Part shown: piece after piece, positions 1 to 64,000 of the stretch
How the letters are laid out: every line of letters begins with the position of its first letter
Position numbering within the stretch: position 1 is the first letter of the stretch
Origin: Paludibacteraceae bacterium
Lineage (GTDB): Bacteria > Bacteroidota > Bacteroidia > Bacteroidales > Paludibacteraceae
Reading direction: 5' to 3'
Length of the DNA: 64,000 nucleotides
Assembly (NCBI GenBank): GCA_905233935.1
Contig: CAJOFU010000026.1
Location: 13,113-77,112 of the forward strand
The notes under the pieces: model-generated
What the model saw: the letters and a program-made list of their open reading frames with translations, nothing else
Database searches by the model: none
What the model was told of the DNA's origin: nothing
Program-made: the position numbers and the translations under genes

Positions 1-2
1 TG

Positions 3-875
3 GCAAGCACCGAAGCGTCGGTTGTGCTGCTGACGCGCGACTTGTACGATCCCTCGCTCAATACGGCTGCCACGCTCATCCTCGTGCCCAACGCACGTCA
101 AGCAATGGGGCAACTGCTGCAAGGCGTGGCGGAGTGCCTGCGTCCGCGCAAGCAGGGCATAGAGCAGCCGTCGTTCGTTGCCGAGGGCGTCACAATCCCC
201 GAAGATGCGTACGTCGGTGCGTTTGCATATATAGGCAAAGGCGTAAAGATAGGCAAAGGTGTACAGATCTACCCGCAGACCTACATCGGCGACTACACCC
301 GGATTGCCGACAACACGATCATCTACTCCGGCGTGAAGATCTACGACCACTGCACCATCGGCAGGGATTGTATCATCCACTCCGGCTGCGTCATCGGCGC
401 GGACGGTTTCGGCTTTGAGCCGGATGCCGAAGGCGTGAATCGCAAGATTCCGCAGATAGGCACAGTGGTTATCGAAGATGACGTAGAGATAGGTGCGAAC
501 ACGACTATCGACCGCGCTATGATGGGCGAGACGCGCGTCAAGAAAAACGCCAAGATCGACAACCTCGTGCAAGTGGCACACAACGTGCAGGTCGGCGACT
601 CAACGTTCCTCTGTGCTCAGGTAGGCATCGCAGGTTCGACAACCGTAGGCAAACATTGTATTCTTGCCGGGCAGGTAGGCGTAGCCAACCGCCTGACGGT
701 AGCGGACAATGTGGTCTGCGGTGCACAAACAGGCGTAGCAAGTTCCATCCGTCAAGCCGGGCAGTATCAAGGCTCGCCGGCTATTGACGCAATGAACTGG
801 CGGCGTTCGTCCGTGGTGTTCAAGAACCTGCCGGAGATGCAGCGCCAACTCAACCAACTCACTCGCGACAAATGA
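3..875 (+). CDS. lpxD: UDP-3-O-acylglucosamine N-acyltransferase, 5' truncated by window edge
   Basis: Hexapeptide-repeat protein ([61 protein letters not shown]) followed directly by lpxC and lpxA; open to the window edge. Confidence 0.93.
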
Positions 876-1780
876 AACAGCATACATTAGCCCGCCCCTT
901 CTCTGTGGAAGGCAAAGGTTTACATACAGGCATCTATCTCCACGCCACGTTTGCGCCGGCTGCGGAGAACTACGGTATTCGTTTGTGCCGTAGCGACCTG
1001 CCCGACCAACCCACGCACCACGCTTATGCCGATTACGTATCGGCTACCGAACGTGGCACGGTGCTTGAGCATGGCAGTTGGCGTATCTCCACTGTGGAGC
1101 ACGCATTATCTGCCCTCTATGCCATGGGCATTGACAACTGCCTGATCACGGTCGATGGCGCAGAACTGCCGATCTTGGACGGTAGTGCGATGCCCTACAT
1201 CAAAGCCATCAACGAAGTCGGTATCATCGAGCAGCAAGCCGAAGCCGAAGTGTATAAGGTGACTGAACCGATAGAATATATCTCCGAGCACGGCAACCGC
1301 TTGCAACTGCTGCCAAGCGACAGCTATCAGGTCGAGGTGCATGTCAGTTACCCCTCGCAACTGTTGCAATCGCAACGTGCCGAACTCGCCAACCTCAGCG
1401 ATTACCCTAAAGAGATTGCCGCTGCCCGTACGTTCTGTTTCGTTCGTGAGATTGAGCCGTTGTTGCGTGCGGGACTCATCAAAGGCGGTGATCTCAAGAA
1501 TGCACTCGTCATCTACGAAACACCGATGTCACAAGAGGGGCTGGACTATCTGACCGACAAACTTGGGCAACCTCGTTTGGATGCCACCAAGCTCGGTTAC
1601 CTCTCGCCGATTCACTTCCACAACGAACCCGCTCGCCACAAACTGCTTGACATCATCGGTGATCTTTCGCTGATAGGTTGCCGCTTGCAGGCGCGCATCA
1701 TTGCCGAGAAACCCGGACACACATTCAACACCTCCTGTGCCCGCCAACTCCGCAACAAGATCTACCCCAAGCAACTGTAA
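872..1780 (+). CDS. lpxC: UDP-3-O-acyl-N-acetylglucosamine deacetylase, stand-alone (no FabZ domain)
   Basis: [29 protein letters not shown] and [14 protein letters not shown] motifs; 4-bp ATGA overlap with lpxD; ends at 302 aa. Confidence 0.93.
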
Positions 1781-1820
1781 ATATTAAATCATAAATTTGA
1801 AATTTTAAATCATAAATAAT
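1779..1820. repeat. 7-bp-period tandem repeat (6 units) filling the lpxC-lpxA gap
   Basis: aaatatt aaatcat aaatttg aaatttt aaatcat aaataat; begins in the lpxC stop codon and ends at the lpxA ATG. Confidence 0.9.
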
Positions 1821-2597
1821 ATGATTCACCCTTTAGCCTGTGTTGACCCCTCAGCCGTCATTGATCCGACAGCAGAAATCGGGCCTTTCGCATATATCGA
1901 AGCCAACGTTGTCATCGGTGCGCGCACCAAGATCATGGCAAACGCCTCTGTCCTGTACGGCGCACGTTTAGGCGAGGATTGTACGGTCTTCCCCTCGGCT
2001 GTGGTTGGCGCTATCCCGCAAGACTTGAAGTTTCGCGGCGAAGAAACGCTCGCTATAATCGGTAACAATACGGTCATCCGCGAATGTGCAACCATTCATC
2101 GCGGCACTGCCTCCAAAGGCAAAACCATTGTGGGCAACCACTGCCTAATCATGGCATACTCCCATGTGGCGCACGACTGTCTGCTGCACGATCACATCAT
2201 TATGTCCAACTGCACCCAGTTGGCTGGTGAGGTAGTCGTCGATGACTACGCCATCTTCGGCGGCGGCTCGCTCGTGCATCAGTTCACGCATGTGGGTGCT
2301 CACTCGATGACGCAGGGCGGCACGAAGGTCAACAAAGATATACCTCCCTACGTCATTGCGGCACGCGAACCCGTTTCGTTCTGTGGTATCAACAGCGTCG
2401 GACTGAACCGCCGTGGCTTCACGCGCGAGCAGATAGCCGCTATCCAGGACACATACCGGCTCATCTATATGTCCGGTCTGAACGTCTCGCAGGCTCTGCA
2501 GCAGATCAACGACACTCTGCCGCAGTCGCCCGAACGTGACGCAATAGTGGATTTCATTACCTCCTCGCCGCGCGGAGTGATTCGCGGAACAATGTAG
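1821..2597 (+). CDS. lpxA: acyl-ACP--UDP-N-acetylglucosamine O-acyltransferase
   Basis: MIHPLACVDPSAVIDPTAEIGPFAYIEANVVIG, HRGTASKGKTIVGNHCLIMAYSHVAHDC; operon position. Confidence 0.95.
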   Translation: MIHPLACVDPSAVIDPTAEIGPFAYIEANVVIGARTKIMANASVLYGARLGEDCTVFPSAVVGAIPQDLKFRGEETLAIIGNNTVIRECATIHRGTASKGKTIVGNHCLIMAYSHVAHDCLLHDHIIMSNCTQLAGEVVVDDYAIFGGGSLVHQFTHVGAHSMTQGGTKVNKDIPPYVIAAREPVSFCGINSVGLNRRGFTREQIAAIQDTYRLIYMSGLNVSQALQQINDTLPQSPERDAIVDFITSSPRGVIRGTM

Positions 2598-2615
2598 TAA
2601 AAACGTACGACTGAA

Positions 2616-2659
2616 TCGGGGCATTATCGGGGCATTATCGATCCATTGTCGGTGCATTA
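2616..2659. repeat. 11-bp-period tandem repeat (4 units) upstream of glnS
   Basis: tcggggcatta tcggggcatta tcgatccattg tcggtgcatta. Confidence 0.85.
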
Positions 2660-2693
2660 TCATACTTTTACCGGAATTTAAACAAACAAAAAT

Positions 2694-4409
2694 ATGGAAG
2701 AACGCAGCTTGAATTTTATTGAACAGATCGTTGAGAACGATTTGGCAGAAGGTAAGAACGACGGACGTATTCAGACACGTTTCCCGCCCGAGCCGAACGG
2801 CTACCTGCATATCGGGCACGTCAAGGCTATCTGCATGGATTTCGGCATCGCCGAGAAGTATAACGGCGTTTGCAACCTTCGTTTTGACGACACCAACCCT
2901 GCCAAAGAGGATACCGAATACGTGGACTCTATCGAGCGTGATATACGCTGGTTGGGCTTCAAGTGGGGACAAATCTACTACGCCTCGGATTACTTCGACC
3001 AGCTCTACGACCTCGCTATCCGTTTCATCCGCGAGGGCAAAGCCTATGTCGATGAGCAGACTGCCGAGCAGATCGCCGAGCAGAAAGGTACACCGACCGA
3101 AGCCGGTGTAGCATCGCCTTTCCGTGACCGACCCGTAGAGGAGAACCTGCGTCTCTTCCAGGCTATGCAGAACGGCGAGATTGAGGAAGGCAAGATGGTG
3201 CTGCGTGCCAAGATCGATATGGCTAACCCGAACATGCACTTCCGCGACCCGATCATGTACCGCATCATCACCTCGCACCCGCATCACCGCACCGGACGCA
3301 AGTGGAACGTTTATCCGATGTACGACTTCGCCCACGGTCAGAGTGATTACTTCGAGGGCGTGACGCACTCGATCTGTACACTTGAGTTCGTTGTGCATCG
3401 TCCGCTCTACGACTATTTTATCGATCAGTTCGCCGGTGAGAACTTCGCAGGCTTGTCACCCTACGGACCAGACTACCGTCCGCATCAATATGAGTTCAAC
3501 CGCCTGAACATCACCTACACCGTGATGTCCAAGCGTAAGATGCTCCAACTCGTCAAGGAAGGTCTGGTTGCAGGTTGGGATGATCCGCGCATGCCGACCG
3601 TCTGCGGTCTGCGTCGACGTGGTTACACCGCTTCATCTATCCGCGAGTTCATGGACAAGATAGGCTACACCAAGGTCGAAGGCATGATCGATGTCGGTCT
3701 GCTTGAACACACTATCCGCGAAGACCTCAAAGAGACTGCTCCGCGTGTATGCGCCATCTTCGATCCTGTCAAACTCGTCATTACCAACTACGAGGGCGAG
3801 GGCGAGACGATCATCGCCGAGAACATCGACGGGCACGAGGAACTGGGCACACGTGAAGTACGCTTCGGTCGCGAGCTCTTCATCGAGCGCGGCGACTTCC
3901 TTGAGCAGGCGGACAACAAGTTCTTCCGCCTCAGCCCGGGCGGTCGCGAGGTTCGACTCAAAGCCTCGTATATCATCCAAGCTACCGGCTGCGACAAGGA
4001 TGCCGAAGGCAACATTACGACCGTTTATGCTACCTACGACCCGAACAGCAAGTCGGGCACGGAAGGCGGCAACCGCAAGACGAAAGCTACCATCAACTGG
4101 GTAGAATGCAACTCCGCTCTTGATGCCGAGGTACGTCTTTACGACCGTCTGTTCGCCTGCGAGAACCCGAGTGCAGAGGAAGGTGACTTCCGCGATCTGC
4201 TCAACCCCGAAAGCCTGATCGTCAAGAATATCAAGGTTGAAGGTTCACTCCGTAGCGAACTGCACGCGCCTGTCTTCGTTGATGGCGTAGAGCAAGAGAA
4301 CCACTATCAGCTGCTCAAGCAAGGTTACTTCGTCGTTGACCCTGACACCACAGCCGAGCATCTCGTGCTCAACCGTACTTGCTCTTTGAAAGACAACTAT
4401 TTGAAATAA
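2694..4409 (+). CDS. glnS: glutaminyl-tRNA synthetase
   Basis: FPPEPNGYLHIGHVKAICMDFGIA, VMSKRKMLQLV class I signatures; 571 aa. Confidence 0.96.
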   Translation: MEERSLNFIEQIVENDLAEGKNDGRIQTRFPPEPNGYLHIGHVKAICMDFGIAEKYNGVCNLRFDDTNPAKEDTEYVDSIERDIRWLGFKWGQIYYASDYFDQLYDLAIRFIREGKAYVDEQTAEQIAEQKGTPTEAGVASPFRDRPVEENLRLFQAMQNGEIEEGKMVLRAKIDMANPNMHFRDPIMYRIITSHPHHRTGRKWNVYPMYDFAHGQSDYFEGVTHSICTLEFVVHRPLYDYFIDQFAGENFAGLSPYGPDYRPHQYEFNRLNITYTVMSKRKMLQLVKEGLVAGWDDPRMPTVCGLRRRGYTASSIREFMDKIGYTKVEGMIDVGLLEHTIREDLKETAPRVCAIFDPVKLVITNYEGEGETIIAENIDGHEELGTREVRFGRELFIERGDFLEQADNKFFRLSPGGREVRLKASYIIQATGCDKDAEGNITTVYATYDPNSKSGTEGGNRKTKATINWVECNSALDAEVRLYDRLFACENPSAEEGDFRDLLNPESLIVKNIKVEGSLRSELHAPVFVDGVEQENHYQLLKQGYFVVDPDTTAEHLVLNRTCSLKDNYLK

Positions 4410-4414
4410 ACAAT

Positions 4415-4816
4415 ATGGAGCAATTGTTCTGCCCGTTCAGGCGCAAGTATGTAGCAGCCAAACCGGAGGAAAGAATCCGGCAGGCATTCTTGCGCCAACT
4501 GGTAGAACAATTCGGTTACCCGCAGTCGCTCATCGGCGTAGAAGTGCCGATTGCCGTGGGCAATGGCGTGGAGAAACGCTGCGATGCTGTCGTCTATTCC
4601 AAGTCGCTGCAACCGCTGATGCTCCTTGAGTTCAAAGCCGAACATGTTGCCCTCACAGCCGAGGTGCTCGATCAGGCAGCGGTGTATAACACAACAGTCC
4701 ACGCCCCGTACCTCATCCTCGCCAACGGCAAACAAACAGTCGTAGCACATATAAACAGCGATAAACAAATAACCTTTTTAGATCATATGCCCTCATGGAA
4801 TCAGTTATCACTCTGA
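4415..4816 (+). CDS. small protein with type I restriction HsdR N-terminal-like domain
   Basis: EERIRQAFLRQLVEQFGYPQSLIGVEVPIAVGNGVEKRCDAVVY; start assigned to internal ATG (MEQLFCPF) just after the glnS stop. Confidence 0.7.
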   Translation: MEQLFCPFRRKYVAAKPEERIRQAFLRQLVEQFGYPQSLIGVEVPIAVGNGVEKRCDAVVYSKSLQPLMLLEFKAEHVALTAEVLDQAAVYNTTVHAPYLILANGKQTVVAHINSDKQITFLDHMPSWNQLSL

Positions 4817-5721
4817 ATGAAGCCATTGATACCGCCGCATTCTACGGCGTAAATAATGCGAACATCCTCTGCCTGTGTAACCAGCATCCGGGTGTGCGCG
4901 TCGTGGCGCGAGGGTACAAACTCAAAGTCACCGGTTCAGAAGACGCTATCAAACGCTTTGAGGCTATCGTTGAGCGTTGTGAAGAGGTATGTCTGCGCCG
5001 CGGCTCGCTCAACGAAGCAACTATCCTTGACCTCATTCACGGCTCTTCGCCGGAAGCCGCAACTCAAGAACACCTTATTCTCCACGGTGTTGGCGGCAAA
5101 CCTATCCTCGCCCGTTCGGTTAACCAGCGCAAACTCGTCGAAGGCTTCCAAACTAACGATCTGCTCTTCGCTGTTGGTCCAGCTGGTTCGGGTAAGACCT
5201 ATACCGCCATCGCTCTTGCCGTGCGTGCGCTCAAGAACAAAGAGGTTAGACGCATCATTCTCTCCCGCCCGGCTGTAGAGGCTGGCGAGAAACTCGGTTT
5301 CCTCCCGGGTGACATGAAAGAGAAGATTGACCCCTATCTGCAACCGCTCTACGATGCCTTGCAAGATATGCTCCCTGCCACCAAACTCCAAGAGTATATG
5401 GAGCGCGGCACGATTCAGATTGCACCGCTTGCCTTTATGCGCGGACGTACCCTCTCTGATGCCGTGGTTATCCTCGATGAGGCGCAAAACGCTACGGTTC
5501 TGCAACTCAAGATGTTCCTTACCCGAATGGGCTTGGGCAGCAAGATGATTGTCACCGGCGACCTCACGCAGATTGATCTGCCGACCTCACAACGCTCGGG
5601 ACTGAGTGACGCTATGGCTCGTCTGCAAGACATCAAGGGTATTCAGATCGTGCAGTTCAACCAACAGGATATAGTTCGTCATCACCTCGTAACCCACATC
5701 GTCAAGGCTTATGCTGATTAA
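4795..5721 (+). CDS. phoH: PhoH family ATPase
   Basis: LLFAVGPAGSGKTYTAIALAV, LSRPAVEAGEKLGFLPGDMKEKIDPYLQPLYDAL, VILDEAQNAT. Confidence 0.93.
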   Translation: MESVITLNEAIDTAAFYGVNNANILCLCNQHPGVRVVARGYKLKVTGSEDAIKRFEAIVERCEEVCLRRGSLNEATILDLIHGSSPEAATQEHLILHGVGGKPILARSVNQRKLVEGFQTNDLLFAVGPAGSGKTYTAIALAVRALKNKEVRRIILSRPAVEAGEKLGFLPGDMKEKIDPYLQPLYDALQDMLPATKLQEYMERGTIQIAPLAFMRGRTLSDAVVILDEAQNATVLQLKMFLTRMGLGSKMIVTGDLTQIDLPTSQRSGLSDAMARLQDIKGIQIVQFNQQDIVRHHLVTHIVKAYAD

Positions 5722-7363
5722 CACCTATTCCGCTGCATCCGTCGGCATTGATGCCGTCATCGTTACCGTGGAAGTGCACGCCACTCCGGGGTACGATTTC
5801 ACTTTGGTCGGTTTGCCGGACACAGCCGTTAAGGAAGGGCATGAGCGTATTCAGTCTGCCATTCAGGTTTCCGGCATTCGTCAGCCGCAACGACAATATA
5901 CCATCAATATGTCACCTGCCGACCTCAAGAAGGAAGGTGCGGCGTTTGACTTGACACTCGCTATCGGACAACTCGCTGCCACCGAACAGGTGCAGAGTCG
6001 TCTTCTCTCTGAGTTCCTTATCTTAGGCGAACTATCCCTTGACGGGCATCTTCGTCCCGTACACGGCTGTCTGCCGATCGCTTTGGCTGCCAAGAACAAC
6101 GGATTCCGGGGTGTCATTCTTCCCGCCGAGAACGCCAACGAAGCCGCTGTGGTGGATGGCATTGAGGTCTATGGATTTGAGTGCCTGACGGATGTAATCG
6201 GATTTCTGAACGGCACACAACCCGCTCAGCCAACCCACGTGGATGTCGATCAGCTACTCAGCACCTACGCCTTCCCCACAGATATGGACTTTGCCGAGGT
6301 GCGCGGACAACAAGAGGTACGCCGTGCTATCGAAATTGCCGCCGCAGGCGGACATAACATCATTATGATCGGGCCTCCGGGTGCAGGCAAGTCGATGATG
6401 GCGAAACGTATTCCTACCATCCTTCCCGCAATGACTCTGAGCGAAGCCCTTGAGACGACCAAGATATACTCCGTTTCCGGCAAACTGCGCAAGACAGTCC
6501 AACAGCGTATCAATCCCACTTCTCACAGCGATAGCGGTCCCACTTCTCACAGCGATAGCGGTCTCACTTCCCACAGCGACAGCGGTCTCACATCCCTTAT
6601 CGTCCAGCGTCCTTTCCGCTCACCGCACCACACCATCACCGATGTCACTCTCGTGGGCGGCGGCAACAACCCGCAGCCCGGCGAGGTCAGCCTTGCCCAC
6701 AACGGGGTGCTCTTCCTCGACGAGTTGGCTGAGTTCAAGCGCACAGCTCTTGAAGTGCTCCGTCAACCCCTCGAAGACGGACATATTACCGTAGCGCGTA
6801 ACAAACTCTCGGTCGATTACCCTGCCCACTTCATGTTGGTGGCTGCCATGAACCCTTGTCCCTGCGGGCATTACGGCGACCTCAAGCACCCGTGTACATG
6901 CACTCCGGCACAACGTCATCGCTACATGAGCCGCATCAGCGGTCCACTACTGGATCGAATCGACATCCAGTGCCACATTGACGCAGTCGGTTACGATGAC
7001 CTGCGCCAGAAAGCCGATGGCGAACCGTCAGCCGTTATCCGTGAGCGCGTACGCAAAGCGCGTGACATCCAAACCGAGCGTTTCCGTGGCACAACCATCC
7101 ACTGCAATGCACAGATGACGCCAAGCATGGTGCGTTTGTACTGTCAGCCCGACGAGCAGGCGGAGCAACATTTGCGCGTGGCAATGAACATGTACGGCTT
7201 GTCGGCACGTGCCTACGACCGCATCCTAAAAGTCGCTCGTACCATCGCTGACCTCGATGCCGCAACGCATCCCGATCTGCCGCTCACCAATACGCTTAAT
7301 ACCTCCCAGCTGCTCCAAGCCATCCAGTTCCGCCAACTCGATCGTGCCGACTGGGGCGAATAA
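5711..7363 (+). CDS. YifB/ComM-like Mg chelatase-family AAA+ ATPase with internal octapeptide repeats
   Basis: AAGGHNIIMIGPPGAGKSMMAKRIPTILP, RPFRSPHHTITDVTLVGGG, AMNPCPCGHYGD. Confidence 0.92.
   Translation: MLINTYSAASVGIDAVIVTVEVHATPGYDFTLVGLPDTAVKEGHERIQSAIQVSGIRQPQRQYTINMSPADLKKEGAAFDLTLAIGQLAATEQVQSRLLSEFLILGELSLDGHLRPVHGCLPIALAAKNNGFRGVILPAENANEAAVVDGIEVYGFECLTDVIGFLNGTQPAQPTHVDVDQLLSTYAFPTDMDFAEVRGQQEVRRAIEIAAAGGHNIIMIGPPGAGKSMMAKRIPTILPAMTLSEALETTKIYSVSGKLRKTVQQRINPTSHSDSGPTSHSDSGLTSHSDSGLTSLIVQRPFRSPHHTITDVTLVGGGNNPQPGEVSLAHNGVLFLDELAEFKRTALEVLRQPLEDGHITVARNKLSVDYPAHFMLVAAMNPCPCGHYGDLKHPCTCTPAQRHRYMSRISGPLLDRIDIQCHIDAVGYDDLRQKADGEPSAVIRERVRKARDIQTERFRGTTIHCNAQMTPSMVRLYCQPDEQAEQHLRVAMNMYGLSARAYDRILKVARTIADLDAATHPDLPLTNTLNTSQLLQAIQFRQLDRADWGE
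6515..6586 (+). repeat. 24-bp coding tandem repeat (3 units) inside the YifB/ComM-like gene
   Basis: cccacttctcacagcgatagcggt x2 then ctcacttcccacagcgacagcggt, encoding (P/L)TSHSDSG. Confidence 0.95.
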
Positions 7364-7449
7364 TAAATTCGCTTAGGAAGATGAATGTCAGCCACAGAAA
7401 CATTTAAGTCTTTACTCCTTATTCCTTACTCCAATAAATCAAATTAACC

Positions 7450-7911
7450 ATGAACGAAATCATCCAGAACTTCATCAACACCGATTGGGTAGGTGTTATC
7501 TCAAAGATCGGAATAGCCTTTATCTTAGGCTACCTGATAGGTATAGAACGCGAATTTCATGGCAAGGTAGTCGGTACACGAACCATCACCCTTATTGCCA
7601 TCGGCACTACCCTGTACGTGCTCATGTCACCCACCATCTTCGGTGGTGACAACTCCCGTGTCATTGCGCAGGTCGTATCGGGTATAGGTTTCTTGGGCGC
7701 CGGTATTATCTTCAAGAACGGCGATACAGTCAAAGGACTAACAACCGCAGCAACCGTGTGGTGTGCTGCGGCTATTGGTGGCTTATGTGGTTTCGGGATG
7801 TTTGCCGAGGCGATATTAGGCACTGTAACCATCATGATTGTCAACATCTTCTTCCGCCATCGTCTCTCTAAGATGGAGAAGGAAGAGAAGCAACATTCAA
7901 AAGCCCAGTAA
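7450..7911 (+). CDS. MgtC/SapB family membrane protein
   Basis: GYLIGIEREFHGKVVGTRTITLIAIGTTLYVLMS and GIGFLGAGIIFKNGDTVKGLTTAATVWCAAAIG. Confidence 0.9.
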   Translation: MNEIIQNFINTDWVGVISKIGIAFILGYLIGIEREFHGKVVGTRTITLIAIGTTLYVLMSPTIFGGDNSRVIAQVVSGIGFLGAGIIFKNGDTVKGLTTAATVWCAAAIGGLCGFGMFAEAILGTVTIMIVNIFFRHRLSKMEKEEKQHSKAQ

Positions 7912-7937
7912 CTCTTATCTCTTATCTCTTAACTCTT
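7910..7937. repeat. 7-bp-period tandem repeat between convergent genes
   Basis: aactctt atctctt atctctt aactctt, starting in the stop codon of the MgtC-like gene. Confidence 0.85.
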
Positions 7938-7943
7938 ACTTAC

Positions 7944-9074
7944 CTATTGCACCCTTCTGCCGTCAACGGTATATAGGTGACCGTCAAAGCTGCGGATGTA
8001 CATCGCATCGTTAATCAATACGATGTGTTTCTCTATGGTTTCTTGGCTGTCAGTCTGAACATTCTCAACATCCTCGGGCACTTTACGTGTGTACTTGAAG
8101 ATAGGAGGGTTTCCGTCATCGGCATCACTCGTGGTGTAGAATGTATTGTTATCCAGCCAGCAGATTGCCTCTCCTTGCCATTCATAAACGTAACAAGCCA
8201 GCGGAGCTGGATGTTTCTCACGCCTCAGCGTTTCTGCAACACTCTCGCCGTCTTCACGCTTGAAGAGTAAGGTCCACGTCCATGGAGCTTGGATGTTATT
8301 GTGGTTCTTGATGAGGATATACTTGCCGTCAGGCGAAATGTCTGCACCGGTCACAAGATGAAATCCTTTCCACGGTCGGTTATTGCTACTCTCGCCGAGG
8401 TCGGAACGCAAGCCAAGATCACATTCGTAGGTCAGGGTCTGCGTCTCATCGCCGTAGTCCAGACGGAAAGGCAGACTGAATACCTGACACACGTTGTAAT
8501 ACACCTTGGTGATAACGTACAGTATCTGCTCTCGGTTGTCGTACATCAGTGCTTCGGCGTTGTGTTTCTTGCCATCCGGATAGACGTATTTGATCTGATT
8601 CGGGGTGATTGTAATCTCCGGTGTATTTATCGGATCAATAGCCGGCTCCTCAAACCAAACGATGCTGTAACTGCCGTCTGTCTCTTCGTTGTCACCGAAC
8701 GCTCCGATGAACAGGTAGTTCTTGCCCTCGTACACGCCGCCGGACATGTCTTCCCAGTCCCAGCGGATAGTCTTCGACATTTTTAGTTTGCATGCACGAT
8801 TTGCACCTTCTTCGTCGGTGGCGATTATATACTTGGCGGTTTCATCACTCTGCATCCAAATATACCCGGGCGTAACGCGCGAGCATGCAATGCCGGATAC
8901 TTCAATTATATTTGCCTCAATGTCCAGTGTGCCGCATTGGCTGCGTTGCCAGTCTTTGTTCCACTCCAGTGTGTCGCCGTAATACACAAGCGGTTGCTGT
9001 TTCTTGACTGCACCGGCAGTCATGCTGACGATGAGCAGACAAGCAAGGATAATTTGCGATTTGATGTTTCCCAT
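7944..9074 (-). CDS. secreted hypothetical protein (beta-propeller-like)
   Basis: Signal peptide MGNIKSQIILACLLIVSMTAGA; C-terminal IRSFDGHLYTVDGRRVQ. Confidence 0.65.
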   Translation of the reverse strand: MGNIKSQIILACLLIVSMTAGAVKKQQPLVYYGDTLEWNKDWQRSQCGTLDIEANIIEVSGIACSRVTPGYIWMQSDETAKYIIATDEEGANRACKLKMSKTIRWDWEDMSGGVYEGKNYLFIGAFGDNEETDGSYSIVWFEEPAIDPINTPEITITPNQIKYVYPDGKKHNAEALMYDNREQILYVITKVYYNVCQVFSLPFRLDYGDETQTLTYECDLGLRSDLGESSNNRPWKGFHLVTGADISPDGKYILIKNHNNIQAPWTWTLLFKREDGESVAETLRREKHPAPLACYVYEWQGEAICWLDNNTFYTTSDADDGNPPIFKYTRKVPEDVENVQTDSQETIEKHIVLINDAMYIRSFDGHLYTVDGRRVQ

Positions 9075-9098
9075 ATATATTCCGTTTTCTATCATAAT

Positions 9099-9138
9099 AC
9101 CGACATATCGGTGTCACGACATGTCGGTATCATGATAT
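9099..9138. repeat. degenerate 8-bp-period repeat
   Basis: taccgaca tatcggtg tcacgaca tgtcggta tcatgata. Confidence 0.65.
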
Positions 9139-9147
9139 GGGTAATGC

Positions 9148-9768
9148 TTACTTTACCTCTGCACCCAGAGCATTGAACGTCTTGCCGTCACGAACAAAGA
9201 ATACTTGTCCGTCACGAACAACCTTAGTCACTTTGCTGTCAGCATTCACTTGCCCAAGAGCCGTCTCGTCTTCAAGAACAGTCAACTTGACGTTACGGAG
9301 GAAGAATGCGCCTTGCGTTTCTACAGACGGATTAGCGAGGAAACCAAGTGCCTTGAACGGCTTGACAGGAGCTTCTGCAGTACTGCTTTCCCACAATATG
9401 TCTGTCGGCATAAAGTTCTTGCTTTCCCATTCTGCATTCCACGACGAGATACTCAGGTCGGCTGCATTACTATACCATTGACCGCCTTCGCTGTCTTCCA
9501 GATACACGATAAACGAAACCCACGATTCAATCAAACCGTCACTCTTGTAGTCAAAAGCAAGTTCCGTTACATCCAAATCATCGAGTGCATAAATCACTCC
9601 GCCGGCTCCCCATGCGCCCAAATCATAGTTGACTTTGAGTTCATTGTCTTCCAATGCTGCAACAGCACCGTCGGTTTCGGAATATTTGCTCAAATCAATG
9701 ACCAAATCCTTAGCATTGATAGCGATTGCTGCAAACAAAGCAGCGATAATTAGTAAAGACTTTTTCAT
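9148..9768 (-). CDS. secreted hypothetical protein with short conserved C-terminal tail
   Basis: Signal peptide MKKSLLIIAALFAAIAINA; tail KVVRDGQVFFVRDGKTFNALGAEVK. Confidence 0.75.
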   Translation of the reverse strand: MKKSLLIIAALFAAIAINAKDLVIDLSKYSETDGAVAALEDNELKVNYDLGAWGAGGVIYALDDLDVTELAFDYKSDGLIESWVSFIVYLEDSEGGQWYSNAADLSISSWNAEWESKNFMPTDILWESSTAEAPVKPFKALGFLANPSVETQGAFFLRNVKLTVLEDETALGQVNADSKVTKVVRDGQVFFVRDGKTFNALGAEVK

Positions 9769-9782
9769 ATGCATAAAATTTT

Positions 9783-9822
9783 AACGGTTTAACATCATAA
9801 CAGTTTAACGGCTTAACAACTT
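9783..9822. repeat. 8-bp-period tandem repeat (5 units)
   Basis: aacggttt aacatcat aacagttt aacggctt aacaactt. Confidence 0.85.
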
Positions 9823-9826
9823 ACCC

Positions 9827-10702
9827 TTACTTCGACAGCGCGTACATAGCGAACGCAGCGCAGCATATACCTGCAATCTGCAGCGGGGTAGGGATAACGC
9901 TCAGGATGATCAGCGAAAGCAGCACCGTCACCATCGGCGACAGACCTTCCATCGGCGATACAATAACCGCCTTGCCGTAGCGGTAAGCATATACCAGTGT
10001 CAGTGCACCGATAGAGTTCAGTATCTGTATTCCAAAGCAGCCTAGGCTCTTGCCCAATACCTCTTCGCCGGCAAAGAATGCAGCGGCATCCGGGCTCATG
10101 AACCATGCTACAGGTATAAGCACCAAACCGCTGAGTGCCATCCAACAAAAGATTGACTCGGCATCCATCGAGTTGTTCGCAAACTTCATAAAGAAACCTT
10201 GAATACCCCAAGCAAACAACACTAGCACAGCCAGCACTATCCACAGCCAGCCGCTTACAGGACTGTCATCGCCGCCCGTCTGGATTGACAGCAGCAAGAT
10301 AGCTGCCAACGCCACAATAATACCGGCAATCTGCCACTTCGTGGCTTTTTCTTTCAGGAATACAGCCGCCAGAGTGATAACAATCACTGGCGACATCGAG
10401 ATAAACGGGAAGATAATATACGCCGGTCCGATAGACAAAGCCTTGAACAGCACCAATTGTCCGCCTGCGCCAAGCAATCCCACCGTACAGCCAAGCAACG
10501 CTGACTTCCAGTCATGTAGGAACTTGCCCTTGTTTATTACCAGAGCCACAATAGCACATGGCACCATCGTCAGTGCCCAAAGGATATACACTACGGTCTC
10601 AGGAATCCCTGCGCGATCCATCTGCAAGTCCGAGAATGCTCCCCACACACCCCATGTCACCACGGTGATGAGGATAAATACTAACCAAAGTTTGTCTTTC
10701 AT
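9827..10702 (-). CDS. EamA/DMT-family transporter
   Basis: About ten hydrophobic segments, two-repeat EamA-like organisation. Confidence 0.85.
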   Translation of the reverse strand: MKDKLWLVFILITVVTWGVWGAFSDLQMDRAGIPETVVYILWALTMVPCAIVALVINKGKFLHDWKSALLGCTVGLLGAGGQLVLFKALSIGPAYIIFPFISMSPVIVITLAAVFLKEKATKWQIAGIIVALAAILLLSIQTGGDDSPVSGWLWIVLAVLVLFAWGIQGFFMKFANNSMDAESIFCWMALSGLVLIPVAWFMSPDAAAFFAGEEVLGKSLGCFGIQILNSIGALTLVYAYRYGKAVIVSPMEGLSPMVTVLLSLIILSVIPTPLQIAGICCAAFAMYALSK

Positions 10703-10750
10703 ATTGCGTATATTATTATAGATTACGTTTTTTATTATAGAATACGTTTT

Positions 10751-10838
10751 GATAAAATTCTGTTCAGTAGTTGATAAAATTCTGTTCCAATTTCACTGTC
10801 GCCCCGACAGTCAACCGACGGTCAACCGACAGTCAACG
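10751..10838. repeat. 11-bp-period tandem repeat, 8 units in diverged pairs
   Basis: gataaaattct gttcagtagtt gataaaattct gttccaatttc actgtcgcccc gacagtcaacc gacggtcaacc gacagtcaacg. Confidence 0.8.
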
Positions 10839-10847
10839 CCAATGAGA

Positions 10848-12401
10848 CTACTTGATCAACTCAAAGTAAGGTAATCGCTCCAACGGCACTTCAATGCGAT
10901 ATTTTTGTCCGCCTTTGTACTTCTTACCACGCTCATCGCGCCAAACACCGACAGGTAGGATAACATCGCGCTCAAGACGGTCATCAACCACTGGTGCAAC
11001 CAGATACTTATCGCCCAACATAAACTGGTCTTTCACCTCAGCCAAGCCTTGATGCGGAAACTGGTACTCCATCAATCGTACGATCGGTTCGCCGGTTTCG
11101 GCTGCTTTATGCGCATATTGCATGATGTACGGCGCGAAATCTGTGTGCAACTTTGCCATTCGTTGTACGATGGCGAGGTTCTCCGGCGAAAGAATACGCC
11201 ACGGCGCAACAGAGAACTGCATCATCGGCATCAGGGCATGTACCTGCGCCGAACGGACAATCAGTGCCTCATTGAACTCGTCGGAATTGACGTGAAGGAA
11301 CGCTGTATATTGCCCGCCGCCGATCATATCCGGGCAAGCGTAGGCGTAACCTAATAAGCCTGCCACGCACATCTGCGGGATGAGTTGCTGTACGGCTTCC
11401 CAACTGTAGTCTTTGTCGCCCAAACGCTGTACAAGCGGCAGACCTCCCATCTTCCAGCAGGCGCGGTACTCATTGAAGGGGAACTGCAACCCGATCTTCG
11501 CCCACGAGGCGGTGTGATCCACATTCGTGGCATTCGCATCGAATGCCCGGAGTTGGACTGAGGCGTAGCAACTGTTGTCACCGGCATCGAACTTGAACCC
11601 GTCAATGCCGTACTCCGCCTGCGCCTGTTTGAGCAGACTGACCAAGTGCTCCGCTGCCTTGGGGTTCGTTAGGTCGTAACAAGCAGAGTGACCGTTCCAC
11701 CAGTCAAGGATCGCTGCCGTGTTGCTGTCGCGGTTCTTGAGCAGGTAGTCGCTGGCGGCGAGGTCGCGGTACTCCGGCGTATCAGGACTGACGAACGGAC
11801 AAACCCACACCATGACTTTGAAGCCCAATTGGTGAAGTTCGTCGATCATCGCCTTTGCGTCAGGGAATTGCTCTGCCTTGAAGTGGAAGTCACCGTAGTA
11901 GCGCTGCCAGTTGTCGTCAATCATCAGCACACCCGGCGGAAACCCGTTGTCAACCACGGCATGAGCGTACTTGAGGATAGCCTCTTGGTTCTGGTCGTAC
12001 ATCAGTTCAATCCACGTATTGTACTGCGGACGAACGAATAGCAGTGTATCGGGCAGTAGTCCATTGAACGGAAAGTACCTTGCTTGTGCGCCAAGGTACG
12101 CATCGCGCAGGTTCTTGCCTACACGGATAGGTGCCAAGGGTATAGACGGACGCAGATGACCGTTCCTGGTAGTGAAGTTAAACGGCTGTTCTGACCATAT
12201 ATAGTAGCCTTCTGAAGACAGGAACAGCGGCGCCAACTGATTGTTGGCATCCTCTGTGTTGAGGTCAAACAGTGGCTGGTTGGTAAACGGCTGTTCATGC
12301 CCCAAGCCGACGGATACACCCCACCACAATTCATCGTCCTGTGCCATCACGGTCATCGCGACTGACAGCAGCAATGCAATATTTGCTATCCTCTTTATCA
12401 T
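10848..12401 (-). CDS. GH31-like glycoside hydrolase, secreted
   Basis: Signal peptide; MIDDNWQRYYGDFHFKAEQFPDAKAMIDELHQLGFKVMVWVCPFV; GIDGFKFDAGD. Confidence 0.85.
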   Translation of the reverse strand: MIKRIANIALLLSVAMTVMAQDDELWWGVSVGLGHEQPFTNQPLFDLNTEDANNQLAPLFLSSEGYYIWSEQPFNFTTRNGHLRPSIPLAPIRVGKNLRDAYLGAQARYFPFNGLLPDTLLFVRPQYNTWIELMYDQNQEAILKYAHAVVDNGFPPGVLMIDDNWQRYYGDFHFKAEQFPDAKAMIDELHQLGFKVMVWVCPFVSPDTPEYRDLAASDYLLKNRDSNTAAILDWWNGHSACYDLTNPKAAEHLVSLLKQAQAEYGIDGFKFDAGDNSCYASVQLRAFDANATNVDHTASWAKIGLQFPFNEYRACWKMGGLPLVQRLGDKDYSWEAVQQLIPQMCVAGLLGYAYACPDMIGGGQYTAFLHVNSDEFNEALIVRSAQVHALMPMMQFSVAPWRILSPENLAIVQRMAKLHTDFAPYIMQYAHKAAETGEPIVRLMEYQFPHQGLAEVKDQFMLGDKYLVAPVVDDRLERDVILPVGVWRDERGKKYKGGQKYRIEVPLERLPYFELIK

Positions 12402-12414
12402 CCTAATCGGCCTA

Positions 12415-13806
12415 TTACTCCACCGTAACCGTAGTCAGGTAGTTGTATCCGGTCTTCTCGTCCCAGACGTTCTCGTTTGCCAGACGAATCGAGTAGCGCG
12501 GATCATTATGCAGCGACTCGTACGGGTCGGGCAGATTCAGATACCACTTGTATTGTCCCGGAGTCATGTCCTTGAGTGTGCAAGTAAGCACGAACTTATG
12601 CTCACCCGGCAACCAGAAACGTGGATCTTCGCTCTGCGGGAATATAAATTTCTCGCCGGTGGAGACGTTTACAAAGATCATTTCAAGATCACGCTTGTTC
12701 ACCGGAGCAGCAAAGCCAACATTGCGTAATACGAAGTTCGCCTCAAATTCGCTTCCCACTTTCGGCTGGGGAGTGATGTACGCTCTATCCAGAACAAAGC
12801 GGTAGCCGAGGCGATGAAGGATGGTATCCATTGTACCATCGGTGCGCCACATGCCGGTAACCGACTCACGGTAGTCGCGGTTCAAATAGGTCCAGTGGTA
12901 TTTAGCCATTTCCGAAAGAGCATGTTTTCCGTTGGAATAACTGCACTTCTCGCAAGTCTCTCCACCCATCATTGTATATTTGGTATCCTCTGCCCAGAAT
13001 GCACGTTCGCTATCCTTGTTATATGTTCCTACGTCAGAAGCCGATGAAACGAAGCAGTCATTATGTCCGCAGATACGCGCCTTATTAGTGTTTTTGTACG
13101 CCTCAGCAGCCGTCAATGGAGATGACAACGAATCCCCGCGCATCTTCAGATAACGCATTTTATAGGCGGGAATACGCAGTCCCACTTGGCGCGATTCAGG
13201 TGCGGCACGCAACATGTGTTCCAGCACTTCCCAGCGCATCTCAAAGTCCGCATCTCTGGTAGGATTCATCTTATAGCCGGAATCGGTGTAGTACCACTCG
13301 CCCCAAGAGCCCAAGAAACCGCATTGTACGCAAAGAATGATATCAGCATTCTCCTGAAGATAAGGAGTAATCTGATCAATATGGCGGTGTATCCATTCAG
13401 GGGCTGCATTCCATGGTTTATCCTTGGTATCCATGCTGCTCTTATATGAGAAACGAAGTACGACTTTAGCGCCGCCTTCGCGTAGTTGATTCATGTTATA
13501 CTCCAAGCGGTCCAAGAACTCTTGGGGGATATCGCTCTCCATATAATCCGTCAGATAGTAGGAGTGCAGATAAAGTGTCATTTTGTTCGCCCCTTTGCGC
13601 AGACTCCCCATAACGGAAGCATTGCAATGCGCATTCAGATCGGAAGAAACAAAATAGGATTGTGAGAAAAGTCCACGCTCCGGATTCGCAATGATAGAAT
13701 CCGATTCGGTGAACACGATTTTTGTACCTTTGGGTTCAGGTTCATTATTGCCGTTGCATGCTGCAAGCAGCAAAGCCATGATTGCTATGGGGAATAATTT
13801 TCTCAT
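12415..13806 (-). CDS. DUF4832/DUF4874-like lipoprotein
   Basis: Lipobox MRKLFPIAIMALLLAAC; NPERGLFSQSYF, VLRFSYKSS, IRLANENVWDEKTGYNYL. Confidence 0.75.
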   Translation of the reverse strand: MRKLFPIAIMALLLAACNGNNEPEPKGTKIVFTESDSIIANPERGLFSQSYFVSSDLNAHCNASVMGSLRKGANKMTLYLHSYYLTDYMESDIPQEFLDRLEYNMNQLREGGAKVVLRFSYKSSMDTKDKPWNAAPEWIHRHIDQITPYLQENADIILCVQCGFLGSWGEWYYTDSGYKMNPTRDADFEMRWEVLEHMLRAAPESRQVGLRIPAYKMRYLKMRGDSLSSPLTAAEAYKNTNKARICGHNDCFVSSASDVGTYNKDSERAFWAEDTKYTMMGGETCEKCSYSNGKHALSEMAKYHWTYLNRDYRESVTGMWRTDGTMDTILHRLGYRFVLDRAYITPQPKVGSEFEANFVLRNVGFAAPVNKRDLEMIFVNVSTGEKFIFPQSEDPRFWLPGEHKFVLTCTLKDMTPGQYKWYLNLPDPYESLHNDPRYSIRLANENVWDEKTGYNYLTTVTVE

Positions 13807-13932
13807 AACGATAAGATATAAAAAACGGTACCGGTGCGGTGCACGGTGTGCCACCACACCGATACCTTCAATCAACATTGATTAAGCTTAATTTGTGTTG
13901 TTTGTCAAAATTGACTACGTTCCGGAAACTTA

Positions 13933-14727
13933 TTATTTGTCAATCTTAACGACTAACTTAGCTGTGTAGCCGTAGGGGTTGTCCTCTGTCGGACTAACCA
14001 ACGGAAGAACGCCTACAGAGCTCCAGTTCTGTTGGATATCGAAGCCGAGACCAATCTGCTCCTCGCTCCAACCCTTCTCGGCGGGAACGAGTTCGCGCAT
14101 AATCTCAATCTCAATCTTTCCATCAACGAACTGGCTGGTAGTACCTTGGAGTTCGCCTTCACCGATGATTGCACCCCACTTGTCATCAGCAGTGTGCTCT
14201 ACACTCGGGTCAGTCCACTGCCAACCGCTGCCACCAACTTCGCCCCACCATTTGAATACACCGGGAGCAAAAGGAATAGCAGCCTGAGCCATAGTTGCAG
14301 TTTCATCCGAGCTGGAGAATACAGCACCCTCGAGGAGGATATCAGCATTCGGATCTTTAAACTGGTCGCTATAACCACCGGTAGCATCGCTGTTGTCGGT
14401 GTTGATGTAAACGTGGAACGGAACCCACTCCAGATCAACGATGTCTTCCGGATTCGGTTCTACCTGGAGGAAGATGTAGTACTTGTCAGCATAAGCTTTA
14501 ACACTCTTTAAGCCCAGCAAACCTGCACCTTGCGGGCATTTTGCCTCAACTACAAATTCAGCGGGGAGTTTGTCCCAGTCAGCGAGGCTGTTATCGCTTA
14601 CGCTAATCGGCTTAACGTACTCAGCTTCTTCGCCGCCGCCTCCACCTGAAGGATCTTTTTTGTTGTTACATGCAACAAATGCAATAGTTGCTACGCACAT
14701 CAATGCGATTTTCCAATTTGCTTTCAT
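13933..14727 (-). CDS. lipoprotein in SusE/SusF position, putative surface glycan-binding
   Basis: Lipobox IAFVACNNKKDPSGGGGGEE; directly downstream of susD; function inferred from position. Confidence 0.6.
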   Translation of the reverse strand: MKANWKIALMCVATIAFVACNNKKDPSGGGGGEEAEYVKPISVSDNSLADWDKLPAEFVVEAKCPQGAGLLGLKSVKAYADKYYIFLQVEPNPEDIVDLEWVPFHVYINTDNSDATGGYSDQFKDPNADILLEGAVFSSSDETATMAQAAIPFAPGVFKWWGEVGGSGWQWTDPSVEHTADDKWGAIIGEGELQGTTSQFVDGKIEIEIMRELVPAEKGWSEEQIGLGFDIQQNWSSVGVLPLVSPTEDNPYGYTAKLVVKIDK

Positions 14728-14786
14728 AATGTTTAATGATTTAATTGGTTAATAAATAATGTTGATTGTTGTTTTTTATATGAGGA

Positions 14787-16523
14787 TTAATATCCATCGT
14801 TCTGCGGAATTTTACTTACCGTCCATTCGTTATAAGGAATAGGATAAACGATATGTTTCTCTGTATCCCATCTATGCTCCTTCCAAGGTTGTGCACCCGG
14901 ATAATGACGAACCATATCGCACTTGTTACGATATACATCGTGCATACGGAATCCTTCCCATGCCAACTCCATGCGACGCTCATCCAAAACGATTTGTTCT
15001 ACAGCCGTCAATGAAGTGCCGGAAGCGCTCATTTGCTTATCTACATATCCATGCAGGTTATCCGGTGCAAAGTCCGCAGGGATACCGGCGCGCTGACGAA
15101 TAATATTAACATCAGCCAATGCATTCGCAGCTTCACCCTTATGAGCGTACGCCTCGGCACGGTTGAGGATAACTTCTGCCCAACGGCAAACTACCGGCGA
15201 GGAAAGCATTGGGTTGCCATCCTGATAGCTGAACTTCTTGATGAAAATCATCGGAATCGTGAAACCGGTACGCAGTACCATCTCCGGCGAAATGCGGCAC
15301 ATGTAATCCTTGCCACTTATATTCACGTAGTATTCGTAATACTCACCGGCTGCGTCGGCAATTCCTGAACCGTTAATCTTACGTTTCTCAATGGTGTTCG
15401 AACCGGTCTTGAAGGAATAGTTTCCTTCGCCGTCATCCGTCACCTCCGCACTCATTATCACTGCACCGGACTCTGCACTGATAGAAGCGGGATCAGGATA
15501 GTAAACCATAGTTCTGGTCGAGCTCGCTTTGTATTGCGGCCAAATGAATGCTGTATAGCGGATATCGTTCGGATAGCGTTCGTACAGATACATCAGCGGG
15601 TCTGACGGATAAATCTCACCCCAACCGATACCATCCTTGAGGTACATCGAGCCAATTGACGACTGACCGCGATCATCCACCAGGTCATGTCCGATGCAGA
15701 AGAGAGTCTCTTTCGAAGTCTTGGCATTGATGAAGTAGTTCGCAAAGTCTGCATCCAGTTTGCTGGCAGGATCAGCACCGTTCAGTGCCTCATTAGCAGC
15801 AGCTATACAATCGTCCCATTTCTCCATATAGAGATAGGTGCGGCTGAGTAAACCAAGAGCAGCCTCTTTGCTCGGATAACCGGCATTGCCACGGGATTTG
15901 CCCATCAGGTCAGCTGCCTTACGGAAATCTGCAGCAATTTGGTCATATACCTCACCTACGGAGTTGCGCACCGTTACTTCCGTGCTAAGAGAAGTGCGCA
16001 GAGGAATACCCAAGTTGTCGCGTCCATGCGAATAGGGCTTTGCACAAAGGGTTACCAATTGCAAATGCATCAACGCACGTGTGAAATACGCTTCGCCAAG
16101 GAACTGATTCGACTCCGGGTTGCCTTGTTTCTCCAAGGTCTCAATCACCTGATTGGTCATGTAAATAATCTTGTAGCCAACCATCCAGAGTGTGCCGATG
16201 TTTTTCAGACCATCATTCATCACGTAGGCAGTCGCTTCGTAGAGCGGGTCAGTGGTGTGCGCTGACAGACAAATGTTATCAGCAGGGAACTCAGCCAACT
16301 GGTAGTAGTGACGACAATAGGTATTACCTGACTGATAACCGAGGAACTCCACTTCGTCTTTCATCAGCGCATAGCAAGCATCCATGATATACTCTGCACC
16401 GTTGGGATCTTGCAGCAGCAGGTCGCTATTCATCTCGTCCGAGGGGAAATAGTCGAGATTGCAACTGCTAAAACCGAGCATCACTGCGAGTGCTGCGGTT
16501 AAATATAATGCTTTTGTTTTCAT
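14787..16523 (-). CDS. SusD/RagB family outer-membrane lipoprotein
   Basis: LGFSSCNLDYFPSD lipobox, RWAEVILNRAEAYA, VDEQIVLDERRMELAWEGFRMHDVYR region; adjacent to susC. Confidence 0.95.
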   Translation of the reverse strand: MKTKALYLTAALAVMLGFSSCNLDYFPSDEMNSDLLLQDPNGAEYIMDACYALMKDEVEFLGYQSGNTYCRHYYQLAEFPADNICLSAHTTDPLYEATAYVMNDGLKNIGTLWMVGYKIIYMTNQVIETLEKQGNPESNQFLGEAYFTRALMHLQLVTLCAKPYSHGRDNLGIPLRTSLSTEVTVRNSVGEVYDQIAADFRKAADLMGKSRGNAGYPSKEAALGLLSRTYLYMEKWDDCIAAANEALNGADPASKLDADFANYFINAKTSKETLFCIGHDLVDDRGQSSIGSMYLKDGIGWGEIYPSDPLMYLYERYPNDIRYTAFIWPQYKASSTRTMVYYPDPASISAESGAVIMSAEVTDDGEGNYSFKTGSNTIEKRKINGSGIADAAGEYYEYYVNISGKDYMCRISPEMVLRTGFTIPMIFIKKFSYQDGNPMLSSPVVCRWAEVILNRAEAYAHKGEAANALADVNIIRQRAGIPADFAPDNLHGYVDKQMSASGTSLTAVEQIVLDERRMELAWEGFRMHDVYRNKCDMVRHYPGAQPWKEHRWDTEKHIVYPIPYNEWTVSKIPQNDGY

Positions 16524-16568
16524 AATCTTCATAAATTTAATTGTCAATTCTAAGCTTTCAATTGTCAA

Positions 16569-19500
16569 TTAGAAGGAGATCTCTAATCCGCCTTGGAATG
16601 TACGACCTACAGGATAGTTCTCTGTGTACATGCCGGCAAGCTTGTCGCCACTGGTCTCCAAGGAAATTTCCGGATCCATACCCGAGAAGCGGGAGATCGT
16701 AAAGATGTTATCTGCACTGAAGTAGATGCGGCACTTGGTCATGTGCGCTTTCTTAATCATTTCAAGCGGGAAGTCGTAACCTACCGTCAAGTTCTTAAGA
16801 CGGAAGTACGAACCATCTTCCAGATAACGGGACGAAACGGAGTTAGCAGTCTTGTTTCCGTTCAGCTGAGCCTTCGGGTGAGTAGCATCGTCACCAGGCT
16901 TTGTCCAACGGGTCCATCCGAGTTTCGAGTTCTCGATAGACATCTGGTTGTAGCCCAGATATGCACCATCCGCATCGTAAGCTTGACGCGTGTAGTTATA
17001 AATAAGGCTACCGTACGTGAAGTTGCTATTCAAGTGGAGGAATATACCGTTCCAACTAACCGTCGTGTTCAAACCGCCGGAGAAAAGCGGGGTAGCTGTA
17101 CCTACGGCGTGAGGCTTCGTGCCGTTGTAGTCGTTGGTGGTCGTCTTGTTGCCGGAAGCATCTAATACGTAGTCGCCATTATCATCCACTACATACCACC
17201 GCGGATCACCGTTAGCGGGATCAACACCTGCCCACTCTTTCATGTACCATGTGTAGATGTCCTGACCTTCCTTAATCAACTGGTTAACAGACGATGCCTG
17301 TTGCTGAATCGGTGTATGATCCGGCAAACTTGTCACGCGGTTCTGGTTGAAACCGATGTTGAAGCCGATATCCCAACGCCATTTGTTCTTATCAATGGCA
17401 TTGATGTCAAGACGGTACTCAATACCGCGGTTGCGAACGGCACCGATATTTTTCGTGATCTCATAGAAACCTGTCGAAGGAGCAACCGGTACGCTCAGCA
17501 GCAGACCCGTGTTATCCGTCTGATAGAGGTCGATAGACATATCGAATTTCTTGATAAACGTAATATCAATACCGAGAGCAGCCATGTTGGCGGTCTCCCA
17601 GTGCAGTTCAGGGTTAGCCAAGCGGCTCGGCATAGCACCGACCTCACCTTGATAAAGCAGCGGACCTCTGCTCCACTGGTCTTGCAGAATATTAGTGAAG
17701 GTATAGCTCGACAGATACTTATAAGCCGGGATATTGTTATTACCCGTAATACCGTACGAAGCACGCAGTTTCAAGAAGGTAACAACGTTCTGCTTTTTCA
17801 TAAATTCCTCATTCGTAATCAACCAACTTACTGCTACCGACGGGAAGTGACCTACACGATGACTCGGAGCGAAGATTGAACTTGCCTCGGCACGATACGT
17901 GGCGGTAATAAAGTAACGCTTGTTCCAGTCATAGCTGGCTTGCAAGAATGCTGCCCAACCTGCTCCCGGAATAGTATATCCGCCTACGCTACGCATCACA
18001 CTTACATTCAGCACGTCAATACCTGCCGGCATATCCGTACCTGCAGCACTCGTATATTCCGAACGCCAGAGGCTATATTCGAATCCTGCCATAGCATTGA
18101 AGCTATGAGCGCCCCATTGATAACCACCTTTCAATATATTGGTAGTACCGAAACTCCGGCTCATTGCTACGCTCTTGCCGATATAACCTTTTGGATAGGA
18201 TGTATCATATACGCGCGGATCAATGTAGGACGAGGAGAGAGAGTTACCTGTACCGAACGTATTCGTTGTCGTGAAGTGTAACCAGTCGGTGAAGTGTACA
18301 CCAAGTTGGAGAACACCCGAGAAGTTGAAGTCTTCACCTTTTGAATAGTTGTAAACCGACGAATGCAGCGAGTTCCAAGTCTCCTGGCTCCACCATTTGC
18401 CTCCGTTGTCGGGACGAGTACCTTTGTCAATACGAACGTATTTGTCAGTAGTATTGCCATTCTCATCATATTCGTACGGGCTGTCCCACGGCATCTTGCC
18501 ATAAGCATCAGCCATCATCGTCCACGTTGAGGGGTAATCTACGTAAGATTTGGAGAAGTCCACCTTGATGTTCATATCCAACCACTTGGTGATGTCCGCT
18601 TTCAGCGAAGCGTGACCGGATACCTTTTTCATTCCTGTTGATTGGAATGTTCCTTTCTCATCAAAGTAATCAAGCGATGCATAATACGCTATATGCTCCG
18701 AACCACCGTGAACAGCTACGTTGTAGTTCTGGATAACGCCGGTGTGGAAGAACTCATTCTGCCAGTTGTAATCTTCTAAAGAACTGAGTTTAGGATAAAT
18801 GGCACTGAAAGCACCCGGGCTGTACATCGACTTGTGGTAGTAGTACAACTCACTGGCATCCATCATTCGGTAGTTACCGTACAATGCTTGCTTGGCACCG
18901 GCTGTGGCACGTAAGTCAACATGAACCTTGTCGCCTTTCTTACCGGACTTTGTTGTTACAACGATAACACCACCTGCTGCGGCTGCACCATAGATACCCG
19001 TTGAACCGGCATCCTTCAATACGGAGATAGACTCTACGTCGTTGGGATTGAACGTACCGCCCATTACACCATCGACTACATATACAGGATCACTGCCTGC
19101 GGTGATAGACCCTGTACCACGAATACGGATCTGTGCAGACTCACCCGGTTGACCGCTGGCGTTCGTAACGGTTACACCTGCTACCTTACCTTGCAACATG
19201 TTGCCGATATCGGGAGAAGTTACGTCAGTAAGTGCATCACCGGATACTGTTACAACGGCTGAACTCAACTCAGCACGTTTCACTGCTGAGTAACCAAGAG
19301 ATACGACCTCTTGCAGTTGCTGTGCGTCCGACTCCATAATAACTTGCATGCTGGGGACGGCACGTACCGAAATAGTCTTGTAGCCGATGTACGAGAATTG
19401 TAGCACGGCTTTGTCGGGCACCGTCATTTCGAAGTTACCATCGAAATCGGTAATTGTGCCTTGTGTGGATCCCTCAACGAGGATGCTCACACCAATCAAA

Positions 19501-19604
19501 GGTTCCGAGCCGTCGGCGTCGATAACCTGGCCTTTGACGTCGATGTCGGCGAACGCCGAAACAGCAAACATCAAGCTCATTAAGATTGCTGGAAATCTTT
19601 TCAT
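16569..19604 (-). CDS. SusC/RagA family TonB-dependent transporter
   Basis: Carboxypeptidase-regulatory N-terminus (VKGQVIDADGSEPLIGVSILVEGSTQGTITDFDGNFEM), TonB plug, 1011 aa. Confidence 0.96.
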   Translation of the reverse strand: MKRFPAILMSLMFAVSAFADIDVKGQVIDADGSEPLIGVSILVEGSTQGTITDFDGNFEMTVPDKAVLQFSYIGYKTISVRAVPSMQVIMESDAQQLQEVVSLGYSAVKRAELSSAVVTVSGDALTDVTSPDIGNMLQGKVAGVTVTNASGQPGESAQIRIRGTGSITAGSDPVYVVDGVMGGTFNPNDVESISVLKDAGSTGIYGAAAAGGVIVVTTKSGKKGDKVHVDLRATAGAKQALYGNYRMMDASELYYYHKSMYSPGAFSAIYPKLSSLEDYNWQNEFFHTGVIQNYNVAVHGGSEHIAYYASLDYFDEKGTFQSTGMKKVSGHASLKADITKWLDMNIKVDFSKSYVDYPSTWTMMADAYGKMPWDSPYEYDENGNTTDKYVRIDKGTRPDNGGKWWSQETWNSLHSSVYNYSKGEDFNFSGVLQLGVHFTDWLHFTTTNTFGTGNSLSSSYIDPRVYDTSYPKGYIGKSVAMSRSFGTTNILKGGYQWGAHSFNAMAGFEYSLWRSEYTSAAGTDMPAGIDVLNVSVMRSVGGYTIPGAGWAAFLQASYDWNKRYFITATYRAEASSIFAPSHRVGHFPSVAVSWLITNEEFMKKQNVVTFLKLRASYGITGNNNIPAYKYLSSYTFTNILQDQWSRGPLLYQGEVGAMPSRLANPELHWETANMAALGIDITFIKKFDMSIDLYQTDNTGLLLSVPVAPSTGFYEITKNIGAVRNRGIEYRLDINAIDKNKWRWDIGFNIGFNQNRVTSLPDHTPIQQQASSVNQLIKEGQDIYTWYMKEWAGVDPANGDPRWYVVDDNGDYVLDASGNKTTTNDYNGTKPHAVGTATPLFSGGLNTTVSWNGIFLHLNSNFTYGSLIYNYTRQAYDADGAYLGYNQMSIENSKLGWTRWTKPGDDATHPKAQLNGNKTANSVSSRYLEDGSYFRLKNLTVGYDFPLEMIKKAHMTKCRIYFSADNIFTISRFSGMDPEISLETSGDKLAGMYTENYPVGRTFQGGLEISF

Positions 19605-19636
19605 GGGTTAATAAATTTATGGTTTGTTGTTATATA

Positions 19637-19682
19637 GTCGAAAGATAAAAGACCGTTTCACTCAAAGATAAAAGCCTAATTA
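19637..19682 (-). repeat. short intergenic element sharing sequence with 58731-58780
   Basis: Minus strand TAATTAGGCTTTTATCTTTGAGTGAAACGGTCTTTTATCTTTCGAC vs + strand TAATTAGGCTTTTGTCTTTTGTCTTTGAGTGAACGAAGTAAACGGTCTTTCGAC. Confidence 0.7.
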
Positions 19683-21607
19683 GCCACTACTTTGAGTAGG
19701 TAACTGCGTGTGAAGTTCACGTCAATCTTCGGGTTACTGCCGTTGACGGTGAACTCCCGCGGCTCGTCAGCGGTGTACTCGATGGCGGTGTAAGTTTTGG
19801 CGGGATCGAGTCCGCGCAGTTCAATTGTGCCGCTGAATGTCGGTTCGGGAACAGTCACCTTATCAACATGCTCGGGATCCATTGCGCCTAACGGAGCTTC
19901 AGGATTGAGATAGAAAGCGTAGTACAACGCATCATTCTGGCGGATTACATGTCCCTCGGGGTAGTCAAAGCCCCATGTGTAGAGGTTGAGGTATTCGCCA
20001 CGCGCGAGGTTGTTCTCCTTATAGATCTTCATCCACTTGCGGAGCAGTGCTTCTTTCTCCGGCGTCAACAGGAACGGACCTTCCTTCCAGTCGGGGTTGT
20101 CTTTCGGCCATGTGAACTTCGTACCGATAACCGAGCCTGTACCGATCTGCGAAGCAAAATCATCACCGCCATCGGTTAATTCAATGTGGTCGCCGTAATA
20201 CGCCAGATCCGGAGCCATTGCCGCGTAGGCTTTACGCTTCATGCGCACCTGGCACGAACTCATCGGATCGCTGGCAACAGCTTGATTGATCTCAGGTATA
20301 ATCCAATAGTTAACAGCGCACCCGCACGGGCAGATCTGAATCACTGCGTCCGGCTTAATCTGGCGTGCCTGTTCGTAAATCTTTTCGTAATACGTGTACA
20401 TCTTCTCCGGAGCTTCCCACGCATTCGTGAGGCCAGTATTCTCATTGTAATCAGGCAGACAGCAGTTCAGGTGCTGACCGTCGATCTTCAATCCGTCGAA
20501 GTTCCAGCGCTGCATGAACATCTTCAGCAGATCTTGGGTATAAGCATCTACAGCCGGATTGATAGGCGACAGATACCAACTGTCCCACCATGTGATATAC
20601 TCGTGTGCCCACTCTTCTGTCATCAGCAACATCTCGGGGTGCTCCTTGACGAGTTTCGTGTCCGGGTCGGCTGCCAGCGGCGCCCACCACAGTTTGGCTT
20701 TCATGCCGCGTTTGTGTACCTCATCGGTGATATGACGCATATCGGCATCGCCTCCGGGGAAATACTCGTTGGTGTTCCAGTCACCTTCGGCTATCTGATA
20801 ACCGTCATCAATATCCACCCACGTAAAGCCAAGTTCTGCCACCTTATCCAAAGTGCCTAACACCATGTTCATCTTAAACGGACGTCCGTAGCCCCAAGCG
20901 CACCACACCGGCTCAAACGCTTCTGGCTCACTGGGCTGCATCTTGATGCCCACGTTGGCTTGCATGTACTCGGAGAATGTGCGCAAGGCGTTGAAGTAGT
21001 CGCCCTTGTGGCTATAGCGGAATGAACGGAAGCAAACGAGTGTATCGCCCTTGGCGAGTTCTTGCGGCTTGGGCAGGTCGTAATGCAGGCAAGTGGTAAC
21101 CTTGTTGTCGTAACGCTTCCACTCCACGGGCATCGAGATCATTCTCAGTACCGGCTCGAAGAGTCCGATAGCTATACCGCCGTCACGTTGCCAGAGGTCG
21201 AGCACGGGGATTCCTCCGCCGTAGTCGGTATTGTTCATGCCGAGGTAGTTCTGCTGCTCAAAACCTTCCTTAACCGGTAGCACCCAGTCCTTGCGTGCCG
21301 CGGTGGATGAAGGCTGCAATGACCAAACGACATCCTCTTTGGCTGTCACCTCTGTGCGGTTGAGTTCGTAACCCTTGACGGTAACCGGCTTGCCGAGGTT
21401 GATGAAGCGGGTCTCAATCACTTCGAGTCCCGAGAATTCGGCAACGGGAGTGACGGTTTGCTGTTTCACTACGTGCAATCCATTCTGCTGATAGGGGAAG
21501 GACTGCATATCCGCTTCGGCGCAGATCAGTCGCTCCGTGTCCGCCTTCGGCTGGCAAGCAACCATCATGGCTGCAATAGCAAGCAAATATATACTGCGAT
21601 GTTTCAT
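19676..21607 (-). CDS. GH36/clan-D-like alpha-galactosidase, lipoprotein
   Basis: Lipobox MMVACQPKA; FTWVDIDDGYQIAEGDW, RGMKAKLWWAPLAADP, WNFDGLKIDGQHLN. Confidence 0.82.
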   Translation of the reverse strand: MKHRSIYLLAIAAMMVACQPKADTERLICAEADMQSFPYQQNGLHVVKQQTVTPVAEFSGLEVIETRFINLGKPVTVKGYELNRTEVTAKEDVVWSLQPSSTAARKDWVLPVKEGFEQQNYLGMNNTDYGGGIPVLDLWQRDGGIAIGLFEPVLRMISMPVEWKRYDNKVTTCLHYDLPKPQELAKGDTLVCFRSFRYSHKGDYFNALRTFSEYMQANVGIKMQPSEPEAFEPVWCAWGYGRPFKMNMVLGTLDKVAELGFTWVDIDDGYQIAEGDWNTNEYFPGGDADMRHITDEVHKRGMKAKLWWAPLAADPDTKLVKEHPEMLLMTEEWAHEYITWWDSWYLSPINPAVDAYTQDLLKMFMQRWNFDGLKIDGQHLNCCLPDYNENTGLTNAWEAPEKMYTYYEKIYEQARQIKPDAVIQICPCGCAVNYWIIPEINQAVASDPMSSCQVRMKRKAYAAMAPDLAYYGDHIELTDGGDDFASQIGTGSVIGTKFTWPKDNPDWKEGPFLLTPEKEALLRKWMKIYKENNLARGEYLNLYTWGFDYPEGHVIRQNDALYYAFYLNPEAPLGAMDPEHVDKVTVPEPTFSGTIELRGLDPAKTYTAIEYTADEPREFTVNGSNPKIDVNFTRSYLLKVVAN

Positions 21608-21612
21608 ATTCG

Positions 21613-21776
21613 TTTTTATTTGGGTTTATTTCAGTTTGGAAGTTTGTCCCTTTAGGGTGAGGATTAGTGCGGTAAGGTGAACTGCAAATTTATTTGTGAG
21701 GGCATCTTATCGGACTAAGCCTCAATGTGCGATAGCACAACAAACTTACAAACTGTGTTTATTTATGTTTATTTTC
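21613..21776 (+). repeat. cloverleaf element copy A
   Basis: Terminal repeats TTTTATTTGGGTTTATT / GTTTATTTATGTTTATTTTC; P1 AGTTTGGAAGTTTGT (21633-21647) / ACAAACTTACAAACT (21740-21754); hairpin CCC-TTTA-GGG; P2 TGAGGATTAGT / ACTAAGCCTCA; hairpin TGTGC-GATA-GCACA. Confidence 0.85.
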
Positions 21777-21788
21777 CTAATAAAAACA

Positions 21789-22888
21789 TTACTTATATTC
21801 GTTCAATATCCTCAAAGCATTGTCGTGGTAGATCTTCTTTAGCACTTCGTCCGGGAGGTTGAAGCCTGACAATGCCCAATGGTAGTTGTACTCGGGTACG
21901 TAGAAGTGCTCGTCGTTGGTCTCGAGTACGCGGAAGATGCCGTGGTACATCTCCGGCTCAAAGCCGTTGTCCGTGCCGAAGAGTACGCGGTCTTGATACT
22001 TGATGAGGAACTCGCGTGTGGCGCGCGGCGTGTGTGCGCTCTCGGCTACGCGAGCAGATATATCGACATAAAGGTTAGGATACTTATCCAATAATGCGCC
22101 CAGACGCGGCCAATCGTGCGACATGTTCAGGTAGTGGCAAGCGATGAACAGCGTGCCGGGATTCTCGCGAACAGCGTTCTCGAAGGTAACCATCAATTGG
22201 TTGTAACCCAAGCAGTTGGTGGTGTCCACGTGCCAAGCTACGCCGTTAGGCAGACCGTCGTTCTTGTCGTCCATCGGCAGGTACATCCAGATAGGTTCGG
22301 CTATATGAATACTGATCGGCATCTCAGTTCGCCGGCTTTGCGGATAAGCGGTTGGATGCGCGGATCGTCAATATGGATATCTCTGCCTTCCACGGGACGG
22401 GCGTAGGTGTCACCTTCGCCTTTGTCTCCGAGTTCGCCGACACCTGTTGCGCCGAGTTCGTCATGATAGCGGGCTAACAGGTCGCAGGCTTTCTGAATGC
22501 CTTCCTCGCTCATGTCCGAGTAGTCAAAGCAGCACCAGAAACGGAAGCGGTCTTTGTAAGGCGCATAAAGCTCTACAACCTCTTCAAACGGGCGACCGAT
22601 CCATGAGCAGTGCATGATAGCGGTGTGCTCCACGCCTACGGCGTCCATCGTCTTAACCCACTGAGCGATCTGCTCGGCATTCTCCACATAATCATGGGAG
22701 TGCATATCAATAATCGGGAACTTACCTCGGGTAACTTCGGTCACAGGCAGGTTGTTCGCTACGTCAGGGAAGAAGTCACGTACAAGAACTTTGTCCAGCG
22801 GCGATGCCGACTCTTCGGCAGCTTTCGGAGCATTGCATGCCGCAAGTACCAGTGCGGCGGAAAACAGAAGGATTAGATGTTTTTTCAT
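21789..22888 (-). pseudogene. amidohydrolase-family metal-dependent hydrolase, frameshifted near 22310-22325
   Basis: ORFs 22301-22963 (IIDMHSHDYVENAEQIAQWVKTM...IQPLIRKAGELR) and 21789-22322 (MPISIHIAEPIWMYLPMDD...FGTDNGFEPEMY) join into one amidohydrolase in different frames. Confidence 0.8.
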
Positions 22889-22933
22889 GTTATTGCGGTT
22901 TATGCGCGTAGGCGCAACGTTTAAATTCGGCAC

Positions 22934-22965
22934 AAAGTTACAACTTTTTTTTGAATTTTCCAAAT
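22934..22965 (-). promoter_or_regulatory. Bacteroidetes-type promoter for the amidohydrolase
   Basis: Minus strand TTTG (22965-22962), 20-nt spacer, TAACTTTG (22941-22934). Confidence 0.7.
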
Positions 22966-23087
22966 TTATTATTATGCTCTAAAGCATATTTTCGAAACAT
23001 TTTTTTGTAAGGTATATATTTATAATATATTAGGGTGAAACAATTGTTCTTTCGGAATGTTTCGAAAAAAAGAATCGAAAGATTTTA

Positions 23088-23120
23088 TTTGCAAATGTCG
23101 AAATTTTTTCGTAACTTTGC
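23088..23120 (+). promoter_or_regulatory. Bacteroidetes-type promoter upstream of the deoR-like gene
   Basis: TTTG (23088-23091), 20-nt spacer, TAACTTTGC (23112-23120). Confidence 0.75.
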
Positions 23121-23220
23121 ACGCTGAATCATTCTGAGTGGTATCAGTCAGAGCATTACTACTTAGACGGTGACGGAACAATATATATGTTTTAGTCAAT
23201 GTATATATTTGGGCATTGAT

Positions 23221-23382
23221 ATTTTATTTATGTTTATTGCTGATGTGGTCTGTTACTCGAAGAGTTGTGGCTTAGACTGATTAGCCGCACGTCAAGCTCG
23301 CTTGTAAGGGCGGTTAAACAGACTAAGACACAAAGCACGATAGTGCAACAGACAACATCAGGGTTAATTTAGGTTTATTTTC
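23221..23382 (+). repeat. cloverleaf element copy B
   Basis: Terminal repeats ATTTTATTTATGTTTATT / GTTAATTTAGGTTTATTTTC; P1 CTGATGTGGTCTGTT (23240-23254) / AACAGACAACATCAG (23347-23361); hairpin ACTC-GAA-GAGT; P2 TGTGGCTTAGACTG / CAGACTAAGACACA; hairpin GCAC-GATA-GTGC. Confidence 0.85.
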
Positions 23383-23398
23383 AAACACTCAATATACC

Positions 23399-24175
23399 AT
23401 GAATGCATCATCGGCAAAGGAACGCAGGGCGTTGATTCTGCAACTGTTGGAACAGAAAGAGGAAGTGCAGGTGACTGAAATAAGTCGCCAGACAGGCATC
23501 TCCGAAGTAACTATCCGCAAGGATCTGACGATTCTCCAGAACCGTCATCTATTGCTCCGCACCCGCGGCGGCGCGATGCGCAAGCCAGTAGAGAACAACA
23601 ACGAGGAGACTGCCCTCGACCGCAAGCGGCTGTTCAACATCAAGGACAAACAGCGTATCGGCGAAGAGGCAGTGAAACTCATCAAGGACGGTGACTTCAT
23701 AATGCTTGACTCCGGCACAACCACGTTGGAGGTTGCACGCAATCTCGGGCAGTTCAATCACCTACGCATCCTCACTAACGCCATGAACATCGCTACAGAA
23801 CTGATGCAGTACAAACGCTTCGATGTTGTGTTGTTGGGCGGCAACGTGCGCATCAACAGCCACTCGATGGTGGGGCCTTTGGCACTCTCCGTACTCCGTA
23901 ACTTCCGCGGCTACAAACTCTTCCTCGGCGTGGATTCGTTCTCGATGGAGAACGGTGTATCAACGCCCGATTTGGAGGAAGCATTGCTCAACCAAGTTAT
24001 GGTGCAGCAGGCTGGAAAGGTCATTGCGGTGTTTGACTCATCGAAGTTCAACAAGCGCAGTTACGTGCATGTGGCGGATGTCAAGGAGTTGGACTACGTC
24101 ATTACGGATAGGGCTATACCCGTAGGCCTGCCGTCGAAACTCAAAGCTGCTGGCGTAGAGGTCAGGATGGTATAA
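23399..24175 (+). CDS. DeoR/GlpR-family transcriptional regulator
   Basis: RRALILQLLEQKEEVQVTEISRQTGISEVTIRKDLTILQNRHLLLRTRGGA; sugar-phosphate sensor domain. Confidence 0.92.
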   Translation: MNASSAKERRALILQLLEQKEEVQVTEISRQTGISEVTIRKDLTILQNRHLLLRTRGGAMRKPVENNNEETALDRKRLFNIKDKQRIGEEAVKLIKDGDFIMLDSGTTTLEVARNLGQFNHLRILTNAMNIATELMQYKRFDVVLLGGNVRINSHSMVGPLALSVLRNFRGYKLFLGVDSFSMENGVSTPDLEEALLNQVMVQQAGKVIAVFDSSKFNKRSYVHVADVKELDYVITDRAIPVGLPSKLKAAGVEVRMV

Positions 24176-24177
24176 GC

Positions 24178-24214
24178 AAAAAAGGTGGCACCTCAATGAG
24201 ATGCCACCTTTTTT
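24178..24214. terminator. bidirectional rho-independent terminator between convergent genes
   Basis: AAAAAAGGTGGCA CCTCAATGAGA TGCCACCTTTTTT. Confidence 0.92.
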
Positions 24215-24229
24215 AATTAGGGTTGCGGA

Positions 24230-27214
24230 TTACTCCATTTGTCCCAGAGCGTTATAACGAACGCCGTTGAGGATAATGTAGAGTTGTCCGTTCTCAATAA
24301 CCTTCACAGCCTTAACAGCAGCGTTGGTGTTCTCAAGACCTGTGCCATGGTTCGGAGCTACATAGATGCAGCCGTGCCACCAGTCTTCACCACCTTGGTT
24401 GTCAGGACGGAAGTAGATGGTCTTTGCGCCGGCGTGGTTAGCGTCAACTACATAGTTGTTGCTTTCGCCACCGGGGTACCAAGCGGTAATAACGTCGTTG
24501 AGGACATTGACTACTTGGATCTCGTCGTTTTCAGCCAGCGTTACGTTGAGCATGAACTCACTCGGGTTCTCAAGATTCGGTGAGAACTTGTTCTCAGCCT
24601 TCAAAGCTGCTACATCCCAACCGTCCACGCCATTGATACGACCGATGAGGTAGAATCCGTCAACCAAAGTGGGTTCGGGAGCCTCGGTCTCTTCGATAAC
24701 TACGTCGTAGATCTCAATGATATCACCTGCCTTAGCAAAGCCGAAGTCAAGAACCATGATGCCGTTACCACCGGCTACACCGGCAGCTTTCTTATCGAAT
24801 ACGAACTCAACACCAGCCTCCAAAGCAGCGTCAGCGACATAGATCATCTCTGCGTTGTCCTGATACTTGACGGTTACGTTCTGGAGAGCATTGTTAGACT
24901 TCATCTTGAGCGCTACGCGATAATACTTGCCAGCCTCAGCAATTGGACCGTGGTACTTAACCTGTGCACGCCACTGATCGTATTTGTCCACCTTGATGTA
25001 AACGGTAGCCTTCTTTGCATCTTCGTTCCACTCGAGATATGACTCTGTCTCGGCATTCCATGTGTCACCTGTAGCGAACCATGTCTCATACGGGTTGGTG
25101 TTGACATTTTCAGCAACATAGATGCAGCCTGCATGCCAGCCTTCGCCACCTTGATAGTCCGGACGGAAGTAGATGTCCTTGCTATCACCGGCGTGAGCGA
25201 AGTCAACTTTGTAGTTTTCACCCTCTCCCGGATACCAAGCACCCAGTGCGTTGTTAGCAACAGCTACAACTTTAAACTCGTCGTTCTCGGCAAGTGCAGT
25301 GGTGAGTACGTACTCTTTGTCGTTCTCCAGATTAACGGCGAACTTGTCAGCAGCAGTCAGGTTATGGATATCCCAACTGTTCATAGTACCGATGAGGTAG
25401 TAGCCGTCAACGAGGTCAATAGTCTTCGTTTGAGTTGTGTAGAAGTAAACGTTGTTGAGCCAGAATGTAAGGTTGGCTGCGTTGTCAATCTTAATCTGGT
25501 AAACATTGCTCCAGTTGGTAACGCCTTCGAATTTCGAAAGAGCGATATCAATGCTGTTCCACTGTTGTCCCTTGAGTTCAACGGTTACGCCAACTTCGGT
25601 GCCACCGTGGATAGGAACGACGCGGATAGAAGCGTCAGCGGCAATCCATGCATCGAGGTGGAGAGCCTCCATCTCCGAGCAGTCCATACCGGTGAACTCC
25701 ATTCCGAAGTAGCCCAAATTGGTGGTTGCGTACTTCTTACCAAACTCTTCTTGCTTATATTGCGTACCTGAACCCCACTCGCCGAAGTTGAAGTCAGCAC
25801 TATATTTAGCAGAGTAAACAGCCTTAACTTGATATCCTTGGAGAGTAGGCTCAGCGGGAGCAGCGTCCGGAGCGTCAAGAACAACAGGAGCAGATGGCTC
25901 GTATTTCGACCATTCGCCTGCAACACCCGGGTCACCCCAAACAGCGGACTCAGAAGTAATAGTGTACAAATCTTTCTCGTCAGTCGGGATTGTCAGATCA
26001 CCTGTCTTTGCGCCCCAGTCAGCAACGTTACCTTCGCCATTTACGCGGGTGAAGATACACATATGATAGGTGTTGATGTCGAGCTCTACCGACCAGAGGT
26101 CAGCTTCACCCTCAACCGGAGTCATGCGCTCACCCGGCCATGCAGCTTTAGCATTGCCACCGTCATCCCAAGTGTAAACACCAACAGCAGCGCCGTCAGC
26201 CTTCCACCAGGCTTTGTCCATCTTGCAGTAGATGGTCTTCATGAGCGGCTCAACCGGTTCAGCAGCTGGCCACCAGCGTGCGTCACCGAGGTTGCTGTTG
26301 TCAGCACCTGCAGCAATAGCGGGCGATGATGCATCAAGAGTGAAGTCGTTATTTGCTGCATCTTTGAATTTAGGATCAGCAGCAATCTCACCGGTAACGG
26401 TCGGACCGGAGGCGTGAGTCATGTTGAATACCAAGCAGTTGTTAATAGCAGCACCTGCATAGAGATTCGTTGCAGTAGCACCTTCTGTCGGGAAAGCGAA
26501 GATACTGTTGCTGATGACAACATCAGTCGATTGCTCAGAACGAACCGGACCATAGTTATAGAATGTGCAGTGGTCAATACGAATCTTGGCATCGGCTACT
26601 GCAGAACCGCCATTCTTAACATCAATAGCTCTGTTGGATGAGCCTGTGCCAGCAAACGTGGAGTGCTCAATGGCCAATTCAGCTAATGGTAACGGACTAC
26701 TACTACCCGTCTCAACATAAATAGCGGATCTTGCATTGTCATGGAAGAAGCATTTCCTGATTACTAATTCTTTCATGCAACGATCAGCACGTTGAGGATA
26801 GATGACATAACTCTTCCAGTTGCAAATTTCGCAACCAATCAGCGTCAATGTCTTGTTTTCGGAGTTGTCGTACGGACGAATGAAGTGGTCATTGGCACCT
26901 GCGCCCTCATTGTACAAACCGCCATCAAACTTAATACCAATGAAAGTTACTTGAGCCGAGTTCAACAACTTCATGTAGTAGTGCTGAGCAACAATCGGCG
27001 AAGCACCTTCAGCAGCTTGGATTGTGAGGCTCTTGTTCAGTTCCACAACTTCCGGCTCTTGGTAAACACCATCAGTCAGGATAAGTACATCACCTGCCGA
27101 TGCACTCTTTACAGCTTGCCTCAAGACATCAGAACCAGGTTCCAATGTCGTTTCCGCAGCATTTACTGCAACTGCAACAAGCATTGCAGCGAAAAAAGAT
27201 AAGATCTTTTTCAT
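24230..27214 (-). CDS. large secreted beta-helix protein with duplicated C-terminal domains and short C-terminal tail
   Basis: Signal peptide; LRQAVKSASAGDVLILTDGVYQEPEVVELNKSLTIQAAEGASP; two copies of VDG(Y/F)YLIG...W..H.GCIYVA domain; tail IENGQLYIILNGVRYNALGQME. Confidence 0.8.
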   Translation of the reverse strand: MKKILSFFAAMLVAVAVNAAETTLEPGSDVLRQAVKSASAGDVLILTDGVYQEPEVVELNKSLTIQAAEGASPIVAQHYYMKLLNSAQVTFIGIKFDGGLYNEGAGANDHFIRPYDNSENKTLTLIGCEICNWKSYVIYPQRADRCMKELVIRKCFFHDNARSAIYVETGSSSPLPLAELAIEHSTFAGTGSSNRAIDVKNGGSAVADAKIRIDHCTFYNYGPVRSEQSTDVVISNSIFAFPTEGATATNLYAGAAINNCLVFNMTHASGPTVTGEIAADPKFKDAANNDFTLDASSPAIAAGADNSNLGDARWWPAAEPVEPLMKTIYCKMDKAWWKADGAAVGVYTWDDGGNAKAAWPGERMTPVEGEADLWSVELDINTYHMCIFTRVNGEGNVADWGAKTGDLTIPTDEKDLYTITSESAVWGDPGVAGEWSKYEPSAPVVLDAPDAAPAEPTLQGYQVKAVYSAKYSADFNFGEWGSGTQYKQEEFGKKYATTNLGYFGMEFTGMDCSEMEALHLDAWIAADASIRVVPIHGGTEVGVTVELKGQQWNSIDIALSKFEGVTNWSNVYQIKIDNAANLTFWLNNVYFYTTQTKTIDLVDGYYLIGTMNSWDIHNLTAADKFAVNLENDKEYVLTTALAENDEFKVVAVANNALGAWYPGEGENYKVDFAHAGDSKDIYFRPDYQGGEGWHAGCIYVAENVNTNPYETWFATGDTWNAETESYLEWNEDAKKATVYIKVDKYDQWRAQVKYHGPIAEAGKYYRVALKMKSNNALQNVTVKYQDNAEMIYVADAALEAGVEFVFDKKAAGVAGGNGIMVLDFGFAKAGDIIEIYDVVIEETEAPEPTLVDGFYLIGRINGVDGWDVAALKAENKFSPNLENPSEFMLNVTLAENDEIQVVNVLNDVITAWYPGGESNNYVVDANHAGAKTIYFRPDNQGGEDWWHGCIYVAPNHGTGLENTNAAVKAVKVIENGQLYIILNGVRYNALGQME

Positions 27215-27284
27215 ACAAATTAGATTTGGTTAATAAATAATGGTTAACTTATAGTTGTTTTTCTTGGTTATTGTGGGCAAAACT

Positions 27285-27328
27285 CCGAGTCAATACCGAC
27301 TTAACTCCGATTTACCCCCGATTCTCTC
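27285..27328. repeat. 11-bp-period tandem repeat (4 units)
   Basis: ccgagtcaata ccgacttaact ccgatttaccc ccgattctctc. Confidence 0.75.
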
Positions 27329-27388
27329 GTAGGTTTTTGCATTGTTTCAACCAAAAGGGATTGAATGGCGCTATCGCAAAATCATCTA

Positions 27389-27420
27389 CAAAGTTACAAC
27401 TTTTTTTGCAAAGTTGCAAA
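27389..27420 (-). promoter_or_regulatory. Bacteroidetes-type promoter for the 24230-27214 gene
   Basis: Minus strand TTTG (27420-27417), 20-nt spacer, TAACTTTG (27396-27389). Confidence 0.65.
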
Positions 27421-27457
27421 TTTTGAGAGCAAAAAAGTACAAAATATTGCATTTTTT

Positions 27458-27495
27458 AATAGTTTCCCGCGAAATTGGCTTCGCGAGAAACTATT
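27458..27495. terminator. long hairpin, probable terminator
   Basis: AATAGTTTCCCGCGAA ATTGGC TTCGCGAGAAACTATT followed by TTTT. Confidence 0.7.
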
Positions 27496-27502
27496 TTTTC
27501 AT

Positions 27503-30500
27503 TTATTTCACGTTCTCACCGAGCACGTTGTAGATCTTGCCGTCACGACGAATGAAGAGTTGACCGTTGCTGATAAATTTGCAGCCGTCTGTGGTTACCG
27601 GTTGCGGAGCGAGGTCCTCATAACCTGTGGGTACGGTGTGCGGTTGTGTGCGTTTGACCTGCATGGTGTTGAGCAGCGTAGCGTCGCCGTTGCTGTCTGC
27701 CGTGTAGGAGTTGAACTCCAAGCAGTCGGACTTGACGGTAATCTTCGTGAAACAAGGTGCTTCGGGCTGGGCGAACATTCCGGTGAACAGATCAAAGTAG
27801 TTCTGTACTTTGTGTTTGCTGTAGTAACTTTGCAGTTTGTCGCGGTCGTAGGGGCTATATCGTTTGCGTCCGCAGGTAGCACCGATGAAGTACAGCGTGC
27901 CGTCGTCCACGGTATATGTGCCGCCTTTGTAGCCGGAGATGCTGACCTTGCTGTTCACCTCCACGGGTTCGCGGTCGGCGATAGCACTGAGAATAGGCGT
28001 ACGTGTATCGGGATTGACAGGTCCGATGACCTCGTAGGTGTGGTCATGACCTTGCAGCAGTAGATCGATCTCGCACTCTTTCATGACAGGCAACATACAG
28101 GCGCGGAAGGTTGGTCCTTCCTCATCCTTGCAGTGACCTGAACCGCAGAACACGTTCTTGTGCACAAGTCCGACGCGGTACTTCGTGTGCGGATACTTGG
28201 CTACCTGCTCCTTGAACCAGTAGCCTACATCGTTGGTCAGGTATTCCGATGTTTGCACACTGTAACTATAGTCTCCACGCCAGTAGTCTTGCTTCGAATA
28301 GACGAGGAAAAGTACATCGCCATATACGAAGCTGTAGGTTATACCTTCAAACTGCGGCTTGACGGCAGCCGTGATGTTGAAGGCGTTGTCGGTGTTGAAG
28401 TGGTAAGTGTAGTTGATGTTCGGGCTGTCATCGTGATTGCCGTCGGTAGGTACAACCGGCATAAGCATCAACACGGGTTTTAACGCCTCTTCGAACCAGC
28501 GTTCCCACTCCCACTCGCTGTTGGCAGCCGTGCCGGTATCGACAAAGTCACCCGGGAAGACGCAGAACCGTGCATCGGGGCAAGTCTTAGCCACCGCCTC
28601 GGCACACCAGCGCGCATAATCGACGTACTCCTGATCCTGAATATGGCTGTCGGACATATAGATGAAACTGTACTCACCCTGATCATTGTCCTGGGTGCGG
28701 AACTGTGCTATGTCGCTCCAGTGACCGTCATAACCGACGCGCCATGAATAGGTCGTACCGGGAGTGAGATTCTCGGCGAGAGCCTTGTGGCTGACGTAGG
28801 TGAACTTGGTGTTCGACGGGAGTTGTGCCGCTTCGATAATACCGGACTTCTGCGCCGCATAATGCAGCGGTTTGGTGGTGGTCGGTGTGGCTTCTACGGT
28901 CAGCACATCTGTGCCAGACGCAAAGTCTTCCGCCGTGGCGTCCGCCTTGGCTATCAATTGCACCTCACCGTCGGTGATGCCGCCGTTGGTGAACCAGCAG
29001 AATGCCATCCGTGTGAGCGGGTCGCCGTTGATGTTCGCGATCATATTGTAAGGTTCTTCCTTGCCGATAAGATTAGCAATTGCCTCGCGCATAGCTTGCA
29101 ACTTGGCGGTGATAATAGAATAGTCGCTACATTTGGCACTGTCAATGCGTGCCGCCTCTTTGGCTACGAGCAGCGGAATGAAACTCGGGACGGTATAGTC
29201 CTCTATACTGTAGAGTTCGTCTGCCTCCAACACTTCTTGAGGATAGTGATAGACGGGTTTGGGGGTAATCGTCAGTTGCGCCGAAGCCGAGTGACCGCCG
29301 TCAAGTGCTATGGCGTGAACGGTTGTTTGCCCCACGGCGAGCGCGGTGATGATGCCGTCGGCATCCACGCTGGCGATGGTCGGGTCGTCAATGCCCCATT
29401 GTAGCCGTTTGTCGGTTGCGTTACTCGGGGTGAACAACACATCGAATGCGCCGACCTGCTCCATCTCCACGTTGAGGTTCTGCGGCGTGAGCGTGATACT
29501 GGTGAGGCTGGCCGATTCTGTCGGCGGAGCTTGATCGTACGCTCCCGCTTTGCCAATCAGTGGCGAGCCGGCAGACAGACTGTAGTCGGCGCGGCGCATA
29601 GCGATCGTTTGCAGGCTGCTCTGCGGCAGTCCCGCAAAGTCGGTAGGGTTGACAAAATGCTGCATCCTTCATTGCAGCGATGCAGCCTTCCATCATCGGG
29701 TTGTTGTGTACGTATACACCGTCGAATCCGTCATTCGTATAGTTGCCGGACGAGTTGCTGGTTGCTGCGATGAAGTTCAACGGATCGGAGAGATCGGATG
29801 CCTGATTGCCCCAGAAGACCGAGTTAAAGACCTTCGCCACGGAGTGGATGCCGGCATAACCGCCTTCGCTGTAGTTGTTACAGACGGTGCAGTGGTCAAC
29901 CTTGCCTGACTTGTTGTATATACCTGCTGTGGCAGGCCATGTGGGGTCGTTGGCTTCGCAGTTATGGATGACGCAGCAGCTGACCGTACCGCCGTTGTTG
30001 TACACGCCGCCGTATTTGCCCGCGCAGCCTCGGATGATGCAATGCTCCACTGTGCAACCGCTGCTGACGCACACACCTCCGCCTTCCTTGGTAGAGGTGC
30101 AAAGCTCGATCAGGCAATTGCTGAGTGCGGCATCGGAGTGCATATACACGCCGCCGCCCGAACTGGTGCTCGTGCAGTTGCGGATCACACAATGGCGCAG
30201 CGTGATGTTGCCATAGATAGCAGCTCCGCCGCCGCTGTGTCCGTGCGAAGCGTTTTGCAGCACCAGCCCGTCCACCACGGTTGGGTTGGTGAACGCCTTG
30301 CTTGCCGCTATGAGCCTGTTGCCGACATTCTCGCCCTCAATGACAGTAGGGTAGCGGTCTATATCTTGTTCGCCGGTGGCAGGGTTATAGCTGCCAAAGA
30401 TGTGCTTGCCGTCAACAAGGGTGATAGCAGCAGGGTAGGAGCCTTGTGCAATAAAAACTGTATCCCCGACAGCGGCTGCGGAGAGTGCTTTCTTGACGGT

Positions 30501-30626
30501 TAGCTTGGCGGTTGCCCACGAGGTGCCATCCTTGCTGTCTGAACCGTCAGGGCGGACAAACATGTTGGCTGCGTTCGCCCCCGAAAGGGCGATTGCAGCC
30601 AACATGATAAGAAAACTACGTTTCAT
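27503..30626 (-). pseudogene. secreted beta-helix + Big2-like + metallophosphoesterase protein, frameshifted near 29650-29665
   Basis: N-terminal ORF 29421-30626 is coherent until ...AMKDAAF; ORF 27503-29665 resumes as HFVNPTDFAGLPQ, aligning with HFVDPTGFAGVPQ and NFRNPTGFVGLPK in paralogues; FPGDFVDTG, TDGNHDDS; tail ISNGQLFIRRDGKIYNVLGENVK. Confidence 0.82.
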
Positions 30627-30632
30627 AATCAG

Positions 30633-33600
30633 TTACTTCACGTTCTCACCGAGCACGTTGTAGATCTTGCCGTCGCGCTGGATGAATACCTGACCGTCGC
30701 GGATGAACTTCTCGCCGTCGCGAACGTTGGGCTGATACAGACTCTCGCAGCCGGTAGGCGTGCCGTGAGGTTTGGTGCGCTTGATGTTGATGGTGTTGAA
30801 CTCTTCCTTGTTACCGTTGTCGTCGGTCTTGTATGTAACGACTTCAATACCTTGGTCACTTACGTTGAATCGGCTGTAGCTCGGGCTTCCGGGCTGACCG
30901 AAGCGTGAGGTAAACAGGCTAAACAAGTCTTTCACATTGTGGTGCTTGTAGTCGAACAGGATTGCCGGATCTTCGGTGTACTCATCCTCCATCTTCTGCT
31001 TGCTGTACGGATAGTAACGTTTACGTCCGCAAGTAGCACCGATGAAGTACAATGTGCCGTCATCCACGGTGAACGTACCGCCGGATTTACCGGTCATGTT
31101 CGTGTTCGTATTCACCGCAACGGATTCAACGTCGGCAACTGCACCCTCAACCACTTTGCGGGTATCCGGATCAACAGGACCCATTACCTCGTAGCAGTGG
31201 TCGTGACCTTGGATAGCGAGGTCGATCTCGCACTCCTTGAAGATCGGTAACATCATATTCCTAATAAGCGGGCACTCATCATCCGTGTGGTGACCGGCTC
31301 CGGAGAAGATGTTCTTGTGCGAAACGGTTACACGGTACTTGGTGTTCGGGTATTTCTCTATCTGATCGAGGAACCAGTTGCGTACATCTACTGACAGATA
31401 CGACGATTGCATGCCTTCTTCCGAGGTGCCCGGCGTTCTCCACCAGTCTTGCAACGAATAAACGAGGAATAGTACGTCGCCATATACGAAGCTGTAGGTA
31501 ATGCCTTGGAATTGCGGCTTTGTTGAAGCCATGCTGGCGAAACTCCAGTCGGTGTTGAAGTGGTAGTCGTAGTTCAGACTCTTGCTGTCGTCGTGGTTTC
31601 CGTCGGTCGGAACGAACGCCATTTTGTTCAATGCCGGACGCATCGAGCCGTCGAACCACTGCTCCCACTGCCATTCGGAGTTGGTGTCACCGCCGGTATC
31701 GGCAAAGTCACCCGGGAAGAGGCAGAACTTGGCGTCAGGCTCGTTCTTGGCTACTGCGTAAGCGCACTTGTAGGCTTCGTTGATATACTCGTAATCCTGA
31801 ATATGGCTGTCGGACATATACAGGAACGAGAAGTCGCCTTGGTCAGCATCCTTGGTAACGAATTGTGCAATCTCGCTCCAGTATTCGCCAAAACCTACAC
31901 GCCAGCTATATACCGTGCCCGGCGTGAGTTCGGTAGCCTGTGCCTTGTGGCTGACATAATCGAACTTCGTGTTACGCGGCAGACCGGCAGCAGTACAGAT
32001 GTCATATTTCGGGCTCTCGCTTGCCTGAATAGGTGTGTAGTGCAGGCTGGTTGACTTCGTTTGAGCATTGACGGTGATGACGCAGTCGCAGGTCTCAAAG
32101 TCCTCAACCGTAGCATTCGCCTTCGCGATCAACTGCACCTTGCCTTCGGTTATACCGCCGTTGGTGAACCAGCAGAAGCCCATGTGCGTAGCCGGGTCGC
32201 CGTAGATAGTAGCAATCTGGTTGTACGGCATTTGTTTAACTTGTAGATTAGCAATCGCTTCGTTCATTTTCTCGAGATTACCGGCAATAGTCGGCAGCAA
32301 CTCCTTGTTGTCATCATCCAAGCTGTCGATCTTGGCAGCGGTCTTCGGAACGAGGAACTTGATGTAGCTGGGTACAGTGTAGTCTTCCATCTTATACATC
32401 GCCTCGGCATCCAACACCTCTTGCGGATATCTTACAGGCGGTTTCTCTTTGATGATAACCGTAGCTGAAGCTGTGTAATCGCCATCCAGAGTCTTGACGC
32501 GGGCAGTTGTCGTGCCTGGCTTGACACCGGTCACTTTGCCGTTTTGGATGGTAGCAATAGTTGCATCATCGATCGACCATTCTACGCGTTTGTTGTTTGC
32601 ATTCTCCGGCTCAACTTGGGCTACCAGTGTACCGGTTTTGCCTTCTACAATCTCAATCGAACTCGGCAGAATGCTTACACCCGTAACAGGAATTACTACT
32701 GCCTCCGGATCATATTCGTAAGCACCTATATCATAGCCGTCACCCTTCGGACGAGCCACACCTTCGATGTCCTTAGTAGGAGCGCTTGCTGCGTCAGCCT
32801 GATCCAATAATTTAGTCGAAGCATCGGTAAGCGAGAAATCGGCTTTGGCTACGGCGGCCATCTCTACCTCCGTCTTCGGCAGACCAACGAAACCTGTCGG
32901 GTTGCGGAAGTTAGGACCATCAGCGTCATTATTGTTTACTGACAAGCCGGTAGTTATACCACCACTGCCTACATCACCAATATTCTTGGTAGCTCCTGTA
33001 GAGGCATCAACGTAATTGACATATTGATAGGTTGTATTGTTTCCCCAAAATACGGTATTCGTCACGCGCCCCGTTGTACGGCTACCGGCATAGCGGTCGC
33101 CGAAGTTGTTACAAATGGTGTTATTAAAGAACGAACCGGCTCCATAGATACAGCCGTTATAGGTCGAGTAGTTGTTATAAAGCACGCAGTTTTGTACTAT
33201 GCCGCTATTGTTACGGATACCACCGATACTACCTTTACATCCGCGGATGATACAGTTCTCGATAATACCTGCACCTTCGTTGTTGTAGATACCACCTACG
33301 CCGCTCTCTGCACCGGTACAAACGCAGTACTCGATCAGGCAGTTACGTACAACTGCCGGATTGGTAGCATTGCCTTGCTCCATCCAGATTGCACCGGCGT
33401 TCGAACCACTCTCGCAGTTGCGGAAATGGCAGTTCTGTACCGTCATATTACCGCGCATATATACGGCCGCTGCACCCCATGTGCTGTGTTTTGCATTCTG
33501 GAATACCAGACCGTCAATCATAATAGGATCAGCGGGAGGATCATCGTATTTGACGAGCAGCCAGGAGGTCAGACCTGTTCCGTCCAAGATACTTTCGTAC

Positions 33601-33869
33601 AATTCCAAGTCCCGCTCACCGGTCTCGGCATTGTAGCCGCCCATGTATGTGCAACCACTCTGCGCAGAGATAGCCTCATTATATACACCTTCGGCAATAA
33701 ACATCGTGTCGCCGACACCTACACTCCAGATTGCTCCGGCGATAGTTGTCTTAGCGTGTTCCCAGGATTTGCCATCTCCGTCGTCACCCGTCGGAGAAAC
33801 GTACCTGTTGCTTGCTGACGCGCACAGCACCGCTGCGCTAAACGTCAAGAGAAATAGAAATCGTTTCAT
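30633..33869 (-). CDS. secreted beta-helix + Big2-like + metallophosphoesterase fusion protein with C-terminal tail
   Basis: Signal peptide MKRFLFLLTFSAAVLCASA; GVSILPSSIEIVEGKTGTLVAQVEPENANNKRVEWS (Big2-like); FPGDFADTGG, PTDGNHDDS, GHDHCYEV; tail IRDGQVFIQRDGKIYNVLGENVK. Confidence 0.85.
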   Translation of the reverse strand: MKRFLFLLTFSAAVLCASASNRYVSPTGDDGDGKSWEHAKTTIAGAIWSVGVGDTMFIAEGVYNEAISAQSGCTYMGGYNAETGERDLELYESILDGTGLTSWLLVKYDDPPADPIMIDGLVFQNAKHSTWGAAAVYMRGNMTVQNCHFRNCESGSNAGAIWMEQGNATNPAVVRNCLIEYCVCTGAESGVGGIYNNEGAGIIENCIIRGCKGSIGGIRNNSGIVQNCVLYNNYSTYNGCIYGAGSFFNNTICNNFGDRYAGSRTTGRVTNTVFWGNNTTYQYVNYVDASTGATKNIGDVGSGGITTGLSVNNNDADGPNFRNPTGFVGLPKTEVEMAAVAKADFSLTDASTKLLDQADAASAPTKDIEGVARPKGDGYDIGAYEYDPEAVVIPVTGVSILPSSIEIVEGKTGTLVAQVEPENANNKRVEWSIDDATIATIQNGKVTGVKPGTTTARVKTLDGDYTASATVIIKEKPPVRYPQEVLDAEAMYKMEDYTVPSYIKFLVPKTAAKIDSLDDDNKELLPTIAGNLEKMNEAIANLQVKQMPYNQIATIYGDPATHMGFCWFTNGGITEGKVQLIAKANATVEDFETCDCVITVNAQTKSTSLHYTPIQASESPKYDICTAAGLPRNTKFDYVSHKAQATELTPGTVYSWRVGFGEYWSEIAQFVTKDADQGDFSFLYMSDSHIQDYEYINEAYKCAYAVAKNEPDAKFCLFPGDFADTGGDTNSEWQWEQWFDGSMRPALNKMAFVPTDGNHDDSKSLNYDYHFNTDWSFASMASTKPQFQGITYSFVYGDVLFLVYSLQDWWRTPGTSEEGMQSSYLSVDVRNWFLDQIEKYPNTKYRVTVSHKNIFSGAGHHTDDECPLIRNMMLPIFKECEIDLAIQGHDHCYEVMGPVDPDTRKVVEGAVADVESVAVNTNTNMTGKSGGTFTVDDGTLYFIGATCGRKRYYPYSKQKMEDEYTEDPAILFDYKHHNVKDLFSLFTSRFGQPGSPSYSRFNVSDQGIEVVTYKTDDNGNKEEFNTINIKRTKPHGTPTGCESLYQPNVRDGEKFIRDGQVFIQRDGKIYNVLGENVK

Positions 33870-33940
33870 ATAATTAGAATTTGGGGTTAATAATATCTTC
33901 ACTTAGTAACTTTTTCAACTTTTAACTTTCGAACTTCTTT

Positions 33941-33960
33941 CAACTCTCAACTCTCAACTA
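33941..33960. repeat. 7-bp-period tandem repeat (caactct)
   Basis: caactct caactct caacta. Confidence 0.7.
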
Positions 33961-35696
33961 ATTCCCCGGCACTCCGTGCTCCTTCGTGCGAACCACTTTC
34001 ATTGTATTGAACAGCGTCACGTTACCTTGGTCGTCATCGGCGGTGTAGGAGTTGAACTCGATGCAGTCGTCCTTGACGGTGATCTTCGTGAAGCTCGGAG
34101 CCTCGGGCTGACCAAACATGCCGGTGAACAGGTCGAAGTAGTTCTTTACGTTGTGGTGATGGTTGTCAAAGATCACAGCAGGGTCTTCGCTATAGTCACT
34201 CTCCATCCGCTCACGGCTGTGCGGATAGTAACGCTTGTGACCGCAAGTAGCGCCAATGAAATAGAACGTACCGTCGTCGGTGCAGAACGTACCGCCCTTC
34301 TTACCGGTCATGTTCTTGTTTCTGTCAACCTCCACCTCTTCGACATCGCTGATGGCGCTCAATATCGGTGTGCAGTCGTCGGGATTAACCGGACCGATGA
34401 CCTCGTAGGTGTGGTCATGACCTTGTAGGGCGATGTCAATCTCGCACTCTTTCATGGTCGGCAACATGCAGTTGCGGAACAACGGTGGCTCATCGTCGGT
34501 CGAGTGATCCGAACCCGAGAACAGGTTGAAGTGCGCCAGCGAGATGCGGTACTTCGTGTCAGGATTCTCGGTCACCGACTTGCGAAACCAGGAACTTACG
34601 TGGTCGGTCAGGTAGGTTGACCAGGTTCTGCCGACCTGATCGTACGACTCGCGCCAGAAGTCTTGCATGGAGAAGACGAGGAATAGCACATCACCATATA
34701 CGAAGTTATACACGATTCCCTCAAACTGCGGTTTGTCGGTTACGGTGTAGTTGAACTCATTGTCGGTGTTGAAGTGGTAGGTGTAGTTCAGGTTCGGACT
34801 GTCGTCATGGTTACCATCGGTCGGCACAACCGTCATCGCATTCAGCATCGGACGCATCGAGCCTTCGAACCAGCGCTCCCATTGCCACTCCGAGTTGGGA
34901 ATACGCAGAACCGTGCCTCGGGCACAGTCTTCACGGCTGCAAGTGCACAGCGGCGCGCTTCTTTGATATATTGTGAGTTCATGATGTGGCTGTCGGTCAT
35001 GTACAGGAACGTGAACTCTCCTTGGTTGGCATCCTCGGTGCGGAAATGTCCGATCGGACTCCAGTGACCTTTGCCTTCGGTGTCATTGTAACCTACACGC
35101 CATGAATATTCCGTGCCGGGGGTAAGGTCGGTGGCTGTGGCTTTGTGGCTGATGTACTTGTACCGCTCGTTGCTCTCAATGCCCGAAGCGTTGACAATAT
35201 ATCTTGCCTTGCCGCTATAGCGCAGGCTCTTTGTCTGCTTAGCCGCAGCCTGAATAGTGGTAACACCACCTGCCTCAAAGTCCGCAGCCGTAGCATCCGC
35301 CTTGGCTATGATCTGTACCTCGCCGTCGGTTACGCCATCGTTAGTAAACCAGCAGAAGCCCATTCGGGTCTTCGGGTCGCCGTTGATAGTGGCAATCATG
35401 CAGTACGGCTCGGTCTTCGGCACGAGGGCTTTGATTGCCTGACGCATGGCCTCTATATTCTCTTTGGATGAGTCGTTGGAGCACGACTGAATAGCAATCT
35501 TCAGCATCGTGTGGCTGGGAACAGTCCAGTCAGCAATGGTGTAGATCGAGTCCGCCAACTCCCACTCGGTCTTCGGCACATATACCTCAGTCGAGTCTTT
35601 GGGATCTTTGGGATCCGGTTCAACTGCCGGGTCAGACTTACATGCTGCAAGCAGAACAATGCAGCACGTCATCAACAAGTAATAGATTTTTTTCAT
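33958..35696 (-). pseudogene. lipoprotein metallophosphoesterase paralogue inactivated by a deletion near 34900
   Basis: ORF 34842-35696 ends ARFCVFP|TRSGN...; ORF 33958-34857 frame extends upstream as NSEWQWERWFEGSMRPML. Paralogues read FCVFPGDFVDTGTDKNSEWEWERWF, so the GDFVDTG segment is missing. Confidence 0.82.
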
Positions 35697-35712
35697 TGTT
35701 GTTATTTGTTTT

Positions 35713-35750
35713 TCGATATATCGATATTTCGGTATTTCGATATATCGGGG
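35713..35750. repeat. 8-bp-period tandem repeat
   Basis: tcgatata tcgatatt tcggtatt tcgatata tcgggg. Confidence 0.8.
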
Positions 35751-35754
35751 TTAA

Positions 35755-38220
35755 TCATTTCACCACCGTCAATGTGTTGAACAATTCAATCTTCCCGTTC
35801 GGCAGCACCTTGAACGACTCCATTAGGATATCCTTTTTCCTTATTGTTACGCGCGTGTACGAAGGCGCGCCGGGCTGCCCGAACATGCCGGTGAACAGAT
35901 CGAAGTAGTTGTCGATCTTATGAATGTGCTTGCTGGCATCCATCTCTTCACGGCTGAGTGGTGTGTAACGCTTCGCGCCGCAGGTCGCACCGATGAAATA
36001 CAGCGTAGCGTCGCTGACATTGTACGTGCCGTCTTTCTTGCCCGTTGCATTCCTAACTGGATCCACCGCTACTGACTGCTGATTGCTGATGGCTGACAGC
36101 TGCGGCTTGCGCGAGTCAGGGTCAACAGGCCCGATAACCTCGTAGGTGTGATCGTGCCCTTGCAGCACGAGGTCAATCTTACAGTCTTTCATCACCGGCA
36201 GCAGCGTGGCACGCAACAGCGGCGTTTCTTTGTCTCTTTGATGATCCGATCCCGAGAACAGATTCTTGTGCACCAGCCCCACACGCCACTTCACCTCCGG
36301 CGTGGCGGCTACCTGACGGCGGAACCAGCCGCCCAAATCGCGCTCCAAGTACTCCGACGTACCGGCTTGGTAATCGTACTCCCCACGCCAGAAGTCTTGT
36401 TCGGAGAAAGCGATGAGTTGCATCGGCCCGTAGGTAAAACTATAGTTGATTCCCGCAAACTGCGGACGCACCTGTGTCGTCAGGTTGAACGTGGTATCCG
36501 TATTGAAGTGATAGGTGTAATTCAGCAGTGGGCTGTCGTCATGATTGCCGTCCGTTGGCACGAGCGGCATCCGCCTCAGCACGGGCTGCAACGCCTCTTC
36601 AAACCAGCGTTCCCACTCCCATTCGCTGTTCTTGTCTGTGCCGGTATCTACAAAATCCCCGGGGAACACGCAGAACCGTGCATCCCGTTCGTAACGAGCC
36701 ACCGCCTCGGCACACAGGCGCGCAGCGTCGATATATTCCTTGTTCTGTATATGACTGTCGGTCATATAGATGAAACTGAACTCCTCCTCATTCTCATCCG
36801 CCGTACGGAAATGTCCGACTTCACTCCAATGTTCCCCGTAACCTACGCGGTACGAATAGTCAGTGCCCGGTTGGAGGTTTTCCGCTACCGCCTTATGACT
36901 CACATAACGAAACGCCGTGCGTTTGTCCATCTTCGCCGCCTTCAGTATCCCCGAACTCGATATCGCATAATGCAAGGGCGGGGTAGTGGTGGCAGTCGCC
37001 GAAACGGTAAATGGCACTTGACCTTTTGCCCAAATCTGTACTTCACCTTGCTCTACACCTTCGTTCGTGAACCAACAAAATGCCATTCGTGTCTTCGGGT
37101 CACCGTTGATGTTTGCCACTATGCAGTACGGCTGCTCTTTCGGTTGCAACACTATCGTCTCATCCGTCAGGTGCGCCACAAAACTCGGTACACTATAGTT
37201 TGCTTTCGTGTATAGCGTATAGTCCTTGTTCGGGTTCACTCGTTTCGGTCCCTGAGGCATTGACGCGATACGATGAGTCGGTTTGCCGATGCGGTAGTCC
37301 GCTACCAGCATCATCGCTTCTTCCTCTGCAGCCTGAGGCACTCCGGCAAAACCCGTAGGATCGACAAAATGCGGACCATCCTCTGCCTCGTTGTCGGCAT
37401 TCAGCCAAGGCTTGTCAAAGAAGTGCTCCTCAAAGCCTTCGTCCGCACGGCTCGTGCCGGAGATGCTTTCGTCAGAAACGTAGTTCGTGGGGTCAACGAA
37501 TCCGTACTCGTTCACATTGCCCCACATCGTGCAGTCATAAACCGAACTCTCCGAGTGAATACCTCCATAGCGGTCGCCGTAGTTGTTCGCAATGACGCAC
37601 TCAATCAACGTACCGTCGAAGTTCGCCACACCACCTGCGTCCGGCCATTCGTGCCCCGTAGCAGTACAGTTGTGGATAACGCATTCCTCCAACCGTGCGC
37701 CGAGTGCTGAGGCTTCCGGCAGATCGCCCTTGATCAGCACTCCACCGCACAGCACGCCGCTGCAACCGCGCACTACGCAATGCCGCATCGTCACCTTCCC
37801 GCGCAACCACGCTGCTCCGCCACGCTCGTTATGTCGTGCGTTTTGCAGAACAAAATCCTCAATGCGCGTCGGCTGTTGGCAGTCGCGCTCGCAACTGATG
37901 AGCCGTGTACCGAATCCTTTTCCTTCCAGAATAGTCTTCCGACTGTGGTCGCAATCGCGTGCCAATGGTTGGTCGGCTACACAGCCGCCGATGATGGTCA
38001 CGCCGTCCTTGAGCGTGAACGCTTCGCTGAACGTTCCCGCCTCCACGAGCAGTGTATCGCCCGCGCGGCAATCATCCAGCGCAAGACGGATACTGCCTTG
38101 TGCCCGCTCCCAACACTTGCCGTCATCATCCAGCCGTCCTCCCACACGCACATACCACGTAGCCGCCGACGCTTGCAGCGTCAGTGCTACGAGTAGTGCT
38201 ATGTTCAAAAACCGTTGCAA
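35755..38220 (-). CDS. secreted beta-helix + metallophosphoesterase fusion protein
   Basis: Signal-like LQRFLNIALLVALTLQASAA, start possibly TTG at 38220 (the ORF to 38415 runs through element C); FPGDFVDTG, TDGNHDDS, GHDHTYEV. Confidence 0.8.
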   Translation of the reverse strand: MQRFLNIALLVALTLQASAATWYVRVGGRLDDDGKCWERAQGSIRLALDDCRAGDTLLVEAGTFSEAFTLKDGVTIIGGCVADQPLARDCDHSRKTILEGKGFGTRLISCERDCQQPTRIEDFVLQNARHNERGGAAWLRGKVTMRHCVVRGCSGVLCGGVLIKGDLPEASALGARLEECVIHNCTATGHEWPDAGGVANFDGTLIECVIANNYGDRYGGIHSESSVYDCTMWGNVNEYGFVDPTNYVSDESISGTSRADEGFEEHFFDKPWLNADNEAEDGPHFVDPTGFAGVPQAAEEEAMMLVADYRIGKPTHRIASMPQGPKRVNPNKDYTLYTKANYSVPSFVAHLTDETIVLQPKEQPYCIVANINGDPKTRMAFCWFTNEGVEQGEVQIWAKGQVPFTVSATATTTPPLHYAISSSGILKAAKMDKRTAFRYVSHKAVAENLQPGTDYSYRVGYGEHWSEVGHFRTADENEEEFSFIYMTDSHIQNKEYIDAARLCAEAVARYERDARFCVFPGDFVDTGTDKNSEWEWERWFEEALQPVLRRMPLVPTDGNHDDSPLLNYTYHFNTDTTFNLTTQVRPQFAGINYSFTYGPMQLIAFSEQDFWRGEYDYQAGTSEYLERDLGGWFRRQVAATPEVKWRVGLVHKNLFSGSDHQRDKETPLLRATLLPVMKDCKIDLVLQGHDHTYEVIGPVDPDSRKPQLSAISNQQSVAVDPVRNATGKKDGTYNVSDATLYFIGATCGAKRYTPLSREEMDASKHIHKIDNYFDLFTGMFGQPGAPSYTRVTIRKKDILMESFKVLPNGKIELFNTLTVVK

Positions 38221-38377
38221 TTTATTTATGTTTATCGCTTTTGAGTGTTTTGCTCGAAGAGTGTGATAATGGATGGTGAAAACTATCCGAAAGTCTACTT
38301 TCGAGGAGTTTTTAGCGGCCATTAGCACAAGTCGCGAAGCGACAAAACACTCAAAAGGGTTTATTTGGTTTATTTTC
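38219..38377 (+). repeat. cloverleaf element copy C
   Basis: Terminal repeats AATTTATTTATGTTTAT / GTTTATTTGGTTTATTTTC; perfect P1 TTTTGAGTGTTTTG (38239-38252) / CAAAACACTCAAAA (38343-38356); hairpin CTC-GAA-GAG; P2 TGTGATAATGG / CCATTAGCACA; hairpin GTCGC-GAA-GCGAC. Confidence 0.87.
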
Positions 38378-38386
38378 TTAAATAAA

Positions 38387-39331
38387 TCACTGCCAGCCGA
38401 AACGTTCGCGTCCAACGCGCTCTACATCCTCCCTGCTGGTGAAAGCAGTCGTACCGCCGGCAGCGGTCGTGTTCACCGCACCGGTCATATTGCCGTACTC
38501 CTGGCAGCGCGCCAGATCGTCGCCTGCCGCCAGCCTTGTGATGAATCCCGAGTTAAACGAGTCACCGGCGCCGATGCAATCGACTACGTTCTTGTTCAGC
38601 AGCGCCTCTTGCTTGCGGTCGGGTTGACCCTTGCGCATCAGGATGCTGCCCTTGCTGCCGCACTTGATGACGGCTGCATTCACGAACGGGCGAATCTTCT
38701 CCAACGCCTCGTCAAGGTTAGCGCTGCGTGTCAGGAACTTCAGCTCGGTCTCGTTCGGCATGAATACCGTTACGAGCGGCAGAATCTCCTCAAGATTGAT
38801 GTCCCACTGCTCGGTCGGATCCCACTGGCTGTCCAGAGAAGTGGTTACGCCATTCTGCTTGCAGAGTTCAAGGATCTTCTTTAGGTCACGTTTCACACCG
38901 CTTTGCATGAAAATGCTCGAGATATGAATATGTTTAGCCTGTTTGAATACCTCGGGATCAATATCGTCCAGCGACATATAGTCCATCGCACCCTGATAGG
39001 TCAGGTTTGCGCGGTCCTCGTCGTAACTCATGCAGATCGTTGCGCCCGTAGCGTATTTGTTCTGACGGATCAGGAATCGGGTATCCACACCTTTCTTTTG
39101 CAGGCTGGTCTCTACCAGGTCACCGAAACTGTCATCACCGATCATGCCACAGAAAGCAACTTTCGCACCGATTGCCGCAGCATTGGCGGCAAAGATTGCC
39201 GTCGAACTGCCTAAGGTCAGCGTCATCTGTTTGGCAAACTTCTCTTTGCCTACTTCCGGTTCGCCTTCAATCTGATTCAGTATCAGATCCACATTCAACT
39301 CGCCTAATGCAATAATATCAAATGTTTTCAT
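38387..39331 (-). CDS. PfkB-family carbohydrate kinase
   Basis: MKTFDIIALGELNVDLIL; DCIGAGDSFNSGFI. Confidence 0.92.
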   Translation of the reverse strand: MKTFDIIALGELNVDLILNQIEGEPEVGKEKFAKQMTLTLGSSTAIFAANAAAIGAKVAFCGMIGDDSFGDLVETSLQKKGVDTRFLIRQNKYATGATICMSYDEDRANLTYQGAMDYMSLDDIDPEVFKQAKHIHISSIFMQSGVKRDLKKILELCKQNGVTTSLDSQWDPTEQWDINLEEILPLVTVFMPNETELKFLTRSANLDEALEKIRPFVNAAVIKCGSKGSILMRKGQPDRKQEALLNKNVVDCIGAGDSFNSGFITRLAAGDDLARCQEYGNMTGAVNTTAAGGTTAFTSREDVERVGRERFGWQ

Positions 39332-39372
39332 GATTGTTTTTAACTTTACACTTTTAACTATTAGACTTCTTT

Positions 39373-39400
39373 CAACTCTCAACTGTCAACTCTCAACTAT
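39373..39400. repeat. 7-bp-period tandem repeat (4 units)
   Basis: caactct caactgt caactct caactat. Confidence 0.85.
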
Positions 39401-40764
39401 CACAGGAACTTCTTCCTGAACGCCTCAATCATCGAGAACCAGTTTTTCGGATAGTCGTGTGTCATATTCGGGTAGAAATGGTACTCGCTCTGAGGGTTGT
39501 TAATCAAGTTATACGGAGCAATATTCGTGTGCGGCGGACATGTGCCGTCCTTTAGACCGCTCGTCGCCAGCACAGCGCAAGAGATGCGCGTCGCCAGGTT
39601 CTTGGTGTCGTAGTACGACAGAAATGCGTACATCTCGTCGGTACTCATGCCGGCTTTCTTGGCTGCGGTCTTGGCAGTCGAACCCGGCCAATCCACAATC
39701 TTGAAGTAGTCGGGAAAATCGCCTAAGAACGCTACGTTCGGTGTAATCGCCGTAAACGGTATATCGCTCAATCCGGCTGCTGCATAACACAGCGCACCGC
39801 CTTGGCTCGATCCCTCGGCAAACAGTTTGGTCATATCGCTCGTCTCGCGCGTTGCCATAAACCGCACCGCTTGCACGGCGTCCATAAACGCTCCGCGGTA
39901 ATAGTAACTGTCCTTATCGCCGAAATGGTACGCAAACCAATCCCCGTAGATATTGATGCAGTCTTCGTCAATGCCCGGGTTCTTGGTCGAGGCTGGTCGG
40001 TTGTTCAAGTACTGACCGCGATGGGACAAGTAGAACTCCGCGTACTTCGAGTTGCCGCCTGACGGACATTCGCACTTTGCCTTCGTGCCTTGTGTGTCGT
40101 AGCCGTAGTAGTGAATCAGTACGGGATGTTTCTCGCCGTCCGTCGGCTCGCAGTAATACCCGCGAATCTTCACCGGCTCACCTTCCAAACCGTCCGGCAC
40201 AGAATACATCTCCACCAGATACACCTTACGCGCCGACGAACTCTTATCCTCAATCTCCGTCAGCACAGCGTTCATATCCACTGCCGCCAACTGATCCTTC
40301 GCCGTCTGCCAGTATTCGGTGTAATCCGACTGCATATCCGGCGCCGAAACAATGTCAAACGGATCAACGCCGAAATTGAACATCCTAACGTTCTTGCCCT
40401 TCACAAAGCAGACAGCGCGGTAGAACCCGGGATTCATATTCTCCTTGAGCGTCACCACGTAGTTCGTTTCCTTGTTACCGGCAACCGTCATCGTATCCGT
40501 CAGCTCCAGCGTCATGTCCTTCTTGTCCGCCGTGATGAGCACCTTAATCGGCAATTGCGCTCTTTCAGCCTCGGCATTCACCACCGGCACATTGAAACTC
40601 GGCTTACCGCTCCAGATCAGGTCTTCCGGCTCTTGCACATATTCAGGATTCGGATCAACCGGCTCAACTGGATCAACCGGCTCTTTCGGCTTCTCGCAAC
40701 CGCACGCACCCAACAGCACGGCGGTTACAAGAGCCCACAGAAATATCGAATACTTCTTTGACAT
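39400..40764 (-). CDS. acetyl xylan esterase/cephalosporin-C deacetylase-like lipoprotein
   Basis: Lipobox LLGACGC; DAVQAVRFMATRE, FAEGSSQGGALCYAAAGL (GxSxG), SGLKDGTCPPHTNIAPYN. Confidence 0.82.
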   Translation of the reverse strand: MSKKYSIFLWALVTAVLLGACGCEKPKEPVDPVEPVDPNPEYVQEPEDLIWSGKPSFNVPVVNAEAERAQLPIKVLITADKKDMTLELTDTMTVAGNKETNYVVTLKENMNPGFYRAVCFVKGKNVRMFNFGVDPFDIVSAPDMQSDYTEYWQTAKDQLAAVDMNAVLTEIEDKSSSARKVYLVEMYSVPDGLEGEPVKIRGYYCEPTDGEKHPVLIHYYGYDTQGTKAKCECPSGGNSKYAEFYLSHRGQYLNNRPASTKNPGIDEDCINIYGDWFAYHFGDKDSYYYRGAFMDAVQAVRFMATRETSDMTKLFAEGSSQGGALCYAAAGLSDIPFTAITPNVAFLGDFPDYFKIVDWPGSTAKTAAKKAGMSTDEMYAFLSYYDTKNLATRISCAVLATSGLKDGTCPPHTNIAPYNLINNPQSEYHFYPNMTHDYPKNWFSMIEAFRKKFL

Positions 40765-40798
40765 ATTGCTTTCGTTTGTTTAGTTCTCGGCGCTTCAA

Positions 40799-42028
40799 CT
40801 ACTTCAAATAGTCATTCAGGTTGACAATATTAAATGCGTTGTAGTACTTGTCCATGTTGTGCTCAATGCGCATCAGCACAATCTCCTCGGCCTGAATACC
40901 CAGACGCTCCAGGTTGTCATACAACATCTGACGGGCAACCAGTGCTTCCGGTTTCTGCCAGATATAGCGGCAACCGGTCTTCACGAGCCAGAGCTGACGA
41001 TCCTCTGTGCAGTCCTTCAGGTCTTTGCCTACCTCCTCGCCGTGCAGCCATTTTTTCCAACGGTTGCTCTCATATACGCATTGCCACAGCACTTGTGTCA
41101 TGTTACTCAACTGTGCGATCTTGCCTTCGGCGTGCAGTTTCTTTTCTACTTCTTCCAGCTCAGCAAGTGCGTCGTACTCGTTCATCGTGAACTCCGGACC
41201 AACGTTTGCTGCACCCATTCCCGCCTTCGGGTAATCCTCGGGGTTCTCTACATCGTCAGAATAATGTCCTTTGATATAGCTGCCGTACGGACGAACCTTT
41301 GCTGTCAGGTTTCTTGCTACCTCCGGATCAAAGAATGTCGTGTGCAGGTCTGTACCCACCTTACCTACGATAAAGCAAGGCCAAATATCATCCAGACCAA
41401 CCTCGTGCAAACCGGCTTTCAGTCCCTCAAGGAACGTGTCGAACGTCTTCTCGTCAGCCAGACCTCCATGCACTTCCTCTGTACCTACCTCATAACTGAT
41501 AGGAGCGATGCCGTGTGCCTTGCGGAAATCCTCGGCGTGCTTGATCAACTCAACCGTACGTTTAACCACTACGTGGATATCAATGATCTCGCCTTTCGGA
41601 AGGAAGATATCCACCGTAGGATCCACGTGAATCAGGTCATAACCTGCAAGGATCGCTGCCTCGTAACTCTTCTTTACGCCGTTCATTGCGCGCTCGGTGT
41701 CCCAGCGCTCAACGTTCTGTTTGTCTTTCAGCCACGGACCGCCATGGTCGATTGCCACTACGTACGGACCTGTGTAGTTCACTGCCGCTGCTTCGCGGGC
41801 AAGGATCTTCGTGAATACCTCTTGTGTCATGCCGGTGTAACCGCCGTCGCAGTCCACTTGGTTGAGCGTCGTCGCGAAGTAGATCGGCGAATTGTTACGT
41901 TTCGCTGCGCGGAACGATGCCTTGATTACTGACAATGAGTTCGGGCACGCTGCAAACAACGTCATCGGAACTCCGGTTGCTTTCTTTCTCTCCTCCATTA
42001 CGCGGAGAATGTTCTCAGTCTTTGCCAT
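40799..42028 (-). CDS. tagatose-bisphosphate aldolase GatZ/KbaZ-like subunit
   Basis: GVPMTLFAACPNSLSVIKASFRAAKRNNSPIYFATTLNQVDCDGGYTGMTQ; 409 aa. Confidence 0.85.
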   Translation of the reverse strand: MAKTENILRVMEERKKATGVPMTLFAACPNSLSVIKASFRAAKRNNSPIYFATTLNQVDCDGGYTGMTQEVFTKILAREAAAVNYTGPYVVAIDHGGPWLKDKQNVERWDTERAMNGVKKSYEAAILAGYDLIHVDPTVDIFLPKGEIIDIHVVVKRTVELIKHAEDFRKAHGIAPISYEVGTEEVHGGLADEKTFDTFLEGLKAGLHEVGLDDIWPCFIVGKVGTDLHTTFFDPEVARNLTAKVRPYGSYIKGHYSDDVENPEDYPKAGMGAANVGPEFTMNEYDALAELEEVEKKLHAEGKIAQLSNMTQVLWQCVYESNRWKKWLHGEEVGKDLKDCTEDRQLWLVKTGCRYIWQKPEALVARQMLYDNLERLGIQAEEIVLMRIEHNMDKYYNAFNIVNLNDYLK

Positions 42029-42042
42029 ATTCTTTGATTTTT

Positions 42043-42116
42043 TTATTCCTTGTTATGTATCGACCAATCTTGGGCGATCTTATTCCTTGTTATGTATCGA
42101 CCAATCTTGGGCGATC
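42043..42116 (+). repeat. 37-bp tandem duplication, each copy carrying an ATCGACC...GGGCGAT hairpin
   Basis: ttattccttgttatgtatcgaccaatcttgggcgatc x2 (42043-42079, 42080-42116). Confidence 0.95.
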
Positions 42117-43236
42117 ACTCGTATATCGTAACTCCCTCAACCACACGGTGTATATTCCCGCTTACACTCGGCGCATCCGGATTCAGCCCGTGAGCCAGCG
42201 AAGCATAGTATCCTAACAACTGCCCAACCAGCACGTAAGGCACTATTCCGTAGAAGTCATTCTCCTTCGGCCCGAACGGCATCCTTACCACCAAATCCGC
42301 CTTCACCTCAGGCAGCTCAGGCGCCTTGCCGGCAATCACGATGATCTGTGCCACAGGCTTGTTGTTTGCATCCACCTGCTTAACCAGATCGCGCTCGTAA
42401 CGTTGTACCTCTTCCTGTTCCGTCATCAGATATACGACAATCGACTTGCTGTTCACCACAGCTTTCGGACCGTGACGGAAGCCCAAGAAACTGTCGAACT
42501 TGCAAACCACTGCACCATCTGTCAACTCTTGCAACTTCAGGTGGCACTCCTCAGCAATGCCCTTCAGCGCACCCGATCCGAGGAACACACCCCGCTCAAA
42601 CGGACGCGAAGCAATCTCTTTCAACTTCTCCTCGTACTCTGCAATCACCGCCTCAGCGTTCTTTGCAGCTTTCTCGATCTGCTCTACGTCTTGCTCCAGC
42701 GTGTCAATATGCCCGAGCATCAGGCAGGTCAGCAGCATCGTCGAGAACGAACTCGTCATTGCCAGGCTCTTGTCGTCCGTCTCTTCCGGCAACAGCAGCG
42801 ACAGCACATTCTCGCGCCCTGCGGCTTGCATCGCTAACTTGCCGTTCTTGTTGCAGGTGATATACACATGTGCCACGTTCTTGCACAGTTTGTTTGCCAG
42901 GTTCACGGCTGCCACACTCTCGGGACTGTTACCCGAACGGGCAAAACTTACCAGCAGCAGCGGACGCTCAGCATCCAACAGGTACTTTGCGTGTGTCACG
43001 ATGTCCGTTGTCGGCACGCTGCGCACGTTCCGCCACAGCCCGCGCATCACAGGCTGCAATGCATCGCCGATAAACGCCGACGTGCCCGCACCGGTCAGCA
43101 CGATGTCCGTGTCAGGGGTCAGATACTTGTGCATAAATGCGCGAACCTCTTCCTTCGCTGCCAGCAGCGCCTGTAACTCCTTGCGCCACATTGCCGGCTG
43201 CTGATGAATCTCGTTAAATGTAAATTGCGTGTTCAT
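42115..43236 (-). CDS. SIS-domain sugar isomerase (AgaS-like)
   Basis: DIVLTGAGTSAFIGDALQP, LLVSFARSGNSPESVAAV, FLGSGALKGIAEECHLKLQELTDG; start set to MNTQFTF. Confidence 0.85.
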   Translation of the reverse strand: MNTQFTFNEIHQQPAMWRKELQALLAAKEEVRAFMHKYLTPDTDIVLTGAGTSAFIGDALQPVMRGLWRNVRSVPTTDIVTHAKYLLDAERPLLLVSFARSGNSPESVAAVNLANKLCKNVAHVYITCNKNGKLAMQAAGRENVLSLLLPEETDDKSLAMTSSFSTMLLTCLMLGHIDTLEQDVEQIEKAAKNAEAVIAEYEEKLKEIASRPFERGVFLGSGALKGIAEECHLKLQELTDGAVVCKFDSFLGFRHGPKAVVNSKSIVVYLMTEQEEVQRYERDLVKQVDANNKPVAQIIVIAGKAPELPEVKADLVVRMPFGPKENDFYGIVPYVLVGQLLGYYASLAHGLNPDAPSVSGNIHRVVEGVTIYE

Positions 43237-43300
43237 GTTTGTAAGGTATTTAGTATTATTTTGTATCCGCAGTATTGTTGAGTCTATTGTTTGTGTCCGC

Positions 43301-43458
43301 GGTTTATTTGGGTTTATTGCTGTTTGTTTGCGTCCACGCCAGTGGTGAGGATTTGGCTGTTCGGGGCTCTGCAAACATGTTTGCGAGAGCACCGGAGCGG
43401 GCAAAGACTCATAGCGCGAAGCGCAGCAAACAAATAGTGTTTATATAGGTTTATTTTC
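43301..43458 (+). repeat. cloverleaf element copy D
   Basis: Terminal repeats GGTTTATTTGGGTTTATT / GTTTATATAGGTTTATTTTC; P1 CTGTTTGTTTGC (43320-43331) / GCAAACAAATAG (43426-43437); hairpin CCAC-GCCA-GTGG; P2 TGAGGATTTG / CAAAGACTCA (tandem GA/AG); hairpin GCGC-GAA-GCGC. Confidence 0.85.
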
Positions 43459-43774
43459 AAAAAGACCGCTCACTATTTTAAATTCGTGGCACAAAATTAC
43501 AAAAAAAAATCCACTTTTCGAAACATTTCCCTATGCTCTATAGCATATTTTCGAAACCTTTTCTCCTAACTCCCGCAATATCAACCCCTTGCACATTTCG
43601 TTTCCTCTTTCGCAACCTTTCGAAAAACAACACGTCTCCCAACTCCCTGCCTCATATAATTCCCGACACATTTTTGGGCACACATTTTTTGCACACAATC
43701 AGCCAAGTCTGCCATGTTTCGGCACACTTTTTGTTCCCATTTCCACAGATCCTTCGTGATTGTAGTATGTGACA

Positions 43775-43818
43775 AGTAGGTAATCAGTAGGTGAATAGTA
43801 GGTAATTAGTAGGTGATA
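43775..43818. repeat. 11-bp-period tandem repeat (4 units)
   Basis: agtaggtaatc agtaggtgaat agtaggtaatt agtaggtgata. Confidence 0.9.
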
Positions 43819-43881
43819 ATTACTCTGTCTACCCTCCCATTGCGGTATCTTACACTACTGTCCCTATACTCACTCACCCGG

Positions 43882-44050
43882 ATCGACCATATATGGGCGA
43901 TTAAGTACTCACCAACGCAAGTATCGACCATATATGGGCGATTAAATGTTCACCCCCTCCAAGCATCGACCTGGAGGATTGCCTTGACTTGGCAATCCGA
44001 AAAGGGAAGGCTGGCGGGGAGCCAAGCCGACCGAGAGTCAATTGGGCGAT
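43882..44050 (+). repeat. three ATCGACC...GGGCGAT(TAA) hairpin elements
   Basis: 43882-43901 and 43923-43942 atcgaccatatatgggcgat; 43965-44050 has the same ends with about 70 nt of extra hairpins in the loop. Confidence 0.85.
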
Positions 44051-44065
44051 TAAATATATTATACT

Positions 44066-44512
44066 ATGGCTAAAATCTCCTACAACGCTCCTGTCGAGTA
44101 CATGACCGGCGCGCTCGACAGTGATCACAAGTTCATCCAACGGCAAAAACACATCCGCGACACCTACGGTATAGTCACTTATACCTGTGCCACCGAAGCG
44201 TTCATCGTTTCTAATCCGCGCGATTATACACATACACCTCCACAAGGTGCCGAACTCGCTCATCTCCAACACTTTGGCGAGGCTTCCCGCCGTACAACCG
44301 CTCTCCTTAGCGCACTCAAACCCGGTGCCAACCCCACCGATGAACAACTCGCTCTCATCGGTGACTACCGTATCCGTTTTCAGGCGCAGATTCACGGCAA
44401 TCCCGACCCGCAAGCACCGCTTGACAAACAGGGCAACCCTCGCCGCTACTGCCGCTTCGACAACTTCGTCCGTGCCATGATCTACCAAGAAATGAAAACC
44501 ACCAACCCATAA
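44066..44512 (+). CDS. conserved hypothetical protein
   Basis: 148-aa ORF MAKISYNAPVEYMTGAL..., good coding character, own intergenic flanks. Confidence 0.7.
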   Translation: MAKISYNAPVEYMTGALDSDHKFIQRQKHIRDTYGIVTYTCATEAFIVSNPRDYTHTPPQGAELAHLQHFGEASRRTTALLSALKPGANPTDEQLALIGDYRIRFQAQIHGNPDPQAPLDKQGNPRRYCRFDNFVRAMIYQEMKTTNP

Positions 44513-44548
44513 ATTCATTGCAATTCGTTTAATTCGCTTAATTCGTGA
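44512..44548. repeat. 9-bp-period tandem repeat
   Basis: aattcattgc aattcgttt aattcgctt aattcgtga, starting in the stop codon. Confidence 0.75.
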
Positions 44549-44586
44549 ACGGATTTAGTTCATTGTAGACTTTCGACTGTTTGGCT

Positions 44587-44606
44587 CTCGGCGCTATTCC
44601 GCCGAG
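44587..44606 (+). terminator. hairpin, weak candidate terminator
   Basis: CTCGGCG CTATTC CGCCGAG, only a weak T-run after it. Confidence 0.4.
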
Positions 44607-44780
44607 TGGTTTCTATTTTGACTACTCTCCCTTTCGAAACGTTGCGAAATGCGAAGTTTCGAAACGCCATAGTCCGCAACCATCTGTATATAAGCAATTT
44701 GCCAGCAGCAGCAAAACCCGCTGCACGTTTTTATGTTTCATAACATTATAGGTACGCGTGCGTATATGAAATAATTTTCG

Positions 44781-44789
44781 TAACTTTGC
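44781..44789 (+). promoter_or_regulatory. -7 element TAACTTTGC upstream of 44852 gene
   Basis: TTTTCGTAACTTTGCATCG; no clear TTTG at -33. Confidence 0.5.
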
Positions 44790-44851
44790 ATCGTCATTTG
44801 TGGCTCAACCCGCGCGGTTGATACATTCAGTTAACTTAAAATCAAAATATT

Positions 44852-47800
44852 ATGAAAAAATTATTCCTACTTATTCCTGTTTTGGCGTTCTCGCTGATGG
44901 CAAGTGCCAATGTACACTACATTACGACTACATCACCTCACTCTTCTAACAACCTGCGTCAGGCCATTAGCGCCGCAGCAACTGGCGATATTATCGAAAT
45001 GGCTGCTGGCACGTACGAAGAGTCTGGGGACTACCTTGCTTTCACTGGTAAGGAAGTGACTGTACGTGCTGCTGAAGGTGCAGAAGTTATTATTAAAACT
45101 GTGTGCCCTGTTCGTTTGAAAGAAGGCGCTAAGGCTGAGTTTATCAACGTCAAGTTTGATTGTAGTACAATTGGTAGTTACGACTATGTAATTGTACCTG
45201 CCGATGATACAGACAACAAACGTGTCGTTCTCACAGGTTGTGAATTTTATGGCTGGGATAAAAACAAAGCCATGATTGAGGCCACATCCAGCAGAAGACT
45301 GGCTGCGATTACAATTGATAAATGCTATTTCCATGACTGCATGAAGAGTGTTGTTTTCGTTGAGAACACTGGTTCAATCGCATTGAGCATCACCAACTCT
45401 ACGTTTGCAAACATTTCTACCAATACTGAGTCGTTCTCAGCAGGCGTTATTGATAGCCGTGCAACCTCTGGTTCATTCCTCGTTGACCACTGTACATTCT
45501 ACAATGTACAGGCAATGAGTACTGACTATGCTGCAATTGGTAAAGTCGGTTCCGGAACGACTGCGGTTGTTTCCAACTGTATCTTCGCAATGCCGACCAG
45601 CACAAGTGGTGTTAGAACAATTCGTGACGCAGTTACCGCCAATAACTGTCTCATTTACAATTATTCGAGCGACTCAGGTTATGGTATGCAGGGTAATGTT
45701 ACAAAAAACAATTGTGTAATTGCCGATCCGCTCTTCACAGACGCAGCTAATGGCGATTTCTCTTACTCTGGCAACTGGGTAACGATGGAACTTTCTCCGG
45801 CACGTGGTGCAAGTACTGATGGCAGTGACCTTGGCGATCCTCGATGGTATAGTGCAGAGGTTCTTCCCTCTACAGACTTCGCTTCCCCGTATCAATTTGT
45901 AGGCGCTAAAGCGCAAATATCCGGCAATATTTGGTATGATGGTACAATTGATAACTTGTACTATAATGACAAATCTGAGTGCGGAATTGCCAAATGGAAG
46001 ATTCATGCTACCAGAACTTGCGTTTTGCAACCAACGCTGAATATGACCGAAGGTTCATCAAGTGGTCACATTTTCAGAGTTGAATTGTTGGACGCTGACG
46101 GTAATCAAGTTGCAGAAGTTGCCGAGCCGGCTCAAAGTAGCCATGATGGTGATATTAATCTGCCGAGTACGATTACTATCCCATCTGAGGGCGACTACAC
46201 GGTTATTTTACACAATGATAAAGGCTGGTCTTCTGCCAAGATTGATGGCGTTACTTTCGCTTACATAGGCGGTGCAGTACAGAACATGCCGGGCACAACT
46301 GACATTGACGACGCTTGGTTCTCGTCTAATGGTACACGTACAGCCGGTGAATACATTTCTATTCCAGCCGGTCATCAGGATGAAGGCTGGGTGAAGTGGA
46401 ACGTTGCTTTTGCAAGTGCAGGCAACTATAATGTGACGGTAACTATAGATAACGAAAACGGTCACAACTACACTGTTGCCCTCTATGAAGATGAAGATGA
46501 CGAAAGCCCGATTACTTTGAGCGAAGGTGGTCAGAAGAGTACTATCGGCACTATTGAGTTAGGTGCCATGGAAGTGCCCGCTGGCAACTATATTATGAAA
46601 GTAACCAACGCTATTCAGTATTCTGATGCCAAGTTAGTAAGTGTTACTTTCGCTTACGCCGGTGGTGGAGTTATCGAATTCGGCAAAGCTTCTGCCGGAT
46701 CCCTCTTGGCAAACGCTGACGCTATCGTTTCTGACGACTGGAGCATTGAGGGTGGCAAGATTACCCACGCCGAAAGCAAAGCCACAACAGGCTGGGCGAA
46801 ATGGAATGTGGATTGCCAAGACTATGGCAACTACAATGTAACCGTCAATATATCTTCTGACAACGGTCACCTCGTACGCGTTGAGATATTTGAGAACGAA
46901 GCAGAATCGGCTATCTACACCTTGGACGAAACAAGTGCTACCCAATATCACACCGGTGATCAGGCAATCGATCTGGGCAATATCGTTTTGGATGATCGTG
47001 AATATGTAGTTAAAGTAAGCAATACCGGTGAATACTCGCACGTTCAAATCGCAAGCATTGTCATTACCTATCTGAACGGCGCGCGCGCTACGTTGCCTGC
47101 AACTTGTACTTTCTCGGATCTTATGTTGAGCGAAAAAGCACATATTACATCTGATAGTTTGTGGTTCAATGTAATTGGCGACTCCAACCCGGTTGGTCAG
47201 TGGGCTAAGTGGAATGTGAAGGTCGCTTCTGCCGGTACTTTCCTTTTCACAATGAATGTAAACAGTTTCAACGGTCAATCCTACAAGATCTCTATTCTTG
47301 ACGGAGAGACAGTAATTGATGCTTTCGAATCAGGCTCTGTAGGTGAACAGAAGCGGACTATCAAGCACTATTTCAACTTGGCTGCTGGTAACTATACGGT
47401 AAAATTGGAGAACACCACAAGTTGGTCGCGTGGTCATGTCGGTAGCCTTGTTGTTACACAGCCTTCGCTTATCACCATTGACGAAGCTGCAACAAGTAAT
47501 TCTGTAATTCATGACAATTATAGAGATGGAAATCATGATATACAAATCACTCGTACCATCACTTCCGGTATGTACAATACCATCTGCCTGCCATTTGATG
47601 TAAATAAGTCCCAATTAAAAGCCATCTTCGGTAGTGATGTTGCGTTGCTGGAAATGTCAACTGCTTCGTTGAGTGGTGATGTATTGACCTTGGTGTTTGA
47701 TGATGCTACAAGCATCTATCGTGGCACTCCGTATCTGATCAAGACAACGAAGACTGTATCTAATCCGGTCTTCACGGATGTGGTGATTAAGGAAGAAACA

Positions 47801-48157
47801 GGTCAAGCTACCAGCAAAGACGGCGCTGACTTCATCGGCTCATTCATCAAGACAACGATTGATGCCAGTGAATACAACCTCTTCCTTGGAGCAAACGACA
47901 AACTATACTTCTCCAACAATGATGTAACCCTCAAGGGTATGCGTGCGTACTTCCAAATAAAAAACAATGGTTCGGGTGCACCGATCCGTCAGGCACGCAT
48001 CGTTGAGAAAGACAATGTTGTTACAGAACTTGAACTCATCAATGGCGAATGGCAAGACATCAAGTCTGCCAACGGCTTGATTAAGACCATTGAGAACGGA
48101 CAACTCATCCTTATCCGTGACGGCAAACGCTACAACGTAATGGGAATCCGCTTCTAA
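44852..48157 (+). CDS. large secreted beta-helix protein with repeated carbohydrate-binding-like domains and C-terminal tail
   Basis: Signal peptide; LRQAISAAATGDIIEMAAGTYEES; repeated GWxKWNV...GNYNVTV...VSVTFAY domains; tail IENGQLILIRDGKRYNVMGIRF. Confidence 0.85.
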   Translation: MKKLFLLIPVLAFSLMASANVHYITTTSPHSSNNLRQAISAAATGDIIEMAAGTYEESGDYLAFTGKEVTVRAAEGAEVIIKTVCPVRLKEGAKAEFINVKFDCSTIGSYDYVIVPADDTDNKRVVLTGCEFYGWDKNKAMIEATSSRRLAAITIDKCYFHDCMKSVVFVENTGSIALSITNSTFANISTNTESFSAGVIDSRATSGSFLVDHCTFYNVQAMSTDYAAIGKVGSGTTAVVSNCIFAMPTSTSGVRTIRDAVTANNCLIYNYSSDSGYGMQGNVTKNNCVIADPLFTDAANGDFSYSGNWVTMELSPARGASTDGSDLGDPRWYSAEVLPSTDFASPYQFVGAKAQISGNIWYDGTIDNLYYNDKSECGIAKWKIHATRTCVLQPTLNMTEGSSSGHIFRVELLDADGNQVAEVAEPAQSSHDGDINLPSTITIPSEGDYTVILHNDKGWSSAKIDGVTFAYIGGAVQNMPGTTDIDDAWFSSNGTRTAGEYISIPAGHQDEGWVKWNVAFASAGNYNVTVTIDNENGHNYTVALYEDEDDESPITLSEGGQKSTIGTIELGAMEVPAGNYIMKVTNAIQYSDAKLVSVTFAYAGGGVIEFGKASAGSLLANADAIVSDDWSIEGGKITHAESKATTGWAKWNVDCQDYGNYNVTVNISSDNGHLVRVEIFENEAESAIYTLDETSATQYHTGDQAIDLGNIVLDDREYVVKVSNTGEYSHVQIASIVITYLNGARATLPATCTFSDLMLSEKAHITSDSLWFNVIGDSNPVGQWAKWNVKVASAGTFLFTMNVNSFNGQSYKISILDGETVIDAFESGSVGEQKRTIKHYFNLAAGNYTVKLENTTSWSRGHVGSLVVTQPSLITIDEAATSNSVIHDNYRDGNHDIQITRTITSGMYNTICLPFDVNKSQLKAIFGSDVALLEMSTASLSGDVLTLVFDDATSIYRGTPYLIKTTKTVSNPVFTDVVIKEETGQATSKDGADFIGSFIKTTIDASEYNLFLGANDKLYFSNNDVTLKGMRAYFQIKNNGSGAPIRQARIVEKDNVVTELELINGEWQDIKSANGLIKTIENGQLILIRDGKRYNVMGIRF

Positions 48158-48218
48158 AGGATGAAACGGATAAATGAGTAAGCAAATCGAATATTAACTG
48201 ATTAAAATAGTAAATGTT

Positions 48219-48371
48219 ATGAAAAAGCTCTATATTCAACCCAACACGCAGTTACAGCTGATGAACATCTCTGGTCTTATTTGTGCTTCAGGCGGCGCAG
48301 TGTCATCTGTTTCCAATGCTGCCGGTCTTGAACTTGCTCCGTCACCCGTTGACGATATCGACCCGATGTAA
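48219..48371 (+). CDS. 50-aa peptide downstream of the 44852 gene
   Basis: MKKLYIQPNTQLQLMNISGLICASGGAVSSVSNAAGLELAPSPVDDIDPM; below the ORF-track size cutoff. Confidence 0.6.
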   Translation: MKKLYIQPNTQLQLMNISGLICASGGAVSSVSNAAGLELAPSPVDDIDPM

Positions 48372-48461
48372 TAACGCTGTAATACCCTCAAGTGCCTTGC
48401 GCACTTCCCTACAAAGCAGGTGGTGTGTCCCTTGACGCACCACTTGTTGTGTTCTATTCAT

Positions 48462-48498
48462 AAAAAAAACACTGATTGCTGACAAGAAGCAATCAGTG
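48462..48498 (-). terminator. rho-independent terminator of the toxin-antitoxin operon
   Basis: Minus strand CACTGATTGCTT CTTGT CAGCAATCAGTG TTTTTTTT. Confidence 0.88.
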
Positions 48499-48514
48499 CA
48501 GGTGTAAGAGAATT

Positions 48515-48790
48515 TTAGCGAGGCAAATAGTGTCCTCGAAGCGAATGAACGGTAACAGCCAACCTCTCCTCATCAATGGAATAGACAATTCGATGCTCAT
48601 CATTGATCTTCCGGCTATAATTGCCAGCCAAGTCGTATTTCAATGCTTCCGGCTTGCCGATACCTGTCTTGGGGTGCTCTTCAATATCTTTTAGCAGTCG
48701 CGTGATGCGATTCATCAAAATCTTCTGACCACTCTTTTTCCAGGCTTCTTTATCTTCATCGGCGACTTCTGTGAATTCAATCTTGTACAT
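48515..48790 (-). CDS. YoeB/Txe-like toxin
   Basis: MYKIEFTEVADEDKEAWKKSGQKILMNRITRLLKDIEEHPKTGIGKPEALKYDLAGNYSRKINDEHRIVYSI. Confidence 0.88.
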   Translation of the reverse strand: MYKIEFTEVADEDKEAWKKSGQKILMNRITRLLKDIEEHPKTGIGKPEALKYDLAGNYSRKINDEHRIVYSIDEERLAVTVHSLRGHYLPR

Positions 48791-49005
48791 CAATCCCACA
48801 ATTTGTCGAGTTGAACAACATGTTTCTTGCTCTTTTCCGATTTGCGGATTTTAGCCACAAACGCAGAATCGTACGGACTATCTTCTACATGAAAGAAGTC
48901 CAACATTTTTATAGAGGTCAGAAATTGCGTAGCACGTTTATCCTCCGGATTAAATGATAGCAAAACCGTTTGTGTAGGTGCCTTGCGTAATGCTGCTGTT
49001 GCCAT
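48790..49005 (-). CDS. putative antitoxin partner
   Basis: 71-aa ORF overlapping the toxin start by position; no recognised YefM-type sequence. Confidence 0.6.
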   Translation of the reverse strand: MATAALRKAPTQTVLLSFNPEDKRATQFLTSIKMLDFFHVEDSPYDSAFVAKIRKSEKSKKHVVQLDKLWD

Positions 49006-49145
49006 ATCTCTTATATTTTATTAGCGGATATTTAGTATCACAAATTTCGCTGCAAAGATAATGTTTTTTTTTGACATTTGCAAATAAATGTGCAATAATT
49101 TGAGTTTTTTATGACTAAAAACTTGCTAATGTCATTTAATTTTCG

Positions 49146-49154
49146 TAACTTTGC
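49146..49154 (+). promoter_or_regulatory. -7 element TAACTTTGC upstream of msrA
   Basis: TTTTCGTAACTTTGCACC. Confidence 0.5.
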
Positions 49155-49181
49155 ACCATATTTTCATAACCATCATCAGCA

Positions 49182-49691
49182 ATGACCCTCAAACAGATAT
49201 ATTTTGCCGGAGGGTGCTTCTGGGGAACAGAGCACTTCTTTAAGCAGATCAACGGCGTAGTGGCGACCGAAACAGGTTTTGCTAACGGCAATACTGCTAA
49301 CCCGACGTACGAAGAGGTTTATACCGACACCACGGGTTATGCCGAAACCGTTCATGTCACGTACGATGCCGATGTTGTCAGTCTTGAATTGCTGCTGCGG
49401 ATGTTCTTTGCGGCAATTGATCCCACCAGCCTGAACAAACAAGGGCACGACGAAGGTACCCGTTACCGCACCGGCATCTACTACACCGACGCTTCTGACC
49501 TGCCGCTGATTGAACGAATCTATGCCGAGCAGCAAAGCAAATACGCTCAACCGCTGGTGGTCGAGAAACTGCCGCTCAAGAACTTCTTCCCTGCCGACGA
49601 CTACCATCAGGATTACCTCGACAAACATCCCGACGGCTACTGCCACCTGCCCAAAGCCCTGTTTGACTTCGCCAGAAACGCCAATGCCTAA
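49182..49691 (+). CDS. msrA: peptide-methionine (S)-S-oxide reductase
   Basis: YFAGGCFWGTEHFFKQINGVVATETGFANG; GHDEGTRYRTGIYY. Confidence 0.95.
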   Translation: MTLKQIYFAGGCFWGTEHFFKQINGVVATETGFANGNTANPTYEEVYTDTTGYAETVHVTYDADVVSLELLLRMFFAAIDPTSLNKQGHDEGTRYRTGIYYTDASDLPLIERIYAEQQSKYAQPLVVEKLPLKNFFPADDYHQDYLDKHPDGYCHLPKALFDFARNANA

Positions 49692-50163
49692 TAGTGATAC
49701 AATATTGAAAAGTGTAGTTTTGAGGCTCTAAATTATATTGAAAAGTGTAAATATATAATCTAAAACACCATGAAACGGTATATATTTCTCCTTTCTACTG
49801 CACTTCTGTGCGCGACTGCTATCCACGCTGTCACAATCAATGTCACTCCTGGTTCAGGAACACTCAGAACGGCTGTCACCAATGCCGCAGCTGGCGATGT
49901 ACTCATTCTCACCGATGGCGAGTACAATGAGTCATCATCAATCAAGCCGACGGTTGCGTTGACTATCCAAGCCGCAGAAGGCGCCAAACCTGTGCTCAAA
50001 CTATCCAGCCGCCTTGAGATCAAGGCAGACTTTGCGCTCAAAGGTGTCACGATTAAGAGCACGACAGATGTGATCCGCTGTGTCACTGCTGACGCACATT
50101 ATAACCTCACAATCTCCGATTGTCTGTTTTGTCTCGGTGGTGAAACCGCCACCACGTCGGCAT

Positions 50164-50202
50164 CCACACCACCGGTTATCACGGCAATTGGGCAGAAGAG
50201 CC
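50164..50202 (+). repeat. 39-bp perfect direct repeat, copy 1
   Basis: ccacaccaccggttatcacggcaattgggcagaagagcc; copy 2 at 50835-50873. Confidence 0.97.
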
Positions 50203-50834
50203 CAAGCAGATAGTTCCGCTCTTTGAAGAATATGCCGCAGCACCATACAACAAACGAATCATCTCTCTCTCCGGCGACGACCACTCGTTCGAACATCAGT
50301 ACAAGGACGGCATCCACTACTTGCGCCCGGGTTGCGGACGAGATGCCAACTACTCCCAACAGAAGCATCTGCAAGACTACAAGCACTCGATGTTCTACAA
50401 GCAGATTTCTTGTTTCTCGACGCTCGATATGTCTGCCGACGCCTCGACCATCGCTCTGACGGCGTACGACTCGGTCGGAAACATCTTCTACACCTACACG
50501 TTCTTGCACGACGGCGAGGTGATCACGCCTTCCGTCAACTTAACGGTTCCTACTGCCGAGGTCGATGTCGAGGACTCCATCCAACTGCGCTGGTACACCT
50601 TCGACCCCGCAGGTGATGCCAAGGTGTCGTTCTATTACTCGCAGACTGCCGATGCAACATCCGTCGAAGGAATGAAGCCTATTGTAACCGATCTGCCGGG
50701 CACTACAGAAAAATATATGTGGCACACGCGCGACATCTCACCCAAGGGCAAGTACTACGTTTATGCGCTTGTCACTTCCGGTGGTCAGTCGTACTTGGGC
50801 GGCAACACGGCTGTGGTGAATCTGATCGAAGATA

Positions 50835-50873
50835 CCACACCACCGGTTATCACGGCAATTGGGCAGAAGAGCC
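50835..50873 (+). repeat. 39-bp perfect direct repeat, copy 2
   Basis: Identical to 50164-50202, 671 bp downstream. Confidence 0.97.
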
Positions 50874-51779
50874 AACATACAAGGCGGTCATTACCACCTC
50901 ACATGGCTCAACCCCACGCACCTCGTGCATCTTGACAACCTGCTGACCGATTGCAGCAGTTTGGATAAAATCCAGACGGCAGACGAAGAGGGCGCAACCA
51001 TGTCTGTCAGTATTGCCGACAACACGCTCCGTTGCGACTACAGCATCACTTCCGCTTGGGCGACAGCTGCGGCTGACTATGTGTTCGATGAGGCAACCGA
51101 CATGCACCTCACCCCCGAACTTTCCTTTCGTCTTCGGGGCAACGGCACATCAACCGCTCTGCGTATTGTGTGCAAAAACATCTCTGCCGGACATGAGGAT
51201 TGGTGGTACACCGAGCAGTTCAACCTGAGCTCAACCGAGTGGCAAACAGTGACGCTGAATCTGAGCAGTTTGCAGGCTTTTGAGTGGTACACCAACACCG
51301 ACGACCGCAACCGCTGCGAAGGCATAGTGCGCATCTCGTTCGGGGTATCAACCGGTGATCCGGTGAGTGGCACGTTCTATCTCGACGACTTGCATCTTAC
51401 GGGCGACATCTATCCAGCGCCGGACTACGCGCAGACCGTTATCGTCCGCAAGGACAACGAGTTCCCGACCTCACCTGCTGACGGCACGGAGATCTATCGT
51501 GGCACAGATGAGACCTGCACCGACGCCTCGGCGCAAGTAGGGCAGGTGTATTTCTACGCAGCCTTTGCTGCCGATGACCGCGGCAACTGGTCAGCACCCG
51601 CAGAGAGTGCCCAGTGGAAATCGGAAAACGTGCAGACGGGCGATGCCTCTGAACAAACCAAACCCGCTGCGCAGAAAGTTCTCCGCAACGGGCATGTCTA
51701 TATTCAGCGCGCCTCAAACACTTACACGCTTCTTGGCGCATCAACTATAAATTTTTAATTTTGCATTTTTATTTTTTAA

Positions 51780-52349
51780 TTATTTAAGCACTATCTCCCC
51801 GAAGAACTCCGGGCAATGGAAGTTAGGCTGGGGTAGGGCTATCGGCTGCCAACTCAGGAAGTGGGGTTTCTTTGTCTTGTCGGCGCACTTGTAGAAGTTC
51901 ACGCGTAGTGCTTGCGGGAACTTGGGCTCTCTGTCGCGGAAGATCAACTTGAGCGGAATCCGTAGCTCTACTTCCCATTCAAATAGTCCGTCACGTTCCT
52001 CAATCACCTCGCGCGGGAATGTGCAGCGACGTTCAATCTGTGCCATCTCTTCCGGCGGTAACGGCTGTACATCTTCCGTGCGGCTTAACCGACGCGAACC
52101 CACCATCGCACCGATGCAGTTTGTCTCGAAGTTCATGTAGTGCTTATCGCCAGGCACTTGGCAGAAAAACTCCACACACGAGTCTTCCCACACCGCTCCC
52201 TGGTCTTCGGTCGTTACCGCGCGCAGTTGTTCGCCCTTGACGCGATAATGCAGCTGCAACCATTCGTGGTCGTTGCTCACCTCCACGCTGACCGCCGGCT
52301 TCTCGGGAAAACTCTCCGGCCAATTGACTTTGTCTATGATGTATCTCAT
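51780..52349 (-). CDS. carbohydrate-binding family 9-like protein
   Basis: AVWEDSCVEFFCQ, YMNFETNCIGAMVGSRR, EVELRIPLKLIF. Confidence 0.75.
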   Translation of the reverse strand: MRYIIDKVNWPESFPEKPAVSVEVSNDHEWLQLHYRVKGEQLRAVTTEDQGAVWEDSCVEFFCQVPGDKHYMNFETNCIGAMVGSRRLSRTEDVQPLPPEEMAQIERRCTFPREVIEERDGLFEWEVELRIPLKLIFRDREPKFPQALRVNFYKCADKTKKPHFLSWQPIALPQPNFHCPEFFGEIVLK

Positions 52350-52370
52350 GGTGCAAGATATTTTATTCTA

Positions 52371-52430
52371 CACGGATTCTCACGGATTTACACGGAATAT
52401 ATTGATCCGTGCTTTTCCGTGTATTTCCGT
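52371..52430. repeat. 10-bp-period repeat arranged as an inverted repeat
   Basis: cacggattct cacggattta cacggaatat attgatccgt gcttttccgt gtatttccgt. Confidence 0.8.
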
Positions 52431-52435
52431 GTTCG

Positions 52436-53536
52436 TTAATTGATCCTCTGTATAATCTCTCTCATTTTGTCTGCCACTTTCTCTTGCTCCTCAACCAGCC
52501 TCAATTGTGCGCGTGTGCGAACGAGGTTGTGCTCGGGGTACTGGATCTTGTAGTAGGTGTCACCGTTCAGGTAGTCGGTAAAGAACCGCACGGTCTGCAT
52601 GTAACTCAGCAGACGACAACCGTAGGGCAGCAACTCTTTCTCAATGTCCGTCAGGAACGTAGCCTCACGAAGGTAGCCACGTGCGTACGCCTCGAAGATA
52701 GCCAGATCGACGTGGATGTTCTCAAGGTTAGGATCATCCTCTGCACCGGTGTTTGCTGCCGTACGCATAAAGTCGCCGAAGTCGCTGAGCACGAAGCCCG
52801 GCATAACGGTATCCAGATCGACGATACACAGCGGTTTGCCTTGCTCGTCAAACAATATATTGTTCACCTTCGTGTCGCAGTGGTTGATGTGTTTGGGCAG
52901 TTTGCCTTCACGGAACAACCGCTCGGCGAGGCACATCTCCTCGCGGCGTTTGTCAATCCATGCAATGATGTCTGCACACGCTTCATATCTCTGATATCTG
53001 ATTTCTGATTTCTGACTTCTGACAGCTTCTTTGATGGCTTCATCCAGTTGCCACAGACGGAACTCGATGTTATGGAAGTTCGGTATCGACTCGCACAGCG
53101 CATCAAACGGCAGGTCAGCCAACTGGCATTGGAATCGTCCGAACGCCTCGCCCGTCAACTCGGCGGACTCGGGCGTAACCTTCTCTTGCGAACTCGCGTT
53201 CTCAATCAGCACATATACGCGCCAGAAGTCACCTTCCGCGGTCTTGTGGAACAACTTGCCGTCCTTCGTGGGCACCAACTCAAGCACCTTGCGGTCAATA
53301 TCCGTCTCACCGGCTGCGGCTAACTTCTTGCGGATATGATCGGTCACGATCTGGATGTTCCGCTGCAGACCTTCCACGTTCTGGAAGATGTGGTGGTTGA
53401 TGCGCTGGAGGAAGTACGACTTCTCGCCCTGGTTCTTGGCGCGCACAATAAACGAATCATTGATAAATCCGATCTTCAACGGTTGCGGATCGGCTACCTC
53501 ATTCTTGATGTCAAAATGACTTATGATCTCTTTCAT
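52436..53536 (-). CDS. aminoglycoside-phosphotransferase-fold kinase (NahK-like)
   Basis: HINHCDTKVNNILFDEQGKPLCIVDLDTVMPGFVLSDFGDFMR. Confidence 0.85.
   Translation of the reverse strand: MKEIISHFDIKNEVADPQPLKIGFINDSFIVRAKNQGEKSYFLQRINHHIFQNVEGLQRNIQIVTDHIRKKLAAAGETDIDRKVLELVPTKDGKLFHKTAEGDFWRVYVLIENASSQEKVTPESAELTGEAFGRFQCQLADLPFDALCESIPNFHNIEFRLWQLDEAIKEAVRSQKSEIRYQRYEACADIIAWIDKRREEMCLAERLFREGKLPKHINHCDTKVNNILFDEQGKPLCIVDLDTVMPGFVLSDFGDFMRTAANTGAEDDPNLENIHVDLAIFEAYARGYLREATFLTDIEKELLPYGCRLLSYMQTVRFFTDYLNGDTYYKIQYPEHNLVRTRAQLRLVEEQEKVADKMREIIQRIN
52986..53027 (-). repeat. 7-bp tandem repeat inside the kinase CDS
   Basis: tatctct gatatct gatttct gatttct gacttct gacagct, encoding ..VRSQKSEIRYQRY.. 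Confidence 0.85.
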
Positions 53537-53544
53537 GGCTATAT

Positions 53545-53584
53545 AACAATTTAACGGCTTAACAGTTTAACAATTTAACCTTCA
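53545..53584. repeat. 8-bp-period tandem repeat at the HAD gene 3' end
   Basis: aacaattt aacggctt aacagttt aacaattt aaccttca. Confidence 0.85.
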
Positions 53585-54188
53585 GTTCATCGACTGAGGC
53601 GCAGGTCTTCCAGCCGAGGAATTGCTCTCCGGCTGCACGGTTCTTGTCGAGGTCATCAACATATACGGTGTGCGCCGAGTCAATCTGCGCCTCACGCTCC
53701 ACGTACTTGAATATTTCTTCCGACGGTTTGCCCATGTGGATGTGGTGGGAAGCAAAGATCCGGTCGAAGTAACGCTCCAAGTGAAACTGCTCGAAGATCG
53801 GATCCCAGTGCATCTGGTTGGAGTTCGATAACAGAATCGTCCTGTAGCCCTCCTTGCGCAGTTCGGCAATATAATCCAATTTCGCTTGCGGCAATTCATC
53901 TAACATCGACATCCACGCACTACGCACATCTTCCGCCGTTGTGCCTTCGTGGCAGTACGGCAACAGCGCATCAACAAACTGCTCCGAAGTGATGTTGCCG
54001 TACTCGTAGTCGTGCATCAGTTGCAGCGTAGCGGCACTCACCGCTACCACACCTTCGCCCTCGTCGTCAATGCCGAGTACGTTACGCACGTTCTCTTCGC
54101 CCATTAGACGCTTGAAGTTACCTACGCAGCGCGGCACATTCAGGTCTATCAGCACGCCGCCTAAATCAAAAACAATGGTATTTGTCAT
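53559..54188 (-). CDS. HAD-superfamily hydrolase
   Basis: IVFDLGGVLIDLN; ILLSNSNQMHWDP; GKPSEEIF; VYVDDLDKNRAAGEQ. Confidence 0.9.
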   Translation of the reverse strand: MTNTIVFDLGGVLIDLNVPRCVGNFKRLMGEENVRNVLGIDDEGEGVVAVSAATLQLMHDYEYGNITSEQFVDALLPYCHEGTTAEDVRSAWMSMLDELPQAKLDYIAELRKEGYRTILLSNSNQMHWDPIFEQFHLERYFDRIFASHHIHMGKPSEEIFKYVEREAQIDSAHTVYVDDLDKNRAAGEQFLGWKTCASVDELKVKLLNC

Positions 54189-54285
54189 GGTGTTTGGGTT
54201 GTATCCGTTATTCCTTATTTATAAAAAGGGTAAAAATCCCGCAAAATTTGCATTTGTGGGATTTTTGTCAAATTATCTGAGCCGC

Positions 54286-55035
54286 TTACTTTACGTGCTC
54301 GATCTCGGGGTCAACAAGGATACGTCCGCAGAACTCGCAAACGATGATCTTCTTGTGCATGCGGATGTCGAGTTGGCGCTGTGCAGGTATCTTGCTGTGG
54401 CAACCGCCGCAAGAGTCGCGCTCGATGGTAACGACAGCCAGACCGTTGCGGGCGTTCTTGCGGATACGCTTGAAAGCGGTAAGCAGACGGTCGTCAATCT
54501 GACGCTCCAGATCGGTGGTCTTCAGTATCAGCGTCTCGGTTTGCTCCTTCGTCTCGGCGAGGATGGAGTCCAGATCCTGACGTTTGTTGGTCAGATCCAC
54601 CGTACGCTCCTCGATGTCCGTAGTCGTCTTGGCTTTCTCGGCATGCAGTTGCTCGAGGGCGGCAGTGTGCTCCTTGATGCGCTTCTGGCAGAGTTCGATA
54701 TCCAGAGTCTGGTACTCGATCTCCTTACTCAGGTTGTCGTACTCGCGGTTGTTGCGCACGTTGTCCTGTTGCTCTTTGTAGCGCGAGATAGAGGCGTTGT
54801 CGTTCTCGATCTGCACACGACGGTCGCTGATCTTCGTCTCCAGATCCTTGATGTCGTTCTCGATGTTTGTGAGACGAACTTTCAGTCCCTCAACCTCGTC
54901 GGACATATCTTTCACCTCTTGCGGCAGTTCGCCGGCAAGGGTGCGGAGTTCGTCAATCTTCGAGTTGACTTGCTGCAGTTCGTACAGCGCTTTGAGTTTC
55001 TGCTCAATAGTGAGCTCTTTTTCTTCTTTTTTCAT
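54286..55035 (-). CDS. coiled-coil zinc-ribbon protein (CT398/C4-type)
   Basis: Long coiled coil followed by RDSCGGCHSKIPAQRQLDIRMHKKIIVCEFCGRILVDPE. Confidence 0.85.
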   Translation of the reverse strand: MKKEEKELTIEQKLKALYELQQVNSKIDELRTLAGELPQEVKDMSDEVEGLKVRLTNIENDIKDLETKISDRRVQIENDNASISRYKEQQDNVRNNREYDNLSKEIEYQTLDIELCQKRIKEHTAALEQLHAEKAKTTTDIEERTVDLTNKRQDLDSILAETKEQTETLILKTTDLERQIDDRLLTAFKRIRKNARNGLAVVTIERDSCGGCHSKIPAQRQLDIRMHKKIIVCEFCGRILVDPEIEHVK

Positions 55036-55095
55036 ATTCTTTGTAAAATTTAAATTCTCCAATCCTTCACTCTTCAATCTCCAATCTCCAATCCT

Positions 55096-55875
55096 TCACT
55101 CCTTCATCACATGCACCGGCGACGCATCCGCCTCTGACATTTTGACTTCCACTTTTCCTCGCAGCAGTTCGGCGAAGATGTCTCTTGTGAAGTGCTCCGA
55201 CGTCCAGTGGTCGATATCCACTGCCATGATCTGCCCGGCTGCGGCTTGCATGTCGTGGTACTTCATGTCGGCAGATAGATATGTATCTGCTCCGGCAGCA
55301 ATAGCATCGGGGATGAACTCCGCACCGGCTCCTCCGCACAGTGCCACACGGCTGATGGTCGGCTTCACCGGCTCGGTGTAGCGCACATAGTCTGCGCCGA
55401 ACACCTGTTGCACCTGTTTGAGCCACGCTGACCACAGAACAGCCTTCGGCAGCGTACCTATTACGCCTAATCCCACCAGTTTGTCTTCCGACGAGGGAAC
55501 AAGGATGCGTATATCTTGCAGCCCCAGCTGTTCAGCCATTCGTCCCGACACACCCCGCAAGGCTTTGTCCATGCTCGTGTGCGACGAGTAGATGGCTATG
55601 TCGTGGCGTATAGCCTCTGCCACACAGCGTTCCTGTGGCGTGGAGCCTGTCAGGTGCTTGAGCCCGTGAAAAAGCAAAGGATGGTGCGACAATATCATGT
55701 CACAACCAACCCTTATCGCTTCGGCGACTACCGCTTCGGATACATCAACCGACAGCAGTACAGAGTGTATCTCCCTGCTTACATCGCCAACCTGCAACCC
55801 CGAATTATCCCACGCCTCTTGCTGTCTCCGCGGTGCTACAGATTCTATGATATCAATTATTTCTTTGAGTAACAC
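55096..55875 (-). CDS. Nif3-like dinuclear metal-centre protein
   Basis: AWDNSGLQVGD, VGCDMILSHHPLLFHGLK, AIYSSHTSMDKA, LCGGAGAEFIPDAIAAGADTYLSADMKYHD. Confidence 0.92.
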   Translation of the reverse strand: MLLKEIIDIIESVAPRRQQEAWDNSGLQVGDVSREIHSVLLSVDVSEAVVAEAIRVGCDMILSHHPLLFHGLKHLTGSTPQERCVAEAIRHDIAIYSSHTSMDKALRGVSGRMAEQLGLQDIRILVPSSEDKLVGLGVIGTLPKAVLWSAWLKQVQQVFGADYVRYTEPVKPTISRVALCGGAGAEFIPDAIAAGADTYLSADMKYHDMQAAAGQIMAVDIDHWTSEHFTRDIFAELLRGKVEVKMSEADASPVHVMKE

Positions 55876-56408
55876 TATCCTCTCTTCGTGCCTACGCCCG
55901 TCTTCACCGTCCCGGCAGCCGATTTGCTGGTCTTGACCGAAGCCTTTGGTGCTAATTGCTTATCGGCTTTCGACTTTTGACCTTCGACTTTCGACTCGGC
56001 AACCTCCTCGTCCTCTTTCAGCGTGAAGTCCGTGAATCCGGCAGCTACGAGCAGGTTGTACCAGGCAATGAACTTACGGATATCCGAAGGATAAACGCGG
56101 TCGCGGTCGAAGGTCGGCAGCACTTCGGCAAAGAATGCGCGCAACTGCTCGGTGTCGGCTTTCTTGGCGTCGAGCTCGATGGCTTTGAATTCGAACTTCT
56201 TGCCGGCTGCATTCAGTACCTCGCTCAGCGAAACATCTTCGCCCGTCGTGTACATCGACACCTCTGCCAGCGATACAATCTTGTCGCGCGAATAGGTTGG
56301 CATGCGTTTGCCGTCAACCAGTGACTCCACAATCAGCATATTCGTGCCGCGGCTAACTAACTTGTATAAACCCGGTTTGCCGGTGATTGCAAGAATGTTT
56401 TTAAGCAT
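55875..56408 (-). CDS. DUF5606-like conserved protein
   Basis: MLKNILAITGKPGLYKLVSRGTNMLIVESLVDGKRMPTYSRDKIVSLAEVSMYT. Confidence 0.75.
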   Translation of the reverse strand: MLKNILAITGKPGLYKLVSRGTNMLIVESLVDGKRMPTYSRDKIVSLAEVSMYTTGEDVSLSEVLNAAGKKFEFKAIELDAKKADTEQLRAFFAEVLPTFDRDRVYPSDIRKFIAWYNLLVAAGFTDFTLKEDEEVAESKVEGQKSKADKQLAPKASVKTSKSAAGTVKTGVGTKRG

Positions 56409-56476
56409 ATATATACAATTTTATTTCAACGTTCAATTTTCAATTTGCAAATTTCGGCTGCAAAGATAAGAAAATA

Positions 56477-56509
56477 TTTGCAAAAATGCAAATCTTTTTG
56501 TAACTTTGT
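56477..56509 (+). promoter_or_regulatory. Bacteroidetes-type promoter for smpB
   Basis: TTTG (56477-56480), 20-nt spacer, TAACTTTGT (56501-56509). Confidence 0.7.
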
Positions 56510-56602
56510 GCGATTTTTTTGCAAAAACTGCAAACTCAATTGCAAAATTGCAGTTTCTACTTACATAAATTGTAATTTGTAAATAATTAAATTGTAAATC
56601 TT

Positions 56603-57058
56603 TTGCGTCTAAAGAGCGAAGTAAATATCAAGAACCGTCGGGCTACGTTCGACTATGAGATACTGGAGCGTTACACCGCTGGTATCCAGCTCTTCGGCAC
56701 GGAGATCAAGTCTATCCGTGAGTCGAAGGCGAGCCTTGCTGACTCCTACTGCCAGTTTGTCGGCTCGGAGCTTTTCGCCAAGCAGATGCACATAGCCCAG
56801 TATCAGTTCGGCAGTTACGCCAACCACGATGTGTTCCGTGACCGCAAACTGCTGCTGAACAAACGCGAACTGCGCAAACTTCAGAAAGCAACCAAGGACA
56901 CCGGCAAGACAATCATCCCGCTCCGCATGTTCATCAATGACAGCGGTCTCGCCAAACTCGAGATAGCCCTCTGCCAAGGCAAGCACAGCTACGACAAACG
57001 CCAGTCTCTGCGTGAGGCGGACGACAAACGCGAGATGCAACGACTGATGGCACGATAA
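56603..57058 (+). CDS. smpB: SsrA-binding protein (TTG start)
   Basis: [62 protein letters not shown]. Confidence 0.95.
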
Positions 57059-57065
57059 ACAATTT

Positions 57066-57142
57066 GAAACTTGAAATTCGAAACTTGAAATTCGAAACTT
57101 GAAATTTGAAACTTGAAATTTGAAACTTGAAACTTGAAATAT
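57066..57142. repeat. 7-bp-period tandem repeat (11 units)
   Basis: gaaactt gaaattc gaaactt gaaattc gaaactt gaaattt gaaactt gaaattt gaaactt gaaactt gaaatat. Confidence 0.95.
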
Positions 57143-57156
57143 ATAAATTTAATGAT

Positions 57157-58683
57157 ATGAGCAAAGCATTACTAATGATTCTCGACGGCTGGGGAATCGG
57201 AAACAAAGACAAAGCCGACGCAATCTATTGCACTTCTACTCCGCATTGGAACAAACTCGTAGAAACGTATCCTAACTCCCAACTGCAAGCCAGTGGCGAG
57301 AACGTTGGTCTGCCTGACGGACAAATGGGTAACTCCGAGGTAGGCCACCTTAATATCGGTGCGGGACGTGTTGTATATCAAGACCTTGTAAAGATCAATC
57401 GTGCCTGCAAGGACGGCTCGATCCTCCAGAACCCTGAAATTCAGTCTGCCTTCGGTTACGCCAAGGAGCATGGCAAGAACCTGCATATCATGGGTCTGAC
57501 CAGCGACGGTGGTGTACACAGCTCGCTCGATCACCTGTTCTACCTCTGCGATATCGCCAAGGAGTACGGCTTGCAGGGCAAGACCTTTGTGCACTGTTTC
57601 ATGGACGGCCGTGACACCGACCCGCGTTCGGGTATAGGTTTCATTGACGCCCTCGAAGCCCACCAAGCCAAGTCTTGCGGCGAGATCGCTTCTATCTGTG
57701 GACGTTTCTACGCCATGGATCGTGACAAACGCTGGGAGCGTGTAAAGGAAGCCTACGACTTGTTGGTAAGCGGCAAAGGCGCTGAGTTCGAGAACATGCA
57801 CGAAGCCATGCAAGCCAGCTACGATGCTGACGTAACCGACGAGTTCATCAAGCCTATCGTGCATGTTCGCAACGGTCAGCCCCTCGCCAAGATTGGCGAA
57901 GGGGACGTAGTGATCTTCTTCAACTACCGCAACGACCGCGCCAAGGAGATCACCATCGCCCTGACGCAACACGATATGCCTGAGCACGGCATGCACTCCA
58001 TCGCCAACCTGCAATACTACTGCATGACACCGTACGACAGCACTTTCCAAGGGCTGCATATCCTGTTCCCGAAAGAGAACGTGACGAACACCCTCGGCGA
58101 GATCGTATCCAAAGCCGGACTCAAGCAACTGCGTATAGCCGAGACCGAGAAGTTCGCTCATGTGACGTTCTTCTTCTCCGGCGGTCGTGAGGCTGAGTTC
58201 GAGAATGAGGACCGCATCCTCATCCCCAGCCCGAAGGTTGCTACCTACGACCTACAGCCGATGATGTCCGCACCCGAGGTAACCATCGCCCTGCGCGATG
58301 CACTCAACTCGCAGAAGTACGACTGCATAATCCTCAACTACGCCAACGGCGATATGGTCGGTCACACCGGCGTATACAACTCCATCCAACAGGCAATCAC
58401 CGCTATCGACATCTGTGTCAACGAGACCGTCGAAGCCGCTCTGCGCAACGATTATGAGATCATCATCATCGCCGATCACGGCAACTGCGACAACGCCATC
58501 AACGCCGACGGCACGCCGAACACCGCGCACTCACTCAACCCCGTACCGTTTGTCTATATCAGCAATAATCACAAGGACGCCAAGGTTGACTGCGGTATCC
58601 TCGCCGACGTAGCACCCTCTATCTGCCACATCCTCGGCATCGCACAACCCGCTGAAATGACAGGACATAACTTGATAAAATAG
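57157..58683 (+). CDS. gpmI: 2,3-bisphosphoglycerate-independent phosphoglycerate mutase
   Basis: [56 protein letters not shown]. Confidence 0.96.
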
Positions 58684-58780
58684 ACCGCTGACGCTCAAAG
58701 AAAAAAGACCGCCTACGGCTCAAAGAGTAATTAGGCTTTTGTCTTTTGTCTTTGAGTGAACGAAGTAAACGGTCTTTCGA
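58682..58780 (+). repeat. structured intergenic repeat between gpmI and rsfS
   Basis: AGACCG..CTCAAAGA twice (58682-58701, 58706-58726) opposed by TCTTTGAG (58749-58756) and CGGTCTTT (58770-58777). Confidence 0.75.
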
Positions 58781-58795
58781 CTAAAAGAAATAATT

Positions 58796-59158
58796 ATGGC
58801 TAAAGAAGTATCAACTAAGAAACTCCTCGAAGAGATCATCGAAGGTATCCGTAACCGCAAAGGCGAACGCATTGTGCAGATCGACCTGCGCAAGATCAAG
58901 GAAGCCCCCGTTGAGTATATGATCATCGCCCAAGGCAACAGCAACACCCAGGTAGCTGCCATCGCTGCCGAGGTCGACGATCACGTACGCACCGTCACCC
59001 ACGTTCACCCGCTTTCACATGCCGGCGAAGAGGCTGCCGAGTGGATAGCACTGGACTACGGATCGGTGTTCGTGCATATCATGCAACGCGAACCGCGGGC
59101 GTACTACGACCTCGAGCATCTCTGGGCAGACGGAAAAATTACAGAAATAGAAGACTAA
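58796..59158 (+). CDS. rsfS: ribosome silencing factor
   Basis: YMIIAQGNSNTQVAAIAAEVDDHVR; EWIALDYGSVFVHIMQREPRAYYDLEHLWAD. Confidence 0.93.
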   Translation: MAKEVSTKKLLEEIIEGIRNRKGERIVQIDLRKIKEAPVEYMIIAQGNSNTQVAAIAAEVDDHVRTVTHVHPLSHAGEEAAEWIALDYGSVFVHIMQREPRAYYDLEHLWADGKITEIED

Positions 59159-59165
59159 CAACCTT

Positions 59166-61214
59166 ATGAGCGACAACCGAAACAGAAAACAACCCCAGCC
59201 GAATAGCCCTATCGACAAGAACAACCCGAACAACCGCAAAGAGCCCGGCAAATGGAGAGGACTGCTGACTACCTTTTTCTACGTGGCAGCAGTGTTCCTC
59301 GTCGTGAGCTGGTTCTTCGGTGACAAAGACTCCCGCACCAAGAAAGAGTTGAGTTACACGAAGTTCACCGCGTACGTCGAGAGTAACATGGTCGAGAAAC
59401 TCGTCGTTTACGACGACAACTCTGCCAAGGCTACCATCCGACCGATGCACTATGCCATCGTTTTCGGCGACCAGGACAGCGGCGAAGCGGCGAAAGGATT
59501 GATCAAGACCCAAGTGCCCTCCACTGAAGAGGTGTCGAAGTTCATGGACGGCGTCAACGCTGCCCGCAAAGACAAAGGTCTCGCGGCAATAGATGTGACC
59601 TTCGAGAAGTCCAAAGACTACTGGTATCTCATTCTCGTCAATGTGCTGCCGTTCTTGTTCATCATCCTGTTCTTCTTCTGGATGAGCCGCGGCATAAGCG
59701 GTGCAGGTGGTATAGGCGGTATCTTCGGCGTAGGCAAAGCCCAGGCGCAGGTCTTTGACAAGGACAAACAGCAGAAAGTCACCTTCAAAGACGTAGCCGG
59801 ACTCGAAGGCGCCAAGCAAGAGGTTGAGGAGATCGTATCCTTCCTCAAGAACCCCGACAAATACACCGCTCTCGGCGGCAAAATCCCCAAGGGCGCACTG
59901 CTCGTAGGACCTCCGGGTACAGGTAAGACCTTGCTCGCCAAGGCGGTAGCAGGTGAGGCTGACGTACCTTTCCTCTCGATGTCCGGTTCGGACTTCGTGG
60001 AGATGTTCGTGGGCGTTGGAGCGAGTCGTGTGCGCGATCTCTTCCGCCAAGCCAAGGAGAAAGCCCCGTGTATCATCTTCATCGACGAGATTGACGCCGT
60101 AGGCCGTGCGCGTGGCAAGAACGTGCTCACCGGCGGCAACGACGAACGCGAATCGACACTCAACCAGCTCCTCACCGAGATGGACGGCTTCGGTACGAAC
60201 AGCGGCGTGATCATCCTCGCTGCCACCAACCGTGCCGATGTCCTTGACTCCGCACTACTTCGTGCCGGACGATTCGACCGGCAGATTCACGTCGAGTTGC
60301 CCGACTTACAGGAGCGCAAGGAGATCTTCGGCGTACACCTGCGTAACATCAAACTCGCCAAAGCGGTGGACGTGGATTTCCTCGCCAAGCAGACGCCGGG
60401 CTTCAGTGGTGCGGATATTGCCAATGTCTGCAACGAAGCCGCACTCATCGCTGCGCGTCATGACAAGAAAGAAGTGGACAAACAGGACTTCATGGACGCT
60501 GTCGATCGCATCATAGGCGGTCTGGAGCGCAAGACGAAGATCATGACCCAGGAGGAGAAACGCTCTGTCGCCTACCACGAAGCCGGTCACGCTACGATCT
60601 CCTGGCTGCTGCAATACGCCAACCCGCTCGTCAAGGTCACTATCGTTCCCCGTGGCGTGGCTCTCGGCGCAGCATGGTATCTGCCTGAGGAGCGCCAGCT
60701 CACCACCAAGGAGCACATCCTCGACGAACTCTGTTCGCTCTTGGGCGGACGCGCTGCCGAGCAACTCTTCCTCGACCACACTTCTACCGGCGCACTCAAC
60801 GATCTGGAACGTGCAACCAAACAGGCGTACGCGATGGTTGCCTACTATGGCATGAGCGACAAACTCAAAGACGTCTCGTTCTACGACTCTACCGGTCGTT
60901 ATGAGTACGGATTCAGCAAGCCGTACTCCGAATCCACTGCCGAGACCATCGACAAGGAGACCGAAGCCATCATTGCCGAGCAGATGAAACGCGCCAAACA
61001 GATCCTCACCGACCACGCAGACCAGCATCACCAACTCGCAGAAATGCTCGTGGAGCGTGAGGTCATCACACACGAGGATGTTGAGCGCATACTTGGTCCG
61101 CGTCCGTGGAAGAGCCGTGGCGACGAGATCATTGCCGCCAACACAGCCCTATCCGGCATCAAAGAAACCCCGGAAACTCCGGAAACTCCGGATAATATAG
61201 AACAACCCGCATAA
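59166..61214 (+). CDS. ftsH: ATP-dependent zinc metalloprotease
   Basis: [37 protein letters not shown]-type region [19 protein letters not shown]. Confidence 0.97.
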
Positions 61215-61216
61215 CA

Positions 61217-64000
61217 ATGAAAAGACTTATTCTCTCTCTTGCGCTGATTCTTTCGGCGCTTGGCATCAATGCCCAACAACCTGTACCACTGCCTATTGAC
61301 AGCGCGGTGCGTTACGGTCAGTTGCCTAACGGTCTGACGTATTACATCCGTCACAACGAAGAACCCAAGCAGCGTTGCGATTTCCACATCGCGCAATGCG
61401 TGGGCGCTGTACTCGAAGAGGACAACCAGAACGGTCTGGCGCACTTCTTGGAGCACATGGCGTTTAACGGTACGCAGCACTTCCCTGGAAAAGGTATAAT
61501 CACCTATTTCGAGTCTATCGGTGTGAACTTCGGCGGCAACATCAACGCCTACACCTCGATCGACGAGACTGTCTATCGCCTCTCCGACGTGCCTACTATC
61601 CGCGAGGGGATCATCGACTCCGCTCTGCTCGTGATGCACGATTGGAGTTGCGGCTTGCTGCTGCTCGGCGAGGAGATTGATGCCGAGCGTGGCGTGATCC
61701 GAGAAGAGTGGCGCACAGGTGCTACTGCCCAGCGCCGCTTGTGGAAAGAGAGCCGTGCGCAGATGTTCCCCAACAGCCAATATGGCAAGCGTGACGTCAT
61801 CGGCGACACCGCTGTCATCAACAACTTCGAGTACCAGGCTCTACGCGACTACTACCACAAGTGGTACGGACCGGACAACCAGGCTGTCATCGTGGTCGGT
61901 GATATTGATGTCGATGCTATCGAAGCCAAGATCAAAGCCCTCTGGGAGAACGTTCCCGAGCGCGCCAACCGTGGTGAGCGTCCGCTTTACTCCGTCGATG
62001 ACAACGACGAACCGATCGTAGCTATCGTCACCGACAAAGAGGCGCAGAACACCCGCATCCAGCTCTTCTGGAAGCACCCGCAGACACCGCTCTATATGCA
62101 GGGCACAAATATGTCCTACCTGCTCGAGCGTTGCCGTGACCTGATCGGTGCTATGCTCGACACCCGCTTCGAGGAGGCTGCTATGAAACCCGACGCACCG
62201 TTCGTAGGTGCAGGGGCTGGGTACTACGAACTCGTCAAACTCCGTGATGCCTTCACTGCTATCGCTATAGCCAAAGAGGGCAAAGAGACCGAAGCATACG
62301 AAGCACTCCTCTACGAACTCGAGAAGATGCGCCGATACGGATTCACCGAGAGCGAACTCGAGATCGCCAAAGCCAACATGCTCTCCAGCTACGAGAAGGC
62401 ATACAACAGCCGCCAGACGCGCCAGAACATCTCCCTCGCTCGAGAATATATCCGTCACTTTGAGGACAACGAGCCTATCCCGGGCATCGAGTTTGAGTAC
62501 GAGTTCATCAAGCAGATGTTGCCGCTCGTTAACTTGGAGATGATCAATGGTATAGCCCAGACCCAACTCATGGGCGACAAGAACATCATCGTCTGCATCA
62601 CCGGCGTGGAGAAGGAAGGCGTGCATATCCCCACAAAGGACATGACACTGCTCATGCTCAACGCTATGCCCGAGATGGAGATCGAAGCACCGGTTGAGGA
62701 GAAGATCGAGCGTCCGCTCGTTTCCCACACGCCTAAGAAAGGCAAGATCAAGAAGCAACGCTTCAACCTCTCGCTCGGTACAACAGAGTGGATCTTGAGC
62801 AACGGCGTGCGCGTTGTGTTCAAGACAACCGACTTCCGTCACGACCAGATCCTTATGGAGGCATTCTCGCCGGGCGGTTTGAGCCTCGTGCCGACCATCG
62901 ACCTGCCTTCGGCAGCGCTTGCGCCGTCGATCATTCAGATGTCAGGTACGGGTGAGTTCAGTTACACCGAGTTACAGAAGGTGCTTGCCGGCAAGCAGGT
63001 GCGCCTCACGCCGGATATCGACAACTACGAGGAGAACATCAGCGGTTCATCCACCGTACGTGACCTCGAGACCTTGCTCCAGTTGACCTACCTCACGTTC
63101 AGTGAACCGCGTTACGACGAGCAAGCGTTCCAGACGCTGATGTCGATGCTCCAGACGCAGCTCAAGAACAAGGAGAAGAACCCCAAAGCAATCTTCCGCG
63201 ACTCTGTGTCGCTCTTCTCAACCAACCACTCCGAGCGTACGCTCATCATGAACGAGCAGCTCCTCGAGCACGTCAATCACGAGAAAGCCTTGGATATCTT
63301 CCGTCAGCGCTTCGCTAACCCTGCCGACTTCACGTTCGTCTTCGTCGGGCAGATTGATCCCGAAGACCCGCACACTAAGGAACTCATTCTGCAATGGTTG
63401 GGCAGCCTGAAGGGTGTACGCAAAACCGAGAAGTTCAAAGATTGGATGGTACGTCAGCCCGAGGGTGACAACAAGCTCTATTTCCGTCGCGAGATGACTA
63501 CCCGCACGGCTACCAACCGCATTGAGTACGCCTTGTACGATATCCCGTACAGCCTGTCGATGCGTCTGAATATGCAGATGGTAGGTCGCGTGCTTCATAC
63601 GCGTTATTTGGAAAGCGTGCGCGAGCGCGAGGGCGGATCCTACGGAGTAGGTGTAGGCGGTAATATGAAGCGCATCCCCGTCAACGAGCAGTATCTGATC
63701 ATCCAGTTCGATACCGATCCCGAGAAACAGGAGCGTATCATGCAGATCATCAACGAGGAGATTGAGACGATCCTCCGCGACGGTCCTCTCGCCAGCGATG
63801 TGGACAAGGAGAAAGCCTCGATGCTCAAAGATCATGAGGAGAACCTTCGCGACAACGATTGGTGGCAGGGTATCATCTACCGCTTCTACCGTGACGGTGA
63901 GAACGTGTTAGAGCACTATGTATCAGCCGTTGAGGGCATCACCCAGGAGTCCGTTCGCGAGACCCTCCAGCGCCTCGTCAGCGGCAACTCCCGCATCGAA
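61217..64000 (+). CDS. M16-family (pitrilysin-like) peptidase, 3' truncated by window edge
   Basis: MKRLILSLALILSALGINAQ signal peptide; GLAHFLEHMAFNGTQHFPG (HxxEH); open to the window end. Confidence 0.93.
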   Translation, partial: MKRLILSLALILSALGINAQQPVPLPIDSAVRYGQLPNGLTYYIRHNEEPKQRCDFHIAQCVGAVLEEDNQNGLAHFLEHMAFNGTQHFPGKGIITYFESIGVNFGGNINAYTSIDETVYRLSDVPTIREGIIDSALLVMHDWSCGLLLLGEEIDAERGVIREEWRTGATAQRRLWKESRAQMFPNSQYGKRDVIGDTAVINNFEYQALRDYYHKWYGPDNQAVIVVGDIDVDAIEAKIKALWENVPERANRGERPLYSVDDNDEPIVAIVTDKEAQNTRIQLFWKHPQTPLYMQGTNMSYLLERCRDLIGAMLDTRFEEAAMKPDAPFVGAGAGYYELVKLRDAFTAIAIAKEGKETEAYEALLYELEKMRRYGFTESELEIAKANMLSSYEKAYNSRQTRQNISLAREYIRHFEDNEPIPGIEFEYEFIKQMLPLVNLEMINGIAQTQLMGDKNIIVCITGVEKEGVHIPTKDMTLLMLNAMPEMEIEAPVEEKIERPLVSHTPKKGKIKKQRFNLSLGTTEWILSNGVRVVFKTTDFRHDQILMEAFSPGGLSLVPTIDLPSAALAPSIIQMSGTGEFSYTELQKVLAGKQVRLTPDIDNYEENISGSSTVRDLETLLQLTYLTFSEPRYDEQAFQTLMSMLQTQLKNKEKNPKAIFRDSVSLFSTNHSERTLIMNEQLLEHVNHEKALDIFRQRFANPADFTFVFVGQIDPEDPHTKELILQWLGSLKGVRKTEKFKDWMVRQPEGDNKLYFRREMTTRTATNRIEYALYDIPYSLSMRLNMQMVGRVLHTRYLESVREREGGSYGVGVGGNMKRIPVNEQYLIIQFDTDPEKQERIMQIINEEIETILRDGPLASDVDKEKASMLKDHEENLRDNDWWQGIIYRFYRDGENVLEHYVSAVEGITQESVRETLQRLVSGNSRIE

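Follow-up and report, generated by a model that had tools for sequence, protein, structure and literature searches.

What keeps four intergenic stretches of about 160 bp in one architecture while their sequences diverge? The question arises from a 64,000-nucleotide stretch of a Paludibacteraceae genome (contig CAJOFU010000026.1, positions 13,113 to 77,112; hereafter the window), in which a first-pass annotation had described four cloverleaf elements, A to D. We confirmed the coordinates of the copies and their parts, and each copy folded as a cloverleaf, with z scores of -6.7 to -9.9 computed against 200 dinucleotide shuffles each:

21613-21776, + strand: copy A, whole element (fold z -9.9, model match 131 bits)
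21613-21630 and 21757-21776, + strand: copy A, left and right boxes
21632-21647 and 21740-21755, + strand: copy A, P1 5' arm and P1'
21648-21657 and 21726-21739, + strand: copy A, small hairpins 1 and 2
21658-21724, + strand: copy A, P2-P3 arm
23221-23382, + strand: copy B, whole element (fold z -7.0, 153 bits)
23221-23238 and 23363-23382, + strand: copy B, left and right boxes
23240-23254 and 23347-23361, + strand: copy B, P1 5' arm and P1'
23255-23265 and 23335-23346, + strand: copy B, small hairpins 1 and 2
23266-23332, + strand: copy B, P2-P3 arm
38219-38377, + strand: copy C, whole element (fold z -8.9, 102 bits)
38219-38236 and 38359-38377, + strand: copy C, left and right boxes
38238-38252 and 38343-38357, + strand: copy C, P1 5' arm and P1'
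38253-38261 and 38332-38342, + strand: copy C, small hairpins 1 and 2
38262-38329, + strand: copy C, P2-P3 arm
43301-43458, + strand: copy D, whole element (fold z -6.7, 115 bits)
43301-43318 and 43439-43458, + strand: copy D, left and right boxes
43319-43331 and 43426-43438, + strand: copy D, P1 5' arm and P1'
43334-43345 and 43414-43424, + strand: copy D, small hairpins 1 and 2
43346-43411, + strand: copy D, P2-P3 arm

The four copies belong to a family of short non-coding elements, about 161 bases long and dispersed between genes in one Bacteroidales genus of the gut and rumen. The covariance model of the element has 161 positions, with three branches on an outer stem. Covariance models gave 47 matches in the source genome, about a dozen of which came from the opposite strand of elements already matched, these being near-palindromic, and we put the number of copies there at approximately 35-40. 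Copies were also found in 67 of 300 genomes of the family, every positive lying within the one genus, and in none of 391 other Bacteroidales genomes sampled; the further copies on which the first-pass annotation had staked its proposal thus exist in both the genome and its relatives. Among members of the genus, copy number varied from 0 to about 40, and the element was missing from about half of those searched, giving a patchy distribution. Phage collections, plasmid collections and viral contigs held no element match. At gathering score, no Rfam family matched the window, and six loci searched at E 1 gave nothing credible, which speaks against an RNA described by a curated covariance model. 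ARAGORN recognised neither tRNAs nor tmRNAs in the window, and a tRNA or tRNA-like gene was rejected. The open-access literature yielded no description of a cloverleaf element, and the initial view of a structured family outside any known class is supported: this cloverleaf family has not been described before, and its fold is kept while its interior sequence keeps changing.

The cleaner evidence for the fold comes from single sequences. Among 53 copies below 85% identity, each folded independently, 40 had the shape [[][][]] as their minimum-energy fold, compared with 8.8% of shuffles. A 128-copy alignment was fitted to the structure; in it, 88.7% of the cells were paired, 2003 cells had changed on both sides, and double compensatory changes were carried by all 51 pairs. 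The covariation score was 0.75, against 0.21 for shuffled data and 0.07-0.11 with partners slid. The claim that stems differ between copies yet stay paired, first made from four sequences, was upheld over 128, and the proposed covariation check on an enlarged alignment gave a strong signal.

The strand as written is the folding strand. It out-folded its complement in 52 of the 53 divergent copies with RNA parameters and in 53 of 53 with DNA parameters, and carried 170 G-T pairs versus 56 with the complement folded. Recurrent 1x1 mismatches occurred in the P2-P3 arm, and 173 of 182 were purine-purine. Intrastrand templated repair, or quasi-palindrome correction, makes arms complementary, and such a known arm-correcting process would generate double changes and keep the stems paired in place of structural selection. 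We consider this explanation highly improbable: a purine-purine mismatch at model positions 49/107 has been kept in 73% of the copies, the total length of the element is tightly held, and a symmetrical repair process would not be expected to favor one strand in the kinds of wobble pair and mismatch.

While the interior is variable, the end boxes GTTTAT-N4-GTTTAT, direct repeats 10 bp apart, are nearly invariant, with most GTTTAT positions 95-100% conserved. The window contains 8 occurrences of the box pattern versus 0.29 expected. The boundaries are sharp, the feet are GTTTATYG and GGTTTAT, and the terminal boxes lie unpaired outside the fold. Only 1 of 116 copies fell inside an open reading frame of at least 200 aa, compared with 72% of random points, the other 115 being intergenic. 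The right flank of solo copies is TTAAAA-like, and near-identical copies within one genome have unrelated flanks. Across 84 solo copies, no excess of flank identity indicative of target duplication was detected for k = 2-8 at any offset. Inverted outer ends were seen only in inverted element pairs; with direct-repeat solo ends and no target duplication, a miniature inverted-repeat element (MITE) of a DDE transposase was rejected.

The copies were also compared with relatives. Copies A, B and D are also found in G001, a genome 96-97% identical, and copy C has a 92.5% identical counterpart at an unrelated locus in another species. Empty sites, which the first-pass annotation had suggested seeking in related strains, were found only in diverged relatives at 79-84% identity; composite joined-flank searches between G000 and G001 led to sites that both genomes share, to contigs that were missing or to a different filler, and gave no clean near-identical empty/filled pair. 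At one slot, a 95%-class relative holds a different filler and not an empty site.

The location of some copies could point to a structured RNA acting in cis on neighboring mRNAs, as a leader, 3' UTR or stability element. Copy B lies between an inferred Bacteroidetes-type promoter (about 23085-23125) and a deoR-type gene (start 23399), several other copies are likewise just upstream of start codons, and the better-folding written strand tolerates G-T pairs. The orientation to flanking genes was nevertheless balanced (31 co/co, 31 anti/anti, 21 divergent and 16 convergent), so that about half of the copies would be antisense in mRNA, and this lack of a fixed orientation excludes the class of cis-regulatory leader RNAs. 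The flanking genes are unrelated core genes, their orthologs occur in relatives without the element (G007 has a short leader in place of that containing copy B), and Rfam holds no match. We regard the cis-acting RNA as unlikely. The three options of the first-pass annotation can thus be narrowed: a non-autonomous mobile element is favored, whereas a cis-regulatory leader or an RNA gene is disfavored by the random gene orientation, the patchy distribution in the genus and the lack of any conserved promoter flank beside the copies.

Relative to one another, the copies are strongly oriented. Successive solo copies on a contig had the same orientation in 31 cases and the opposite in 2 (p = 1.3e-7), and the agreement held in 11 of 12 cases for gaps of about 5-103 kb. 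In a second genome set, counted by eye, 11 successive solos agreed and 1 did not, bringing the two sets together to 42 of 45. Raw GC skew on long contigs was too weak for a leading/lagging call, and we used fourfold-site skew instead. Along the element direction it was negative in 41 of 55 regions (p = 4e-4), and this held for genes of both orientations, although the assignment of element strands to leading or lagging is uncertain owing to the weak GC skew in the genus. The element was opposed to the L2 operon on both contigs with a solo copy and ribosomal L2 (n = 2); one rplM-rpsI operon, counter to a replication-linked polarity, was co-oriented with nearby copies.

The orientation shared over up to 103 kb and the relation to GC skew would also suit a polar chromosomal signal maintained for the host, such as a fork trap, a segregation site or a lagging-strand initiation site. 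The absence of the element from about half of the searched genus members and all sampled relatives, the opposite-orientation pairs, the clusters of copies a few hundred bp apart and the rapid turnover of copies make such a signal very unlikely. The genes between copies are unrelated core or housekeeping genes in both orientations, and the spacing is irregular.

The near-uniform orientation along one chromosome stretch is suggestive of a selfish element linked to DNA replication. Our preferred reading, to which we assign a probability of roughly 0.6, is a non-autonomous selfish DNA element read as a folded single strand plus boxes and coupled to replication. The direct-repeat boxes mark the element ends, and the written strand forms the cloverleaf of P1, two small side hairpins and one long mismatched arm. 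An enzyme of host or element origin may recognize this fold, probably as single-stranded DNA and not RNA, together with the boxes, and insert the element, with no duplication of the target, at intergenic sites resembling A|TTAAAA. Orientation would follow replication direction if the element acted in step with the replication fork. Deletion between the end boxes would remove copies and leave two or three boxes behind as scars.

Such scars were observed, some copies being reduced to two or three boxes alone, and they bear on the origin of the polarity, which may lie in insertion or in orientation-dependent loss. By the latter account, which we consider a possible but doubtful alternative, polarity reflects survivorship and not insertion preference, and the mobile element may be of any kind. 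Elements would land either way, often as inverted pairs, and replication slippage between end boxes would delete those whose well-folding strand is the lagging-strand template. Direct repeats around a strong hairpin are a classic slippage substrate, and the variable number of boxes left suits slippage more than site-specific recombination; the folding strand is apparently on the leading template. Left ends faced each other (-+) in 12 of 13 close opposite-orientation pairs, each pair including one copy in the minority orientation. This orientation is also that of several collapsed copies (L350 17913, L348 7567, L235 1481 and the remnant left of L031), but some scars (L233, L239 and L019) are in the majority orientation, the numbers being too small for a test. 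The first-pass annotation had missed the inverted pairs, the scars, the strand specificity and the shared polarity.

For the replication-coupled selfish element, we searched for a mover and found no enzyme. The Y1 transposase (PF01797) was absent from G000, G001, G002 and G006 (incomplete assemblies, 76-90%), and 14 Y1 matches in 10 other genomes of the genus had no element within the examined loci. Missing from most element-rich genomes and not linked to the element, Y1 transposase and reverse transcriptase (PF00078) were both rejected as movers. A search for shared P1 arms gave only cross-matches between neighboring normal copies, with no gene-bearing or oversize versions in the loci examined. 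Contig C30, with copies at both ends, was considered as a circular element and discarded, its ends being different subtypes.

Known systems share some traits with the element. REPs are single hairpins of 21-65 nt with a GT[AG]G foot, usually have a tnpA-REP gene nearby and are believed to be mobile in single-stranded DNA form (PMC6006769). Like the element, REP, BIME and REPIN sequences are short, intergenic, multicopy, often in inverted pairs and restricted to a genus or species, with imperfect, mismatched hairpins conserved in structure above sequence. The element is, however, a cloverleaf of 161 nt that lacks such a foot and carries tandem GTTTAT boxes at either end, and the genomes richest in it lack a Y1 gene; the hairpin size, the foot and the missing repeat-flanked Y1 gene exclude it from REP/REPIN-RAYT systems despite the shared intergenic, multicopy, inverted-pair habit. 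Integron attC sites have inverted end boxes that base-pair together (RYYYAAC...GTTRRRY). Like attC, the element has extrahelical or mismatched bases, a variable interior, conserved ends, a dependence on replication strand and a one-strand fold that is presumably recognized. Its end boxes are instead direct repeats outside the fold, and we rejected attC membership as there are no inverted paired R boxes and the copies are separated by housekeeping genes, not gene cassettes.

MITEs, exemplified by BrickBuilt of Porphyromonas gingivalis (PMC4596501), and IS605-derived PATEs are likewise non-autonomous, dispersed, non-coding and intergenic. Unlike these, the solo element has no terminal inverted repeat and no target duplication, and its conserved feature is the multibranched fold; no parent insertion sequence was found in the loci examined. 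Replication-linked orientation without target duplication is shared with IS200/IS605-derived PATEs; were the folding strand the inserted lagging template, however, the reverse of the apparent strand would be expected. ERIC/RU-type enterobacterial repeats are sequence-conserved families; the element, in contrast, diverges strongly in sequence with its fold kept, and differs also in its strand specificity and replication polarity. With lengths of about 127-168 bp (PMC2759123), these repeats are similar in size, intergenic, structured and orphans of any known transposase. We tentatively raise the possibility of a distinct class of mobile DNA, a fold-recognized, replication-polarized cloverleaf with direct-repeat ends and a mover outside the known Y1, DDE, integron-integrase and reverse-transcriptase routes.

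The element is a clear case of a bacterial dispersed repeat in which evolution preserves the fold of one DNA strand and not the sequence. In a single countable system it brings together cruciform-type structure, the identity of the strand, the direction of replication and the loss of elements. A fold-reading enzyme, if found, would extend the routes of DNA mobility by a new one; should survivorship account for the polarity, the family offers a natural assay of how hairpin instability depends on orientation. The element also accounts for breaks in assemblies and for variable intergenic regions in Paludibacteraceae genomes from the rumen. The resulting catalogue, which gives coordinates and is accompanied by a covariance model, lists well over 100 copies, all of them from one genus.

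The four copies that the first-pass annotation had described in the window were present, and each of them formed a cloverleaf when folded singly as DNA (z-scores −6.7 to −9.9).

Copy A: 21613-21776, (+), intergenic cloverleaf element
Copy B: 23221-23382, (+), intergenic cloverleaf element
Copy C: 38219-38377, (+), intergenic cloverleaf element
Copy D: 43301-43458, (+), intergenic cloverleaf element

We searched the 2.2-Mb draft source genome (76.6% complete) for the box pattern and then with a covariance model, R1, built from 12 copies. The latter gave 47 matches. About 12 of these are antisense shadows, in which a near-palindromic element is matched a second time, and we place the copy number at ~35–40, part of these being partial. 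The scan proposed by the annotation thus recovered many further copies, in the source genome with R1 and in relatives with R1 and with R2, a second model built from 128 copies; E-values from these models are rough, and all genomes used were drafts. Among 24 other genus members, R1 found the element in 12, with up to 29 matches per genome, and in none of 16 genomes from other families. Of 300 family genomes, R2 found it in 67, which all belong to a single genus out of 33; across 393 genomes of the order, none of those from other genera had it. Few candidates were scored per genome in these wide searches, and low-copy genomes may escape. Scanning GTDB contigs for a two-box pattern returned 56 stretches; every one came from a Bacteroidales MAG of gut or rumen origin (many carry the label Paludibacteraceae), and no viral contig was among them. 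The proposed comparison with Rfam gave no matches.

The claim that the stems change in sequence yet remain paired held in the 128-copy alignment: all 51 pairs showed changes on both sides (2,003 such cells), 88.7% of cells were paired, and the covariation score was 0.75, against 0.21 for shuffled and 0.07–0.11 for slid alignments. As this alignment was fitted to the structure, the independent test is provided by single-sequence folds, and the branched shape was the minimum-energy fold in 40 of 53 copies of less than 85% identity, compared with 8.8% of dinucleotide shuffles. Unlike the changing interior, the end boxes GTTTAT-N4-GTTTAT were 95–100% conserved at most positions, and the distances from left to right box clustered at 121–126 nt. 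The constraint is strand-specific: the written strand folded better than its complement in 52 (RNA parameters) and 53 (DNA parameters) of the 53 copies, 173 of 182 single mismatches were purine–purine, and G–T pairs numbered 170 on the written strand versus 56 with the complement folded. Such folding alone is compatible with both RNA and single-stranded DNA.

The copies are intergenic, with 1 of 116 falling in an ORF of 200 aa or more, compared with 72% of random points. Orientations relative to the neighboring genes were balanced (31, 31, 21, and 16), the adjoining genes were ordinary, and the flanks shared no promoter or other motif. A deoR-type gene has copy B in its leader both in the source genome and in G001, which is 97% identical; in G007 (82% identical), the leader at this place is only a short one. 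Together, these observations favor an element inserting between genes rather than one serving a gene. Between copies A and B lies a gene (21789-22963) that a frameshift has broken into two ORFs with an overlap. In the near-identical genome G001 there is a single intact ORF of 366 aa, so the frameshift arose recently or reflects a sequencing error.

The element has sharp boundaries, and near-identical copies occur at unrelated places: genome G002 contains 95% pairs, and copy C has a 92.5% match in another species, at a different locus. Around ftsY, inverted pairs in the source genome stand at positions occupied in G007 by spacers of 40 and 102 bp, and one site on contig C39 has an empty counterpart in G046. 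Over 84 solo (unpaired) copies, we found no target duplication; the right flank was TTAAAA-like and the left flank ended in A. In tail-to-tail pairs, the left ends faced each other in 12 of 13 cases. Several genomes also contain scars of two or three boxes with the cloverleaf gone, the outcome expected of deletion between the end repeats. In several inverted pairs (L093, L041, L241, and L256), one side has an extra common flank of 20–35 bp (CGAACATTGAGGTATTTA adjoining GAAAATAAAC), and the unit formed by a pair may therefore be larger than its two elements.

Successive solos on one contig had the same orientation in 31 cases and opposite in 2 (p = 1.3e-7), and at gaps of ~5 to 103 kb they agreed in 11 of 12 cases. 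Neighboring copies, including A–D, are often of differing subtypes, so local duplication does not explain the common orientation. Among the R2 matches listed for a second genome set, a count by eye gave 11 same to 1 opposite. The polarity of the element is thus real. GC skew at fourfold sites along the element direction was negative in 41 of 55 regions (p = 4e-4) and, being negative for both co-directional (−0.123) and opposite (−0.050) genes, is not transcriptional. On both contigs carrying a solo copy and ribosomal L2, the element is directed against the L2 operon; one rplM–rpsI operon runs in the same direction as the adjoining copies. The leading strand is G-rich in most bacteria and, if this applies here, the folding strand would tentatively be placed on the leading-strand template.

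The element is most likely non-autonomous, its folded single strand and end boxes being read by a putative enzyme at the replication fork. The polarity could then be fixed at insertion; it could instead arise by preferential loss of copies with the folding strand on the lagging template, an origin that the scars and the pairs render plausible. Among candidate movers, a Y1 transposase and a reverse transcriptase were rejected as both are absent from most element-rich genomes, these being incomplete assemblies, and the Y1 genes of other genomes have no flanking element; no gene-bearing version was seen. In its way of working, the element is nearest to REP/REPIN, but it falls outside that group on size, on fold, on the sequence at its foot, and on association with RAYT. 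It lacks the inverted, paired end boxes and the cassettes of attC sites, and the inverted ends and target duplication of MITEs. We found no earlier description in the open-access literature, the scope of our search.

Two source-genome copies, L016 (1322-1520, contig C39) and L027 (1320-1520, contig C28), share an almost identical hairpin of 40 bp, AAACGGGGTCCCCACAAATAACATGCAGTGGGGTGTCTAT, inserted at one and the same position of P1'; the G001 copy L148 has a related hairpin at another position. In G002, a copy (L315 9300-9620, contig C4) is followed by three tandem ~40-bp units (GTTTATCTTGGTTTATTTTC + TTTTTTATGGGACACCAGTG); the motif TTTTTTATGGGACAC after the boxes is also found in L012, L019, L025, L235, and L270. 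In the source genome and G001 (L191-L196, L303), a given intergenic slot is occupied by different repetitive filler in close paralogues or relatives (e.g., TATTAAAGACAATTAAAGACTATT), such that different repeat families seem to replace one another in the intergenic spacers of the genus. Both ends of source-genome contig C30 (L012, L349) lie within copies, of different subtypes, a sign of short-read assemblies broken by the element repeats.
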